This document shows, piece by piece, positions 1 through 43,432 of a stretch of 43,432 bases of DNA (its first letter is position 1; the number at the start of each line of letters is the position of its first letter). The stretch comes from Rhodocyclaceae bacterium. GTDB taxonomy: Bacteria > Pseudomonadota > Gammaproteobacteria > Burkholderiales > Rhodocyclaceae. The translations under genes were made by a program, and so were the position numbers. The notes beneath the pieces are model-generated. The model did not search any database, was not told the DNA's origin, and saw only the letters and a list, made by a program, of their open reading frames with translations. The stretch lies in assembly GCA_020445805.1 (NCBI GenBank), contig JAGRFX010000005.1:12223-55654 (forward strand), given 5' to 3'.

Positions 1-479
1 GAGGTGGTGCAGATCGCGTCGATCAGCTTCTGGACGCGGGCTGACACCTCGCGCAGCATCCGCGCGGACAACTCCTGGTCCTGCTCGATGGCGGCCATCA
101 CGTGGTGGCGGTCCACGTGAACCAGGGTGCAGCGATCGACGGCCTGGGCCCAGGCCCGGTACGACGAATGCATGAAGATGCCGATCTCGCCGAACATCTG
201 GCCGGAGCTGAACAGCTCGATGACCTTTTCACGCCCGTCCGCGTCCTGGGCCAGCAATTTGACCGATCCGCCGATCACGAAATACAGACCGGTCGGCGCC
301 GTGCCCCGGCGGAAGATGGTCTGGCCGCGGGAAAAGCGCTCGAGCCGGGCTTCCGTGGCGAGCAGATCGATGCTGGAGGTGGGGAGGCCCGAGAGAATGG
401 GCATTCTCTCGAGCATCTTGTACAGGTCGGGCCCGCCGGGTTCGGCGACTGACCTGGATCGCGCCTGCATGGGCTGCAT
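1..479 (-). CDS. Crp/Fnr-family regulator (3' end cut by window edge)
   Basis: Only the N-terminal ~159 residues are in the window; the gene runs off the left edge before the DNA-binding domain. The visible part is a cyclic-nucleotide-binding-type beta-roll: a strand with RGQTIFRRGTAPTGLYFVIGG, then the FGEIG phosphate-binding-cassette-like loop, leading into the long dimerisation helix. No N-terminal cysteine cluster is seen, so it is not an iron-sulfur FNR. The start ATG at 479 is preceded by a purine-rich GAGGGGGAG Shine-Dalgarno; a GTG at 483 in another frame gives no sensible protein. It lies 47 bp after the propeller gene at 527 on the same strand, so it probably ends the kinase/regulator operon. 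Ligand and targets are unknown. It resembles the Dnr-type regulator at 39004 in overall fold. Confidence 0.85.
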   Translation of the reverse strand, partial: MQPMQARSRSVAEPGGPDLYKMLERMPILSGLPTSSIDLLATEARLERFSRGQTIFRRGTAPTGLYFVIGGSVKLLAQDADGREKVIELFSSGQMFGEIGIFMHSSYRAWAQAVDRCTLVHVDRHHVMAAIEQDQELSARMLREVSARVQKLIDAICTT

Positions 480-526
480 TCACTCCCCCTCGAATGTTCC
501 CGCGCCGGGCGCGGGAGCGCCGCCGT

Positions 527-1780
527 TTAGTTGATCTGGTTGCCCCGGATGTGCGCTACGCCGCCATAGCTGCCGACCCACATGCTGCCATCCTTGGTGG
601 TTGCCATCGAGAACACGGCGTTGCTGAACAGGCCGTCTTCGGTCTTCATGATCTTGTAGCTGTCACCCTGCTTCAGCGCAAGGCCGTTGTTGGTGCCGAT
701 CCAGAGGCGATTCTGGCGGTCGCGATGGAGCATGAAGATGTGGTTTCCGGGCAGGCCTTCCTTGGTCGTGGTGTTCTCCCACTGGCCATTGACGTAGTGC
801 GCCAGGCCGCCTCCCCAGGTGCCCGCCCACACCGTGCCGTCGTCGTCCACCTCGAGGGAGACGATGTAGTTGGGGTTGTAGGCCTGGTCCACGTCCTGCA
901 GGCCCATGTCGCGCTTCTGCTGCGCATGATGCTGGGAGGCCTTGCCCGGGTCGTCCTTGAAGGCGATGTCGTCACGGACCTTTTCATAGGGAGCGCCGAT
1001 GCCGCGCGAGTGGTTCCAGTTCTCCCACTTGCCGTTCTCGAAGCGGGCCATGCCGCCCTCGGTGGCCAACCAGATCTCGCCGTTCTTGCCTTCGGCCAGG
1101 CCATAGACCCAGTCGTTGGGCAGGCCGCCGCCGGTGCTCTCGACGGTATGCAGTTCCCACTGCGAGCGGTCGCGCAGCTTGCCGCCCTTGACGCGGTTCA
1201 CCCCCGACCAGGTGGCGATCCAGACATCGCCGTCGCGGGTTTCGATGACGTCATAGACGAAGGCGTCGCCGAGACCCTCGGGGATGTTGTAGTGGTCCCA
1301 GGTGCCGGTCTTCTCGTCGAGCATGGACATGCCGCCGCCGTAGGTGCCGACGGTCAGCTTGCCCTGGATGCGCCCGACATAGAACATCCCGTTCGAGAGC
1401 AGGCCCGTGGAGACGTCGAAGAGCTTGAACTCATCGGTACCGAGGTCGTAGCGCACCACGCCGCCCGAGGTGCCGATCCACATGACGCCGTCATCGGCAT
1501 AGATCGACTTGACGTTCTTGTTGCCGACGCGAAAGTGGGTGAACCGCTCGCTCGGGTCGAATCCGACCTTGCCCTCGTGCCCCTGGCCCTGGTGGGCAGC
1601 GGCGACCGCGGCCGACGGCGCGGCGGCCTGGGGCGCCGGCGCCGCAGGGGCAGAGACCTGCTTCGGCGGCGCCACCGTGGCCGGCGCTTCGCCCGCCCCC
1701 TGTTGCTTGCCCAGGTTGTACGCGCCCGCGATGGCAGCTGCCGCTGCGATGACAGCGATGGCGATGACTTTGTGATTCAT
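527..1780 (-). CDS. Membrane-anchored seven-bladed beta-propeller protein (Reg_prop repeats)
   Basis: The protein has 417 residues. Residues 5-22 form a hydrophobic signal anchor, followed by a Pro/Ala-rich linker to about residue 60. The rest carries seven repeats of the two-component-regulator-propeller type (W-I/V-G-T-x-G-G-hydrophobic), for example WIGTSGGVVRY, WIATWSGVNRV, WLATEGGMARF and WVGSYGGVAHI, which predicts a single seven-bladed propeller facing the periplasm. In known hybrid two-component systems of Bacteroidetes such repeats form the sensor part of a kinase; here they stand alone. It is a paralogue of the next gene upstream (1817-2890): both share an insertion ending in a YNPNY motif between blades 4 and 5. 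No haem site or catalytic residue is visible. The role is unknown; sensing or a scaffold for the neighbouring cytochromes are inferences. Confidence 0.8.
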   Translation of the reverse strand: MNHKVIAIAVIAAAAAIAGAYNLGKQQGAGEAPATVAPPKQVSAPAAPAPQAAAPSAAVAAAHQGQGHEGKVGFDPSERFTHFRVGNKNVKSIYADDGVMWIGTSGGVVRYDLGTDEFKLFDVSTGLLSNGMFYVGRIQGKLTVGTYGGGMSMLDEKTGTWDHYNIPEGLGDAFVYDVIETRDGDVWIATWSGVNRVKGGKLRDRSQWELHTVESTGGGLPNDWVYGLAEGKNGEIWLATEGGMARFENGKWENWNHSRGIGAPYEKVRDDIAFKDDPGKASQHHAQQKRDMGLQDVDQAYNPNYIVSLEVDDDGTVWAGTWGGGLAHYVNGQWENTTTKEGLPGNHIFMLHRDRQNRLWIGTNNGLALKQGDSYKIMKTEDGLFSNAVFSMATTKDGSMWVGSYGGVAHIRGNQIN

Positions 1781-1816
1781 GGAACTGAAACTCCGGAAAG
1801 TGGTGTCGTGGGGCGA

Positions 1817-2890
1817 CTAGCGCGTGCCGATTCGGGCGACGCCGTTGCGCGTGCCGGCCCAGATCGTGCCGTCGGGCGCTACTGAAAGCGCATACACGTT
1901 GGCGTCGAGGAGGCCGTCGGCAACGGTCACGTTCTGGAATGACTTGCCGTCGAAGCGGCTGACGCCGCCGCTGGTGCCGAACCACAGCACGTTGTTGTGA
2001 TCGCGGGTGATCGCATAGACGATGGTGCCGGCGAGGCCATCCTTGACCGAGTAGCTTGTGAAGGTCTTGCCGTCGAAGCGGCTGACCCCACCACCCCAGG
2101 TGCCGATCCAGATGGCCTGGTCCTGATCCACATGCACCGCGAAGCAATAGTTGGGGTTGTAGGTCTGGAGGCCGGCTGCCAGTGTCGACAGGTCATGACG
2201 GCTGCGTGTGCCGAGGCCGGTATTGGTGCTTGCCGGGCGATTGTCGGCATTCGGTGCCCCGAGCCCGTCCTTGTGGGTCCACGATTGCCACTGCTTGCCA
2301 TCGAACATGCTGAGGCCGCCCTCGGTGCCGAACCACACCTTGCCGGAGGCATCCACGTCGAGACCATAGACCCACTCGTTGATGAGCTCCTTCACGTAGG
2401 TCTTGAATTCGCCGGTCTTGGGGAAGAACTGGTTGGCGCCCGCCCAGGTGCCGATCCAGAGGCTTCCGTCCTTGCCGTTGGCGAACGAATAGATCCAGTA
2501 GTCGGCCAGGCCGTGCATCGGGAAGTAGGTCTTCCACTTCCCATCCTTGTAGGTGGACGCGCCGCCGGCGTTGGTGCCGAACCACTTGTAGCCCTCGGTA
2601 TCGGTGCCGATGGCAAAGACGTACTCGTTGGCCAATCCGTCGTCGCGGGTGTAGGTCGCCTTGGGGGCCTTGGTGGCCAGATCGATCTCGTGCACACCCG
2701 ACGAGGTGCCGACCCACATCGTGTTGGTGCCAGCATCAAGATGCAGCGAACGCACATAGACGCCCTGTCCGACATTGAAGGTCTCAAGAACGTCGGGCTT
2801 GCCACTCTGGGCAATCGCCCCGGTGCTGGCAGCGATGGAAAGGGCTACGGAGACGGTTCCGAGCAAGCGGAGGACTTTGCGTATGGGCAT
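1817..2890 (-). CDS. Secreted seven-bladed beta-propeller protein (Reg_prop repeats)
   Basis: The reading frame is open well upstream, but the ATG at 2890 gives a clean signal peptide (basic MPIRK, hydrophobic core, AIAQ cleavage region), so I take 357 residues. Seven W-x-G-T-x-x-G repeats follow (WVGTSSGVHE, WFGTNAGGAST, WIGTWAGANQF, WFGTEGGLSMF, WIGTWGGGVSRF, WFGTSGGVSRF, WAGTRNGVARI), enough for one complete propeller. It lies 8 bp after the small cytochrome gene (2899-3207) and 36 bp before its paralogue at 527-1780, so the three are probably co-transcribed. No enzymatic residues are recognisable. Being periplasmic and next to a cytochrome and a sensor kinase, it may act as a sensor or protein-interaction partner; this is inference. 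Confidence 0.8.
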   Translation of the reverse strand: MPIRKVLRLLGTVSVALSIAASTGAIAQSGKPDVLETFNVGQGVYVRSLHLDAGTNTMWVGTSSGVHEIDLATKAPKATYTRDDGLANEYVFAIGTDTEGYKWFGTNAGGASTYKDGKWKTYFPMHGLADYWIYSFANGKDGSLWIGTWAGANQFFPKTGEFKTYVKELINEWVYGLDVDASGKVWFGTEGGLSMFDGKQWQSWTHKDGLGAPNADNRPASTNTGLGTRSRHDLSTLAAGLQTYNPNYCFAVHVDQDQAIWIGTWGGGVSRFDGKTFTSYSVKDGLAGTIVYAITRDHNNVLWFGTSGGVSRFDGKSFQNVTVADGLLDANVYALSVAPDGTIWAGTRNGVARIGTR

Positions 2891-2898
2891 TGGAGAAA

Positions 2899-3207
2899 TT
2901 AGCGACTCAGGGTTCTTAGGTAGACAACGACGTCCCGGATCTCTTGTTCGCGGAGGATACCGAGGAATGCCGGCATGATGTTCTTGCCCCTGCGGATGCT
3001 TTCCGCCAGGACAACGTCCGGTTGCATCAGGCCCTCGTTGCGGGCGAAATTGGGTGCATTGGGCATCACGGAATGGCCCCCGACACCGTGACAGCCAATA
3101 CAGTGCATGGCATAGATTCGACCGCCATTGCCCGGGTCGGCGGCCAGGGCCGCCCATGGCGCGAGCGATGCGACCGCGATGACGAAGCGCATGGGGATGG
3201 ACTTCAT
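2899..3207 (-). CDS. Small periplasmic monohaem cytochrome c
   Basis: A 102-residue class I c-type cytochrome. Residues 1-22 are a signal peptide ending ALA-ADP. One haem motif, CIGCH, is at residues 36-40, and the probable distal methionine is in the NIMPAF segment near residue 78. The C-terminal helix VVVYLRTL is typical of the fold. The reading frame is open upstream as part of a longer artefactual ORF; the ATG at 3207 is chosen because it begins the signal peptide. It lies between a Sel1-like gene (14 bp upstream) and a propeller gene (8 bp downstream). It would carry one electron at a time in the periplasm. The partner is unknown, but the operon also encodes the sensor kinase and regulator, so a role in redox sensing is possible. 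Confidence 0.85.
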   Translation of the reverse strand: MKSIPMRFVIAVASLAPWAALAADPGNGGRIYAMHCIGCHGVGGHSVMPNAPNFARNEGLMQPDVVLAESIRRGKNIMPAFLGILREQEIRDVVVYLRTLSR

Positions 3208-3221
3208 GGCGAGGTTTCCCT

Positions 3222-3854
3222 TCACTTTTGCGTTGCGCCCCGCAGCTCGATTGCCCGCTGGGTCCATTGCGCGGCCTTGGCCGCATCCTTGGGCAGGTCC
3301 AGCCCCCCCGTGGCGTAGTTCTTGGCGAGGGCGTCGGCGGCCCGCAGGTAACCCGTGTCGGCCGCCTTGGTGAGGATCGTCTCGGCCGTCGGCGGGGTGG
3401 TCGGCGGTGCCATGTGCTTGTTCAGCAGGGCGTCCGCGAGGGCTGCCCACGAAGGATCATATCCAAGCGATGCCGCTTCGAGAAACAGGGCGTAGGCGCG
3501 CGTGGCGTCCTGCTCGACGCCGTCGCCCGACAGGACCATGGACGCCAGGCCATGGATTCCCGGAGGGTACTTCTGGTCGGCCGCCATCTGGTAGTAGCGC
3601 ACGGCTTCCTCGTTGTACTCGCCGAGGTCGAGGATGTATGCCAGGGTCGTCTGCGCCGGGGCATGTCCGGCTTCGGCCGCACGGCGCAAGGGTGCCATGG
3701 CGCTCAGGAGGTCGCCGTTCCGGAACGAGGTCATGCCCTGATCGTAGTCGGCAGTGACATCGGCCCGGGCCGGCGCCAGCGAGCAAACAAGGGTCAATGC
3801 AAGGGCAACTCGGCTGAATCCGAGAATCAGTTTCTTTGGGGCGGGAAATCTCAT
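3222..3854 (-). CDS. Secreted Sel1/TPR-like repeat protein
   Basis: A 210-residue protein with a signal peptide (residues 1-31, cleavage after PARA) and helical Sel1-like repeats. Typical elements are GDLLSAMAPLRRAAEAGHAPAQ, the YYQMAADQ helix, GDGVEQDATRAY and the C-terminal ATGGLDLPKDAAKAAQW. Such repeats build alpha-solenoids that hold other proteins. The ATG at 3854 is preferred over an upstream extension because it starts the signal sequence. The gene lies 43 bp after the response-regulator stop and 14 bp before the cytochrome start. A second secreted Sel1 protein is encoded divergently at 7084-7620, so both sides of the regulatory genes carry one. The specific function cannot be read from the sequence. 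Confidence 0.75.
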   Translation of the reverse strand: MRFPAPKKLILGFSRVALALTLVCSLAPARADVTADYDQGMTSFRNGDLLSAMAPLRRAAEAGHAPAQTTLAYILDLGEYNEEAVRYYQMAADQKYPPGIHGLASMVLSGDGVEQDATRAYALFLEAASLGYDPSWAALADALLNKHMAPPTTPPTAETILTKAADTGYLRAADALAKNYATGGLDLPKDAAKAAQWTQRAIELRGATQK

Positions 3855-3897
3855 GGCTTTTTCCGAGTGGCGTCGTCGCGAGTCGTGTCCAAAGGCG

Positions 3898-5268
3898 CTA
3901 GCGGCGGAGACCGAGGGATTCGAATTCCTCGATCTTCCTGTAGAGGCTGGAAAGGCCGATCCCCAGGCTTTGGGCCGCCATGCGGCGGTCGCCACCGGCT
4001 TCGTCGAGCGCCTTGAATACAAGCCCGGCTTCGATTTCCCGCAACTGGTCGCGCAAACAACTCGCAGGAGCAAATGATGTGCCAGAGAATCCGCCCGCGC
4101 GGCTGCTGCGCGTGATCTCGGGGGGTAGGTCCGTGACCGCGACGGATCCGTCCTCGGCCAGGATACAGGCGCGATTGATCACGTTTTCCAGTTGCCGGAC
4201 ATTGCCGGGCCATGGGTAAGTGAGCAGCAGTCTCTCCGCGTCGGGGGCCACGCTCAGGCGTTCCAAGGTACCGGACTGTGCTTGCGCACGCTCGAGCAGG
4301 AATTCGATCAGGCCCCGAATGTCGCCGTGGCGCTCCCGCAACGGCGGAATGTGGATGTGGAACATGCTGAGGCGGAAGAACAGGTCTTCCCGGAAGGTGC
4401 CCTCGGCCACCATCTGCTGGAGGTCGCGGTTGGTGGCTGCGACGATGCGACAGTCCACCTTGCGGGGTTGTTCGCTGCCGACCGCCCGGATCTCTTTCTC
4501 CTCGATCGCATGCAGCAGTTTGGTCTGCATGTGCATCGGCAGCTCGCCGACCTCGTCAAGAAAGAGGGTGCCCTGGTCGGCCTGAAGGAAGAGGCCCTTG
4601 CGGGCCTTGTCTGCGCCGGTGAATGCGCCCTTGGTGTGACCGAAGAACTCGCTCTCCAGCAGGGTCTCGGGGATCGCCGAGCAGTTGACGGGCAGGAACA
4701 GGTGGTCCGCTCGCCGGCTGTTTTCGTGGATGAAGCGGGCGGTGACGCCCTTGCCGGTTCCTGATTCGCCGGTCACGAGCACCGTACTCTCGGTTGGGGC
4801 GACCTTGCCGGCGAGCCGTTCGACCGCCTGCATGGCGGGGGAGCTGAAGCGGAAGGTGGGTGTGTCGCCCTTGGCGAACTGGCGCAGGACCCGGTTCTCC
4901 TCGCGCAGGCCGCGAATCGAGGCCACCTGCTGGACGCGATGGAGCAGTTCCTCCATGTTGGCCGGCTTGACGATGTAGTCGGATGCGCCGGCCCGCAGGG
5001 CATCGACCGCGGTTTCCATCGAGGCGAAGGCCGTGACCATGATGAAGTTGGTCTCGATTCTCGACTCCTTGATGGAACGCACCAGCTCAACGCCGTCGCC
5101 GTCGGGCAGCTTGATGTCGCACAGGGCGATGTCCACGTCGCCGCGGACCAGTTTGGCCGCCGCATCCTTGCAGGTGGCGGCCTGGTCGACCGAGTAGCCG
5201 GCGCGCACGCAGGCGTCCGCCAGGATCTCGCGGATGGCGCGTTCGTCGTCGATGACCAGGACATGCAT
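3898..5268 (-). CDS. Sigma-54-dependent response regulator (NtrC family)
   Basis: A 456-residue bacterial enhancer-binding protein with the full three-domain layout. The receiver domain spans residues 1-118, with acidic DD at 7-8, phospho-acceptor D51 and K101. The AAA+ domain spans about 140-375, with Walker A GESGTGKG at 167-174, the sigma-54-contacting GAFTGA loop at 214-219, Walker B TLFLDE at 234-239 and the arginine-finger segment REDLFFRL. A Fis-type helix-turn-helix is at about 425-447. All key residues are present, so it should be active on sigma-54 RNA polymerase when phosphorylated. The kinase gene is 41 bp upstream on the same strand. Several -24/-12 promoters occur in this window (31073, 33397, 14704, 6934 and 33431), which makes it the obvious candidate activator of the cytochrome genes; that link is inferred. 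Confidence 0.95.
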   Translation of the reverse strand: MHVLVIDDERAIREILADACVRAGYSVDQAATCKDAAAKLVRGDVDIALCDIKLPDGDGVELVRSIKESRIETNFIMVTAFASMETAVDALRAGASDYIVKPANMEELLHRVQQVASIRGLREENRVLRQFAKGDTPTFRFSSPAMQAVERLAGKVAPTESTVLVTGESGTGKGVTARFIHENSRRADHLFLPVNCSAIPETLLESEFFGHTKGAFTGADKARKGLFLQADQGTLFLDEVGELPMHMQTKLLHAIEEKEIRAVGSEQPRKVDCRIVAATNRDLQQMVAEGTFREDLFFRLSMFHIHIPPLRERHGDIRGLIEFLLERAQAQSGTLERLSVAPDAERLLLTYPWPGNVRQLENVINRACILAEDGSVAVTDLPPEITRSSRAGGFSGTSFAPASCLRDQLREIEAGLVFKALDEAGGDRRMAAQSLGIGLSSLYRKIEEFESLGLRR

Positions 5269-5309
5269 GAGCGGAACTCTCCTCTACGTATTTGTTATCG
5301 GACCGGGCC

Positions 5310-6836
5310 TCAGGCCCTGATCGCTTCGGGGACCCTGAGCGGCAGGGTGATGCGGGCGCAGGTGCCCGCGCCGGGCTCGGATTCCAGGATCAGTGTACCG
5401 CCTCCGTCGCGAATCAACTCCCGGCTCAATGCAAGGCCGAGACCCGACCCCTTGCCGGCGGGCTTGGTCGTGAAGTATTCGTCGAAGGCGTGGGACAGGG
5501 TCGCCCCGTCCATGCCCTTGCCGTTGTCTCGCACCTCGACAACCGCATCGGACTCGTCGGCCCGGCTCGTCACGTGGATCTGGGGTTCGCGCCCGATCTC
5601 CTCCATGGCGTCCGCGGCGTTGATCATCAGGTTCATCAGGACCTGCGTGATGTGGTCGGCGACCGCCCGGATGGCCGGAAGCTCGCCATCGAGGTCGGTG
5701 GTCAGCTCGATGCCGCGGAAGCGGCGGTCGAAGGACACGAAGTTGATGGTCGAACGGACCAGCTGATTGAGGTCGAGCAGTTCGGGCGACAGGGGCTGCG
5801 GCCGCGTGAAGTCGGCGATCTGGCGCGTGATCTGCGAGATCCGCCGGGTCTGCTCGAGGATCATCTCGGGCTGGCAGGTGATGCCGTGGTTGGGGCAGCC
5901 CGACTGTCGGACGGACTGGATCGAACTCGCGATGCCGCTGATGGCCGCGATCGGGTTGTTGATCTCGTGGGCGAGCTGCGAGGCCAGCGAACCCACCGCC
6001 ACCATCTTTTCGCGGTGGAACTGCTCCTGGCGCGCGCGCTCGATGTGCCGCTCGCGCTCGCGCAGGTCGCGCTGCATCTGGTTGACGGCCCGCATCAGGC
6101 TGCCGACCTCGTCGCGGCGGGTCACATCGAGTTCCTCGCCACGATAGCCATTGACGATGTCGAGGGCGCGGGCCTCGAGCTTGCGGATGTCCCAGGTGAG
6201 CCGGCTGAAGAAGATGGCGGTTGCCGCCCCCAGCACGATGATGCCGAGGACGGCGAAAGCCAGGCCCTGCAGGGTCACCCGGTCATAGGTGACCCGGTAT
6301 TCGGCGAGCAGGCGCGCCTTCCGGTCCCGGGTGGCCTGTGTGACCTGATCCAGCTCGGTGATGAGTTCATGCAAGGTGGTGCGGGTGATCGCCAGCACGC
6401 CACGACCGGGGCTCTGGATCAGGTCGTTGGTCAGGGCCTGCAGTTCGTGGGACAGGATCAGGATGCGCGGATGCTTGTCCTCGAGGGTGCGCAACAGCGA
6501 GCGGGTGGCCTCGATCTCGATGACGGCCCCGGGGACCGAGGCCAGCGGATCGGTGGAGGAAAAGGCGACGTTGACGGACAGCAGCGTCCGCGCCATCGAC
6601 ATGTTGATCTGGACCAGCAATTCTTCGGAGCGGTGAACCCGCTCGAGATCCTCGACCATGACCAGCAGCTTCTGGCGCTCGGCGTCCGTGAAGATGCCGA
6701 CCAGCAGGGCGTAGAGGACGAAGATGATGAAGGCGAGGACCCCCTTGACCTTCAGCGACAGCCCCTCGTGACGACTCCTGCCTCCCTGGGCGTCGTCTGA
6801 CGAGTCGAGGTCCTCTGCGAGTGTCTGGTGGCTCAT
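5310..6836 (-). CDS. Membrane sensor histidine kinase
   Basis: A 508-residue kinase. TM1 spans residues 31-50; a mostly helical periplasmic domain of about 140 residues follows; TM2 is about 190-210. Next come a HAMP-like linker, a coiled coil (~255-278), and the HisKA domain with phospho-acceptor H290 in the motif HEINNP. The ATPase domain has N406 in the N box, DNGKG at 437-441 and GKGSGLGL at 461-468. The frame stays open 34 codons upstream, but the ATG at 6836 gives a sensible cytosolic tail before TM1. An odd point is a CPNHGITC segment at residues 314-321 between the two HisKA helices, which could bind a metal or respond to redox. Its partner is the sigma-54 regulator at 3898-5268. A sigma-54-type promoter candidate lies about 100 bp upstream, suggesting autoregulation. 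Confidence 0.93.
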   Translation of the reverse strand: MSHQTLAEDLDSSDDAQGGRSRHEGLSLKVKGVLAFIIFVLYALLVGIFTDAERQKLLVMVEDLERVHRSEELLVQINMSMARTLLSVNVAFSSTDPLASVPGAVIEIEATRSLLRTLEDKHPRILILSHELQALTNDLIQSPGRGVLAITRTTLHELITELDQVTQATRDRKARLLAEYRVTYDRVTLQGLAFAVLGIIVLGAATAIFFSRLTWDIRKLEARALDIVNGYRGEELDVTRRDEVGSLMRAVNQMQRDLRERERHIERARQEQFHREKMVAVGSLASQLAHEINNPIAAISGIASSIQSVRQSGCPNHGITCQPEMILEQTRRISQITRQIADFTRPQPLSPELLDLNQLVRSTINFVSFDRRFRGIELTTDLDGELPAIRAVADHITQVLMNLMINAADAMEEIGREPQIHVTSRADESDAVVEVRDNGKGMDGATLSHAFDEYFTTKPAGKGSGLGLALSRELIRDGGGTLILESEPGAGTCARITLPLRVPEAIRA

Positions 6837-6933
6837 GTCGGGGGCGTGGGCGGCGTATCGTTCGCGCCTCGGTAGGCGCTCAATGGTGATGCATTCGCCG
6901 GAGGCCGGCAAGCAGGCTGCCTGCCGCACATAC

Positions 6934-6949
6934 TGCAAGATACGCGCCC
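6934..6949 (-). promoter_or_regulatory. Candidate sigma-54 (-24/-12) promoter of the sensor-kinase operon
   Basis: On the minus strand the sequence reads GGGCGCGTATCTTGCA. It keeps the invariant GG and GC with exactly 10 bases between them and matches 10 of the 12 informative positions of TGGCACR-N4-TTGCW. The predicted transcription start is near 6922, about 85 bases before the kinase ATG at 6836. The match could be chance in GC-rich DNA, but it lies in the divergent intergenic space where a promoter is expected, and the operon encodes a sigma-54 activator. Confidence 0.45.
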
Positions 6950-7083
6950 GCGGCCCCGCGTCGGATTCCGGCGGATACTGCGCTCAAGCACAAGGGGTAC
7001 GAAACTTGCGAACATGGCATTTTCGTCTTCGATCGCCCGGCCGGATGTGGCGGGCCCGTCGCTATCAAAGGAGCGCTTACCTC

Positions 7084-7620
7084 ATGGCCAAACGCCTGAT
7101 CTGTCTGTTGTGCTTGAGCTTTGCCAGCCTGTTGGCCCTTGCTTCGCCCCTCGACGAGGCCATCGCGGATCTCGATGGCGGTCGCTACGAGCAGGCCGCC
7201 GGCAAGCTGAAGCCCCTGGCGGAGGCCGGCGACCCGGTCGCGCAACACCGGCTCTCGATTCTCTATTTTTACGGACACGGCGTTCCCGAAGATGAGAAAA
7301 CGGCGCTCTCCTGGGCAACCCGGAGCGCGAAGGCCGGCAATGTGGACGCGATGTTCTTCGCCGGGAACATCTATGTGTTCGGCGACAAGATTCCCAGCGA
7401 GGCGGAGGACCCGGACGTCGAGGCGGCCAAGTGGTTTCACGAAGCGGCCAGTCGCGGCCATCCGGAGGCGGAATACAGCCTCGGACTGCTCTTTCTCGCC
7501 GGCAAGGGCGTGATCCAGAGCCAGGAGGAAGCGATGAAGTGGATCGGCCGGGCTGCGGAGCACGGCCACGTGGGGGCCAGGAACTTCATCGGCACGGGTG
7601 GGCACGGCGGCGCCCAGTAG
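7084..7620 (+). CDS. Secreted Sel1-repeat protein
   Basis: A 178-residue protein starting at the ATG at 7084, which follows an AAGGAG Shine-Dalgarno 11 bases upstream; longer in-frame starts upstream lack one. Residues 1-21 form a signal peptide (cleavage near ALA-S). About four Sel1 repeats follow, recognisable by YFYGHGVPEDEKTALSW, AEAGDPVAQ, AASRGHPEAEYSLGLLF and GVIQSQEEAMKWI. It is transcribed divergently from the sensor-kinase operon and ends 20 bp before the convergent TlpA-like gene, so it is probably monocistronic. Sel1 solenoids mediate protein-protein contacts; the partner is unknown. It is similar in kind to the 3222-3854 product but not an obvious close paralogue. Confidence 0.85.
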   Translation: MAKRLICLLCLSFASLLALASPLDEAIADLDGGRYEQAAGKLKPLAEAGDPVAQHRLSILYFYGHGVPEDEKTALSWATRSAKAGNVDAMFFAGNIYVFGDKIPSEAEDPDVEAAKWFHEAASRGHPEAEYSLGLLFLAGKGVIQSQEEAMKWIGRAAEHGHVGARNFIGTGGHGGAQ

Positions 7621-7639
7621 GGTCGCCGGCGAGCGGGTC

Positions 7640-8167
7640 TCAGCGCGGCGCGTCGCGCCCGAGGAGACCTGCCAGCTCATGCACCACCTCGTCCTGGTCC
7701 CACTCGCGGGCACCGGTGTGCTGCCCCAGGACCTGCCCGCCGCGGGCGATGTAGAGCGTAAAGGGCAGGGCGAAGGCCTTCAGTTCCCGATACACGTCGG
7801 ATGCGCTGCTCGCGACCGGCGTGGGCAGCGAAATGTCGTACTTCAGCAGGAATTCGCGCATCAGGTTGATGTCGTCGTCCACCGACAGGGCGACGACCCG
7901 CACGCCATGGGGCGCGAGCAGCGCGGACAGGCGCTGCAGCGAGGGCATTTCCTTTCGGCAGGGACCGCACCAGGTGGCCCAGACATTGAGCACGATGGGG
8001 CCCTCTGCGGCCCATTCCGCGAGGCTCGAAGGGCCTTCGCCGGTTTCCTTCAGGGTCAGCGCGGGCAGGGATGTCACGCTCGGGCTGTCCGCCTGGACGG
8101 CCGGCGAGGTCAGCAACAGGGTACCCGCCATGAGCAGGGACGACAGACCGCAATAGGCCCACTTCAT
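7640..8167 (-). CDS. Periplasmic TlpA/ResA-like thioredoxin
   Basis: A 175-residue thioredoxin-fold protein with an N-terminal signal sequence or anchor (residues 1-26). The active site is WATWCGPCRKEMP, a CGPC redox pair, followed by the usual cis-proline region near SLPTPV. TlpA/ResA proteins reduce the CXXCH cysteines of apocytochromes or metal-centre thiols in the periplasm. Its ATG overlaps the stop of the haem protein gene upstream (8164-8772) in an ATGA junction, and both follow ccmI, so it is the last gene of the ccm operon. It is distinct from CcmG at 10870-11397, giving the operon two thioredoxin-like reductants. A role in cytochrome maturation is inferred from context. Confidence 0.88.
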   Translation of the reverse strand: MKWAYCGLSSLLMAGTLLLTSPAVQADSPSVTSLPALTLKETGEGPSSLAEWAAEGPIVLNVWATWCGPCRKEMPSLQRLSALLAPHGVRVVALSVDDDINLMREFLLKYDISLPTPVASSASDVYRELKAFALPFTLYIARGGQVLGQHTGAREWDQDEVVHELAGLLGRDAPR

Positions 8168-8772
8168 CGGGCGACCTCCGGGTCGACAAGGATCTTGTAG
8201 GAGACGGCGCCCCGAATGTCGCCCACCTGGTAGCCGACGGCCCGGTCGTGGGGATATTCGGCGGCCAGCTGGGCGCTCGTGGCGGCCGTCAGGCTGTCGG
8301 CGGAGCCATGGCAGTTGAGGCAGATGTCGGCGACCGGGATCGCCTTCATGTAGCGGTAGTACCAGCCCGCCGGTTCATGGACCAGCTCCGAGGCCTCGAT
8401 GCCGCCCGCCCCCTCGCCGGACGCCGCACGCCGGTCGAAATCGAGCAGTTGCCGCTGTTCCCAGGGATCCGGCGTGCCGAGTGCAGGGTTGCGGACCCGC
8501 AGCGACACACGCCGCACCTGCGCGCCGTAGCGCTTCGACACCGTCGACGAGACCTCGGGCGCGGAGTACTTGCAGACGACCACGGAGCGAAGCGTCCCGC
8601 TGAGGGCGAATTCCCGCTTGAGCTCGCCGCCGATCTGCTGCATCAACTGCTGGGTGGCTGTCCGGGCCGTGCTCTCGAGGGCGGCCACGTCGGCGGCACC
8701 CGCCCCTCCGGCGACCGCCAGGCAGGCGACGGCCACCAACAGATCTACCGCACGACGCACAGCCAGGGGCAT
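8164..8772 (-). CDS. Tll0287-like (DUF3365) periplasmic haem protein
   Basis: A 202-residue protein with a signal peptide (residues 1-26, cleavage near GAGA-AD). It belongs to the Tll0287-like/DUF3365 family: the signature here is the WYYRYMKAIPVADICLNCHG stretch, with a single c-haem motif CLNCH near residue 155. Family members are PAS-like haem domains, sometimes joined to kinases or chemoreceptors; this one is a free periplasmic form. It starts 21 bp after ccmI and overlaps the TlpA-like gene by 4 bp, so all three are translationally linked. As a free haem sensor or redox protein it could be a client of the ccm system or report periplasmic redox state; which is not decidable from sequence. 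Confidence 0.85.
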   Translation of the reverse strand: MPLAVRRAVDLLVAVACLAVAGGAGAADVAALESTARTATQQLMQQIGGELKREFALSGTLRSVVVCKYSAPEVSSTVSKRYGAQVRRVSLRVRNPALGTPDPWEQRQLLDFDRRAASGEGAGGIEASELVHEPAGWYYRYMKAIPVADICLNCHGSADSLTAATSAQLAAEYPHDRAVGYQVGDIRGAVSYKILVDPEVAR

Positions 8773-8793
8773 CCGGAATGCCTCCCTATCGGT

Positions 8794-10407
8794 TCAGTGG
8801 ACCTCCGTCGCGATGACGAGATCGAGGCCACGGGTATTGGACTTGACCGGGGCCGAAATGGCCTCGAAATCACCCGCCTGGGGGGTCGCGTTGCCCGACT
8901 TCGAGACGCGAGCGCCAACGACGACCTCCGGGAAGGAGGATAGCCGCATGTTGGGGGTCATCGCCATGGAATCGTCGAGCGTGAACTGCATGGGCAGGTC
9001 ACCGACCTGCTTGCGCAGGATGGCCAGGGGAATCCTGGGCCCCTGGGCAGCGCGGGCGAAGATATAGACCGTGTCGCCCGGCGAAACCTTGTCCGTGATC
9101 TCGGGCGACAGGGCGACCGTGCCGGACAGCCCGGCCACGGGCGCTGCGGCGGCGGTCGCGGCTGCGGCCGCTGGCGAGGTGCTGGCGGAGCCGCCCAGGA
9201 CCAGTTCGACGCCCTGTCCCGCCGTCGGATCGAGCGGGTCCGAGTAGATCTCCACGTCGCCGGCCTGGGGCATGGCGTTGCCGCTCTTGGAGATGCGGGC
9301 ACCGACAACCACCTGCGGGAAGCCGGACAGTCGCGCCGCGGGGGTCATCGCCATGGAATCGTCGAGTCTGAACTCGAAGGGCAGGTCCTTGACCTGCTTG
9401 CGCACGATCGCGAGCGGCATCCGCGGGCCGGATACGGCCCGCGCAAACACGAAGACCGTGTCGTCGGGCCCGGCCGAGGCGCGCACCGCCTCGGTCAGGT
9501 CGACCCGACCCGTGACAACGGCGGGCGCGGCGGCAGCGACGCTTCCGCCGGAGGCGACCAGCCGGTTGCGGGCTTCGGCGATCGAGCCGGCGACGGATCG
9601 GGCCGTCGGCGAATCGGGCTCGACCTGCGACGCGATGCGCTGCCAGTATTCGATGGCCTTGGCATAGTCGGCCCGCTCGAAGGCCGCCGTGCCGGCCAGG
9701 GCCAGGGCCTTGACGTTGCGGGCATCGAGCTCGAGGGCGCGCGCGATGATCGACTCGGGCTCGCCGCTCAGGGAGCGTCCCCGCGACATGGCGAGGGTGT
9801 CGGCGTAGTCGGCCAGCAGCTGCGCATCGGCCGGCAACAGGCGGGTCAGGGTGCGGAAGGCTTCGGCTGCCTTGTCATACTGGCCCAGGGCGTTGTAGGT
9901 GCGGGCCATCATGACCCAGCCCTCGGCGTCGTCGGGGTTCTCCTTGAGCCGGGCGGCCAGCTTGTCGACCATGGCCTGAACCTGTTCGGCCGTCAGCTCG
10001 TGGCCACCGTCCTGGGCCTCCCGGGCGGCGAGGGCCGCCGGATTGAGCGCTTCCGGGGTGCCCAGGTGGAGATAGAGCGGAATCGCGATGGCCGGGACGA
10101 ACAGGACCACGGCCGCCACCAGCCCGATCGGTGTGCGGGGGCCCTGGCGTGCGGCCGCGTCGGCCGTCGATTCCTCGAGAACGCGCTGTTCCAGCTCGGC
10201 CCATGCACGGGTGTACTGGGCCTCGTCGATCTCGCCGGAAGCGCGTTCGGCTTCGAGTTCGCGCAGCTGATCCCGAAGCACCACGATGTTGGCGGCCTGG
10301 TGGTCAGCGGTGGCCGTCGTCCGGATACGGCCACCCAGCAGCGGCGGCACGACGAAGAGCAACGCGCCTGCTATCAGCAGGGCGGATACAACCCAGAATG
10401 TGATCAT
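8794..10407 (-). CDS. ccmI: Cytochrome c maturation protein CcmI with duplicated C-terminal domain
   Basis: A 537-residue apocytochrome chaperone of System I. TM1 is at residues 4-24 and TM2 at about 95-115, with a cytoplasmic leucine-zipper-like loop containing the typical LRDQLRELEAERASGEI. TPR-like helices at about 140-275 would bind the C-terminal helix of apocytochromes. The periplasmic C-terminal CycH/CcmI domain is present twice: residues ~298-406 and ~427-533 share the motifs FAR, GPR, PLAI-RKQV, LDDSMAMTP and VVGAR-SKSGNA. Usual CcmI proteins are about 400 residues with one such domain, so the length is explained by this duplication. The start ATG overlaps the ccmH stop by 4 bp. Confidence 0.95.
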   Translation of the reverse strand: MITFWVVSALLIAGALLFVVPPLLGGRIRTTATADHQAANIVVLRDQLRELEAERASGEIDEAQYTRAWAELEQRVLEESTADAAARQGPRTPIGLVAAVVLFVPAIAIPLYLHLGTPEALNPAALAAREAQDGGHELTAEQVQAMVDKLAARLKENPDDAEGWVMMARTYNALGQYDKAAEAFRTLTRLLPADAQLLADYADTLAMSRGRSLSGEPESIIARALELDARNVKALALAGTAAFERADYAKAIEYWQRIASQVEPDSPTARSVAGSIAEARNRLVASGGSVAAAAPAVVTGRVDLTEAVRASAGPDDTVFVFARAVSGPRMPLAIVRKQVKDLPFEFRLDDSMAMTPAARLSGFPQVVVGARISKSGNAMPQAGDVEIYSDPLDPTAGQGVELVLGGSASTSPAAAAATAAAAPVAGLSGTVALSPEITDKVSPGDTVYIFARAAQGPRIPLAILRKQVGDLPMQFTLDDSMAMTPNMRLSSFPEVVVGARVSKSGNATPQAGDFEAISAPVKSNTRGLDLVIATEVH

Positions 10408-10880
10408 TTACGTTCCCCGCCCTGCGTCTGGCCGAGTAGTTCGAGGGCCTGACGGTGTTGCTCCTCGGTGAGTTGCGGGGCGCCAAGCTCCCGGGTGCGG
10501 CGCTTGAGCTTGTAGAAGAGGGCTCCCAGCCCGACCAGCAGCAGGATGCCGGGACCGAACCAGAGCAGCCAGGTCGATGACTTGACCTGGGGCTTGTACA
10601 GCACGAAATCCCCGTAGCGGGCGACCATGAAATCGATGATTTCCTGGTTGGTCTTGCCCGCGACCATCATTTCGCGGATCTCGTTCTTCAGATCGATGGC
10701 CAGCTCGGCGTGCGAATCGGCAATGGTCTGGTTCTGGCAGACCAGGCAGCGCAGGAGGTGGCCCAACTCGTTGACGCGTTCTTCCAGCACGGGATCGTCG
10801 GCGGCGGGGACCGCCTCGCCTGCGTGAACCATCAGTGAAGCCAGCGCCATTGCCAGCCCCATCACAAACTTACGAAGCAT
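10404..10880 (-). CDS. ccmH: Cytochrome c maturation protein CcmH
   Basis: A 158-residue thiol-redox protein with a signal peptide (residues 1-20), the diagnostic LRCLVCQNQTIADSHA motif (the two cysteines of LRCxxCQ) at about 42-57, a short three-helix bundle and one C-terminal TM (WLLWFGPGILLLVGLGALF). CcmH works with CcmG to reduce apocytochrome cysteines before haem ligation by CcmF. Length and motif order match the short CcmH/CycL form, with CcmI encoded separately. The gene overlaps ccmG by 11 bp upstream and ccmI by 4 bp downstream. Confidence 0.96.
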   Translation of the reverse strand: MLRKFVMGLAMALASLMVHAGEAVPAADDPVLEERVNELGHLLRCLVCQNQTIADSHAELAIDLKNEIREMMVAGKTNQEIIDFMVARYGDFVLYKPQVKSSTWLLWFGPGILLLVGLGALFYKLKRRTRELGAPQLTEEQHRQALELLGQTQGGERK

Positions 10881-11397
10881 TGAGTTCCCTCACCATGGGC
10901 AGCAGTTCCTTCTCCAGCGCCTCGCGCGTGATCGGGCCGATGTGCTTGTGGCGGATGACCCCCTGCTTGTCGATCAGGAAGGTCTCCGGTACGCCATAGA
11001 CGCCATATTCGATGCCGATGCGCCCGTCAGCGTCCATGATCGACGCCGTATACGGGTCGCCGTGTTCGCTGAGCCACTGCATGCCGGCGGCCCGCTCGTC
11101 CTTGTAGTTGAGGCCGTAGATGGGCACGACGCCCGTCTTGGCCAGCTCGACGAGCAGGGGGTGCTCCTGCCGGCACGAGACACACCAGGATGCCCAGACG
11201 TTGAGCAGCCAGACCTGACCCTTGAGATCGGACTGGGAGAGCTTCTGGTCCGGCGCATGCAGCACGGGCAGGGCGAAGGCCGGCGCCGGCTTGTCGATCA
11301 GCGGCGACGGCACCTCGCGCGGGTTCAGGTTGAGCCCGACGGCGAGAAAGCCGACCAGGGCCAGGAAGAGGGCCAGTGGCCAGATGAAACGCGTCAT
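10870..11397 (-). CDS. ccmG: Thiol:disulfide interchange protein CcmG/DsbE
   Basis: A 175-residue membrane-anchored thioredoxin. An N-terminal TM (residues 5-23) is followed by the CcmG-specific sequence PAFALPVLH, the active site WASWCVSCRQEHP (CVSC pair) and the GVYGVPETFLID cis-proline loop. It reduces the thiols of CcmH and apocytochrome in the periplasm. The active-site pair is CVSC, as in many proteobacterial CcmG proteins, whereas the TlpA-like protein at 7640 has CGPC. The gene lies 6 bp after ccmF and overlaps ccmH. Confidence 0.96.
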   Translation of the reverse strand: MTRFIWPLALFLALVGFLAVGLNLNPREVPSPLIDKPAPAFALPVLHAPDQKLSQSDLKGQVWLLNVWASWCVSCRQEHPLLVELAKTGVVPIYGLNYKDERAAGMQWLSEHGDPYTASIMDADGRIGIEYGVYGVPETFLIDKQGVIRHKHIGPITREALEKELLPMVRELNAS

Positions 11398-11403
11398 GGT
11401 CGG

Positions 11404-13413
11404 TCAGGCTCCTTGGCTGCCGGCAGCCGCCGGCCTCAGTCCCACGGCCCGATCGTCGGGCTTGGCCGCTTCGGCCTGCGCCGCGGCGTCGCGTGCGGCC
11501 AGCTTGCGGTAGCGGCGGTCCATCGCGGCGAGCAGGCCGCCGAGGGCCATCAGTACGCAGCCACCCCAGATCCAGACCACGAAGGGCTTGTGGAAGATGC
11601 GCACGATCCAGGTCTGCTCGTCGACGGCTTCGCCCAGCGAGACATAGAGGTCGTGCGTGATGTGCGTGTCGATGGCGGCTTCGGTCATCGGCATGCGCTG
11701 GACGCGATAGATGCGCTTTTCGGGGTGCAGCGTCGTGACCGGCTTGCCGTCCTTGGTGACCGACAGCGTGCCGCGTGCGGCGATGTAGTTGGGGCCGTCG
11801 ACCTCGCTGATGCCGTCGAAGCGATACACGTAGCCCGCCACATTGGTGGTGTCCCCGACCTTCATCTTGAGGTCAGCGGTGGTCTGCGATCCATTGACCA
11901 TGGCGACCCCGACGACGAAGACGGCCACACCCACGTGGGCCAGCTGCATGCCCCAGAAGGACATGGGGATTCCGCCGGATTTCCCGCGGGATGCCTTGAT
12001 CCGCTCGACAATGCCGAAGCCCGTGGCCACGAAGATCCAGAAGGCCAGCGACATGGACAGGACCATCATGGCGGTGAGCTTGTCGGCCGCCACCGGCGCT
12101 GCCACGCCGAGCACGATGGCCATCACCAGCGCCAGGGTGAGCTTGCGCGCCAGCGGACCGAGCTCCTGCTGTTTCCAGCGGGTCACGGGGCCGACGGCCA
12201 TCAGGAACAGGATCGGCACCATCAGCGGCACGAAGACCGAGTCGAAGTAGGGCGGGCCCACGGAAATCTTGCCCAGCCCGAGGGCGTCGAGGAACAGCGG
12301 ATACAGCGTGCCCAGCAGCACCGAGCCGGCGGCCACGCTGAGGAGCACGTTGTTGGTCAGCAGCAGGGACTCGCGCGACAGCAGGCCGAAGCTGCCACCC
12401 AGGCCCACTTTCGGGGCGCGCCAGGCGAACAGGGCCAGCGAGCTGCCGATCACGAGCACTAGCAGGGCCAGGATGAACACGCCGCGCCGCGGGTCGGTGG
12501 CGAAGGCATGAACGGAGGTCAGGACGCCCGAGCGGACGAGGAAGGTGCCGAGCAGCGAGAGCGAGAAGGCGGCGATCGCCAGCAGGACGGTCCAGCTCTT
12601 GAAGCTGCCGCGTTTTTCGGTCACCGCCAGGGAGTGGATCAGGGCCGTGCCGACCAGCCAGGGCATGAACGAGGCGTTCTCGACGGGATCCCAGAACCAC
12701 CAGCCGCCCCAGCCGAGTTCGTAGTAGGCCCACCAGCTGCCGATGGCGATGCCCAGGGTCAGGAAGATCCAGGCCACCGTCGTCCAGGGCCGTGACCACC
12801 GGGCCCAGGCGGCATCCATGCGGCCACCCAGCAGGGCGGCGATCGAGAATGCAAAGGCGACCGAAAAGCCGACGTAGCCCATGTAGAGCATCGGCGGGTG
12901 GATCACCATGCCCGGATCCTGCAGGAGCGGGTTCAGGTCGCGCCCGTCGGCGGCGGCCGGCAGGATGCGTTCGAAGGGGTTGGAGGTCAACAGCATGAAG
13001 AGCAGGAAGCCGCAGGCGACGAGGCCCATGACGCCGAGCACGCGCGCCACCATGTCTTCGGGCAGGTGCTTGCTGAAGACCGTCACGGCGAGGGTCCAAC
13101 AGGACAGCATCAGGGTCCATAGCAGCAGCGAGCCCTCGTGGCTGCCCCAGCTGGCCGCGAACTTGTAGGCAAGCGGCAGCGAGCTGTTGGAGTTGGAGGC
13201 CACGTTGACGACCGAGAAGTCGTCGCCCAGGAAAGACCAGGCCAGGCAGCCGTAGGCCATCACCATGAAGACGAAGAAGCCCTGGCCGGCCGGTCGGGCG
13301 ACGGACATCAGGATCGCGTTGCCGCGGGCCGCTCCGACAATGGGAAGGGTGCCCAGGACCAGCGAGATCACCAGGGCGATGATCAGTGCGAAGTGTCCGA
13401 GTTCAGGGACCAT
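11404..13413 (-). CDS. ccmF: Haem lyase subunit CcmF
   Basis: A 669-residue polytopic membrane protein, normal length for CcmF. It carries the tryptophan-rich haem-binding WWD domain (GWGGWWFWDPVENASFMPWL) around residue 230, conserved histidines around it, and a large periplasmic loop near the C-terminus followed by a final TM (FVVWIWGGCVLMALGGLLAAM). It ligates haem delivered by CcmE to the CXXCH cysteines of apocytochromes. The ATG at 13413 is chosen over a 33-codon upstream extension because the extension is basic and not family-like. There is a 283-bp gap to ccmD upstream, in which I see no gene and no clear terminator. ccmE, normally just upstream, is absent here and lies at 42473 instead. 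Confidence 0.96.
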   Translation of the reverse strand: MVPELGHFALIIALVISLVLGTLPIVGAARGNAILMSVARPAGQGFFVFMVMAYGCLAWSFLGDDFSVVNVASNSNSSLPLAYKFAASWGSHEGSLLLWTLMLSCWTLAVTVFSKHLPEDMVARVLGVMGLVACGFLLFMLLTSNPFERILPAAADGRDLNPLLQDPGMVIHPPMLYMGYVGFSVAFAFSIAALLGGRMDAAWARWSRPWTTVAWIFLTLGIAIGSWWAYYELGWGGWWFWDPVENASFMPWLVGTALIHSLAVTEKRGSFKSWTVLLAIAAFSLSLLGTFLVRSGVLTSVHAFATDPRRGVFILALLVLVIGSSLALFAWRAPKVGLGGSFGLLSRESLLLTNNVLLSVAAGSVLLGTLYPLFLDALGLGKISVGPPYFDSVFVPLMVPILFLMAVGPVTRWKQQELGPLARKLTLALVMAIVLGVAAPVAADKLTAMMVLSMSLAFWIFVATGFGIVERIKASRGKSGGIPMSFWGMQLAHVGVAVFVVGVAMVNGSQTTADLKMKVGDTTNVAGYVYRFDGISEVDGPNYIAARGTLSVTKDGKPVTTLHPEKRIYRVQRMPMTEAAIDTHITHDLYVSLGEAVDEQTWIVRIFHKPFVVWIWGGCVLMALGGLLAAMDRRYRKLAARDAAAQAEAAKPDDRAVGLRPAAAGSQGA

Positions 13414-13696
13414 CAGTGGATTCTCCAGTTGCCGTTCGGCCGTCGATTCGTTGCGGCGCGGGGACCCCCGGGCGACACGACGACGTCTTGCGAGCAGTGC
13501 ACCGGGGTGCATTGCGCGTAACCCGAAAGTTTACCCTGTCTTGCCTGGGAGCGTCTTACGAGCGCCTGCCTTTTATGGGGCCGGGCGGTACCGGCGTCGA
13601 CGGGGCGGGTGTGCCGCGCACGCGGGTTGAACGCGCGCGGTCGGGTGGACACGGATTCGCAGGCCGGGTTCCGGCCGCGGAACTGCGGTATGGCCG

Positions 13697-13891
13697 TCAC
13701 TTGCGCTGGGGCGCCTCGCGGCGACGATGGAGGCGGGTGAGCCTGCCCAGGTGTTCGAGGATGGATTTGCGCTTGACGAGCAGGATCACCACTTCCGTGA
13801 CGACCACGGCCAGGGTGACGGCATAGGCCCCCCACACGTAGAGGCCGTGTCCGCCCATGGCCCAGAAATCCTGCCAGCTATTCCAGTGCAT
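13697..13891 (-). CDS. ccmD: CcmD (first copy)
   Basis: A 64-residue single-TM protein with the family signature W-x-x-F-W-A-M-G-G-H-G-x-Y-V-W-x-A-Y at residues 5-22, a TM at about 20-39 and a basic C-terminal tail. CcmD stabilises the CcmABC-CcmE complex and helps release haem-loaded CcmE. It overlaps the end of ccmC by 14 bp, the usual arrangement. A second ccmD is at 42916-43113, with only moderate similarity, so this is not a recent exact duplication. Confidence 0.93.
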   Translation of the reverse strand: MHWNSWQDFWAMGGHGLYVWGAYAVTLAVVVTEVVILLVKRKSILEHLGRLTRLHRRREAPQRK

Positions 13892-14663
13892 CGGAATCCC
13901 GCAGGTGGGTGGCCCATGGGCTGCGGCGCTCGCGTTCGAGGATGGTGGACTGGGCGCGCAGCAGGGTCGCGGCGGTGGCGTAGGCGATGCAGGCCAGGGT
14001 CAGCAGCCCCGTGCCGGCGATGGCGATTGCGGTGCTCGCCGCGGGCACGTTGAGGGCGATCCCGGTGCTTTGATGCAGCGTGTTCCACCACTGGACCGAA
14101 AAATAGACGACCGGCACATTGACGACCCCGACGAGCGAGAGAATTGCGGTGCTGCGGTCCGCCCGCCGGATGTCCTCGATGGCCATCTGGGTCGCAATGA
14201 TGGCGAGGTAGAGCAGGAAAAGCAGCAGTGCCGATGTGAGCCGTGCGTCCCACGCCCACCATGAGCCCCAGGTCGGGCGCCCCCACAGGGCGCCGGTCCA
14301 CAGGGTGACAAAGGCAAAGGTGGCGCCGGTCGGCGCCAGCGCGCTGGCCAGGATCGGTGCCAGGCGATGCCGCATGGCCAGCGTGGCCGCCGAGAGAGCG
14401 GCCATGACAACGAAGATCGCAAGCGACATCCACGCCGCCGGCACGTGAATGAACACGATCCGGAACGCATCGCCCTGGTCCTGGGCCGGCGGTGCCACGA
14501 TGAGACCCAGGTGCAGCCCCGCCAGGGCGAGGACCAGCGCGATGACGGCAAACCAGGGGACGAGTCGTCGCGCCGGCTCGAAGAGATCCCGCGGGCGAAG
14601 GGCGCGCCACAGCCCCGACGTGCCGAAGGCCGTCGGATGAAGCACACGGGTCTGGGGATGCAT
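13878..14663 (-). CDS. ccmC: Haem exporter protein CcmC (first copy)
   Basis: A 261-residue, six-TM protein with the WWD haem-handling motif (TWGSWWAWDARLTSALLLF) and flanking motifs IVFIHVPAAWMS and YFSVQWWNTLHQ that are typical of CcmC. It loads haem onto CcmE. The reading frame is open for another 99 codons upstream, but the extension is arginine/proline-rich and not family-like; the ATG at 14663 fits the family. The gene is followed by ccmD with a 14-bp overlap. No ccmA, ccmB or ccmE adjoins it, while a second ccmC sits at the right edge of the window. A sigma-54 promoter candidate lies just upstream at 14704-14719. Confidence 0.93.
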   Translation of the reverse strand: MHPQTRVLHPTAFGTSGLWRALRPRDLFEPARRLVPWFAVIALVLALAGLHLGLIVAPPAQDQGDAFRIVFIHVPAAWMSLAIFVVMAALSAATLAMRHRLAPILASALAPTGATFAFVTLWTGALWGRPTWGSWWAWDARLTSALLLFLLYLAIIATQMAIEDIRRADRSTAILSLVGVVNVPVVYFSVQWWNTLHQSTGIALNVPAASTAIAIAGTGLLTLACIAYATAATLLRAQSTILERERRSPWATHLRDSDALE

Positions 14664-14703
14664 CAACACGCCTGGATCGCTATGAGACCGGATGGCGCAC
14701 AAA

Positions 14704-14719
14704 AGCAAACGGCATGCCG
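14704..14719 (-). promoter_or_regulatory. Candidate sigma-54 promoter upstream of ccmC
   Basis: The minus strand reads CGGCATGCCGTTTGCT, with the invariant GG and GC spaced by 10 bases and 10 of 12 informative matches to TGGCACR-N4-TTGCW. The predicted start is near 14692, giving a short leader of about 30 bases before the ccmC ATG. It is in the 106-bp gap between the TPR gene and ccmC. If real, it would put ccmCD and possibly ccmFGHI under the same control as the cytochrome genes. Confidence 0.5.
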
Positions 14720-14769
14720 ACTCTCGACAGGGCTGAAAGCGCGCTCCGATGCGGCTCTTGGGCGGAGGC

Positions 14770-15420
14770 TCAGCGATCGGGCGCGGGCGTTTCCCGAGGT
14801 TGGGAATCCGGGGGCGTCGAATCCGGGGAAGGTGCGCCAGCTGCGGTAGGCGGTGGGCGCACCCGGGACAGGGCTTCCTGCCATTCCCACAGGGCTGCCT
14901 GGGCCTTCTGGCGGTAGGGGTCGTCGCGGGCCCCACGGTGGAGGTAGGTCTGCATGGCACCGATGGCGCCGGGCAGGTCCGACTGGGCTTCGAGCGATAC
15001 GGCCAGGCCGTAGTAGGCGTTGGCCTGCTCGGGGTTGAGTTCGATGGCGGTCGCGAAGAAGTCGTGGGCGGCAGACCACTGCTGGAGCCCGATCAGGGCG
15101 AAGCCCATATTGACGTGTGCGTCCGGCAGCCTGGGCGCCAGTTGCAGGACCCGATGGAACGCCTTCGCGGCATCGTCGTATCGCCGCGCGTGAAGCATCA
15201 GCACCCCCTGGTTGAAGCGCTGGTCGATCTCGCTGCGCCGCTGCATCTCGACGTGGCCGCGGGTGCGCAGGGAGCTCACGGTATCCACGATGTCGTCGTA
15301 GCGGGCGATCAGCAGGCCGCCGACGAGGACACCGGCAATGGTCAGGCCGATGGCCCGGGGGCGGGCATCGGTGCGTGCCCTAGCGGACAGCCGGGTCGTG
15401 GAGTCTGCGGCTTTGGACAT
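14770..15420 (-). CDS. Membrane-anchored TPR protein
   Basis: A 216-residue protein with one N-terminal TM (residues ~24-42) and three or so TPR units between residues 65 and 175 (NQGVLMLHARRYDDAAKAF, NMGFALIGLQQWSAAHDFF, AYYGLAVSLEAQSDLPGAI), ending in a Pro-rich tail. The first 41 bp overlap the end of the haem-copper-like gene upstream. It resembles NrfG/CcmI-type TPR proteins that hold apocytochromes for haem attachment, and its place directly after ResB, CcsA and the haem-copper-like gene supports a chaperone role in cytochrome biogenesis; this remains inference. Confidence 0.82.
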   Translation of the reverse strand: MSKAADSTTRLSARARTDARPRAIGLTIAGVLVGGLLIARYDDIVDTVSSLRTRGHVEMQRRSEIDQRFNQGVLMLHARRYDDAAKAFHRVLQLAPRLPDAHVNMGFALIGLQQWSAAHDFFATAIELNPEQANAYYGLAVSLEAQSDLPGAIGAMQTYLHRGARDDPYRQKAQAALWEWQEALSRVRPPPTAAGAPSPDSTPPDSQPRETPAPDR

Positions 15421-16729
15421 GGGGCCAGAGGCGGGAGAGGATCAGGTAGGAAAACAGGATGATGCCGACGGTGGCCAGCAGCCCCCCGATGCCGAGCAGA
15501 ATGCGCGAGAAGGTCTCGACATTCCAGAACAGGCCCAGTTCCCCGGGGGTCTTGCGGGGAGCGCCCATCAGACCCGCGCCGGCAAGGCCCAGCATCATGA
15601 GGAGAATGCCGTATCCATAACAGCCCAGCTGAAGCCGTATCCAGCGGGGTGTCGGTGCGCTCACGCCGAGCCGGGGCAGGATCAGCAGCGCCATCGCCAT
15701 GAAGGCCAGCGTGACGGAGCCGATCGTGCCATGGTAATGGGCGGTGACCAGCGTCGTCTGGCCGTTGATGAGAATCCCCAGGGCAATCCCCACGGCGAGC
15801 AGCAGGATGGAGAGCCGCAATCCGGGACGCGATCTGGCCGTTCCTCGTTTGCCGAACAGCAGGGCGAGCAAAAGCAGGGGCGCCGGCCAGGATGCCCATT
15901 GCATCAGGCGCGTATAGCCGCGCAGGTAGTCGTCGCTGTCGGGGGACCGCAGCAGGCCCATGGCGAGGCCCGCCAGGATCGGAAGGAAGGCCAGCACATA
16001 GGCCAGGGCGATCCTGCGGGGGGGCAGCTGGAGCGACTGGGCCGGCGTCAGCGCCACCCAGCAGACCATCATCAGGATCACCAGCACGAACTGCCAGGTA
16101 TGGCCGGCGCCCCAGAACAGCAATTCGAAGTAGGCGTGGCCCTCGTGAGCGGCCGGAATGCGCGCTGCGGCAAGCGCAAGGATGATCGCGCAGGCCACGA
16201 AGCCTGCGGCCGCCAGCCACAGTCCCAGGGCCTGGGCGTCCCGGTGTCCCGCGACGCGGCCAAAGGGCAGCCGGAACAGGGCCAGCACGGACACGCCGAG
16301 GACGGATGCCCCGAAGACCGAGAGTCCACTGAGGAAGGTCGGCGAGTCGATCACCGGCAGATAGTTGCTCATCAGGGGCTGGGGCTGGCCGACCGCGATC
16401 GACAGGGTGATCCCCAGCGCGCCCAGGGCCGCCACGCTCAGCAGCAGCCCGTCGAACTGCGACGGGCTCGGTCGCTGGTGCAGTGACCACAAGGTGGCCG
16501 CGAAGGCCATGAACCACACCCCCTGGGAGAGATTGACGTGGAGCGTCAGCGCGACCTTGTAGAACTCCGCACCGGGAAAGAGCTGTCCGATCGCGGGCAC
16601 CCGGGCCAGGGCGATCAGGATCGCAAACAGGCCGGAAACGGCGACGGCGGAGGCGGCGAAGGCCAGCCAGCGGACGGTCATCGCAGGCACCTCTGCCGAA
16701 GGAGGAGAGCGCAGGGTGGTCGGCGTCAT
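15380..16729 (-). CDS. Haem-copper-oxidase subunit I-like membrane protein lacking the CuB His pair
   Basis: A 449-residue protein with about 12 predicted TMs and a subunit I-like histidine layout. H64 is in LTLHVNLSQGVWF (helix II, low-spin haem ligand), H210 in WGAGHTWQF (helix VI) and H331/H333 in TAHYHGTIG (helix X). The adjacent His-His pair that completes the CuB site in helix VII is not found; the corresponding region reads LMQWASWP (276-282). It therefore probably binds haem but lacks a normal CuB or FeB centre, so it is unlikely to be a terminal oxidase or a standard NO reductase. The start ATG overlaps the ccsA stop (ATGA); an internal ATG at 16681 is possible. Encoded after ResB/CcsA and cytochromes, it may act in quinone-side electron transfer or haem handling. 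Confidence 0.78.
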   Translation of the reverse strand: MTPTTLRSPPSAEVPAMTVRWLAFAASAVAVSGLFAILIALARVPAIGQLFPGAEFYKVALTLHVNLSQGVWFMAFAATLWSLHQRPSPSQFDGLLLSVAALGALGITLSIAVGQPQPLMSNYLPVIDSPTFLSGLSVFGASVLGVSVLALFRLPFGRVAGHRDAQALGLWLAAAGFVACAIILALAAARIPAAHEGHAYFELLFWGAGHTWQFVLVILMMVCWVALTPAQSLQLPPRRIALAYVLAFLPILAGLAMGLLRSPDSDDYLRGYTRLMQWASWPAPLLLLALLFGKRGTARSRPGLRLSILLLAVGIALGILINGQTTLVTAHYHGTIGSVTLAFMAMALLILPRLGVSAPTPRWIRLQLGCYGYGILLMMLGLAGAGLMGAPRKTPGELGLFWNVETFSRILLGIGGLLATVGIILFSYLILSRLWPHVQSRRLHDPAVR

Positions 16730-17538
16730 ACGGCGCCCTTGTGGGGTGATTCGGACACGAACGGAACGCCGAAGAAAGTCAGGAAGGCGAGCACGAAGAC
16801 CGCCACGATCATCCAGGCATTACGCACCGGCTGGGGCCGGAAGGTGAGCCGCAGGTGGATGGCGATGGCCAGCAGCAGCCAGGTGATGAAGGACCAGGTT
16901 TCGAGCGGATCCCACGCCCAGTAGCGGCCCCAGGCGTCCTGGGCCCAGATCGCACCGGTGATCAGCATCAGGGTGTCGAAGACCAGCCCCAGCGCCATGA
17001 AGCGGTAGGCCAGCTCGTCGAGCCGCCGGTCGTCCGGCAGGCCCGCGAAGCGGGTCAGGCCAATGCCGAATCGCCGCATCAGCACGACACCTGCGATGCC
17101 GAGGGCGACCAGGGTGACGCCGAGGAAGACCTTGGCCATGCCGATGTGGATGAACAGCCAGGGGGTGCGGTAGGTCGGGGGGAAATGACCCTCGCCGGGG
17201 TGCGCCAGCATGAGCCAGCCCATCATCACGAACATGATCGGCATCACCACCGCAGCGCTCGGCCGCAGCTTGGGGATGCGCCAGTAGGCCAGCGCGAACA
17301 CCAGCATCAGGCTCCAGACGTTGGAACTGAGGATCTCGAAGAGCGTGATGAACGGGCCGTGGCCGACCCGTGACCAGCGCATGCCCAGCGAGAGGGTCTG
17401 CAGCACGAGGCCCAGGGCCATCAGGCCAAGGACGATCCGCTCGCGGTGGCGGCCGAGCGCCACGCCGAAGATCGCGATCACACCGCTCAGCACATAGGCG
17501 ACGATCGCCGCCCAGAGGACCTGGAGTTCGGATTCCAT
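16726..17538 (-). CDS. ccsA: System II cytochrome c biogenesis protein CcsA/ResC
   Basis: A 270-residue protein with eight or so TMs and the WWD-type haem-binding loop GRYWAWDPLETWSFITWL near residues 205-222, with conserved histidines nearby (H57-region RVGHGPF and HIRL-type segments). CcsA/ResC exports haem and, with ResB, forms the System II cytochrome c synthase. The frame extends upstream, but the ATG at 17538, 2 bp after the resB stop, gives the family-like N-terminus. It forms a pair with the ResB-like gene upstream and overlaps the haem-copper-like gene downstream. System II next to a System I (ccm) set is unusual and suggests dedication to the multihaem cytochromes here. Confidence 0.92.
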   Translation of the reverse strand: MESELQVLWAAIVAYVLSGVIAIFGVALGRHRERIVLGLMALGLVLQTLSLGMRWSRVGHGPFITLFEILSSNVWSLMLVFALAYWRIPKLRPSAAVVMPIMFVMMGWLMLAHPGEGHFPPTYRTPWLFIHIGMAKVFLGVTLVALGIAGVVLMRRFGIGLTRFAGLPDDRRLDELAYRFMALGLVFDTLMLITGAIWAQDAWGRYWAWDPLETWSFITWLLLAIAIHLRLTFRPQPVRNAWMIVAVFVLAFLTFFGVPFVSESPHKGAV

Positions 17539-17540
17539 GC

Positions 17541-18554
17541 TCAGCTGTCCCAGGGCTTGTTCATGAATTTCTGCCAGAAATGGGTGCCCAGGCTCAGCGC
17601 AGCGAGGGCGCCGGCCGCGGCCAGCCAGGGGAGGGTCCAGTCGTAGAACACGTTGTACCCCATCCACGAGCGCAGGCCGACCAGCCTCAGTGTCCCTTCA
17701 GGGAATGTGGCGGTCTGCCCCGGTGCGAGGATGCTGCGATGCTCCCCCTCCCGCACGATGACCCGGTAGTCCGCAGGCATGCGGAACTGCGACGAGGTCT
17801 CGGGGTCGAGGATCACTTCGTCGAAATCGAGCATGATCCATATCGTCCGGTCGGTACCGGGCAGCTGCCATTCACGCGCCTGCCTGAGCTCGTGCAGGGG
17901 ATAGGAGGGCAGATGGACCGAGCCGAGTTCCGTCTGGCCGTTCGACCCCGTGAATTCGAAGGTCGGAGCGAAACCCTTGTTGTAGCTGGTGTAGAAGCGA
18001 TAGCCGCGCGTCGTCAGCGGGTATTGGTCACCGACGACGGACTCCCGCCAGCCCCCGTCCTCGTCCAGCCAGCGGACCGTATTTCGGGTTGCACCCCGGA
18101 AGAGTCCGGGATCATAGTCGATGCGGAATCCGCCATTGATGAAGCGGACCCGGTCGAGTGAGCCTGCATGGTAGGGGCCCGCGTCCACGGTGTTCAACTG
18201 CCCCTCGAAGGTCGCGCCCTCGGTCAATTCAAGCGTACCCCGGAGGTAGGTGAGGCGACCGACCGCGACGAGGGCGAGCAGTCCGCAAAGGCTCAGGTGG
18301 AACACCAGCAGGCCCGACTGGCGCCTGAAGGCCGGGTTGGTGGCGACGGAGGCGATCAGGTTCAGCGACAGGCCGGCCAGCGGCACGGCCAGGGGCCAGC
18401 TGCGCCACTGCTCGAAGTTGTAGGCCAGCACAATGGCCGGAAGGAGCAGGGCCAGCAGCGCGAGCGTGCACTTCAGGGACGCGGCCGCGCGCAGCAGTCT
18501 GAGCAAAGCGGGCGGCTCGACGCCGCCCGCTTCGATCCCCGGGAAGGCGCTCAT
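17541..18554 (-). CDS. resB: System II cytochrome c biogenesis protein ResB-like
   Basis: A 337-residue ResB-family protein. N-terminal hydrophobic segments (about residues 28-45, 52-70 and 85-100) are followed by a beta-rich periplasmic domain (GTLELTEGATFEGQLN, GFRIDYDPGLF, SWMGYNVFYD) and a final TM near the C-terminus. ResB holds apocytochrome and presents its CXXCH to CcsA. At 337 residues it is shorter than many ResB proteins (often 430-600). The ATG at 18554 overlaps the stop of the 11-haem cytochrome gene in an ATGA junction, so synthesis of cytochrome and assembly factor is probably coupled. CcsA follows after 2 bp. Confidence 0.88.
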   Translation of the reverse strand: MSAFPGIEAGGVEPPALLRLLRAAASLKCTLALLALLLPAIVLAYNFEQWRSWPLAVPLAGLSLNLIASVATNPAFRRQSGLLVFHLSLCGLLALVAVGRLTYLRGTLELTEGATFEGQLNTVDAGPYHAGSLDRVRFINGGFRIDYDPGLFRGATRNTVRWLDEDGGWRESVVGDQYPLTTRGYRFYTSYNKGFAPTFEFTGSNGQTELGSVHLPSYPLHELRQAREWQLPGTDRTIWIMLDFDEVILDPETSSQFRMPADYRVIVREGEHRSILAPGQTATFPEGTLRLVGLRSWMGYNVFYDWTLPWLAAAGALAALSLGTHFWQKFMNKPWDS

Positions 18555-21127
18555 GGCGGACTTTGGCACATGCTCCTCATCCAGTCCTTGCCCGATCCTG
18601 TCCGGTTGGTGCTGTTGCCGTTGGTGGAGTTGATCCGGTCTGCCGCGCCCTTGCTCGACGAGCCGCAGTCATTCTCGCCCCAGTTGCCGCTGTTGGCGAA
18701 GTTGCGGATCTTGTTCTTCGCTTCCAGGTAATAGGGGCCGTTGGAGTAGTAGTCGCCGCTGTTGTTGATGGCGACTTCCTTGCTGCCCGATTGGCCGGCT
18801 TCTGCTCCGATGTCGTTGAGGTTCACCAGGAACATCTTGTTCTTCCAGCCATGGGGCACGGCCACGTGGCACCAGGTGCATTGCAGCGACTGACCGATCT
18901 TGTCCCGGTGGTGGCCGTGGAGGTTGTCGAAGGAGCCGTTGCGGAAGCCGGTTCGGCCGGCCGCTGCGTTCTTGTCGCTGGCGTTGTAGACGGCGGAATT
19001 GTGGCACTTGAGGCACAGCATGTTGGATGTGCTGCCGCTCGCATCGTTGTCCCACACGCCCTTCAGGATGAAGTTGTTGGTGGAGCCATGGGGGCCCCAC
19101 GGATTGCTGCCCGGGTCCACCGTGTTGCCGCTGGTCGAGCTGCCGTGGCAGTCGGAGCAATACATGGTCTGTGTGCCGACGCTGGTGAAGGGAGAGAGCC
19201 ACGGGTTGCTGCCGCTGATGCCGCGACTGGAGAGGTTCCGCCCCGTGGCGCCAACCACCGGGTGCCAGCTTCTGACGTTGTTGGTGGAATAGGCCGAGTC
19301 GGCGCCGGTATTGCCGGAGGCACTGTTGGGCTGGAACTCGCGTGCCTGGTTCGTGTAGCGGTCGAAGTTCTGGTGGCCGTTGGCGTTCGTTCCGCTCAGG
19401 CTGGTCGCGCTGTCGAGGCGCGGGCGGGTGGAGCCGTTCGGGAAGAAGTTGTCGTCGGTGTAGCCGTAATCGGAATGGCACTTCAGGCAGATCTGGTACT
19501 CGCGGGTCACGTAGGACTCCGACGCAGCGGTGCTGGTGGATGTGCCCGGGTCGCCCCGCTTGACCGTGTAGGAACTGGGAAGCGCGAAGAAGGACGAGCC
19601 GCCGTAGATCGGCTCGACGCCCCACTGCCCGCGCAGGGCCCCGGAAATGGTGTTCGAGTGAGGCGCAGTGTGGTCGTGGGTCGCGCGGCTGCTGGACGAG
19701 GTATTGGTCTGTGTCAATGCCCCCGGCAGGCCATTGCTATTGCGGATGATGCGGTGCGGGTTGTGGCAGTCGGTGCACTCGGCGTGCCGGTTGGTGAGAT
19801 TGCTCACGCCCAGGTTGGTGCGCGGCTCGAGAAAATCCTTGCCACAGGCGGTGGTCGCGCCGGTGCAGTTGATGAACGCGTCGGAGAAGTTCGAACTGAT
19901 GTCGTGCCGCTCCTCGTTGGCGGGCTGCTCGGACGAGCGAATCGGCATGTGCCGCGACAGGTTGAAGTCGGTGCGGATATCGGGGACCGTACCGTTGCCG
20001 GAATTCACCACGCTCAACGCCGAGGTGGTATGGCATTGGTAGCAGGTTTCCTCAAGGGCAGGATTGCCGCCGGACTTGGGCGTCAGCACGCTGTCGGTGC
20101 CCTCCCGCAGGAGCCGGCGCGCCCCCTGGACCGTGTGGGTATCGTGGCAGTTGAGGCATGCCGCCTTCCACACCGGTTGTCCCGTCGGAAACTCGCGCAG
20201 GCTGGCCGAGGCCGTCTTGTAGGTTTCGTCCGCCGTGATCTGATTGGCGTGAACGGAAAATGCCCAGCTCCCATTGCCCTGGTTCTTGTCGTGACAGGAC
20301 AGGCAGATGATGTCGGAGTCGGGATTGTGGGTGTCGGTCGGCTGGGCTTCCTGAAACCGGTTCTGTCTGAGGAACTTCTGGGGCCCCTTGGTGGATTCCT
20401 GGGTGTCGAACAGGTGAGGGTCGTGGCAGCTCGCACACTGGACCTGCCCCTCGCCGGCACCGCCCGTGGGCTCCAGGGGAATCTCGGGCTTGAATCCAGC
20501 AGATCGCACCCCGAGGATGGACCCATCGCCCGGCCATCGCTGCAGCCCATCCACGGGGCGCAATTCGCCATCGCGACTCGCGAGCGTGCTGTCGTAGGTC
20601 AGGGAGATGGGGTGGTCGTTGGTGAGGTCGGTGCCGAGATCCCGCGTGAATCCGGTGGAAGCGCCCTGGCCGGCGGGCATGGTGCCGTCTCCTGCCGTGC
20701 CCGTCATGGCAAACGTCACATCCGTCTGGCCTGCCTGGACGTTGACGTTGCCGATGGCCAGGGTGCCATCGTGACAGGACAGGCACAGCTTCGAGCTGCC
20801 TCCGGGCTGAGCCAGGGCCTGCCCGCGAATCACCTCCGCGTCGAGGGTGGATGAGGTGTACGGGGTATATGCCGTGGCACCGAGTTCCCGGTTCCACAAG
20901 GGGGCGGGTGCCGCCGTCGTCGAGTGATGAGGCGTATGGCAGAACACACAGACTTCGGTCTGCGAGGTGGCAACGACATTGCGCGAGGGCGCGCTGCCCG
21001 TGGTGCGTCCAACCTCCGTGGCAGAGAAGTTGTGCTTGGTGGCGCGAATATCGGAAATCTTTTCCGCCGATGCGGTGCCGAAGGCCAGGCCCAGCAGGGC
21101 GCAGAGGAAGAGGCGAGTCGCTGTCAT
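18551..21127 (-). CDS. Secreted 11-haem c-type cytochrome
   Basis: An 858-residue protein with a signal peptide (1-21) and eleven CXXCH motifs, in order CVFCH, CLSCH, CASCH, CLSCH, CLNCH, CYQCH, CTDCH, CLKCH, CSDCH, CLKCH and CTWCH. The first ~280 residues repeat the pattern of the tetrahaem proteins at 30184 and 32409: KHNFS, CVFCHTPH, PLWN, CLSCHDG, NDHPI, CASCHDPH. After this OmcE-like module come seven more haems, many followed by CHxxH or CHNPH-like distal histidines. No lipobox or TM is present, so the mature protein is periplasmic or exported to the cell surface. It lies 1 bp after an NHL lipoprotein gene and overlaps resB. It is the largest electron carrier of the window and a candidate terminal surface cytochrome. 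Confidence 0.93.
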   Translation of the reverse strand: MTATRLFLCALLGLAFGTASAEKISDIRATKHNFSATEVGRTTGSAPSRNVVATSQTEVCVFCHTPHHSTTAAPAPLWNRELGATAYTPYTSSTLDAEVIRGQALAQPGGSSKLCLSCHDGTLAIGNVNVQAGQTDVTFAMTGTAGDGTMPAGQGASTGFTRDLGTDLTNDHPISLTYDSTLASRDGELRPVDGLQRWPGDGSILGVRSAGFKPEIPLEPTGGAGEGQVQCASCHDPHLFDTQESTKGPQKFLRQNRFQEAQPTDTHNPDSDIICLSCHDKNQGNGSWAFSVHANQITADETYKTASASLREFPTGQPVWKAACLNCHDTHTVQGARRLLREGTDSVLTPKSGGNPALEETCYQCHTTSALSVVNSGNGTVPDIRTDFNLSRHMPIRSSEQPANEERHDISSNFSDAFINCTGATTACGKDFLEPRTNLGVSNLTNRHAECTDCHNPHRIIRNSNGLPGALTQTNTSSSSRATHDHTAPHSNTISGALRGQWGVEPIYGGSSFFALPSSYTVKRGDPGTSTSTAASESYVTREYQICLKCHSDYGYTDDNFFPNGSTRPRLDSATSLSGTNANGHQNFDRYTNQAREFQPNSASGNTGADSAYSTNNVRSWHPVVGATGRNLSSRGISGSNPWLSPFTSVGTQTMYCSDCHGSSTSGNTVDPGSNPWGPHGSTNNFILKGVWDNDASGSTSNMLCLKCHNSAVYNASDKNAAAGRTGFRNGSFDNLHGHHRDKIGQSLQCTWCHVAVPHGWKNKMFLVNLNDIGAEAGQSGSKEVAINNSGDYYSNGPYYLEAKNKIRNFANSGNWGENDCGSSSKGAADRINSTNGNSTNRTGSGKDWMRSMCQSPP

Positions 21128-21128
21128 T

Positions 21129-22205
21129 TCAGTGGGAATTTCCCAAATACTGGAAGAGCACCACGCGTCCGTTGAACGTGTCCGAGACCAGGACGCGATT
21201 CAGCCCGTCCACAGCGACACCGGAAGGCAGGTAGAATTTCCCCACCTCTTTCCCGTTCCCTCCGATTGGCATCAGGAATTGACCTTGAGAGTTATAAATC
21301 AATAGGTTGTCGTAAAGCGACTCGACCACATAGACGTTGCCGTCGATGTCCGTCGCGACGCCCTTCGGTCGCACAAGTTCGCCCACATAGAGGCCCCGCC
21401 GACCCACGGTATCGAGGAATTCCCCCGAATCAATACGCAGGATCTGTACCCGGCTGTTCATCGTGTCCGTGACGTACAGCCGGTCGCCTGCAATGGCAAG
21501 GAAAGTCGGGTAGTTGAATGTGCCGGGCTCGTGTCCGCGCTGTCCGAGGCGGCGAATCAGCGTTCCGTCCGGGGAGAATTCGAACAGCGCGTGGGCATGG
21601 GTGTCCGCGACGATCAGGTGCCCATTGTCCTTGCGCTGGACGATCCCCGTCGGTCGGGTCAGTACGCCTTCGCCGAGCGGCGGCAGGGTATCACCGCCGG
21701 GGGCCAGGTGCGCGACCAATCCCAGCTCGGCATCGGCGACCCAGGTTGAGCCGTCCGGATCGCTGACGATCCCGATCGGATTGACGAATCGGCGCAGGCC
21801 ATCCGCAAACTCCAGGATGCGCAGTTCTCCTGCGACGGGGTCGAACACATAAACTGCGGCTCGGCCCACATCCGTGACGAAGATGCGGCCCGCGGCATCC
21901 ACCGCGACCGCCTGCGGGCGCTGGAGCGTCTTGGGGCGGGTATCGGCCAGGCCAACCACCCAGCGGAAGAAGCGGACCAGTGCGCCGTCGTCCGCCTCAT
22001 CGCGCACGAAGTTGGGTTCGCCCGTGAGCTGCCCGGCGAACTGGTAGCGGGGAATCTCCGGGGCAGGCGGCCACATGGCGCGCACCTGCCCGGGTGTATC
22101 CGCAATCCCGTAATGCAATCGGGCGGGCGCGCTCTGGCAGCCCGTCAATGCGTGCGCCATGGCAAGGTAGAAGAGTGCGCACGCAGCCGTCGCGCCAGAC
22201 CTCAT
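21129..22205 (-). CDS. NHL-repeat beta-propeller lipoprotein
   Basis: A 358-residue protein with a lipoprotein signal (LTGC, acylated Cys23) and about six NHL-type repeats (VAVDAAGRIFVTD, IGIVSDPDGSTWVAD, VATDIDGNVYVVES, GVAVDGLNRVLVSD and others). It is closest in layout to the NHL lipoprotein at 31234-32373: both have a P-PRYQF/EPRFVF segment after the lipobox and end with a short tail. NHL propellers bind proteins or polysaccharides. Such proteins are recurrent neighbours of multihaem cytochromes in Geobacter-type extracellular electron transfer clusters (established association, mechanism unclear). The start overlaps the end of the next propeller gene (ATGA). Confidence 0.88.
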   Translation of the reverse strand: MRSGATAACALFYLAMAHALTGCQSAPARLHYGIADTPGQVRAMWPPAPEIPRYQFAGQLTGEPNFVRDEADDGALVRFFRWVVGLADTRPKTLQRPQAVAVDAAGRIFVTDVGRAAVYVFDPVAGELRILEFADGLRRFVNPIGIVSDPDGSTWVADAELGLVAHLAPGGDTLPPLGEGVLTRPTGIVQRKDNGHLIVADTHAHALFEFSPDGTLIRRLGQRGHEPGTFNYPTFLAIAGDRLYVTDTMNSRVQILRIDSGEFLDTVGRRGLYVGELVRPKGVATDIDGNVYVVESLYDNLLIYNSQGQFLMPIGGNGKEVGKFYLPSGVAVDGLNRVLVSDTFNGRVVLFQYLGNSH

Positions 22206-23122
22206 TGATGATTTCCCGGCGGCGAGATGACAAAGACAAGGATTCGTCCGGTTCCCCGTTCCGCGACGAAAAGCCGGTTCTGGTCGATCGCGATCGAGGC
22301 GATGTTGGCGATGCCGAGCCGATTGGCCGCCACGCTCGAACTCGTTTCATCGGCATGCGTCATGCGCAGGGTTTGCCCCGCGAAATCCGTTGTCCATAGG
22401 CGGCCGAATCCGTCCACGGCCAGGTCGCCGAGCTGCGGAAATTCGCCCTGACCAATCAGCCGCAAGGGTAGTCCGGCATCGTCGAGCTCGATGATGCAGG
22501 CGCAGGCGGTATCGGCCAGAAAATAGGAATCCGGGCCCCGGACGAGCGCCGACGGGGTGGTGCCGCGCTCGCTGAGAAGCGTCGAGGTCCTGTGCAGCAC
22601 CCCCAGCATCGAGAACTCGTGCAAGCGTCCGTCGAAGTCGATCACCAGAACGCTGTTGTGGCGCGGGTCGAAGGCTGCGTCGACCGGCTGGGTCAGTTCG
22701 ACGCTGGCGAAGGACTGGCGGACGCTGCCGCTCGGTGTGAGCTGGCGGACCTGCGATGCGTCGCGGGCGACGAGCAGGACGTCCTGCGAGGGCATGGGAC
22801 GCACGCGCCATGGCGCCAGTGGGCCGGCGGTGGCAATGACCCGTGCCTGGTTCGAGGCAATGTCGACGCGTACGAGCTGTTGCTGCCCCCGGTCATAGAT
22901 GACCAGCTGGTCGCCCGATGCGGCCATCGAGGTCGCCTGGAAGAGTTGCACGAGGCGCGGTGGCGCGCCCGGCGCCGGTGGCGACAGAAGGGACTGGATC
23001 GTCCGTTCCGGGCTCAGGAGTCCATCGGGCCAGTCCTCTGCCGCCGCGGCCGGACTCGCGGCGGGCAGGAGGCCAGCCACAAGCGCCAGAATCCGCAGCG
23101 ACCTACCAGCGGCCCGGGCCAT
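22202..23122 (-). CDS. Secreted NHL-like beta-propeller protein
   Basis: A 306-residue protein with a signal peptide (residues 1-30, cleavage at AAAA-ED) and degenerate NHL-like blades such as AAFDPRHNSVLVIDFDGRL, DLAVDGFGRLWTTDFAGQ and SIAIDQNRLFVAERGTG. The frame is open a further 44 codons upstream, but only the ATG at 23122 gives a signal peptide; this start overlaps the trihaem gene by 20 bp. The stop overlaps the NHL lipoprotein start. A CAC segment (DTACACIIEL) is present but is not a haem motif. Probably periplasmic; the function is unknown beyond the propeller fold and the cytochrome context. Confidence 0.82.
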   Translation of the reverse strand: MARAAGRSLRILALVAGLLPAASPAAAAEDWPDGLLSPERTIQSLLSPPAPGAPPRLVQLFQATSMAASGDQLVIYDRGQQQLVRVDIASNQARVIATAGPLAPWRVRPMPSQDVLLVARDASQVRQLTPSGSVRQSFASVELTQPVDAAFDPRHNSVLVIDFDGRLHEFSMLGVLHRTSTLLSERGTTPSALVRGPDSYFLADTACACIIELDDAGLPLRLIGQGEFPQLGDLAVDGFGRLWTTDFAGQTLRMTHADETSSSVAANRLGIANIASIAIDQNRLFVAERGTGRILVFVISPPGNHQ

Positions 23123-23489
23123 TGGTGTCGTGTCCGCCGAAAATGCCCGGTGGCAATCCGGGCTTGCCGGAGTGGCACAGGTCGCAATTTTCTGGCGCCC
23201 AAGCAATATTGCCGTTATGGCACGCACCGCAGAACTTGCCGTCAATGATGTCACCCATCGTCACGAGATTGGATCCCGCGCGCATCTTGAAGCCGAGCTC
23301 CGCGTGACAGACCTTGCAGCGGAAACGGATCCGGTGAAACCAGTGCGGGAAGATGACCGGCCTCATGCCTTCTTTCTCCGCCATGCGATTGAGTACGACA
23401 TCGGCGTACTCGGCAAATACTGGCGTCGTCAAGAAGCTGCCGATGCACGCAAGCGCGATGCCAATCCGGCGCAGGCCCGACGGCATCAT
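23103..23489 (-). CDS. Trihaem c7-type periplasmic cytochrome
   Basis: A 128-residue protein with a signal peptide (residues 1-26, cleavage after VFA) and three haem motifs: CKVCH (58-62), CGACH (87-91) and CDLCH (102-106). Histidines in FPHWFHR and elsewhere can supply the distal ligands, giving a bis-His c7-like trihaem module. It is a close paralogue of the 26335-26766 product: the GMRPVIFPHWFHRIRFRCKVCH block is nearly identical. It overlaps the other trihaem gene by 4 bp upstream and the propeller gene by 20 bp downstream. It probably shuttles electrons in the periplasm towards the outer-membrane conduit. Confidence 0.9.
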   Translation of the reverse strand: MMPSGLRRIGIALACIGSFLTTPVFAEYADVVLNRMAEKEGMRPVIFPHWFHRIRFRCKVCHAELGFKMRAGSNLVTMGDIIDGKFCGACHNGNIAWAPENCDLCHSGKPGLPPGIFGGHDTNGPGRW

Positions 23490-24121
23490 GGCGTGCCCTT
23501 GGGGGACGGAAGGAGGGGTACCGATGCTTCGCGCCGCATCTGTTCGAGACGCGCGTGGGCGTCGGGCTGCGCGTCGGCGATGGCCTGCTCGGCCGCCAGG
23601 CGTTGGGCAAGATCATTGGCCACGGAGTGGCAGCGTCTGCACTCCGTCAGCGGGAAGGCCACGGCGCCATGACAGACGCCACATTGCTGGCCCTGCAGGA
23701 TGACGAACATGCTGATCTGGTTCGCGCCTGCCTTGGGCTTAAACAGCTGATCGTGACAGTTCGAGCAGTCGAGCCACTCGGTGTGCGGTTTGTGCGGAAA
23801 GCGTACGGCGGGCATGCTGCCGTATAGGTTGAGAAACACATCCCGGTCGTAACGACGCACCGGCGTGTCCTTTCCGATCTTCTCGCGCGGCACGATGACG
23901 CCCTTCTGGAGTGCGGGAATCCAGTGGACATTGTTGCCAGCCGTATCTCCCGGCAGGTTGCTGAGCGCATCGCCTGGCTGCTGCAGCAGGCGGATGCCCG
24001 GGCCGTTCGGGTCGTGCAGGCCGTCATCCGCGAGGGGTGCCCAACCGCTGGCCGCCCAGCACAGCGACGCGGTCAGGCTGGCAGCGATCAGCAGCAGGCG
24101 TGTTCGAGTGAAACCCAGCAC
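23486..24121 (-). CDS. Trihaem c-type cytochrome
   Basis: A 211-residue protein starting with GTG at 24121 (GGGAGAG Shine-Dalgarno upstream). Signal peptide 1-23, a ~70-residue haem-free part containing GLHDPNGPG, then three haem motifs (CSNCH, CGVCH, CRRCH) and a charged helical tail. The haem part matches the C-terminal two thirds of the 25415-26338 product (HT-WLDCSNCH, GANQIS, CGVCHG-VAFP), which in addition carries an N-terminal monohaem domain. This gene and the following trihaem gene are thus a duplicate of the pair 26766-25415, in swapped order. The start lies 15 bp after the coiled-coil protein gene. Confidence 0.9.
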   Translation of the reverse strand: MLGFTRTRLLLIAASLTASLCWAASGWAPLADDGLHDPNGPGIRLLQQPGDALSNLPGDTAGNNVHWIPALQKGVIVPREKIGKDTPVRRYDRDVFLNLYGSMPAVRFPHKPHTEWLDCSNCHDQLFKPKAGANQISMFVILQGQQCGVCHGAVAFPLTECRRCHSVANDLAQRLAAEQAIADAQPDAHARLEQMRREASVPLLPSPKGTP

Positions 24122-24136
24122 GTCGTCGCGCTCTCC

Positions 24137-25078
24137 CTAGCCGGGGATATAGATTCCTGCATTCCTGATTGCTTTGACCAACTCGGCCGTAGAGGTTTCC
24201 AGCAACTGGATGGCGCCCCCGTAATCACCCCGCGAGGCACTCGATTCGGCCTGTCCCCGCAATTGGCCCGCGCGTTCGAGAAAGGCCTTCATGCGCTCGT
24301 CCATGGAGGGGTTGGCCTGTGCCTTTTCCTCGACGAGGACCTTGATCAGCATCTGGTGGGTGTCGTTGCGGTCCAGCTCGTAGTGATACTCCTCCTCCTT
24401 CGATGCGAAGTTCAGGGAGCGGACGAGCGTGTCACCGGTGCGCATCGAGCTGATCGACGCCTTGGCCATCAGGTAGGCCCGCTCGAGTGTTGCCCGTGCC
24501 TCGGTGAGCTGCTTGGCGTCGGCCTTGGCCTGGGCATCGGCGAGCAGTTGCTCGATCTGGCGCGCACTGTCGGCCGCGTTCGCCACGTTGCCTTTCTCCT
24601 CGCTGATGCGCTTTTGCGCTGCCAGCAGGGCCTTGACGCTTTCGAGCTTGTTGTCGAAATCGGTCTTTGCCTTCTGATTGCTGATGCGTTCCGGGGCTGC
24701 GGTGCGAACGGCCGAGAACATCGTGACACTGGCCTCGGACAACAGGCGGGACGCTGAATTGAGGTCGCCCGCCGCGAAGGCGGTCTTGGCCTGATCGTAG
24801 AGGAGCTTCGCGTCGGCATGCCGCTTCAGCGACTCGGGATCGCCGGTCGCCTCGATCTGCTTGGCGGCCGAAGAGGTGGTCAGCAGCGTGCCGACAGAGA
24901 CAAACCGCTTCTCGAGTTGTGCCGTATCGACGCCCTGGGCCTGCATGCGCGATGCGGCGGTGCTCCCCGCCGGCGCCGGCGCGGCATCGGTCGCCGCGCC
25001 ACCCTCTGCGGCGATGGCGCTACCGGCAGCCAGCGCGAGTGCCACGGCGTGACCTGCAATGGCGAGCTTGATGGACAT
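24137..25078 (-). CDS. Periplasmic alpha-helical coiled-coil protein of unknown function
   Basis: A 313-residue protein. The ATG at 25078 follows a strong AAGGAGG Shine-Dalgarno 11 bases upstream and begins a signal peptide (residues 1-24, AIAA). The mature part is almost wholly helical, rich in Ala, Lys, Glu and Gln, with heptad-like stretches (DFDNKLESVKALLAAQKRI, ARQIEQLLADAQAKADAKQ) and no cysteine. It ends in a small hydrophobic motif, NAGIYIPG. I do not recognise a named family. It is the first gene after the terminator at 25363 and leads the operon with the trihaem and 11-haem cytochromes and ResB/CcsA. A structural or tethering role across the periplasm is a guess. Confidence 0.75.
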   Translation of the reverse strand: MSIKLAIAGHAVALALAAGSAIAAEGGAATDAAPAPAGSTAASRMQAQGVDTAQLEKRFVSVGTLLTTSSAAKQIEATGDPESLKRHADAKLLYDQAKTAFAAGDLNSASRLLSEASVTMFSAVRTAAPERISNQKAKTDFDNKLESVKALLAAQKRISEEKGNVANAADSARQIEQLLADAQAKADAKQLTEARATLERAYLMAKASISSMRTGDTLVRSLNFASKEEEYHYELDRNDTHQMLIKVLVEEKAQANPSMDERMKAFLERAGQLRGQAESSASRGDYGGAIQLLETSTAELVKAIRNAGIYIPG

Positions 25079-25414
25079 ACCTGCTTTCCTCCTTGCACGC
25101 TGGGGGAGGTCCTCCAGCGATTCACGTGCGTCGATCTGGATCAACGACCGGCAGATCGATGACTTGATGCACATTGCGGGACCGTACACCAAGCCAGCGA
25201 TCGAACTCTGGCCGTGAGGATGCGTTCGCCGTGTGCAACTCATCTCTAACCCGCAATTTTACATCGTGTTGGGGAGTCCCCCTGATGCCGGCTGTAGCCA
25301 GATGTGTTGCGTCTGGCGCGGCGATGGATTCCGGGCCCGCCGGACTCCGCCACCCGTCACGCAAAAACGCCCCGGCTGGGTTCAGCCGGGGCGTCGGCAG
25401 GCGGGGTGTTCCGA
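25079..25414. other. Intergenic region between the two cytochrome operons
   Basis: This 336-bp stretch holds no convincing gene. It contains the terminator of the upstream operon (25363-25394) and must contain the promoter for the 25078-24137 operon on the minus strand. A TAAAAT hexamer on the minus strand near 25251-25256 could be a -10 box, but no good -35 partner is seen. I checked for GG-N10-GC sigma-54 elements and found none with a TTGC half. An 11-bp palindrome GGGGAGTCCCC sits near 25273-25283. Confidence 0.5.
25363..25394 (-). terminator. Rho-independent terminator
   Basis: On the minus strand the 11-12 bp stem ACGCCCCGGCTG / CAGCCGGGGCGT with an AACC loop is followed by TTTTT. It starts about 20 bases after the stop of the 25415-26338 cytochrome gene and separates the porin-cytochrome operon from the coiled-coil/11-haem operon. 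Confidence 0.93.
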
Positions 25415-26338
25415 TCAGTTCGCCTGGGCGTTCTTCACGGGCATCACGTTCTTCTTCTTCGAGTGGCAGATACGACACTCGGAGACCGGGAACGCGACCT
25501 TGCCATGACAGACGCCGCACTTCTGGCCCAGCAGGATGGCGGCCATGCTGATCTGGTTCGCCCCCTTCTGCGGGATGAAGATCTGCGGGTGGCAGTTGGA
25601 GCAGTCGAGCCAGGCCGTGTGCTGCTTGTGCGGATACACGACGTCCGGCATCGATCCCTTGACCTCGCGGACGATGTTCAGGTCCATGACCACCGGGGCC
25701 GCCGTCGGATCGGTACGATCCCAGCGCGGGCCGATCTGATTGGTGTCGAGGGCCTTGACCCAGTCCACGCGGTTGCCCGCATTGCTGCGCGGCAGCGACT
25801 GGAACACGGTCAGGGGCGGCTGCAGCGCGTGGGTGCCGTCGTTCTCGGGATCATGGATGCCATCTTCCGGCGGGGGCGGATTGCGTTTGGACGCGGGCTT
25901 GAGCAGCCGGTTGAAGTTCAGCGCTGCCGGATTCGCCTGGGGCGCCGGGGCCGGCGCTGCAGCTGCGGCCGGGGCGGCCTGAGGCGCTGCGGCGGCGGCC
26001 GGTTTCGCGCCCCCTTTGGCGGCGGCAACCATGTAGTCGACGGCCGCCTTGATGTCCGCATCGGGCAGGTCCGTGGCGCCACCCTTGGCCGGCATGGCCG
26101 GGGCCTTGCCCTTCAGGGCGGACTCGTAGAGGGCGTTCATGCCCGTCTTGATGCGGGGCTCCCAGTCCTTGGCATCACCGAACTTCGGCGCGCCGGCGAT
26201 GCCTGCCGAGTGACAGGCCACGCATACCTTGTCGTACACAGCCTTGCCGGCATCGTTCTGTGCAAACGACGGGCTGGTGAGCGCAGTTGCGCTGAGCAGG
26301 AGGCAAGCAGCAAGGGTCGAAAAGCGACGAGTCATCAT
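25415..26338 (-). CDS. Tetrahaem cytochrome: monohaem c5-like domain fused to a trihaem domain
   Basis: A 307-residue protein with a signal peptide (1-26). The N-terminal domain (about 27-110) is a monohaem class I cytochrome of the c5 type: CVACH, GIAGAPKFGD, the distal methionine in PAMPAKGG, and AAVDYMVAA. An Ala/Pro-rich linker of ~35 residues leads to a trihaem domain with CSNCH, CGVCH and CRICH, equivalent to the 23486-24121 protein. The monohaem part is similar to the lipocytochrome at 41862-42344. The start overlaps the stop of the preceding trihaem gene (ATGA; two tandem ATGs, at 26338 and 26335). The fusion would couple a single-electron carrier to a haem wire within one periplasmic protein. 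Confidence 0.92.
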   Translation of the reverse strand: MMTRRFSTLAACLLLSATALTSPSFAQNDAGKAVYDKVCVACHSAGIAGAPKFGDAKDWEPRIKTGMNALYESALKGKAPAMPAKGGATDLPDADIKAAVDYMVAAAKGGAKPAAAAAPQAAPAAAAAPAPAPQANPAALNFNRLLKPASKRNPPPPEDGIHDPENDGTHALQPPLTVFQSLPRSNAGNRVDWVKALDTNQIGPRWDRTDPTAAPVVMDLNIVREVKGSMPDVVYPHKQHTAWLDCSNCHPQIFIPQKGANQISMAAILLGQKCGVCHGKVAFPVSECRICHSKKKNVMPVKNAQAN

Positions 26339-26766
26339 TTCTGGCCTCCTGCCTGGGGCTGGATGGCGAGTTTCTGGATCGTGCTCTCATGAACCTGCGT
26401 CGGTGTACCCGGCTTGGCGGAGTGGCACAGGTTGCAGTTTTCAACCGACCACGCGATGTCGCCGTTGTGGCAGGCGCCGCAGAATTGACCGTCGATGATC
26501 TTGACCATGTTGATTTCGTTGCCGCCCGCCTTGAACTGGAAGCCGAGGTCGGCATGACAGACCTTGCAGCGGAAACGGATACGGTGGAACCAGTGGGGGA
26601 AGATGACCGGGCGCATACCTGCCGCGTCCGAATAGTTGTTGATGACGACGTCCGCGTATTCGGCCCTGGCGTCACCGGTTGCGACCAGCGCCCCGGCAAG
26701 GGCGACCGGCAGCAACGCGCTGAGCAGTGCGCGGCGCTGTCTGATCCATGCGTGCCTCAAGCTCAT
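26335..26766 (-). CDS. Trihaem c7-type periplasmic cytochrome
   Basis: A 143-residue protein with a signal peptide (residues 1-35, DARA-EY) and haem motifs CKVCH (67-71), CGACH (96-100) and CNLCH (111-115). Distal histidines are available in FPHWFHR. It is a close paralogue of the 23103-23489 protein. The ATG at 26766 is chosen because a GAGG lies 8-11 bases upstream; an ATG at 26781 would add five residues. It lies 46 bp after the outer-membrane barrel gene and overlaps the fused tetrahaem gene, so barrel and periplasmic carriers are made from one message. Confidence 0.9.
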   Translation of the reverse strand: MSLRHAWIRQRRALLSALLPVALAGALVATGDARAEYADVVINNYSDAAGMRPVIFPHWFHRIRFRCKVCHADLGFQFKAGGNEINMVKIIDGQFCGACHNGDIAWSVENCNLCHSAKPGTPTQVHESTIQKLAIQPQAGGQK

Positions 26767-26812
26767 GTATAGATGCCTCATTTGAGTATAGAAATCGGTG
26801 TTTGCGCTCGTC

Positions 26813-29020
26813 CTAGAAGTTGCCGAAACTTCTGCTGACACGGAAGAGCAAAAGAGCATTTTTCCTGCCATCTACCTCGGCCACACGCATTTTCAGTTGG
26901 GTGTCGAGGCGACCGACGCGATAGTCTAGGTCCTGCTCGAGGATGCGTGAGACCCGATCGCGATTGCCATCGGGATCGCCGAATTCGCGCTCGTTGGTCG
27001 TTGCCGTGGATGCGATGAAGCGCAGCGAGTAGCGCAGATCACGAACGCCGAACGCCCGGGAGTGGAAATACGTGACGCTGCCGTTGGTCGAGGTGTTCGT
27101 ATCCGACGTCTGGGTCGTGTCGATGGCGAAGGGGTCATCCACGGTGTCCTGGCTGACCGTCGTCTCATTGGCGAAGTCGTCCTGCTTTCGCCAAGTCCTT
27201 TGTATGGTCAGGTTTCCGGACAGGGCCGCATACTGAGAGGTTATCCAGTTGCCATTGAACTGGAAGCTGGCCATCTGGAATCGCGACACCTGGTCGCCAA
27301 AAGAGCGCGAGTCGGTCAGGCTCAGGCCCATCATGGCCTGACTGGCCGCACTGGGCATGATCTGGTAATTCAGAGATGCTGAATGATTGAGCGTCGACGT
27401 GGACAGCGCTTCGTCGCCGAAGCCCTTGATGTGTGAAAGGGTCTGGTTGCCACTGGCGCTGATGGTCGAAATCGCGCTCGGCTGCCAGTACGTATTCAGG
27501 GAATGGAAGACCGAACCACTGAGGCTTTGCGACGAGTTATTGGCGCCCGAGACGTTGCTCGCGCTGCTCGTCAATCCCCAGTTGTAGGAAACTCTCCCGA
27601 AGTTGAGAGGGTCTCCGTTGTATGTCGCCGTGAGAAATTCGGTGGTGATGGTCTCGTGATCGCCATCGGCCACCGTGAACATGTTGGCCGTGGCCGAGGC
27701 GCCAAAGCTCAGGTTTCTGCTGTACCGATAGGTGCTTCCGCCGGCCAGGGACAGGCTCTCGTTGAGCGGTCCGCCGTTGGTCTCCGACAGGGCCAGACGG
27801 ACACTCGCATTGGCGGTCCAGGGAGAATTCAGCGGGTTCCAGTTGGCTGCGGAATACGCCTGGAGGGTCTGCAGGTCGGACGCCGTGGCCGAGCCCGAAG
27901 GCGTGCGCTTGTCGTAGAGATAGCTCGCATTGGAGGTGACCGTGAGGTCCGGCCGCAACCGCCGGTAGTGGTTCGCCGTTAGCAGGGCGATATCCGAATT
28001 GAAGCCATCGTCCCGCTGGTTGTGGCTCAGGCTCGCATTGGCGTCCAGTGTCTGGTTGTCACCCTGAACCCGATAGCCGCCCGCAAGGCGGTGAACGGTG
28101 TCGTCGCCGAGCTCCGATTCCTGGATGCGATCGAAATCGTAGGTGGCGAAGGTGCTCCATTCTCCGCGGGCAGGGCGATAGTCCTGTCGCGCGCTCAGTC
28201 GGTAGGTCTTGCGATTGCGATCGAAGGAGGTGGCATCCGTCCGGCTGTCCGTCGCGCGCAACTCCAGAGAGAACGGGAAGCGACTCACCGGGAAGATATT
28301 GGCCCCGAGCGTGCCGGATACGCCGACATTCTCGGAGCCGCCACTCACCTGACCCGTGCTGCCCGTGTTGCTCGAGTCCGTCATGACGACGGTCGCGCCG
28401 CCATTGATGAGCGCAATCCACGGGGCCAGGATGTAGGAACTGGCCTGCGCTCCAAGCTCATAGGCGTTGGTTTCCGACCAGGCGCTGTCATCGGTGCGGA
28501 ATCGCGAGCGCGTATAGGCGATCTGGCCGCCCCAGCGGATCGGGGCGAGCCCGTAGCGCTTCTCCTTCGGACGGTTCTCGTCCTCCGGCGGCGGTGAGGT
28601 TGAAGCGCGAGCGGCAGGCTGCGGACCCCGTGGGGCGGGCTCTTCGTCTTTCCGCGGCGAAACGGTGACGGTTGCGCCTCCGGTCGACTGCGCCAACAGC
28701 AGCGATCTGCTTGCCGCCGTCCGGAGCAGCCCGGGCAAAACCCCTTCGATCTGATCCGGCATCGGCGCCGTGGCCGCATCCGAAATCAGAGGCAGCGTAA
28801 CGGGTCGAACGACCGCATCGGGCGCGCGATTGCCCTCCGACGCATGCCCAAGACTGTACGAGAGCTTCAGTCGGGGCAGCGACAGGGCGTCGCTGTGCGG
28901 GTGTTCTATGGCTTGGGCCGGCTGCGCGAGGGTCGAGCCGACGAAGAACCCCGCCAGGCCCAGGGGCGACAGCGCAAATGCGGCTCGACGGGACGAGCGG
29001 GATGGCCGGTGGGGCTTCAC
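26813..29020 (-). CDS. Outer-membrane beta-barrel, candidate porin of a porin-cytochrome conduit
   Basis: A 735-residue protein starting with GTG at 29020. Residues 1-37 form a long signal peptide (cleavage QA-IE). A disordered Pro-rich stretch (about 120-155) follows, then about 560 residues of alternating polar/aromatic strands (for example RFPFSLELRATDSRTD, YRLSARQDYRP and DTQLKMRVAEV), ending in the terminal phenylalanine SFGNF expected for BAM-inserted barrels. Length and strand count suit a barrel of 20 or more strands, like MtrB/PioB or the Geobacter OmbB/ExtI porins. I see no clear family motif such as the CxxC of MtrB, so homology to MtrB itself is doubtful. Flanked by a PPIase and periplasmic multihaem cytochromes, it is the likely outer-membrane sheath of the electron conduit. 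Confidence 0.85.
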   Translation of the reverse strand: MKPHRPSRSSRRAAFALSPLGLAGFFVGSTLAQPAQAIEHPHSDALSLPRLKLSYSLGHASEGNRAPDAVVRPVTLPLISDAATAPMPDQIEGVLPGLLRTAASRSLLLAQSTGGATVTVSPRKDEEPAPRGPQPAARASTSPPPEDENRPKEKRYGLAPIRWGGQIAYTRSRFRTDDSAWSETNAYELGAQASSYILAPWIALINGGATVVMTDSSNTGSTGQVSGGSENVGVSGTLGANIFPVSRFPFSLELRATDSRTDATSFDRNRKTYRLSARQDYRPARGEWSTFATYDFDRIQESELGDDTVHRLAGGYRVQGDNQTLDANASLSHNQRDDGFNSDIALLTANHYRRLRPDLTVTSNASYLYDKRTPSGSATASDLQTLQAYSAANWNPLNSPWTANASVRLALSETNGGPLNESLSLAGGSTYRYSRNLSFGASATANMFTVADGDHETITTEFLTATYNGDPLNFGRVSYNWGLTSSASNVSGANNSSQSLSGSVFHSLNTYWQPSAISTISASGNQTLSHIKGFGDEALSTSTLNHSASLNYQIMPSAASQAMMGLSLTDSRSFGDQVSRFQMASFQFNGNWITSQYAALSGNLTIQRTWRKQDDFANETTVSQDTVDDPFAIDTTQTSDTNTSTNGSVTYFHSRAFGVRDLRYSLRFIASTATTNEREFGDPDGNRDRVSRILEQDLDYRVGRLDTQLKMRVAEVDGRKNALLLFRVSRSFGNF

Positions 29021-29067
29021 CCGCTCACCCGACCAATGGAGTGACCGCGTCTCGAGTCATCGGTGGA

Positions 29068-30090
29068 TCAACCGTTCTCAGCCTTGAAAGCGGGGAAATC
29101 CTGGGTGTTGATCTCCACGGAGTAACGCGTGGGCAATTTCTCCAGATAGTTCTCCCAGGCACGCTCGGCACGATCACGGGCGTACAGGTCACTGGCACGA
29201 TCGTAAACGCGTTCCAGGGTGTGGTGGGTCGAAGGCTTGCGTCCCAGCAACTGGAAGACCGCGACACCTTCCAGGATTCGGATCGGCTCCGATACGTCGT
29301 TGATCTTCAGGTCATCGAGTTGCTTGGAGAGGTCTTCGGGCACCATGCCACGATGGATGTAGCCCAGGTCGCCCCCTTTCTCTGCCGAGACGTCGGCGGA
29401 CTGAAGGACCGCGAGGTCTGCGAACTTCGCGCCGCCCTTGATCTTTTCGACGAGTTTGTTGCCTTCGTCGCGCGCGGCCTGCCAGGTTTCCGATGTCGAA
29501 GATGGATCGACCTTGAGCAGTATCATCGCGAGTCGAACCTGCTCGGGCTCGGTGAACTTGTCGGGGTGTTTCTCGTAGTAAGACTTGACCTCGGCCCGCG
29601 TCGGCTCGGGAAGCGTCTTGATTCGCGACTCCATGCGCGTCCGGATCGTGTCGCGGGCCAGCTTTGCCCGGAGCTGCGGCAAGACGGTCTCGCGGCGCTC
29701 CTGCCATGCTGCGCTGTCCTTGTAGCGGGCCTCGTAGCTGGCGATCTGCTCGTCAACGCTGGCCATGTCTGGCGCGACGCCGAGCTTGGCGGCTTCACGC
29801 TCAAGCAGGATGTCGTTGATGAGCCGATAGCCGACGGAGCGACGGACCTTTGTCACTTCGGCTTCCGGAGGCTGCCCGTGGTAGAACTTGTTTCTCACGG
29901 CCTCATTCAAAGCGGCCAGGTATTGTTCGCCTGAAATTTCCACCCCTTCGACCACAGCAAAGCGCGAGGGCAATTGTGCTGCCGCGCGGCCATGCGCGGC
30001 TGCTTGCTGTGCGCTGGCCGGATTGGCCTGCAGGCAAAGTCCGCTGGCGAGTGCAATGGTCAAGGCGAAGACGTTGAGGTGGCTTTTCAT
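29068..30090 (-). CDS. Periplasmic parvulin-type peptidyl-prolyl isomerase (PpiC/SurA-like)
   Basis: A 340-residue protein with a signal peptide (1-28), a SurA-like helical N-domain (about 45-175) and a PpiC rotamase domain (about 182-285) with the typical QVRLAMILLKVDPSS, SADVSAEKGGDLGYIHRGM and IRILEGVAVFQLLGRKP elements. A helical C-terminal tail follows. Such PPIases chaperone outer-membrane barrels and secreted multihaem proteins. The gene lies between the OmcE-like cytochrome and the barrel gene, a pairing also known in Geobacter-type electron-conduit clusters, so a dedicated assembly role is likely. A terminator hairpin separates it from the cytochrome gene upstream, so its expression may be low relative to that gene. 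Confidence 0.92.
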   Translation of the reverse strand: MKSHLNVFALTIALASGLCLQANPASAQQAAAHGRAAAQLPSRFAVVEGVEISGEQYLAALNEAVRNKFYHGQPPEAEVTKVRRSVGYRLINDILLEREAAKLGVAPDMASVDEQIASYEARYKDSAAWQERRETVLPQLRAKLARDTIRTRMESRIKTLPEPTRAEVKSYYEKHPDKFTEPEQVRLAMILLKVDPSSTSETWQAARDEGNKLVEKIKGGAKFADLAVLQSADVSAEKGGDLGYIHRGMVPEDLSKQLDDLKINDVSEPIRILEGVAVFQLLGRKPSTHHTLERVYDRASDLYARDRAERAWENYLEKLPTRYSVEINTQDFPAFKAENG

Positions 30091-30116
30091 GGCTCGTCGT
30101 GTCAGTTGAAAAGGCG

Positions 30117-30150
30117 AAAAAACGGGCCGGGCGCTCGGCGCCCGACCCCG
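30117..30150 (-). terminator. Rho-independent terminator after the OmcE-like cytochrome gene
   Basis: On the minus strand a GC-rich hairpin (inner stem CGGGCGC / GCGCCCG around a CGA loop, extended by GGG/CCC pairs) ends in TTTTTT at 30122-30117. It lies 34 bases after the cytochrome stop and 27 bases before the ppiC start. It would give an abundant one-gene cytochrome transcript with limited read-through into ppiC and the barrel gene. Confidence 0.85.
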
Positions 30151-30183
30151 TTTGGCTTGGACTATCGCGAAGCGACAGTCAGA

Positions 30184-30990
30184 TTACTTCGTGTGGCACG
30201 ACAAGCAAACACCGGAGCCGGCCTGGGAGACACGCAGGAAGGCAACCTGCGGGTTGGTGGCGTCGCCCTTCGACTCAACGTGGGGATCGTGGCAGGAGGC
30301 GCACTCAACCGACGGGCCATCCGTGCCGGAGAAGGCGCGGGTGTAGAGAATCATGTCGGTCTTCTGACGGCCGGCCGTACCCGTATCCACCCACCAGACC
30401 AGGCTTCCGTTGATGACGTCGGAAGTCGGGGCGGTGAAGTCCGTGTCCTTGCACGAACCGGTCGAGGCCGGCGTGGCTGCGCCGTCGGACTGGATGCCGC
30501 CGCCGCAGTACTGGATGCCGATCGGGTGGTCGTTGGTGAGGTCAGCACCCAGGGCGGCGACGCCCTGCAGGATGCCGCCGGACTGGCGCGCACCGGTCCA
30601 GGTGAAGGTCGCGCCGTTGTCGAGGCCCGAGCCCGGCTCGTTGATCATGCTGTCCATGGCCTGCGTACCGTCGTGGCAGGAGAGACAGGCAGCCGACACG
30701 GAGCCCACTGCCAGCACGCTACCGTCGATGGTCGAGGAGTTGGCCGTGCTGTACGTGGTGTAGGTCGTCGAAGGCAGCTGCTTGTTCCACAGCGGCGCGG
30801 TCACGCCCGTGTTGGCGCCGTGAGGCGTGTGGCAGAACACGCAGATTTCCTCGGTGCCGGCCGTGAGGTGGTTCTCACCCGTGCCGCCCGTGGAGAGGTT
30901 GTGCTTGGTGGCGGAAATGCCAGCCATCGCGACGCCCGAGGTCACGGCGAGTGTCGCGAGAACGAGCGCTTGTTTCATCTTCGGATTCAT
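30184..30990 (-). CDS. OmcE-like secreted tetrahaem cytochrome (candidate filament subunit)
   Basis: A 268-residue protein with a signal peptide (1-23, AMA-GIS) and four haems: CVFCH (50-54), CLSCH (102-106), CASCH (230-234) and CLSCH (262-266). Spare histidines H30 (TKHNLS), H57 (CHTPH), H155 (NDHPIG) and H237 (CHDPH) match the four distal ligands needed for bis-His haems; H41 is extra. C162 and C180 may form a disulfide. This haem/histidine order and size match the OmcE-type cytochromes, which in Geobacter polymerise into extracellular filaments by sharing a histidine between subunits. A GGGGG Shine-Dalgarno precedes the ATG at 30990. It has a perfect sigma-54 promoter upstream and its own terminator downstream, consistent with high, regulated expression. 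Filament formation is inferred. Confidence 0.9.
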   Translation of the reverse strand: MNPKMKQALVLATLAVTSGVAMAGISATKHNLSTGGTGENHLTAGTEEICVFCHTPHGANTGVTAPLWNKQLPSTTYTTYSTANSSTIDGSVLAVGSVSAACLSCHDGTQAMDSMINEPGSGLDNGATFTWTGARQSGGILQGVAALGADLTNDHPIGIQYCGGGIQSDGAATPASTGSCKDTDFTAPTSDVINGSLVWWVDTGTAGRQKTDMILYTRAFSGTDGPSVECASCHDPHVESKGDATNPQVAFLRVSQAGSGVCLSCHTK

Positions 30991-31072
30991 AAGTTAGACC
31001 CCCTGGTAACCCTCAACAATTTTCGATTCGACCCAACCCTTGGTGTGTGGAGCTGCGTCTGCCCTAAGAGTT

Positions 31073-31088
31073 AGCAATGTGTGTGCCA
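31073..31088 (-). promoter_or_regulatory. Sigma-54 (-24/-12) promoter of the OmcE-like cytochrome gene
   Basis: The minus strand reads TGGCACACACATTGCT, matching all 12 informative positions of TGGCACR-N4-TTGCW, with 10 bases between GG and GC. The expected start is near 31062, leaving a 72-base leader before the ATG at 30990. Upstream (31090-31170) the DNA is AT-rich, with GAAAATTTTC at 31109-31118, suitable for IHF bending or activator binding. Confidence 0.85.
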
Positions 31089-31233
31089 GCAGAGATTTGC
31101 GTGTAACTGAAAATTTTCACTTTGAAAAACAGCGGCTTGTGTATCTTCTTTCGTTCTGAAAATGGGGCTGGCGCCGAATTTCATTCCCGAGACTGAAAGA
31201 GTTCTTCGAGTTTGGGAAGCCATGGACAGTCGC

Positions 31234-32373
31234 TCACTTCTCGAGCTTTGCTGCGCGCACAGGGGCAAACCCGGCGGTCGGTGCGAGGCCATAGGGACGA
31301 TAGACGTCAACCTTCTTGAACCACTGGTCCACGAAGTAGATGCGCCCGTCGAGATCGATGGCAATGCCCGAGGGGAGCATGTAGCGGCCCGGGCCCGGGG
31401 CCTCGGATCGCTGGCCGATGAACATCAGCAACTCGCCGTCGGGGTTGAAGATCTGAAAGTTGCCGAAGGCGGTGTCGACCACGTAGACATTGCCATCGGG
31501 ATCGGTCGCGATTTCCTTCGGGCGCGAGAAGTTGCCCAGTTGCCTGCCTGCGGCACCGAAGCTGTCGAGGTACTTGCCGTCCCGATCGAAGATCTGCACC
31601 CGGAAGTTGCCGCCATCGACGATGTAGAGGCGACCATCCTTGCCGATGGCAAGGTCGCGGGGCAGGTTGAATTCCCCGGGTCCGCGTCCCCGCTTGCCGA
31701 TGTCCTGGATGCTCGCCCCCGTGTGGGAGTCGAAAACCCTGATCCGATGGTTGTCCGACTGGACCCCGCCAATATCCACGACATACAGCCGATTGCCGTC
31801 GGGCGAAACCGTGACGCTGGTCAGGCGATCGAAGAGGTCGTGGCCACCCACGGTGCGCAGATGGTGGCCGTCGCGGTCATAGATCTGGATGGCCTTTGCC
31901 GATGCGTCCGCCACATAAAGGTTGCCCGCATCGTCGGTGTCGAGCCCAATGGGCTTGACGAGCTGGCCCGGTTCATCCTCGCCGATGGAAAAGAACTTCT
32001 TTTCGGCGAGATCGAACGCCTTGACGTCTCGGCTGGCCGTGTCGGTGACGAACAGCCGGCCACGATTGACGGCCACCCCGTAAGGCTTCGCCAGGAAGAC
32101 ACCTGTGCGGCGTTCGCCCGTCAATGCACGCCGCCACTGGTCGTCCTCGGAATCTTCCAGAACATCGGCCGAACTCAGGATGGTGCGCTCGAAGACGAAG
32201 CGTGGCTCGTCGGGTGGTGCCGGAAACAAGAGTTCGCTGGGTCCCTTCGCGCCCCCTTCACCAGGCGGACGAATCTCGGCGCATCCTGCGACGAGTAGGG
32301 CGCCGATCATGGCGATCGCGGCGCCCGCCTTGGTCAACAGGCTGAGGGAACTTCCGGGGTGGCAATGTCGCAT
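31234..32373 (-). CDS. NHL-repeat beta-propeller lipoprotein
   Basis: A 379-residue protein with a lipoprotein signal (LVAGC, acylated Cys31) and at least six well-formed NHL repeats: PYGVAVNRGRLFVTDTASR, IGLDTDDAGNLYVADASAK, TSVTVSPDGNRLYVVD, RDLAIGKDGRLYIVDGG, KEIATDPDGNVYVVD and SGIAIDLDGRIYFVDQW. Being acylated, it would sit on the outer or inner membrane. It follows the second OmcE-like cytochrome by 35 bp, forming a two-gene unit that repeats the cytochrome/NHL pairing seen at 18551-22205. It ends 243 bp before the next cytochrome gene with no obvious terminator. Confidence 0.9.
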   Translation of the reverse strand: MRHCHPGSSLSLLTKAGAAIAMIGALLVAGCAEIRPPGEGGAKGPSELLFPAPPDEPRFVFERTILSSADVLEDSEDDQWRRALTGERRTGVFLAKPYGVAVNRGRLFVTDTASRDVKAFDLAEKKFFSIGEDEPGQLVKPIGLDTDDAGNLYVADASAKAIQIYDRDGHHLRTVGGHDLFDRLTSVTVSPDGNRLYVVDIGGVQSDNHRIRVFDSHTGASIQDIGKRGRGPGEFNLPRDLAIGKDGRLYIVDGGNFRVQIFDRDGKYLDSFGAAGRQLGNFSRPKEIATDPDGNVYVVDTAFGNFQIFNPDGELLMFIGQRSEAPGPGRYMLPSGIAIDLDGRIYFVDQWFKKVDVYRPYGLAPTAGFAPVRAAKLEK

Positions 32374-32408
32374 GCTGGAAAACCTGACTGATTGGATGGG
32401 ATCCCTGC

Positions 32409-33134
32409 CTACTTGATGTGGCAGGTCTGGCAGAGGATGCCACCGGCCGGCGGAGCTCGGAGGAAGAGCGCCTCATTCGAATGCGGATTGTGACAGCTTG
32501 CGCACTCGATGAACGGGATCTCGCTCCCGTCCGTCTTGTCCAGGCGCACGAAGAGCGGAAGGTCGGATCGTCCGCGCCGCTCCCGATTGACGTCGCGCGA
32601 GGCCCACCAGACAGGACGATTGTCGATCAGCGCGCGCTGGGCTGGACGGAACTCTTCGGCGATCACGAAACGGGCCGAGTGCATGGGGGCGCCAGAGGCC
32701 CGCGCGTCGGCCGCCGCCTGGGCACGCATCTCGGCGCTGCCGGCGCCCCGGTAAGGGACGCCAAACGGGTGGTCGAACGCCTGTCGCGTGATTGAGAATG
32801 CCTGAGCCGAATCGTGGCAGGACAGGCAGGCGATCGATTGCGAACCGACCGCGGTATTGCCGGCCGTTCCCATGCGCCCGATATCGTCGAAGATCGAGAA
32901 GGAGAAATCCGCAGCGAGGCTCGATTGCCACTGCGGCGCACTGACGCGCGCGCCGGCCGTCAGGGTTGGCGTGTGACAGAAGACGCAGATCTGGCCAGCT
33001 TCGTTCGGGGTGAGGTCGATCCGCCCAGAAAGGTTGTGTTTCGTCGTGCGGAGGTCCTGCGCACCCGCGACGAGGGCGGTGCAGAGCAGGAGCAACGAGA
33101 CTACCGATCTGATGGCGGAAGGGGGCAGGTGCAT
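32409..33134 (-). CDS. Secreted tetrahaem cytochrome, OmcE-like paralogue
   Basis: A 241-residue protein. The frame is open 93 codons upstream, but the ATG at 33134 begins the signal peptide (cleavage near VAGA-QD). Four haem motifs, CVFCH, CLSCH, CASCH and CQTCH, are in the same order and context as in the 30184 protein: TKHNLS before the first, CLSCHDS, then DHPFG, and CASCHNPH. A notable difference is that the first motif continues CHTPT instead of CHTPH, so one distal-ligand histidine is missing unless replaced by another (for example the MHS histidine). It is therefore probably a functional variant rather than a second copy. It heads a unit with the NHL lipoprotein, behind a near-perfect sigma-54 promoter at 33397-33412. 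Confidence 0.9.
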   Translation of the reverse strand: MHLPPSAIRSVVSLLLLCTALVAGAQDLRTTKHNLSGRIDLTPNEAGQICVFCHTPTLTAGARVSAPQWQSSLAADFSFSIFDDIGRMGTAGNTAVGSQSIACLSCHDSAQAFSITRQAFDHPFGVPYRGAGSAEMRAQAAADARASGAPMHSARFVIAEEFRPAQRALIDNRPVWWASRDVNRERRGRSDLPLFVRLDKTDGSEIPFIECASCHNPHSNEALFLRAPPAGGILCQTCHIK

Positions 33135-33396
33135 GAATCCGTTTTTCTCGTCTTGTCGAAATTTGCGCCGATGGCTTTCAATTGCTGGAAACGGCTTCCC
33201 ACCCCTGGGAAGGCCCGCCGGATGCATCCTGAGCATCGTCTCTGTCCGGCGGAACTTGAATGCTTTGGCTCCTTGATCGTGAAATCGGTGCAATCTCCAA
33301 GGTCTTGCGCCGGCGGGTCCGGTTTGCCGCCCAATCGACTGCAGACTATCCTCCGCAACGGGGTGCAAGGCCCAGCAATGAGCCGAGAGAATGACT

Positions 33397-33412
33397 AGCA
33401 ACCGACATGCCA
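33397..33412 (-). promoter_or_regulatory. Sigma-54 promoter of the second OmcE-like cytochrome unit
   Basis: The minus strand reads TGGCATGTCGGTTGCT: 11 of 12 informative matches to TGGCACR-N4-TTGCW (only the C at position 6 is T), with correct GG-N10-GC spacing. The expected start is near 33386, about 250 bases before the ATG at 33134. Confidence 0.7.
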
Positions 33413-33430
33413 TGGTGGGTCGACGTTGGC

Positions 33431-33446
33431 CGGTTCGCTTCTTGCA
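33431..33446 (+). promoter_or_regulatory. Candidate sigma-54 promoter of the plus-strand cytochrome pair
   Basis: The plus strand reads CGGTTCGCTTCTTGCA: GG and GC spaced by 10, a perfect TTGCA half and a degenerate -24 half (9 of 12 matches). The expected start near 33457 gives a 20-base leader to the GTG at 33478, just enough for the GGAGAG Shine-Dalgarno. Confidence 0.45.
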
Positions 33447-33477
33447 TTGGCCCCTTCAGTCAATTGGAGAGCTCGTC

Positions 33478-34293
33478 GTGCGCAATTCGAAAGTTTTTTC
33501 GCTGTTCAGTGTCTTGGGTGCTTTGGGCATCTTGCTCGGATCACCGATCAGGAGTGAGGCTGCCGATTCCAGTCGAAGCATCAACCCCGCGCTGCTCTAT
33601 CACAATTACTGTTCTGTCTGCCACGGCGACCGCGGCGACGGAAACTCCAGAGCCAAGAACAGTCTGATCCCGCCGCCCAGGGATTTCACCGCGGGCCCCT
33701 TGCCCGTGGAGTACATGCGCAAGATCGTGGCGGATGGCAAGCCGGGCACGGCCATGGTCGGCTGGAAGACCCAGTTGAACGAGAAGGAGATTGCCGCCGT
33801 GGTGGATTACGTGGCGGGAACCTTCATGTCGGGCAAGGCGTTTTCGGTCGATCCGGACGGTCTCTCCGGCATTTCCGCTCATGGTGGCCGGGAGAAGGAC
33901 GCGCCTGCGCCCAAGCCGGCCGCGCCGGCTCCCAAGCCCGCGCCCACGTCCGGCGTGGACATGGCGGCGCCGATGCCGGCGGGACTCACGGGCGACCCCG
34001 TGAAGGGGGGCAAGTTTTTCATGGGCAACTGCGCGACTTGCCATGGGGAGAAGGGGGATGGCAACGGGCCGCGCGCCTACTTCATCAACCCGGTCCCGCG
34101 TGACTTCACCCTCGAGGGCTCGCGCATGGTCTACAATCGGCCTGCCCTGTTCAAGGCCATCTCGAAAGGCAGCCTGGGAAGCGAAATGCCGGCCTGGGAC
34201 AAGGTCCTGACGCCCCAGCAGATTGCCGACGTGGCCGAGTTCGTGTTCCAGCAATTCATCCAGCACGGTCCGGAAACGGCCAGCGCCAAGTAA
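33478..34293 (+). CDS. Periplasmic dihaem class I cytochrome c
   Basis: A 271-residue protein. I choose the GTG at 33478, preceded by GGAGAG, because it starts a normal signal peptide (VRNSKVFSLF..., cleavage near SEA-AD); the longer ATG version at 33391 would put 29 non-signal residues in front. Two class I haem domains are joined by a Pro/Lys/Ala linker: CSVCHGDRGDGNS with PPPRDFT and GTAMVGW, then CATCHGEKGDGNG with PVPRDFT and SEMPAWD. The methionines in these segments are likely distal ligands. This is the cbb3-subunit-like or alcohol-dehydrogenase-cytochrome-like fold. The stop overlaps the next ATG by one base (TAATG), so the pair is translationally coupled. Confidence 0.9.
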   Translation: MRNSKVFSLFSVLGALGILLGSPIRSEAADSSRSINPALLYHNYCSVCHGDRGDGNSRAKNSLIPPPRDFTAGPLPVEYMRKIVADGKPGTAMVGWKTQLNEKEIAAVVDYVAGTFMSGKAFSVDPDGLSGISAHGGREKDAPAPKPAAPAPKPAPTSGVDMAAPMPAGLTGDPVKGGKFFMGNCATCHGEKGDGNGPRAYFINPVPRDFTLEGSRMVYNRPALFKAISKGSLGSEMPAWDKVLTPQQIADVAEFVFQQFIQHGPETASAK

Positions 34294-35300
34294 TGGGCGG
34301 CTGGAGTCATCGCGTGCGGGCCGGTCTGGCTGTGTCCGCCGCATCGCTGTTGCCGCTCGGCGCCGTGGCCCTGGCGGGTGCCGGGAGCGAAGGTCACGAA
34401 CGGGGCAGGGCGATCTACAATTTTCGCTGCTACTTCTGCCACGGCTACTCGGGCGACGCGCGCACCCTGGCCGCCACCTACCTCTCTCCACCCCCGCGGG
34501 ACTTCGTTGCCCTGCCGCCCGATGGCCTGAAGCGCGACTCCATGGTGAGCGCGGTGACGAACGGGCGGCCCGGCACCGCGATGAAGGGCTTCAAGGGCAT
34601 TCTCAGCCATGAGGACATCGGCCTGGTGGTCGACTTCGTCCGCACCGAGTTCATGGAGCACAAGGCTGCCAATACCAAATACCACACCGTCGAAAACGGT
34701 TGGGCGGATCATGACCGGAACCGGCTGGCCTTCCCGTTTGCGACGGGCGAAATCCCGCTGGATCGGCCCTGGAGCGAACTGACGGAAGACCAGCAGCGCG
34801 GCAAACGGCTGTTTCTCGGGGCCTGCATCTCGTGCCATGACCACGCGCGTACCCTGGATCCGGGCGTGGTGTGGGAGGGAAGACCGGTCTCATACCCGCG
34901 AAACCAGCACGAACCGGGCGTGCCCAGCCGTCCCCCGACCCAGGACGAGGCGCTCGCGAGCGCCAGTCCGTATCTGCTTCACGACGTCGTGCCCAAGATC
35001 GAGAATGCAACCGAACTGGAGCGGGAAGGCGAACATCTCTTCCAGAAGAACTGCGCGTTTTGCCACGCGGCGGACGGGACCGGCAAGAACTGGATCGGCA
35101 GTTTCATGGAGCCGCACCCTAGAAACCTCACGGACCCGGCGTTCATGGCCGGGATGACACCGTCCCGGCTTGCCCACACCATCCGCGAGGGCCTCCCGAA
35201 TACCTCGATGCCGGCCTGGAAACATGTGCTGGAGCCCAGGCAGGTGGACGCGATCGTGGCCTATGTGGGCAAGGCCTTTCATCCACTGAAGGGCGACTAG
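34293..35300 (+). CDS. Periplasmic trihaem class I cytochrome c
   Basis: A 335-residue protein with a signal peptide (about 1-29) and three haem motifs: CYFCH near residue 46, CISCH near residue 177 and CAFCH near residue 255. The first and third belong to class I domains like those of the preceding gene (PPPRDFVALPPDG, GTAMKGF; PRNLTDP, TSMPAWK, then a VAYVGKAF helix). The middle haem is in a different context, followed by HARTLDPG. Because of the shared PPPRDF/GTAM layout, the two genes look like an old duplication. They would form periplasmic or inner-membrane-side electron carriers feeding the multihaem conduit. The 3' end converges on the DUF5666 gene with 89 bp between and no clear terminator. 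Confidence 0.9.
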   Translation: MGGWSHRVRAGLAVSAASLLPLGAVALAGAGSEGHERGRAIYNFRCYFCHGYSGDARTLAATYLSPPPRDFVALPPDGLKRDSMVSAVTNGRPGTAMKGFKGILSHEDIGLVVDFVRTEFMEHKAANTKYHTVENGWADHDRNRLAFPFATGEIPLDRPWSELTEDQQRGKRLFLGACISCHDHARTLDPGVVWEGRPVSYPRNQHEPGVPSRPPTQDEALASASPYLLHDVVPKIENATELEREGEHLFQKNCAFCHAADGTGKNWIGSFMEPHPRNLTDPAFMAGMTPSRLAHTIREGLPNTSMPAWKHVLEPRQVDAIVAYVGKAFHPLKGD

Positions 35301-35389
35301 AAGGCGGCGGCGCCTGCCGTCACCCAGGGCCCGTGACCCTCGGCTTGGGAAAGGGGCGCTGACCTCTCCAGGCGGGCTCCGACGGGGCC

Positions 35390-37579
35390 TCAGCCCTTGC
35401 CTGAATTATCGATCCGGTCGACCCGCTCGATCTCTTCCGGTGCTTCGATCTTCTCGACCCGCTCGACCTTTTCGGGCTCTTCGATGCGCTCGACCCGCTC
35501 GACGGTCTCGGGCTCCTCGATGCGTTCGACCCGCTCGACCTTCTCGGGCTCTTCGATGCGTTCGACCCGCTCGACGGTCTCGGGCTCCTCGATGCGCTCG
35601 ACCCGCTCGACCTTCTCGGGCTCCTCGATGCGCTCGACCCGTTCGACCTTCTCGGGTTCCTCGATGCGCTCGACCCGCTCGACCTTCTCGGGCTCCTCGA
35701 TGCGTTCGACGCGCTCGACGCGCTCGGGTTCGTCCAGTCGTTCGACGCGCTCGACACGATCGACCCGCTCGCTCCGGCGATCCAGGAAGGGGGCACCGCC
35801 CGCATCGTCTTCGCGAATCCGGGTCTCGATGCGGTCGATCCGCCGGCCGTCCGCGTCGTAGCGTTCGATGCGCTCCCGGCGCTCGTGGCGATCACCGCGC
35901 ACGGTGTCGCGGACACGCTCGCTGGTCATGCCACCCGATTCATCGAGCGCGCGGGACTCCCGTTCATAGCGTTCGCGCGTTTCCCCCGAAGCGTCGACCT
36001 GGCTTTCGAAGCGCTCGCTCGTCTCGCTGGTCTCGGTGCGCTGGAAAGACTTGGTCGATACCCGGCCGGACTCGGTCTCGATCTCGGTTTCGACGCGCGA
36101 CTCGCTACCGTCGCTGCTTTCCGTGCGGACCTCGACGCGCACATCCGAATCGTCGCCCGACGAGGACGAGGCGTTGCGCTCGAGCGTACCGCCCACCGCC
36201 GCACCGTCGCTGCCGCTCGATCGGCCCGTGCGGCCGTGCTGGTCCCGCTCGTGCCGTGCCGCCCCGTGACCATCGAGATCGCGCACGAACTGGACGCGCT
36301 CAGCCTTCAGCGTGTTGTCATCCGATCGGGTGCCGAAAATGCGGATCCGGTCGCCGCGCTGCAGATCCGTCGCCTGCCCGCCCGTGAAGACGGCGCCGCG
36401 GGGTACCGACACGCTGATCGATTCGAGGCGCACGCCGCTTGCCTGCCGATCGAGGACGATACCTTCGACGATCGCGCGGGTGCCGCGGTCGATGGTCGCG
36501 CGGACCGGGTCGGGCCTGACCTCGCTTGCCTGGAGGCTCCTGCCCGTCCATTGCCCGCGGACGACCGCCGCCGTCTCGGGTCCCAGGCCCGCGACCCGCA
36601 CGCCGCCGATGGTTCCCGGCGACGCGATCGGGCCGGCCACGCTGGCGTCCGTGAGCTCGGGGGCCAGCGCGACGCGCGAGGCGATCAGCTCGCCGCCCGG
36701 CGCGCGCAGACCACTGACTCGGACACGATCGCCAGCGGCCAGAGCCGCAGGCCGTCTGTCGCCGGCGAGTTGAACGGTCTGGCCCATGACCTCGATGGTG
36801 TCCGGGCCCCGGATTGCCGTCACCGGCCCCTCGTAGGCATTGACGATCGAAATGCCCCGGGCCTCGAGGCCGCGCCCGCCCGACTGTGCCCGGATGGCCA
36901 CCACCTGGCCCACCGCCAGGTTGGCGATGGTCGCTGGTTGCGCGTTCATGTCCACCGGCGTGTCGGCGTCGAAGTGCACCTCGACACCATTGACGCAGAT
37001 GGACGCAAAGCCCGTGATCGTCCCGACAATGCCCGTGCCGCCGATACCGCCTTCGCCGGCGGGGCTTCCGGTGCCGCCAATGCCGCCGACGGCAAGGGGG
37101 CTGCCCGTCCCGCCCAGACCATTCGCCGGTGCGCCGGTACCCCCGATGCCGGATGCGGGGGCGCCTGTGCCGCCGATCCCGCTGCCGGCGACCGGGGCAC
37201 CTGTTCCACCGATCCCGCTGCCCGCGATCGGTGCGCCGGTCCCGCCGATTCCGCTGGCCGGCGCGCCGGTCCCGCCGAGACCACCCGCCGGGCTGCCCGT
37301 GCCGCCGACGCCGCTCTTCGCCAGGGGGGCACCCGTGCCTCCGATGCCGCTGGCAGGCGCTCCGGTGCCGCCCATGCCGCCTTCGCGGGCCGGAGCCCCG
37401 GTGCCGCCGAGTCCGCCTTCCCGTGCCGGGGCGCCCGTGCCGCCGATGCCGCCTTCGTTCAAGGGGGCACCCGTGCCGCCCATACCGCCCACGTCAACAC
37501 AGGCGGGGGCCGCCAGGCTCGCCGGGGTGAGGTGAAGAGCGGCCAGCAGCGCCAGCAGGTGACGAGTGCGGAGCTTCAT
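35390..37579 (-). CDS. Secreted DUF5666-type protein with two tandem-repeat regions
   Basis: A 729-residue protein starting at the ATG at 37579, 4 bp after the DUF6502 gene. It has a signal peptide (1-24). Residues 33-184 are 14 repeats of a glycine-rich I/L-GGTGAP/S unit. Residues ~186-450 form small beta-barrel (OB-like) DUF5666 domains with [18 protein letters not shown]-like strands and VGQVVAIRA / AGDRVRVSG / RGDRIRIFG motifs. An Arg/Glu/Ser-rich polar region follows, and residues 608-715 are nine exact-phase 12-residue repeats of the type [12 protein letters not shown], which are highly charged and probably extended or coiled. Many betaproteobacteria encode DUF5666 proteins with the GGTG repeat next to DUF6502 genes (association recalled, function unknown). 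The low-complexity ends suggest a cell-surface or adhesive role. Confidence 0.8.
35435..35758 (-). repeat. Nine tandem 36-bp coding repeats
   Basis: They encode the 12-residue unit (K/T/R)[11 protein letters not shown], residues 608-715 of the DUF5666 protein. Units differ by a few bases, and the first position alternates Lys/Thr. The repeats are contiguous and in frame, so they are a protein repeat and not a CRISPR array. Confidence 0.95.
37028..37483 (-). repeat. Coding repeats for 14 GGTGAP-type units
   Basis: They encode residues 33-184 of the DUF5666 protein, 14 glycine-rich units of 10-12 residues (for example [10 protein letters not shown]). Length and sequence between the invariant GGTG(A/S)P cores vary, so this is an older and more diverged array than the one at the 3' end. 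Confidence 0.9.
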
Positions 37580-37583
37580 GCGA

Positions 37584-38423
37584 TCAGCCGGGCAGGCTCT
37601 CCGGATTGTCGTCAGCCGGCTCGCTGTAGAAGAACACGCCGACGGTGATGCGCTGCTTTTCCGCTTCACTCGATGCGTCGCGCCGTTCGAAGTCTGCGGC
37701 CTGCTGATTGAGCCCCAGCAGCAGGTCCATGCCCTTGCGCGAGGTCTGCTCGCGCAGCTGGACGATGCTGGTGGGCGACAGGGCGTCGTAGTGGACGCTC
37801 CGCTCGAAGAAGGGCGGCGCGTCGGACGTCAGGTTGTGAACCGCGGCGCACGCGTGGTCATGGACGTTGTGGGCAAAGTAGGCGGCCTTTTCATCGAAGC
37901 CACCGCGTGGGACGAAGGCATTCACGCACAGGTGAACCCGGTCATCGTCGTCCAGGCGCGCCACGCCGATACGGAGCCATTCGTCGAGTACCACCCGTGC
38001 GCGGATGTCCTTGCTGACGCAGGCGACGAGGCTTTCGAACGAGAGGTCGCCGCCCGCGCTTGCGAGACGGGCCAGGGGGACGGGTTCTCCGTCGGGGCGG
38101 CAGAAGGGGGCCTGGCTCATCCAGGTGCTGACCAGTTGGGCGCCGAGCGAGATGGCCTCGGGCAGGTCGCCATCCGGTTCATGGGTCTCATGACGCAGGC
38201 GACGGACGTCCTTGCGATGAACGCCAGTCAGGAGGCTGATTCGGCTGTCGGATTGGGCCTTGCCGTCGATCTTGAACTCGGCATCCGCAACCTCGACGAA
38301 GATACCCTTGAGCATGTCAGCAAAATAGGTATAGGTCACGCCCTTGCGAAGCATAAGTCGGACCATCGGCCGCATGACGCGCCTGAGGGCGACGATCAAA
38401 GATTGAGGGGGCGCTAGCTGCAT
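37584..38423 (-). CDS. DUF6502 family protein
   Basis: A 279-residue cytoplasmic protein recognised by the opening pattern VALRRVMRPMVRLMLRKGVTY, then FADMLKGIFVEVA and RISLLTGVHRKDVRRLR, which looks like an N-terminal winged-helix/HTH-like region in which GVHRKDV is the recognition-helix-like part. The start is uncertain: the ATG at 38423 has GGAGAG close upstream and is preferred over the ATG at 38462. It is 4 bp from the DUF5666 gene, and the two families are commonly neighbours, so a regulator/effector relationship is likely but unproven. A 12-bp palindrome, GGAAAATTTTCC, lies at 38468-38479, just upstream. Confidence 0.82.
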   Translation of the reverse strand: MQLAPPQSLIVALRRVMRPMVRLMLRKGVTYTYFADMLKGIFVEVADAEFKIDGKAQSDSRISLLTGVHRKDVRRLRHETHEPDGDLPEAISLGAQLVSTWMSQAPFCRPDGEPVPLARLASAGGDLSFESLVACVSKDIRARVVLDEWLRIGVARLDDDDRVHLCVNAFVPRGGFDEKAAYFAHNVHDHACAAVHNLTSDAPPFFERSVHYDALSPTSIVQLREQTSRKGMDLLLGLNQQAADFERRDASSEAEKQRITVGVFFYSEPADDNPESLPG

Positions 38424-38535
38424 ACTCTCCGTCCAAGCTTGCCTGCCCTTTAGTGTATGCAAGCGTGGGAAAATTTTCCATCAAAGTCGATGAGCGTGCG
38501 AGATTTGCCACGGTCGGGCGCAATCCGGCGCAGGT

Positions 38536-38922
38536 TCAACTGCCCATCCCCAGCGGCGTCTTGGTGATCGCACTGGCCACGATGAGGCCGAAACAGGCGC
38601 ACGCCAGCGCGAAGGCCGGGATGCGCAGCCTGCGGGGTCGTCTGGGCGACAGGGCGACGGCACCGAGCCCGATGTAGGCGACGAGGAGCGCGATCTTCGT
38701 GTGCAGCCAGCCGGCCTGGGCGAAGCCGCCTGGCCACTGGAACACCATGGCCAGTGCCGACACCAGGAGCACCGTATCCACCAGGTGTGGCAGGCTGCGG
38801 GCCAGGCGGCTCCGACGCAAGCGATCAGGGTCGCGCAGCGCCACCATGGAGCGCAGCAGGAAGCCTGCGCCGCTCAGACCCGCGCAGGTCATATGAACCG
38901 ACTTGAGAAGTGCATAGTCCAT
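38536..38922 (-). CDS. SirB2-family membrane protein
   Basis: A 128-residue protein with four TMs and the SirB2-like pattern: LKSVHMTCAGLSGAGFLLRS at the start, PHLVDTVLLVSALAMVF, and WLHTKIALLVAYIGLGAVAL. Conserved histidines in TM1 (SVHM), TM2 (PHLVD) and TM3 (LHTKI) could bind haem or metal. SirB2/invasion-regulator annotations are historical and no biochemical role is established. It is divergent from the Dnr-type regulator and 113 bp before the DUF6502 gene. Confidence 0.85.
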   Translation of the reverse strand: MDYALLKSVHMTCAGLSGAGFLLRSMVALRDPDRLRRSRLARSLPHLVDTVLLVSALAMVFQWPGGFAQAGWLHTKIALLVAYIGLGAVALSPRRPRRLRIPAFALACACFGLIVASAITKTPLGMGS

Positions 38923-39003
38923 GAACGAGAATGATTCCTCAAATCACATAGCCAGAAGAGGCGCGGACGGCTTCTAGACTGCCGGATGCCCCGAGGTCAG
39001 CGC

Positions 39004-39693
39004 ATGCCCGAATCGAAAAACCTGGATCTCAATCTGCTCCTGCCCCGGCTGTCCATGTTCTCGCAGCTCACGGCGGAACAGATTGCCCGTCTTGCTCCGC
39101 AGTGCCGCTACAGGGCCATTGCCAAGGGCGAGATTCTGTTCCAGCGTGGTGATCCGCCCCACGGGTTCTATCACGTTGTGGCTGGCCAGGTGAAACTGGC
39201 CCTGTCTTCCCGCGAGGGCAGCGAGAAGGTCGTGGAGATCATCGGTGCCGGCAACAGCTTCGGCGAGGCGGTGATGTTCCTCGATCGGCCTTATCCGGTC
39301 TATGCCGAAGCCCTGGTCAATTCCGAACTGATCCAGGTCAGCCAGTCGGCCGTGTTCAGCCTGCTCGACGATGATCCGTCCTTTGCCCGCGGCATGCTCG
39401 CCGGAATGGCGATCCGCCTGCACACGCTGATTCGCGACGTCGAGTCGTACAGCATGCGCAGCGCCACCGAGCGGGTGACCGGCTACCTGCTCAGCGAGGC
39501 CAACGCGGCGCCGTGCGCGTCGGGGGACCCGGTGGTCCATCTGCCGGCCAGCAAGCAGGTCATTGCCTCCCGTCTCAACCTGACCCCCGAGACCTTCTCG
39601 CGGACCTTGCACCTGCTGGTCGAGCAGGGCCTGATCCGGGTCTCGGGTCGCGACATCACCCTGCTGGACTGCAAGGCCCTGGCAACGCCCTAG
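39004..39693 (+). CDS. dnr: Crp/Fnr-family regulator, Dnr-like
   Basis: A 229-residue regulator. The sensor beta-roll spans about 15-120 (AKGEILFQRGDPPHGFYHVVAGQ, FGEAVMF), with a dimer helix at about 125-150 and a winged helix with KQVIASRLNLTPETFSRTLHLL as HTH, including the E-x-x-S-R recognition pattern for TTGA-type half sites. There is no cysteine cluster for an iron-sulfur cluster, which distinguishes it from FNR and fits Dnr/NnrR, the NO-sensing haem regulators. The ATG at 39004 follows GAGGT; an ATG at 38986 would add six residues. Its likely targets in this window are the hemerythrin operon (site at 41693-41706) and the monohaem cytochrome (site at 42430-42443). The dnr label is by similarity and not proven. 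Confidence 0.85.
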   Translation: MPESKNLDLNLLLPRLSMFSQLTAEQIARLAPQCRYRAIAKGEILFQRGDPPHGFYHVVAGQVKLALSSREGSEKVVEIIGAGNSFGEAVMFLDRPYPVYAEALVNSELIQVSQSAVFSLLDDDPSFARGMLAGMAIRLHTLIRDVESYSMRSATERVTGYLLSEANAAPCASGDPVVHLPASKQVIASRLNLTPETFSRTLHLLVEQGLIRVSGRDITLLDCKALATP

Positions 39694-39720
39694 CGGAACG
39701 CGCGACGCCCGGCCCGGTCC

Positions 39721-40968
39721 TCAGGGCAGGGCGACCAGCTCCTTGCGGCGTTCCCGATAGCGCCCCAGGGCAATGGCCATGTTGTGCGCCTGGCGGATAT
39801 GGGCTGCGGCCAGCAGGGCCCCCGCCAGTACCGACATTTCCGGCACCCAAGGCGTCAGCAGCAGTGGCGGGAGCGCCGCCGCATGCAGGCGAAGGTGGAT
39901 CCGCATGGCCGATTCCTCGATGACGTGGTGCATCAGCAGGGGTTTCGCACCGGCATTGTTGAGGTGCAGCCAGGTCAGGAAGGGCACGATCTTGTACATC
40001 ATGCCGCAGATGACCGAGTCGAACCCGCCCACCATGACCAGCAGGCCGAGCAGGACTTCCGCCCGGCTCGGATCGGGCAGCCAGGGCAGGGCCAGCGACA
40101 GGCAGGCCGCAGCGCAGGTGGACACCAGTGCCAGCTGCCAGAAACGGAAGCTCGAATCGACCCGGGGGCGCCGGCGTGCACGCTGGAGTCGAAGGGTCAC
40201 GACGGCGTAGCTCGCCGCCAGGGTCGCCAGGCATGCGTCGACGGCGGGATGCCCCGGTGACCACAGGACCAGGAGTCCGGCGGCGGCCAGACCGGCGACG
40301 AAGAATTTCTGGAAGGGCGCAGGGAACTGGGGCGTCAGCTGGAACATGGGCACCACCAGGTAGCTGGCGCCGCTCAGCAGGGCGAGGCCCCAGACCATCC
40401 AGCCCATCCTGAAATGGGCGGCCGTCGATACCAGCGCGGGTGAGACCGTGCCGCCGCCGCGCGCGACCGCCAGCGCCACGCCGAAGACCGCCGTGACCAG
40501 CAGGCCCGTGACCGCGACGATGAGTGCCTTGCGAGAGGGATTGCGCACCGGTGCTCGCCACAGCGCCCAGAGCGCGACCAGGCCGAAGGGCAGGAGGCCG
40601 GACGCCAGTCCGATGGCGCCCAGAAAGTAGAAGACCTCGCCGGCGCCCAGAAAGGCCGCGACGAGGCAGATGGCCCCCAGCAACAGGCAGGGGTGCACCA
40701 CGCTGGCGAGCAGGGTCGGGGCCGGGACGTTGGCACCGATGGCCACCGGCGTGATCTGCAGGAGGGCGCCGCACATGGCCTGGAGCATCAGGCCGACCGT
40801 CATCAGGTGGGTCAGGGCCAGGGCGGTCGGCGTCCAGCGGGAGGCGAGGCTGTCTCCCGAGAACATCAGCAGGACCCCGGCCGCGATGCCGAAGGGAATG
40901 GCGCTCAGCAGGAAGCGCAGCGGCACATGAAACGGCGGCGCCTGCTCGAAGCTGAGCAATTCCTTCAT
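39721..40968 (-). CDS. NnrS/NorB-like polytopic membrane protein
   Basis: A 415-residue protein with about 12 TMs. Conserved histidines sit in TM segments: TALALTHLMTVGLMLQ, STAAHFRMGWMVWGLALLSG followed by SYLVVPMFQLTPQFP, MMYKIVPFLTWLHLN, and LLMHHVIEESA. These motifs match a family of haem-copper-like membrane proteins found with NO-responsive genes in denitrifiers, related in character to NnrS. Function is not proven; protection of metal centres from NO is the leading idea for NnrS. Its start overlaps the DUF2249 gene (ATGA), making a three-gene unit with hemerythrin. It converges on the Dnr-type gene with 27 bp between. Confidence 0.78.
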   Translation of the reverse strand: MKELLSFEQAPPFHVPLRFLLSAIPFGIAAGVLLMFSGDSLASRWTPTALALTHLMTVGLMLQAMCGALLQITPVAIGANVPAPTLLASVVHPCLLLGAICLVAAFLGAGEVFYFLGAIGLASGLLPFGLVALWALWRAPVRNPSRKALIVAVTGLLVTAVFGVALAVARGGGTVSPALVSTAAHFRMGWMVWGLALLSGASYLVVPMFQLTPQFPAPFQKFFVAGLAAAGLLVLWSPGHPAVDACLATLAASYAVVTLRLQRARRRPRVDSSFRFWQLALVSTCAAACLSLALPWLPDPSRAEVLLGLLVMVGGFDSVICGMMYKIVPFLTWLHLNNAGAKPLLMHHVIEESAMRIHLRLHAAALPPLLLTPWVPEMSVLAGALLAAAHIRQAHNMAIALGRYRERRKELVALP

Positions 40969-41192
40969 GGCTGGGCGTGGCGGATCCGTATGACGAAGGT
41001 CCCGTCGGCCTGAAGCTCGGTCTTGTGGGCGTAGCCGTTCTGCTCGAGGATCGAATAGAGGGGGCCGGGTTCCCGGTGGATCAGGAGCACCAGCTCACCT
41101 TCGGCGCTGAGATCGTCCAGGGCATCCAGGGTCATTTCCATGGGCAGTGGCGGCGGCTGCCAGCGGGCGTCGACGATCAGCGGCTCGCTCAT
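40965..41192 (-). CDS. DUF2249 protein
   Basis: A 75-residue SirA/TusA-like small protein: IVDARWQPPPLPMEMTLDAL at the start, GELVLLIHREPGPLYSILEQNGY in the middle and a final beta strand. This is the DUF2249 signature, which lacks the TusA active-site CPxP. DUF2249 proteins are encoded next to hemerythrin and NO-response genes in many denitrifiers. It overlaps both neighbours by 4 bp, so the three proteins are translationally coupled. Biochemical role unknown. Confidence 0.9.
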   Translation of the reverse strand: MSEPLIVDARWQPPPLPMEMTLDALDDLSAEGELVLLIHREPGPLYSILEQNGYAHKTELQADGTFVIRIRHAQP

Positions 41193-41635
41193 GCTGTGGC
41201 CCCCAGACGCTGCTCCAGCTGGTCGGCCATGGCCTGGGCCTGCGGGATGCGGTCGTCGCACATCGGGTAGAGGATGCCTTCCTCCTTGCGATTGTGCTGC
41301 TCCATGAAGATGACGAGGGTTTCGCAGCTGCCGAAGAATTCGTCGGCATCGCGGGCCGACACGGCCGCCTGGATGGCCTCGACCAGGGCGCGCATCTGGG
41401 CATGTTCGCCCCGCATCACGGCCGTGGGACCGCCGCTCATGCCGGTGGCGGCCTCGAAGGCCGGGAACAGCACTTCTTCCTCGGCTCGGAAATGGGCATC
41501 CAGCGCTTCGACGAAGGCCTGGAAGCGGGCTTCGCAGTCGCTCCATTGGGCTGTGTTGGCCGCTTGTTCGGCCTCGGCAAACAGCGCGTCACAGTGTTCG
41601 TGGTGGTTTGCAAGCAGGGGTTTGAGGGCGCTCAT
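41189..41635 (-). CDS. Hemerythrin-like HHE-domain protein
   Basis: A 148-residue four-helix bundle with the di-iron ligands typical of HHE proteins: H11/H12-region NHHEHCD, HFRAEEEVLFP (H-x3-E), the RGEHAQM histidine and MEQHNRKEEGILYP (H-x4-E). The protein probably binds O2 or NO or helps repair iron-sulfur clusters (as in DnrN/YtfE-type proteins, although it lacks their N-terminal domain). First gene of the hemerythrin-DUF2249-NnrS-like unit. A Dnr/FNR-like site lies 58 bp upstream of the ATG. Confidence 0.92.
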   Translation of the reverse strand: MSALKPLLANHHEHCDALFAEAEQAANTAQWSDCEARFQAFVEALDAHFRAEEEVLFPAFEAATGMSGGPTAVMRGEHAQMRALVEAIQAAVSARDADEFFGSCETLVIFMEQHNRKEEGILYPMCDDRIPQAQAMADQLEQRLGATA

Positions 41636-41692
41636 CGTCGTGATCTCCGGTCGGGGGCAGAATCAGTGTGCATGAGCGCGAATCGTTAAAAA

Positions 41693-41706
41693 TTGACTGA
41701 CCTCAA
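41693..41706 (-). promoter_or_regulatory. Dnr/FNR-like site upstream of the hemerythrin unit
   Basis: The minus strand reads TTGAGGTCAGTCAA. The four outer bases on each side (TTGA-N6-TCAA) match the FNR/Dnr consensus TTGAT-N4-ATCAA; the inner base of each arm differs. Its centre, 41699.5, is 64 bp before the hemerythrin ATG. The gene content downstream (hemerythrin, DUF2249, NnrS-like) is a classic Dnr/NnrR regulon. Confidence 0.6.
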
Positions 41707-41861
41707 ATTTTCCCTGGCGTCAGTCGATCGCCGTCCGGCCTGCCGTGCGCTGCGTTGGCGGGGCGATGGTGGAGCGGCGTGCCCATGCGGATTCACGCCA
41801 AGCAAGCGGCGTGCCCCCCGGCAGCGAGGGCAGTTCGGCGTGTGCGCCCGGCGGGCGCGGC

Positions 41862-42344
41862 TCAGCTGCGGGAAATCGGCTTTGGCGCGGCGACGCTGCG
41901 ACTCACCATGTAGTCGACAGCCGACCGGACCTCGTCGTCGGAGAGTGAGGGGTTGCCGCCGCGGGGCGGCATCAGCCCCTTCTCGCCCCGGTAGCCTTCG
42001 ATGGCATGCTGATACAGGGTCTCGATGCCGGATTGCAGGCGCGGGGCCCAGGCCTCATGGCTCGCCAGGCGTGGCGCGCCCGCGATGCCGGGGCCATGGC
42101 ACAGGGCACAGGTGCTGCGGAACGTGGCAGCGCCGATGACGTTGTCCCGTTCGGCCGGGTTCAGGGATTCCGGTGCGGCGTTGGCCAGCGAGACGAGCGA
42201 GGGATTGATCGAGAGTGGGGTCGCGACGGGGGAACTGGCGCGGGCAACCCGGACCTCGGTGGGCGGGGGCGGCACGCTCGGCCCACCGCAACCAGACAGA
42301 CAGGACAGCCCAACGAGCGACAGCGCTTGCCATTTGGCATGCAT
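41862..42344 (-). CDS. Monohaem c5-type cytochrome lipoprotein
   Basis: A 160-residue protein. The ATG at 42344 begins a lipoprotein signal with LSGC (acylated Cys19); the 16-residue longer version is not signal-like. After a Pro/Ala-rich spacer, the class I cytochrome domain has CALCHGPGIAGAP, a distal methionine in GLMPPRGGNP, and the SAVDYMVSR C-terminal helix. It is closely related to the N-terminal domain of the 25415-26338 fusion protein. It lies downstream of ccmE on the same strand but has its own FNR-type promoter, so it is probably expressed under low oxygen or NO. Confidence 0.9.
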   Translation of the reverse strand: MHAKWQALSLVGLSCLSGCGGPSVPPPPTEVRVARASSPVATPLSINPSLVSLANAAPESLNPAERDNVIGAATFRSTCALCHGPGIAGAPRLASHEAWAPRLQSGIETLYQHAIEGYRGEKGLMPPRGGNPSLSDDEVRSAVDYMVSRSVAAPKPISRS

Positions 42345-42401
42345 TCCGGTGTCTCCAATCCGTGCATCGGGTCGGAGAAACATCCCCGACAAGCGCCGGG
42401 G

Positions 42402-42407
42402 ATTGTA
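42402..42407 (-). promoter_or_regulatory. -10 box of the FNR-type promoter
   Basis: The minus strand reads TACAAT, one base from TATAAT. With a start about 7 bases downstream (near 42395), the centre of the FNR-type site is at -41.5, the class II activation position. Confidence 0.7.
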
Positions 42408-42429
42408 GGAAAGAACACCTTATGACGCG

Positions 42430-42443
42430 TTGATTGCAATCAA
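42430..42443 (-). promoter_or_regulatory. Perfect FNR/Dnr-type operator (TTGATTGCAATCAA)
   Basis: A perfect TTGAT-N4-ATCAA palindrome, extended by matching CG on both sides to an 18-bp palindrome (42428-42445). It is in the 128-bp gap between the monohaem lipocytochrome (start 42344) and the ccmE stop (42473), so it serves the cytochrome gene. Both FNR and Dnr-type proteins recognise this sequence; the Dnr-like regulator at 39004 is a local candidate. Confidence 0.88.
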
Positions 42444-42472
42444 CGTGCGGGTTCGGTCAGTCGTCGCTTCTA

Positions 42473-42919
42473 CTATTGCTGGACCGTTTGCGCGGTCTTC
42501 TGGGCCTGGGCCTGGTCGAGGGCGTGCTGCGCCTCGGGCGGCATGTAGTTCTCGTCGTGCTTGGCCAGGACCTCGCTGGCTGTGAACACGCCGTTTTCGC
42601 TCAGCTTGCCCTGTACGACCGCGCCCTTGCCTTCCTTGAAGAGGTCGGGCAGGGGACCCTGGTAGACGACCGGGATGCTGCGGGCCGTGTCGGTGACGGA
42701 GAAATGCACCAGTACGCCCTCGCGCTTGATCGAGCCTTCCTCCACCATGCCGCCGATGCGGAAGGTCCGCCCGGTCGGCGCCTTGCCTTCGGCGACCTCG
42801 GAAGGGGTGTGGAAGAAGACCAGGTTCTCGCGGAAAGCGGAGAGGACGAGCGCGGTGGCGCCGATGAGCAGCACGAGGCCGCCGATAATGAGCCCCAGGC
42901 GTTTGTGACGGGCCTTCAT
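42473..42919 (-). CDS. ccmE: Haem chaperone CcmE
   Basis: A 148-residue protein with an N-terminal TM (residues 8-28), an OB-fold periplasmic domain ([41 protein letters not shown]) and the haem-binding motif [10 protein letters not shown], in which the histidine forms the covalent bond to the haem vinyl and the tyrosine is the iron ligand. It receives haem from CcmC and delivers it to CcmF. The only ccmE in the window, it overlaps ccmD by 4 bp and is about 29 kb away from ccmF. Confidence 0.97.
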
Positions 42920-43113
42920 GGTTGTGCCTCCGAAAGTTTTCGTCCGGCAGCGGCGCGCTGCAGGCGGTAAAGACGACGGGTCGAGCTGACGCGGCGCGCG
43001 CGCAGCATCACCAGCTCGACAATGACCAACAGCGCCGTGACGCCGTAGGAGCCCCAGACATAGAAGGCCGCGCCTCCCATGTCCATGAAGGCGCTCCAGG
43101 ATTCCCAGTTCAA
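42916..43113 (-). CDS. ccmD: CcmD (second copy)
   Basis: A 65-residue single-TM protein with the signature [19 protein letters not shown] and a basic tail. The start codon is TTG at 43113, which overlaps the ccmC stop (TTGA). It belongs to the ccmC-ccmD-ccmE run at the right edge. It differs clearly from the copy at 13697-13891. Confidence 0.92.
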
Positions 43114-43432
43114 TTCGCTTCTCCGATGTTTGCCAGTTCGCTTCTCACCCAGTCGGCGTGTCTCTCACGCTCGAGAATCAGGACCCGAACGCGATAGAGG
43201 GCGACTGCGATGGTGTATGCCCAGGCGGCGATGGCCATCACCAGCATGCCGGACAGCATGATGGACGCCATGCTCGGCGCCTTGGTCAAGCTAACAGACG
43301 CTCCCTGATGCAAAGTGTTCCACCACTTCACCGAAAAATAGATGATCGGCACGTTCACGGCGCCGACCAGGCAGAGGATCGCACCCGCCTTGTCACGACG
43401 TCGCGGGTCGTCGATGGCGGCCACCAGGGCCA
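43110..43432 (-). CDS. ccmC: CcmC (second copy, 5' end cut by window edge)
   Basis: The C-terminal 106 residues are visible: the [22 protein letters not shown] motif region, the last TM and the [10 protein letters not shown] tail, all family-typical. The WWD motif lies beyond the right edge. Since ccmC, ccmD and ccmE follow each other here with 4-bp overlaps, ccmA and ccmB are probably just outside the window. The copy at 13878-14663 shares the YFSV-WWNTLHQ stretch. Confidence 0.93.

Follow-up and report, generated by a model that had tools for sequence, protein, structure and literature searches.

What kind of machinery is encoded by some 20 kb of DNA crowded with haem motifs, and why should such a locus carry haem-attachment genes of its own in an organism that has a System I? 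The question is raised by the window studied here, the whole stretch of 43,432 nucleotides from contig JAGRFX010000005.1 of a Rhodocyclaceae bacterium. A sequence-only reading had proposed that 14770-35300 serves extracellular electron transfer and brings its own assembly factors, in a combination that it did not know as a described system.

Identity of the locus

The block at 14770-35300 (about 20 kb) is conserved and nearly gap-free. It contains 39 CXXCH motifs in six frames, compared with a mean of 1.25 and a maximum of 4 in 20 mononucleotide shuffles, and 37 of the 39 fall inside nine cytochrome genes. All the parts named in the sequence-only reading were found there, nearly without gaps. 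The uet genes and their upstream flank are given below, where fractions of 80 are the numbers of loci with the protein among the best 80 of 559 confirmed relatives (rows of at least 30 bits, profiles built from stop-to-stop frames), a sample that leans to close relatives because only the best were kept.

34293-35300, plus strand: divergent class I cytochrome, three CXXCH motifs, probable periplasmic carrier (PF13442, E 8.5e-27; 52/80)
33391-34293, plus strand: divergent dihaem class I cytochrome (two CXXCH), probable periplasmic carrier (PF13442, E 7.1e-22; 53/80)
32409-33413, minus strand: UetA paralogue, four haem motifs, without the CHTPH distal histidine (BLASTP to UetA; 23/80)
31234-32373, minus strand: upstream NHL protein, lipobox-like N-terminus (PF01436, E 7.3e-28; 60/80)
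30184-30990, minus strand: UetA-type tetrahaem cytochrome of the OmcE nanowire-subunit family, predicted filament subunit (phmmer, profile, haem motifs)
29068-30090, minus strand: UetB, parvulin-type peptidyl-prolyl isomerase (PPIase), predicted periplasmic folding chaperone (PF13145, E 5.5e-17; N-terminus SurA_N-like, below cut-off; 77/80)
26813-29020, minus strand: UetC, outer-membrane beta-barrel (AlphaFold model, C-terminal F; 74/80)
26335-26871, minus strand: UetD, trihaem c7-type periplasmic cytochrome (NCBIfam TIGR04257 nanowire_3heme, E 1.9e-17; PF14522, E 1.7e-14)
25415-26338, minus strand: UetE, fusion of a monohaem class I domain with a trihaem c7 domain (PF13442, E 3.1e-15; PF14522, E 9.2e-12; TIGR04257, E 1.3e-17)
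24137-25243, minus strand: UetF, helical protein (model, position; 64/80)
23486-24121, minus strand: UetG, trihaem c7-type cytochrome (PF14522, E 3.1e-11)
23103-23489, minus strand: extra trihaem c7 cytochrome, UetD paralogue (PF14522, E 9.2e-15; 59/80, an unreliable figure, the profile also picking up frames without haem motifs)
22202-23254, minus strand: UetH, divergent NHL-type propeller (PF01436, E 1.8e-4, weak; 52/80)
21129-22205, minus strand: UetI, NHL propeller, lipobox-like N-terminus by a simple pattern (PF01436, E 8.5e-27; 64/80)
18551-21127, minus strand: UetJ, undecahaem cytochrome, N-terminal OmcE-like module followed by more haem motifs (11 CXXCH, BLASTP)

The three proteins with an OmcE-like tetrahaem module (UetA, its paralogue and the N-terminus of UetJ, by BLASTP), the four C7-type carriers (UetD, UetE, UetG and the extra trihaem protein), the two class I multihaem cytochromes and the three NHL proteins of the sequence-only reading are thus all present. 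UetG aligns with UetE at 51% over 139 columns; the extra trihaem gene, which overlaps both its neighbours, aligns with UetD at 64% over 105 columns. UetF, the former coiled-coil protein, is all-helical in its model (mean pLDDT 81, low at the N-terminus); it had no Pfam or NCBIfam match and no PDB structural match at E <= 0.001, and its position is that of Tel_16525, annotated as TPR in the available part of PMC5371394.

The core is not a new combination of genes: its content and order are those of uetABCDEFGHIJ, a cluster named Uet for undecahaem electron transfer in 'Ca. Tenderia electrophaga' (Eddie et al. 2022; PMC10734462, PMC12575090, PMC5371394). It consists of a tetrahaem cytochrome (UetA), a PPIase (UetB), a barrel (UetC), trihaem proteins (UetD/E/G), a helical protein (UetF), NHL proteins (UetH/I) and the 11-haem UetJ. 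The locus is therefore, by its sequence, the Uet cluster of a Rhodocyclaceae-related betaproteobacterium and of an already described type. Compared by description, the ten functions are the same, and so is the order as far as the locus tags in these sources show, with one additional trihaem gene here, between UetG and UetH. The window also differs from the core in its flanks: the upstream NHL protein, the UetA paralogue and the divergent class I cytochromes lie on one side, and a ResB-CcsA-COX1-like-TPR-CcmC-CcmFGHI series follows downstream. No record of Tenderia appeared by title among the best 80 of 559 loci; nor, among the matches listed in a literature search joining nanowires and OmcE with Rhodocyclaceae names, was there a title on such a locus.

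The direction of the current can be read in two ways. The definition of Uet comes from an organism that oxidises cathodes; Uet has also been proposed for iron oxidisers and is additionally known, in the parts of the literature available, from Gallionella and Leptothrix; loci of Gallionella (L096), Gallionellaceae (L103) and Leptothrix (L078) are among the best 80 of 559. The locus might then serve electron uptake from Fe(II), a cathode or partner cells, rather than export to an acceptor. However, an undecahaem cytochrome also occurs in the Mn-reducing 'Ca. Dechloromonas occultata', according to the available part of PMC13264449, and haem wires can conduct both ways. We regard uptake as a serious possibility, a little short of an even chance.

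Genes downstream of the cluster

After the uet genes come a short ResB and CcsA, often a COX1-like protein, then a TPR protein, and in many cases ccmFGHI as well. In the window, these genes and the other System I (ccm) genes are:

17541-18569, minus strand: short ResB (System II) of a uet-specific subfamily, 342 aa, divergent (PF05140, E 2.1e-8)
16726-17667, minus strand: CcsA-type System II haem-handling protein with a WGRYWxWDP motif (TIGR03144, E 4.4e-43, below the CcsB equivalog cut-off; PF01578, E 1.3e-30)
15380-16729, minus strand: COX1-family membrane protein (PF00115, E 3e-15)
14770-15420, minus strand: TPR protein, CcmI/CycH-like (TPR_2, E 7.4e-14; PF23914 TPR_CcmH_CycH, E 3.3e-5, below cut-off)
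13878-14960, minus strand: second CcmC, start guessed, probably internal Met100, giving 261 aa (TIGR01191, 188.5 bits against a cut-off of 186; PF01578)
11404-13512, minus strand: CcmF, System I haem lyase (TIGR00353, E 1.9e-233; PF16327)
10870-11397, minus strand: CcmG/DsbE thioredoxin (TIGR00385, E 1e-56)
10404-10880, minus strand: CcmH (PF03918, E 1e-50)
8794-10407, minus strand: CcmI (TIGR03142, E 2.7e-28)
42473-42919, minus strand: CcmE (NF009729, E 1.2e-60)
42916-43113 and 43110-43430, minus strand: CcmD and the 3' end of the first CcmC (TIGR03141, TIGR01191)

ResB, CcsA, the COX1-family protein and the TPR protein, all named in the sequence-only reading, were each matched by profile. 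Two observations go beyond that reading: the gene at 18551-21127 carries 11 haem motifs, and the module continues via the second CcmC and CcmFGHI.

The tryptophan motif of CcsA is invariant in seven aligned rows, and ResB stands beside a CcsA with the tryptophan-rich haem motif, as expected of a System II synthase. The uet locus sits between ccmCDE and the second ccmC with ccmFGHI (13512-8794), so an organism with System I retains a single System II synthase, which goes with Uet. In Wolinella, NrfI and CcsA1 are dedicated System II synthases serving unusual haem motifs. A CcsBA-type synthase reserved for particular cytochromes is common to both cases; in contrast, unusual motifs (CXXCK, long-spaced CXnCH) were sought in the nine window cytochromes, and none was found there. 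In the literature searched, where Uet is known via citing papers available in part, ResB/CcsA is not mentioned beside Uet.

The ligand scheme of haem-copper oxidases includes three CuB histidines, two of them an adjacent pair. In an alignment of 12 sequences, the sole invariant histidines of the COX1-like protein are His64, 210, 331 and 333, and the adjacent CuB pair is absent; a haem-copper oxidase was accordingly rejected. The haem-copper-like protein of the sequence-only reading thus keeps its place in the COX1 family but is probably not an oxidase, since the paired CuB histidines are missing. In the PDB sequence search it gave only a chance match.

Another possibility is that the COX1-like protein is an inner-membrane redox partner (dihaem b, quinone-linked) outside haem maturation. 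It keeps the haem ligand positions without the CuB pair, and no other obvious inner-membrane redox protein was noticed in the block. However, its gene sits among maturation genes, and among 40 uet genomes (L031 to L076 minus L047, L051, L059, L062, L070 and L073) it was matched in 32, in 26 of the 40 at most 10 kb downstream of ResB, and unmatched in eight. Such a role seems quite conceivable to us, with the balance tilted somewhat against it.

UetA, UetJ and the UetC barrel

The closest solved relative of UetA is 7tfs (phmmer, E 1.4e-31; UetA profile, E 2.6e-35), the OmcE filament of G. sulfurreducens; 9yuq follows at E 1.7e-26. UetA aligns with 7tfs over most of its length, haem motifs included, and is longer (268 aa versus 232 aa in the entry). 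Its four CXXCH motifs are invariant across 10 aligned rows, and the distal His 30, 57, 155 and 237 are 99-100% conserved in 100 rows, in which between-locus duplicates were kept. UetA thus keeps all eight haem-ligand histidines and the four haem motifs of its OmcE relatives. It is on this basis that Uet is read as probably a cytochrome-filament system resembling Geobacter osc, in which UetA would polymerise. Two further proteins of the locus resemble UetA, namely UetJ (33% over 295 columns, E 8.8e-35 by BLASTP; E 3.1e-31 with profile A1) and the protein at 32409-33413 (31%, E 9.6e-26 by BLASTP). As either of these may fail to polymerise, belonging to the OmcE family is not in itself proof of a filament.

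The osc proteins include a PPIase and a propeller. In the window, as in osc, a PPIase, a barrel or channel and a propeller adjoin a nanowire-type cytochrome, which is a tetrahaem OmcE-type subunit here and the hexahaem OmcS in osc. The sequence-only reading had likened the locus to Geobacter porin-cytochrome clusters; it looks more like the nanowire operon osc (omcS companion) of Geobacter (Shen et al. 2025; PMC13194489, PMC12977616), described in the parts available as concerned with nanowire folding, secretion and morphology. Proteins with these tasks surround the nanowire cytochrome in both, a likeness of function.

The large barrel proposed from the sequence is borne out by the AlphaFold model of UetC, which shows 28 long strands; pLDDT is at least 90 for 431 of the 735 residues, and pTM is 0.66. 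UetC has no Pfam match at E <= 0.01. Its Foldseek matches are outer-membrane barrels, including chain 6r2q_B of the Mtr complex, at TM scores of just 0.16-0.40. A barrel with multihaem cytochromes is common to PCC3, MtrAB and OmbB-OmaB-OmcB, whereas the present locus has PPIase and NHL genes and has neither a decahaem MtrA nor a 20-plus-haem PCC3 cytochrome. As identities for the locus, OmbB-OmaB-OmcB, Mtr/Mto and PCC3 were each rejected: among the window proteins read there was no decahaem or 20-plus-haem match, none had 10 haems as the pairing of decahaem MtrA with MtrB requires, and the PPIase and NHL genes point elsewhere.

The barrel invites the alternative of a porin-cytochrome conduit without a filament, in which UetJ or UetA would sit in UetC like MtrA in MtrB, and UetA would be a monomeric surface cytochrome, as in the Uet literature. 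The 11 haem motifs of UetJ would be enough to cross the membrane, and the size of UetC and its match to the Mtr chain agree with this. However, the nearest solved relative of UetA is a filament subunit. Moreover, in the Azoarcus/Aromatoleum-type loci among the best 80 of 559, UetJ is absent at the locus while A, B, C, H and I are kept; for this reason the adaptor role of UetJ may be dispensable. PMC10734462 terms Uet a porin-multihaem cytochrome complex, but the make-up of PCC3 given in the available part of PMC5566968 is without PPIase and NHL genes. We consider a conduit alone unlikely and retain the filament reading.

The ResB-Uet association and a proposed mechanism

Conservation of the block was a point on which the sequence-only reading could have failed, and it holds: the barrel gene occurs in 10 of 100 relatives, with its neighbours in the same order in all 10, contig ends and one rearranged branch aside. 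In the 101 genomes around the window, ResB is present in 10 of the 11 with UetC and in none of the 90 without it. In a class sample of 370 genomes including that of the window, this ResB was found, among the matches listed, in 41 of the 45 with full-length UetA (listed rows with E <= 2e-62; at least 59 of the 370 match at E <= 0.001) and in 2 of the 325 others, both of which have uet genes cut by contig ends. The four UetA genomes without this kind of ResB among the matches listed belong to one family; hence, ResB is not in every uet cluster. All 40 uet genomes defined above have ResB, in a set from which six loci were left out, including the known miss L051, the G035 locus, where ResB was looked for and not found. 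The low count for ResB among the best 80 of 559 loci, 4/80, arises because these loci reach no further than 10 kb from UetA.

The samples are not independent, since loci are shared between the named set and the relatives (L051 equals L020; sequence is also shared between L031 and L013, L033 and L018, L036 and L016, and L098 and L025). Likewise, ResB has the same place in G131 and in G499, a genome from the class sample, and the Fisher test of association ignores relatedness.

In 17 of the 40 genomes, CcmF lies downstream of the uet ResB on the same strand, at a distance of at most 10 kb, and 10 of these 17 hold another CcmF elsewhere. The figure of 17 is for all 40 genomes; a set of 20 downstream stretches had been picked largely for a nearby CcmF. 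Any CcmF match was found in 38 of the 40. That ResB/CcsA, a widespread maturation system for which there is no obvious need where CcmF is present (>=300 bits in 37/40 uet genomes), is an ordinary System II lying nearby by chance is very improbable, as this ResB co-occurs nearly exclusively with uet, is placed after the uet genes and is the only PF05140 match in the window's genome (81% complete). The association counts thus uphold the claim that the electron transfer locus brings assembly factors of its own, the ResB/CcsA synthase included.

The reading we favour, with a probability of about 0.7, is that of a Uet cluster building an OmcE-type filament exported at UetC, with UetJ as adaptor and a dedicated ResB/CcsA maturation line. 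The sequences themselves show which genes are present and in what order, their haem motifs, their conservation and their link to genes for cytochrome maturation. UetA would be folded with the help of UetB, exported at the UetC barrel and stacked into an OmcE-type tetrahaem filament, which UetH, UetI and the upstream NHL protein might guide or cap. UetJ would join the filament or the cell surface to the periplasm through UetC, and electrons would pass between UetJ's side and the inner membrane, in either direction, on the trihaem UetD/E/G, helped by UetF, and on the divergent class I cytochromes. ResB/CcsA, the TPR protein and the adjoining CcmC/CcmFGHI would attach the approximately 37 haems of the set, as a dedicated line added to the housekeeping System I.

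A more elaborate version appears doubtful as a whole. It would be a self-contained nanowire factory with an OmcE-type wire, osc-like export and UetJ as a wire module fused to a multihaem stalk; System II (ResB/CcsA), the CuB-less haem-copper-like protein and CcmC/CcmFGHI would form a hybrid line acting on the same substrates, System II having been acquired or kept by System I bacteria for this product.

Uet, found across many Beta- and Gammaproteobacteria, has so far been described in iron- and cathode-oxidisers, where it is taken for a porin-cytochrome complex; the present reading places it beside the cytochrome nanowires. Its near-constant pairing with haem-attachment genes of its own suggests that such wires need a dedicated assembly line, and the coupling to one ResB subfamily offers a concrete test of what secreted multihaem wires require for their maturation. 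As a pair, UetC and ResB could serve as a genome marker for such systems.

Identity of the locus

The window covers bases 12223–55654 of a 55,654-base contig, which belongs to a 4.78-Mb assembly (771 contigs, 81% complete). A run of genes on the minus strand is transcribed from 33413 down to 8794.

Genes of the run, in transcription order, and their surroundings
Genes 1–3, minus strand: four-haem UetA paralogue, NHL protein, tetrahaem UetA
Genes 4–5, minus strand: parvulin PPIase, then a 735-aa protein without a family
Genes 6–8, minus strand: trihaem c7 protein, class I plus trihaem fusion, helical protein
Genes 9–13, minus strand: two trihaem proteins, two NHL proteins, 11-haem protein
Genes 14–17, minus strand: ResB, CcsA, COX1-family protein, TPR protein
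Genes 18–22, minus strand: CcmC, CcmF, CcmG, CcmH, CcmI
33391–35300, plus strand, divergent from the run: two class I multihaem cytochromes
43430–42473, minus strand, far side of the uet locus: CcmC (end only), CcmD, CcmE
8164–8772, minus strand, downstream of CcmI: Tll0287-like protein with one CXXCH, adjoining a thioredoxin-like protein
3898–6938, minus strand, beside the ccm end: sigma-54 response regulator and histidine kinase
35390–37669, minus strand: DUF5666 protein of 759 aa, in which GIGGTGAP and a 12-letter unit are repeated

The CcmC end, CcmD and CcmE on the far side place the uet locus between ccmE and a second ccmC, which is followed by ccmFGHI. Geobacter has a comparable regulator and kinase pair, GSU2506/2507, which adjoins omcS by locus tag. 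Among ten relatives compared, DUF5666-type proteins stand beside uet in the window's genus only.

The sequence-only reading did not know this combination of parts as a described system. For the core of the locus that view is not supported: it matches the published undecahaem electron transfer (Uet) cluster, uetABCDEFGHIJ, which is described as conserved in Tenderiales (PMC12575090). Another description lists the 11-haem UetJ, the extracellular tetrahaem UetA, the periplasmic trihaem UetDEG and the PPIase UetB, together with the NHL proteins UetHI and the barrel UetC (PMC10734462). In PMC5371394, three proteins are given as trihaem (Tel_16515, 16520 and 16530), one as TPR (Tel_16525) and one as undecahaem (Tel_16545); with our own assignment of tags to letters, these correspond to D, E and G, to F, and to J, and their order fits that of the window. 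UetJ is also reported in the Leptothrix group (PMC13386937). In gene content and order, the window agrees closely enough with the published descriptions of Tenderia Uet to be named a uet cluster, and its locus is an ordinary example of a described but little-studied kind.

Conservation and spread of uet

Between 14770 and 35300, 39 CXXCH motifs occur in six frames; 20 shuffles gave 1.25 on average and never more than 4. Ten of 100 relatives carry the barrel gene, uetC, which with the window's own genome makes 11 of 101, and the expectation of a conserved block held: neighbour order is kept in all ten barrel-bearing relatives, bar contig ends and a rearranged branch. Among the 80 loci found through UetA (the best 80 of 559), profiles scoring at least 30 bits detected UetB in 77, UetC in 74, UetI and UetF in 64 each, and UetJ in 51; these counts are lower bounds, since each locus was followed for no more than 10 kb from UetA, or to the end of its contig. 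By record titles, the 80 loci include Betaproteobacteria, Gammaproteobacteria, Magnetococcales, Nitrospirae and Nitrospinota, and the best match to the window's UetA among them is L031, from a Rhodocyclaceae bacterium (72% identity). A Caldilineales locus, L110, has UetA alone, about 100 bases from a contig end.

ResB and other maturation genes beside uet

The uet ResB is a short, divergent System II protein and gives the sole PF05140 match in the window's 81% complete genome. A 12-row profile found it in 10 of the 101 genomes, all within the 11 that carry the barrel gene; in the eleventh, G035, where no ResB was found, the cluster lies on a 17.4-kb contig ending before ResB's place. Across 370 genomes of the class, full-length UetA occurs in 45, uet ResB in 43 and both in 41 (Fisher p about 2e-47, relatedness ignored). 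ResB is on the same contig and strand as UetA, 8.5–24.0 kb downstream, in 34 of these 41, and on a different contig in seven. In the two genomes with ResB only, the uet genes are at a contig end: G377 has a UetJ fragment adjoining ResB, and G410 has uetB to uetJ. The genomes with UetA only (G188, G311, G400 and G471) are one family, in which G400 carries ccmEFGHI near uetJ in place of ResB, the stretch of G471 read near uet shows no ccm gene, and the stretch of G188 read stops inside uetJ.

ResB was likewise present in 40 of 40 uet genomes (L031 to L076 minus L047, L051, L059, L062, L070 and L073), a sample that omitted L051/G035, where no ResB was found. Its coordinates fit the same contig, about 7.0–16.8 kb downstream of UetA, in 35 of them and not in five. 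Second, more distant uet-type ResB copies (G014, C114, 132515; G049, C1, 370167; G104, C270, 13866; G121, C86, 15335) possibly mark a second cytochrome cluster.

The COX1-like protein occurs in 32 of the 40 uet genomes, in 26 of the 40 within 10 kb downstream of ResB. This protein, described earlier as haem-copper-like, has a COX1-family match and four conserved histidines, but the CuB pair is absent. Seventeen of the 40 genomes have a CcmF on ResB's strand and no more than 10 kb downstream of it, and ten of these 17 have another CcmF elsewhere. Of 20 stretches chosen mostly because a CcmF was close by, all 20 hold ResB and CcsA, 19 the TPR protein, 16 the COX1-like protein and 15 CcmF. The WGRYWxWDP motif of CcsA is kept in 7 of 7 rows. 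No unusual haem motif calling for a special synthase was found in nine cytochromes of the window; one guess is that Uet would need a dedicated synthase for its haem load.

The word 'ResB' is absent from the main texts of PMC10734462, PMC13386937, PMC12575090, PMC13194489, PMC5371394, PMC5566968, PMC12977616 and PMC5539420, which is weak evidence for novelty. The uet genes nearly always go with their own System II synthase, and often with part of System I, a connection that specialists may not have made.

UetA, UetC, UetJ and a proposed wire model

At E <= 1, the only PDB relatives of UetA are 7tfs (E 1.4e-31), which we take to be the OmcE filament of Geobacter, and 9yuq (E 1.7e-26). The latter is named 'Putative multiheme cytochrome c', has 16 chains and is possibly another cytochrome assembly. 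The four CXXCH motifs of UetA are invariant (10 rows), and its four distal histidines are 99–100% conserved (100 rows). Contigs C441 and C596 of the window's genome (L112 and L113) hold two further OmcE-like cytochromes, in frames of 334–339 aa.

UetC had been proposed to be a barrel, and its model shows not a non-barrel fold but a barrel of 28 strands. The osc (omcS companion) operon of Geobacter encodes a prolyl isomerase, OscH, and a propeller-like protein, OscD. This operon has been proposed to serve OmcS wires, with OscH in folding, OscE-G in secretion and OscD in morphology (PMC13194489). Roles in maturation and secretion have likewise been attributed to a block of eight genes next to GSU2501, which is omcS-like (PMC12977616). 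On the strength of the UetA–OmcE relation, the UetC barrel model and the osc precedent, UetB, UetC and the NHL proteins would assemble UetA into a wire.

The N-terminus of UetJ is a UetA-like module (E 8.8e-35), with further haem motifs beyond it, and this arrangement suggests that UetJ is an adaptor. Its absence, at the locus itself, from the Azoarcus/Aromatoleum-type loci L034, L037, L038, L041, L021 and L023 counts against an obligatory role. At these six loci, UetI runs directly into ResB. In those followed further (L021, L023, and L154/L155 for L037/L034), the far side of the TPR gene holds copies of UetD, some of them accompanied by UetE and UetF.

'OmcE' is absent from the main text of PMC10734462, which is weak evidence for novelty. 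Judged by sequence, UetA belongs with the OmcE nanowires, a link perhaps not yet made by specialists.
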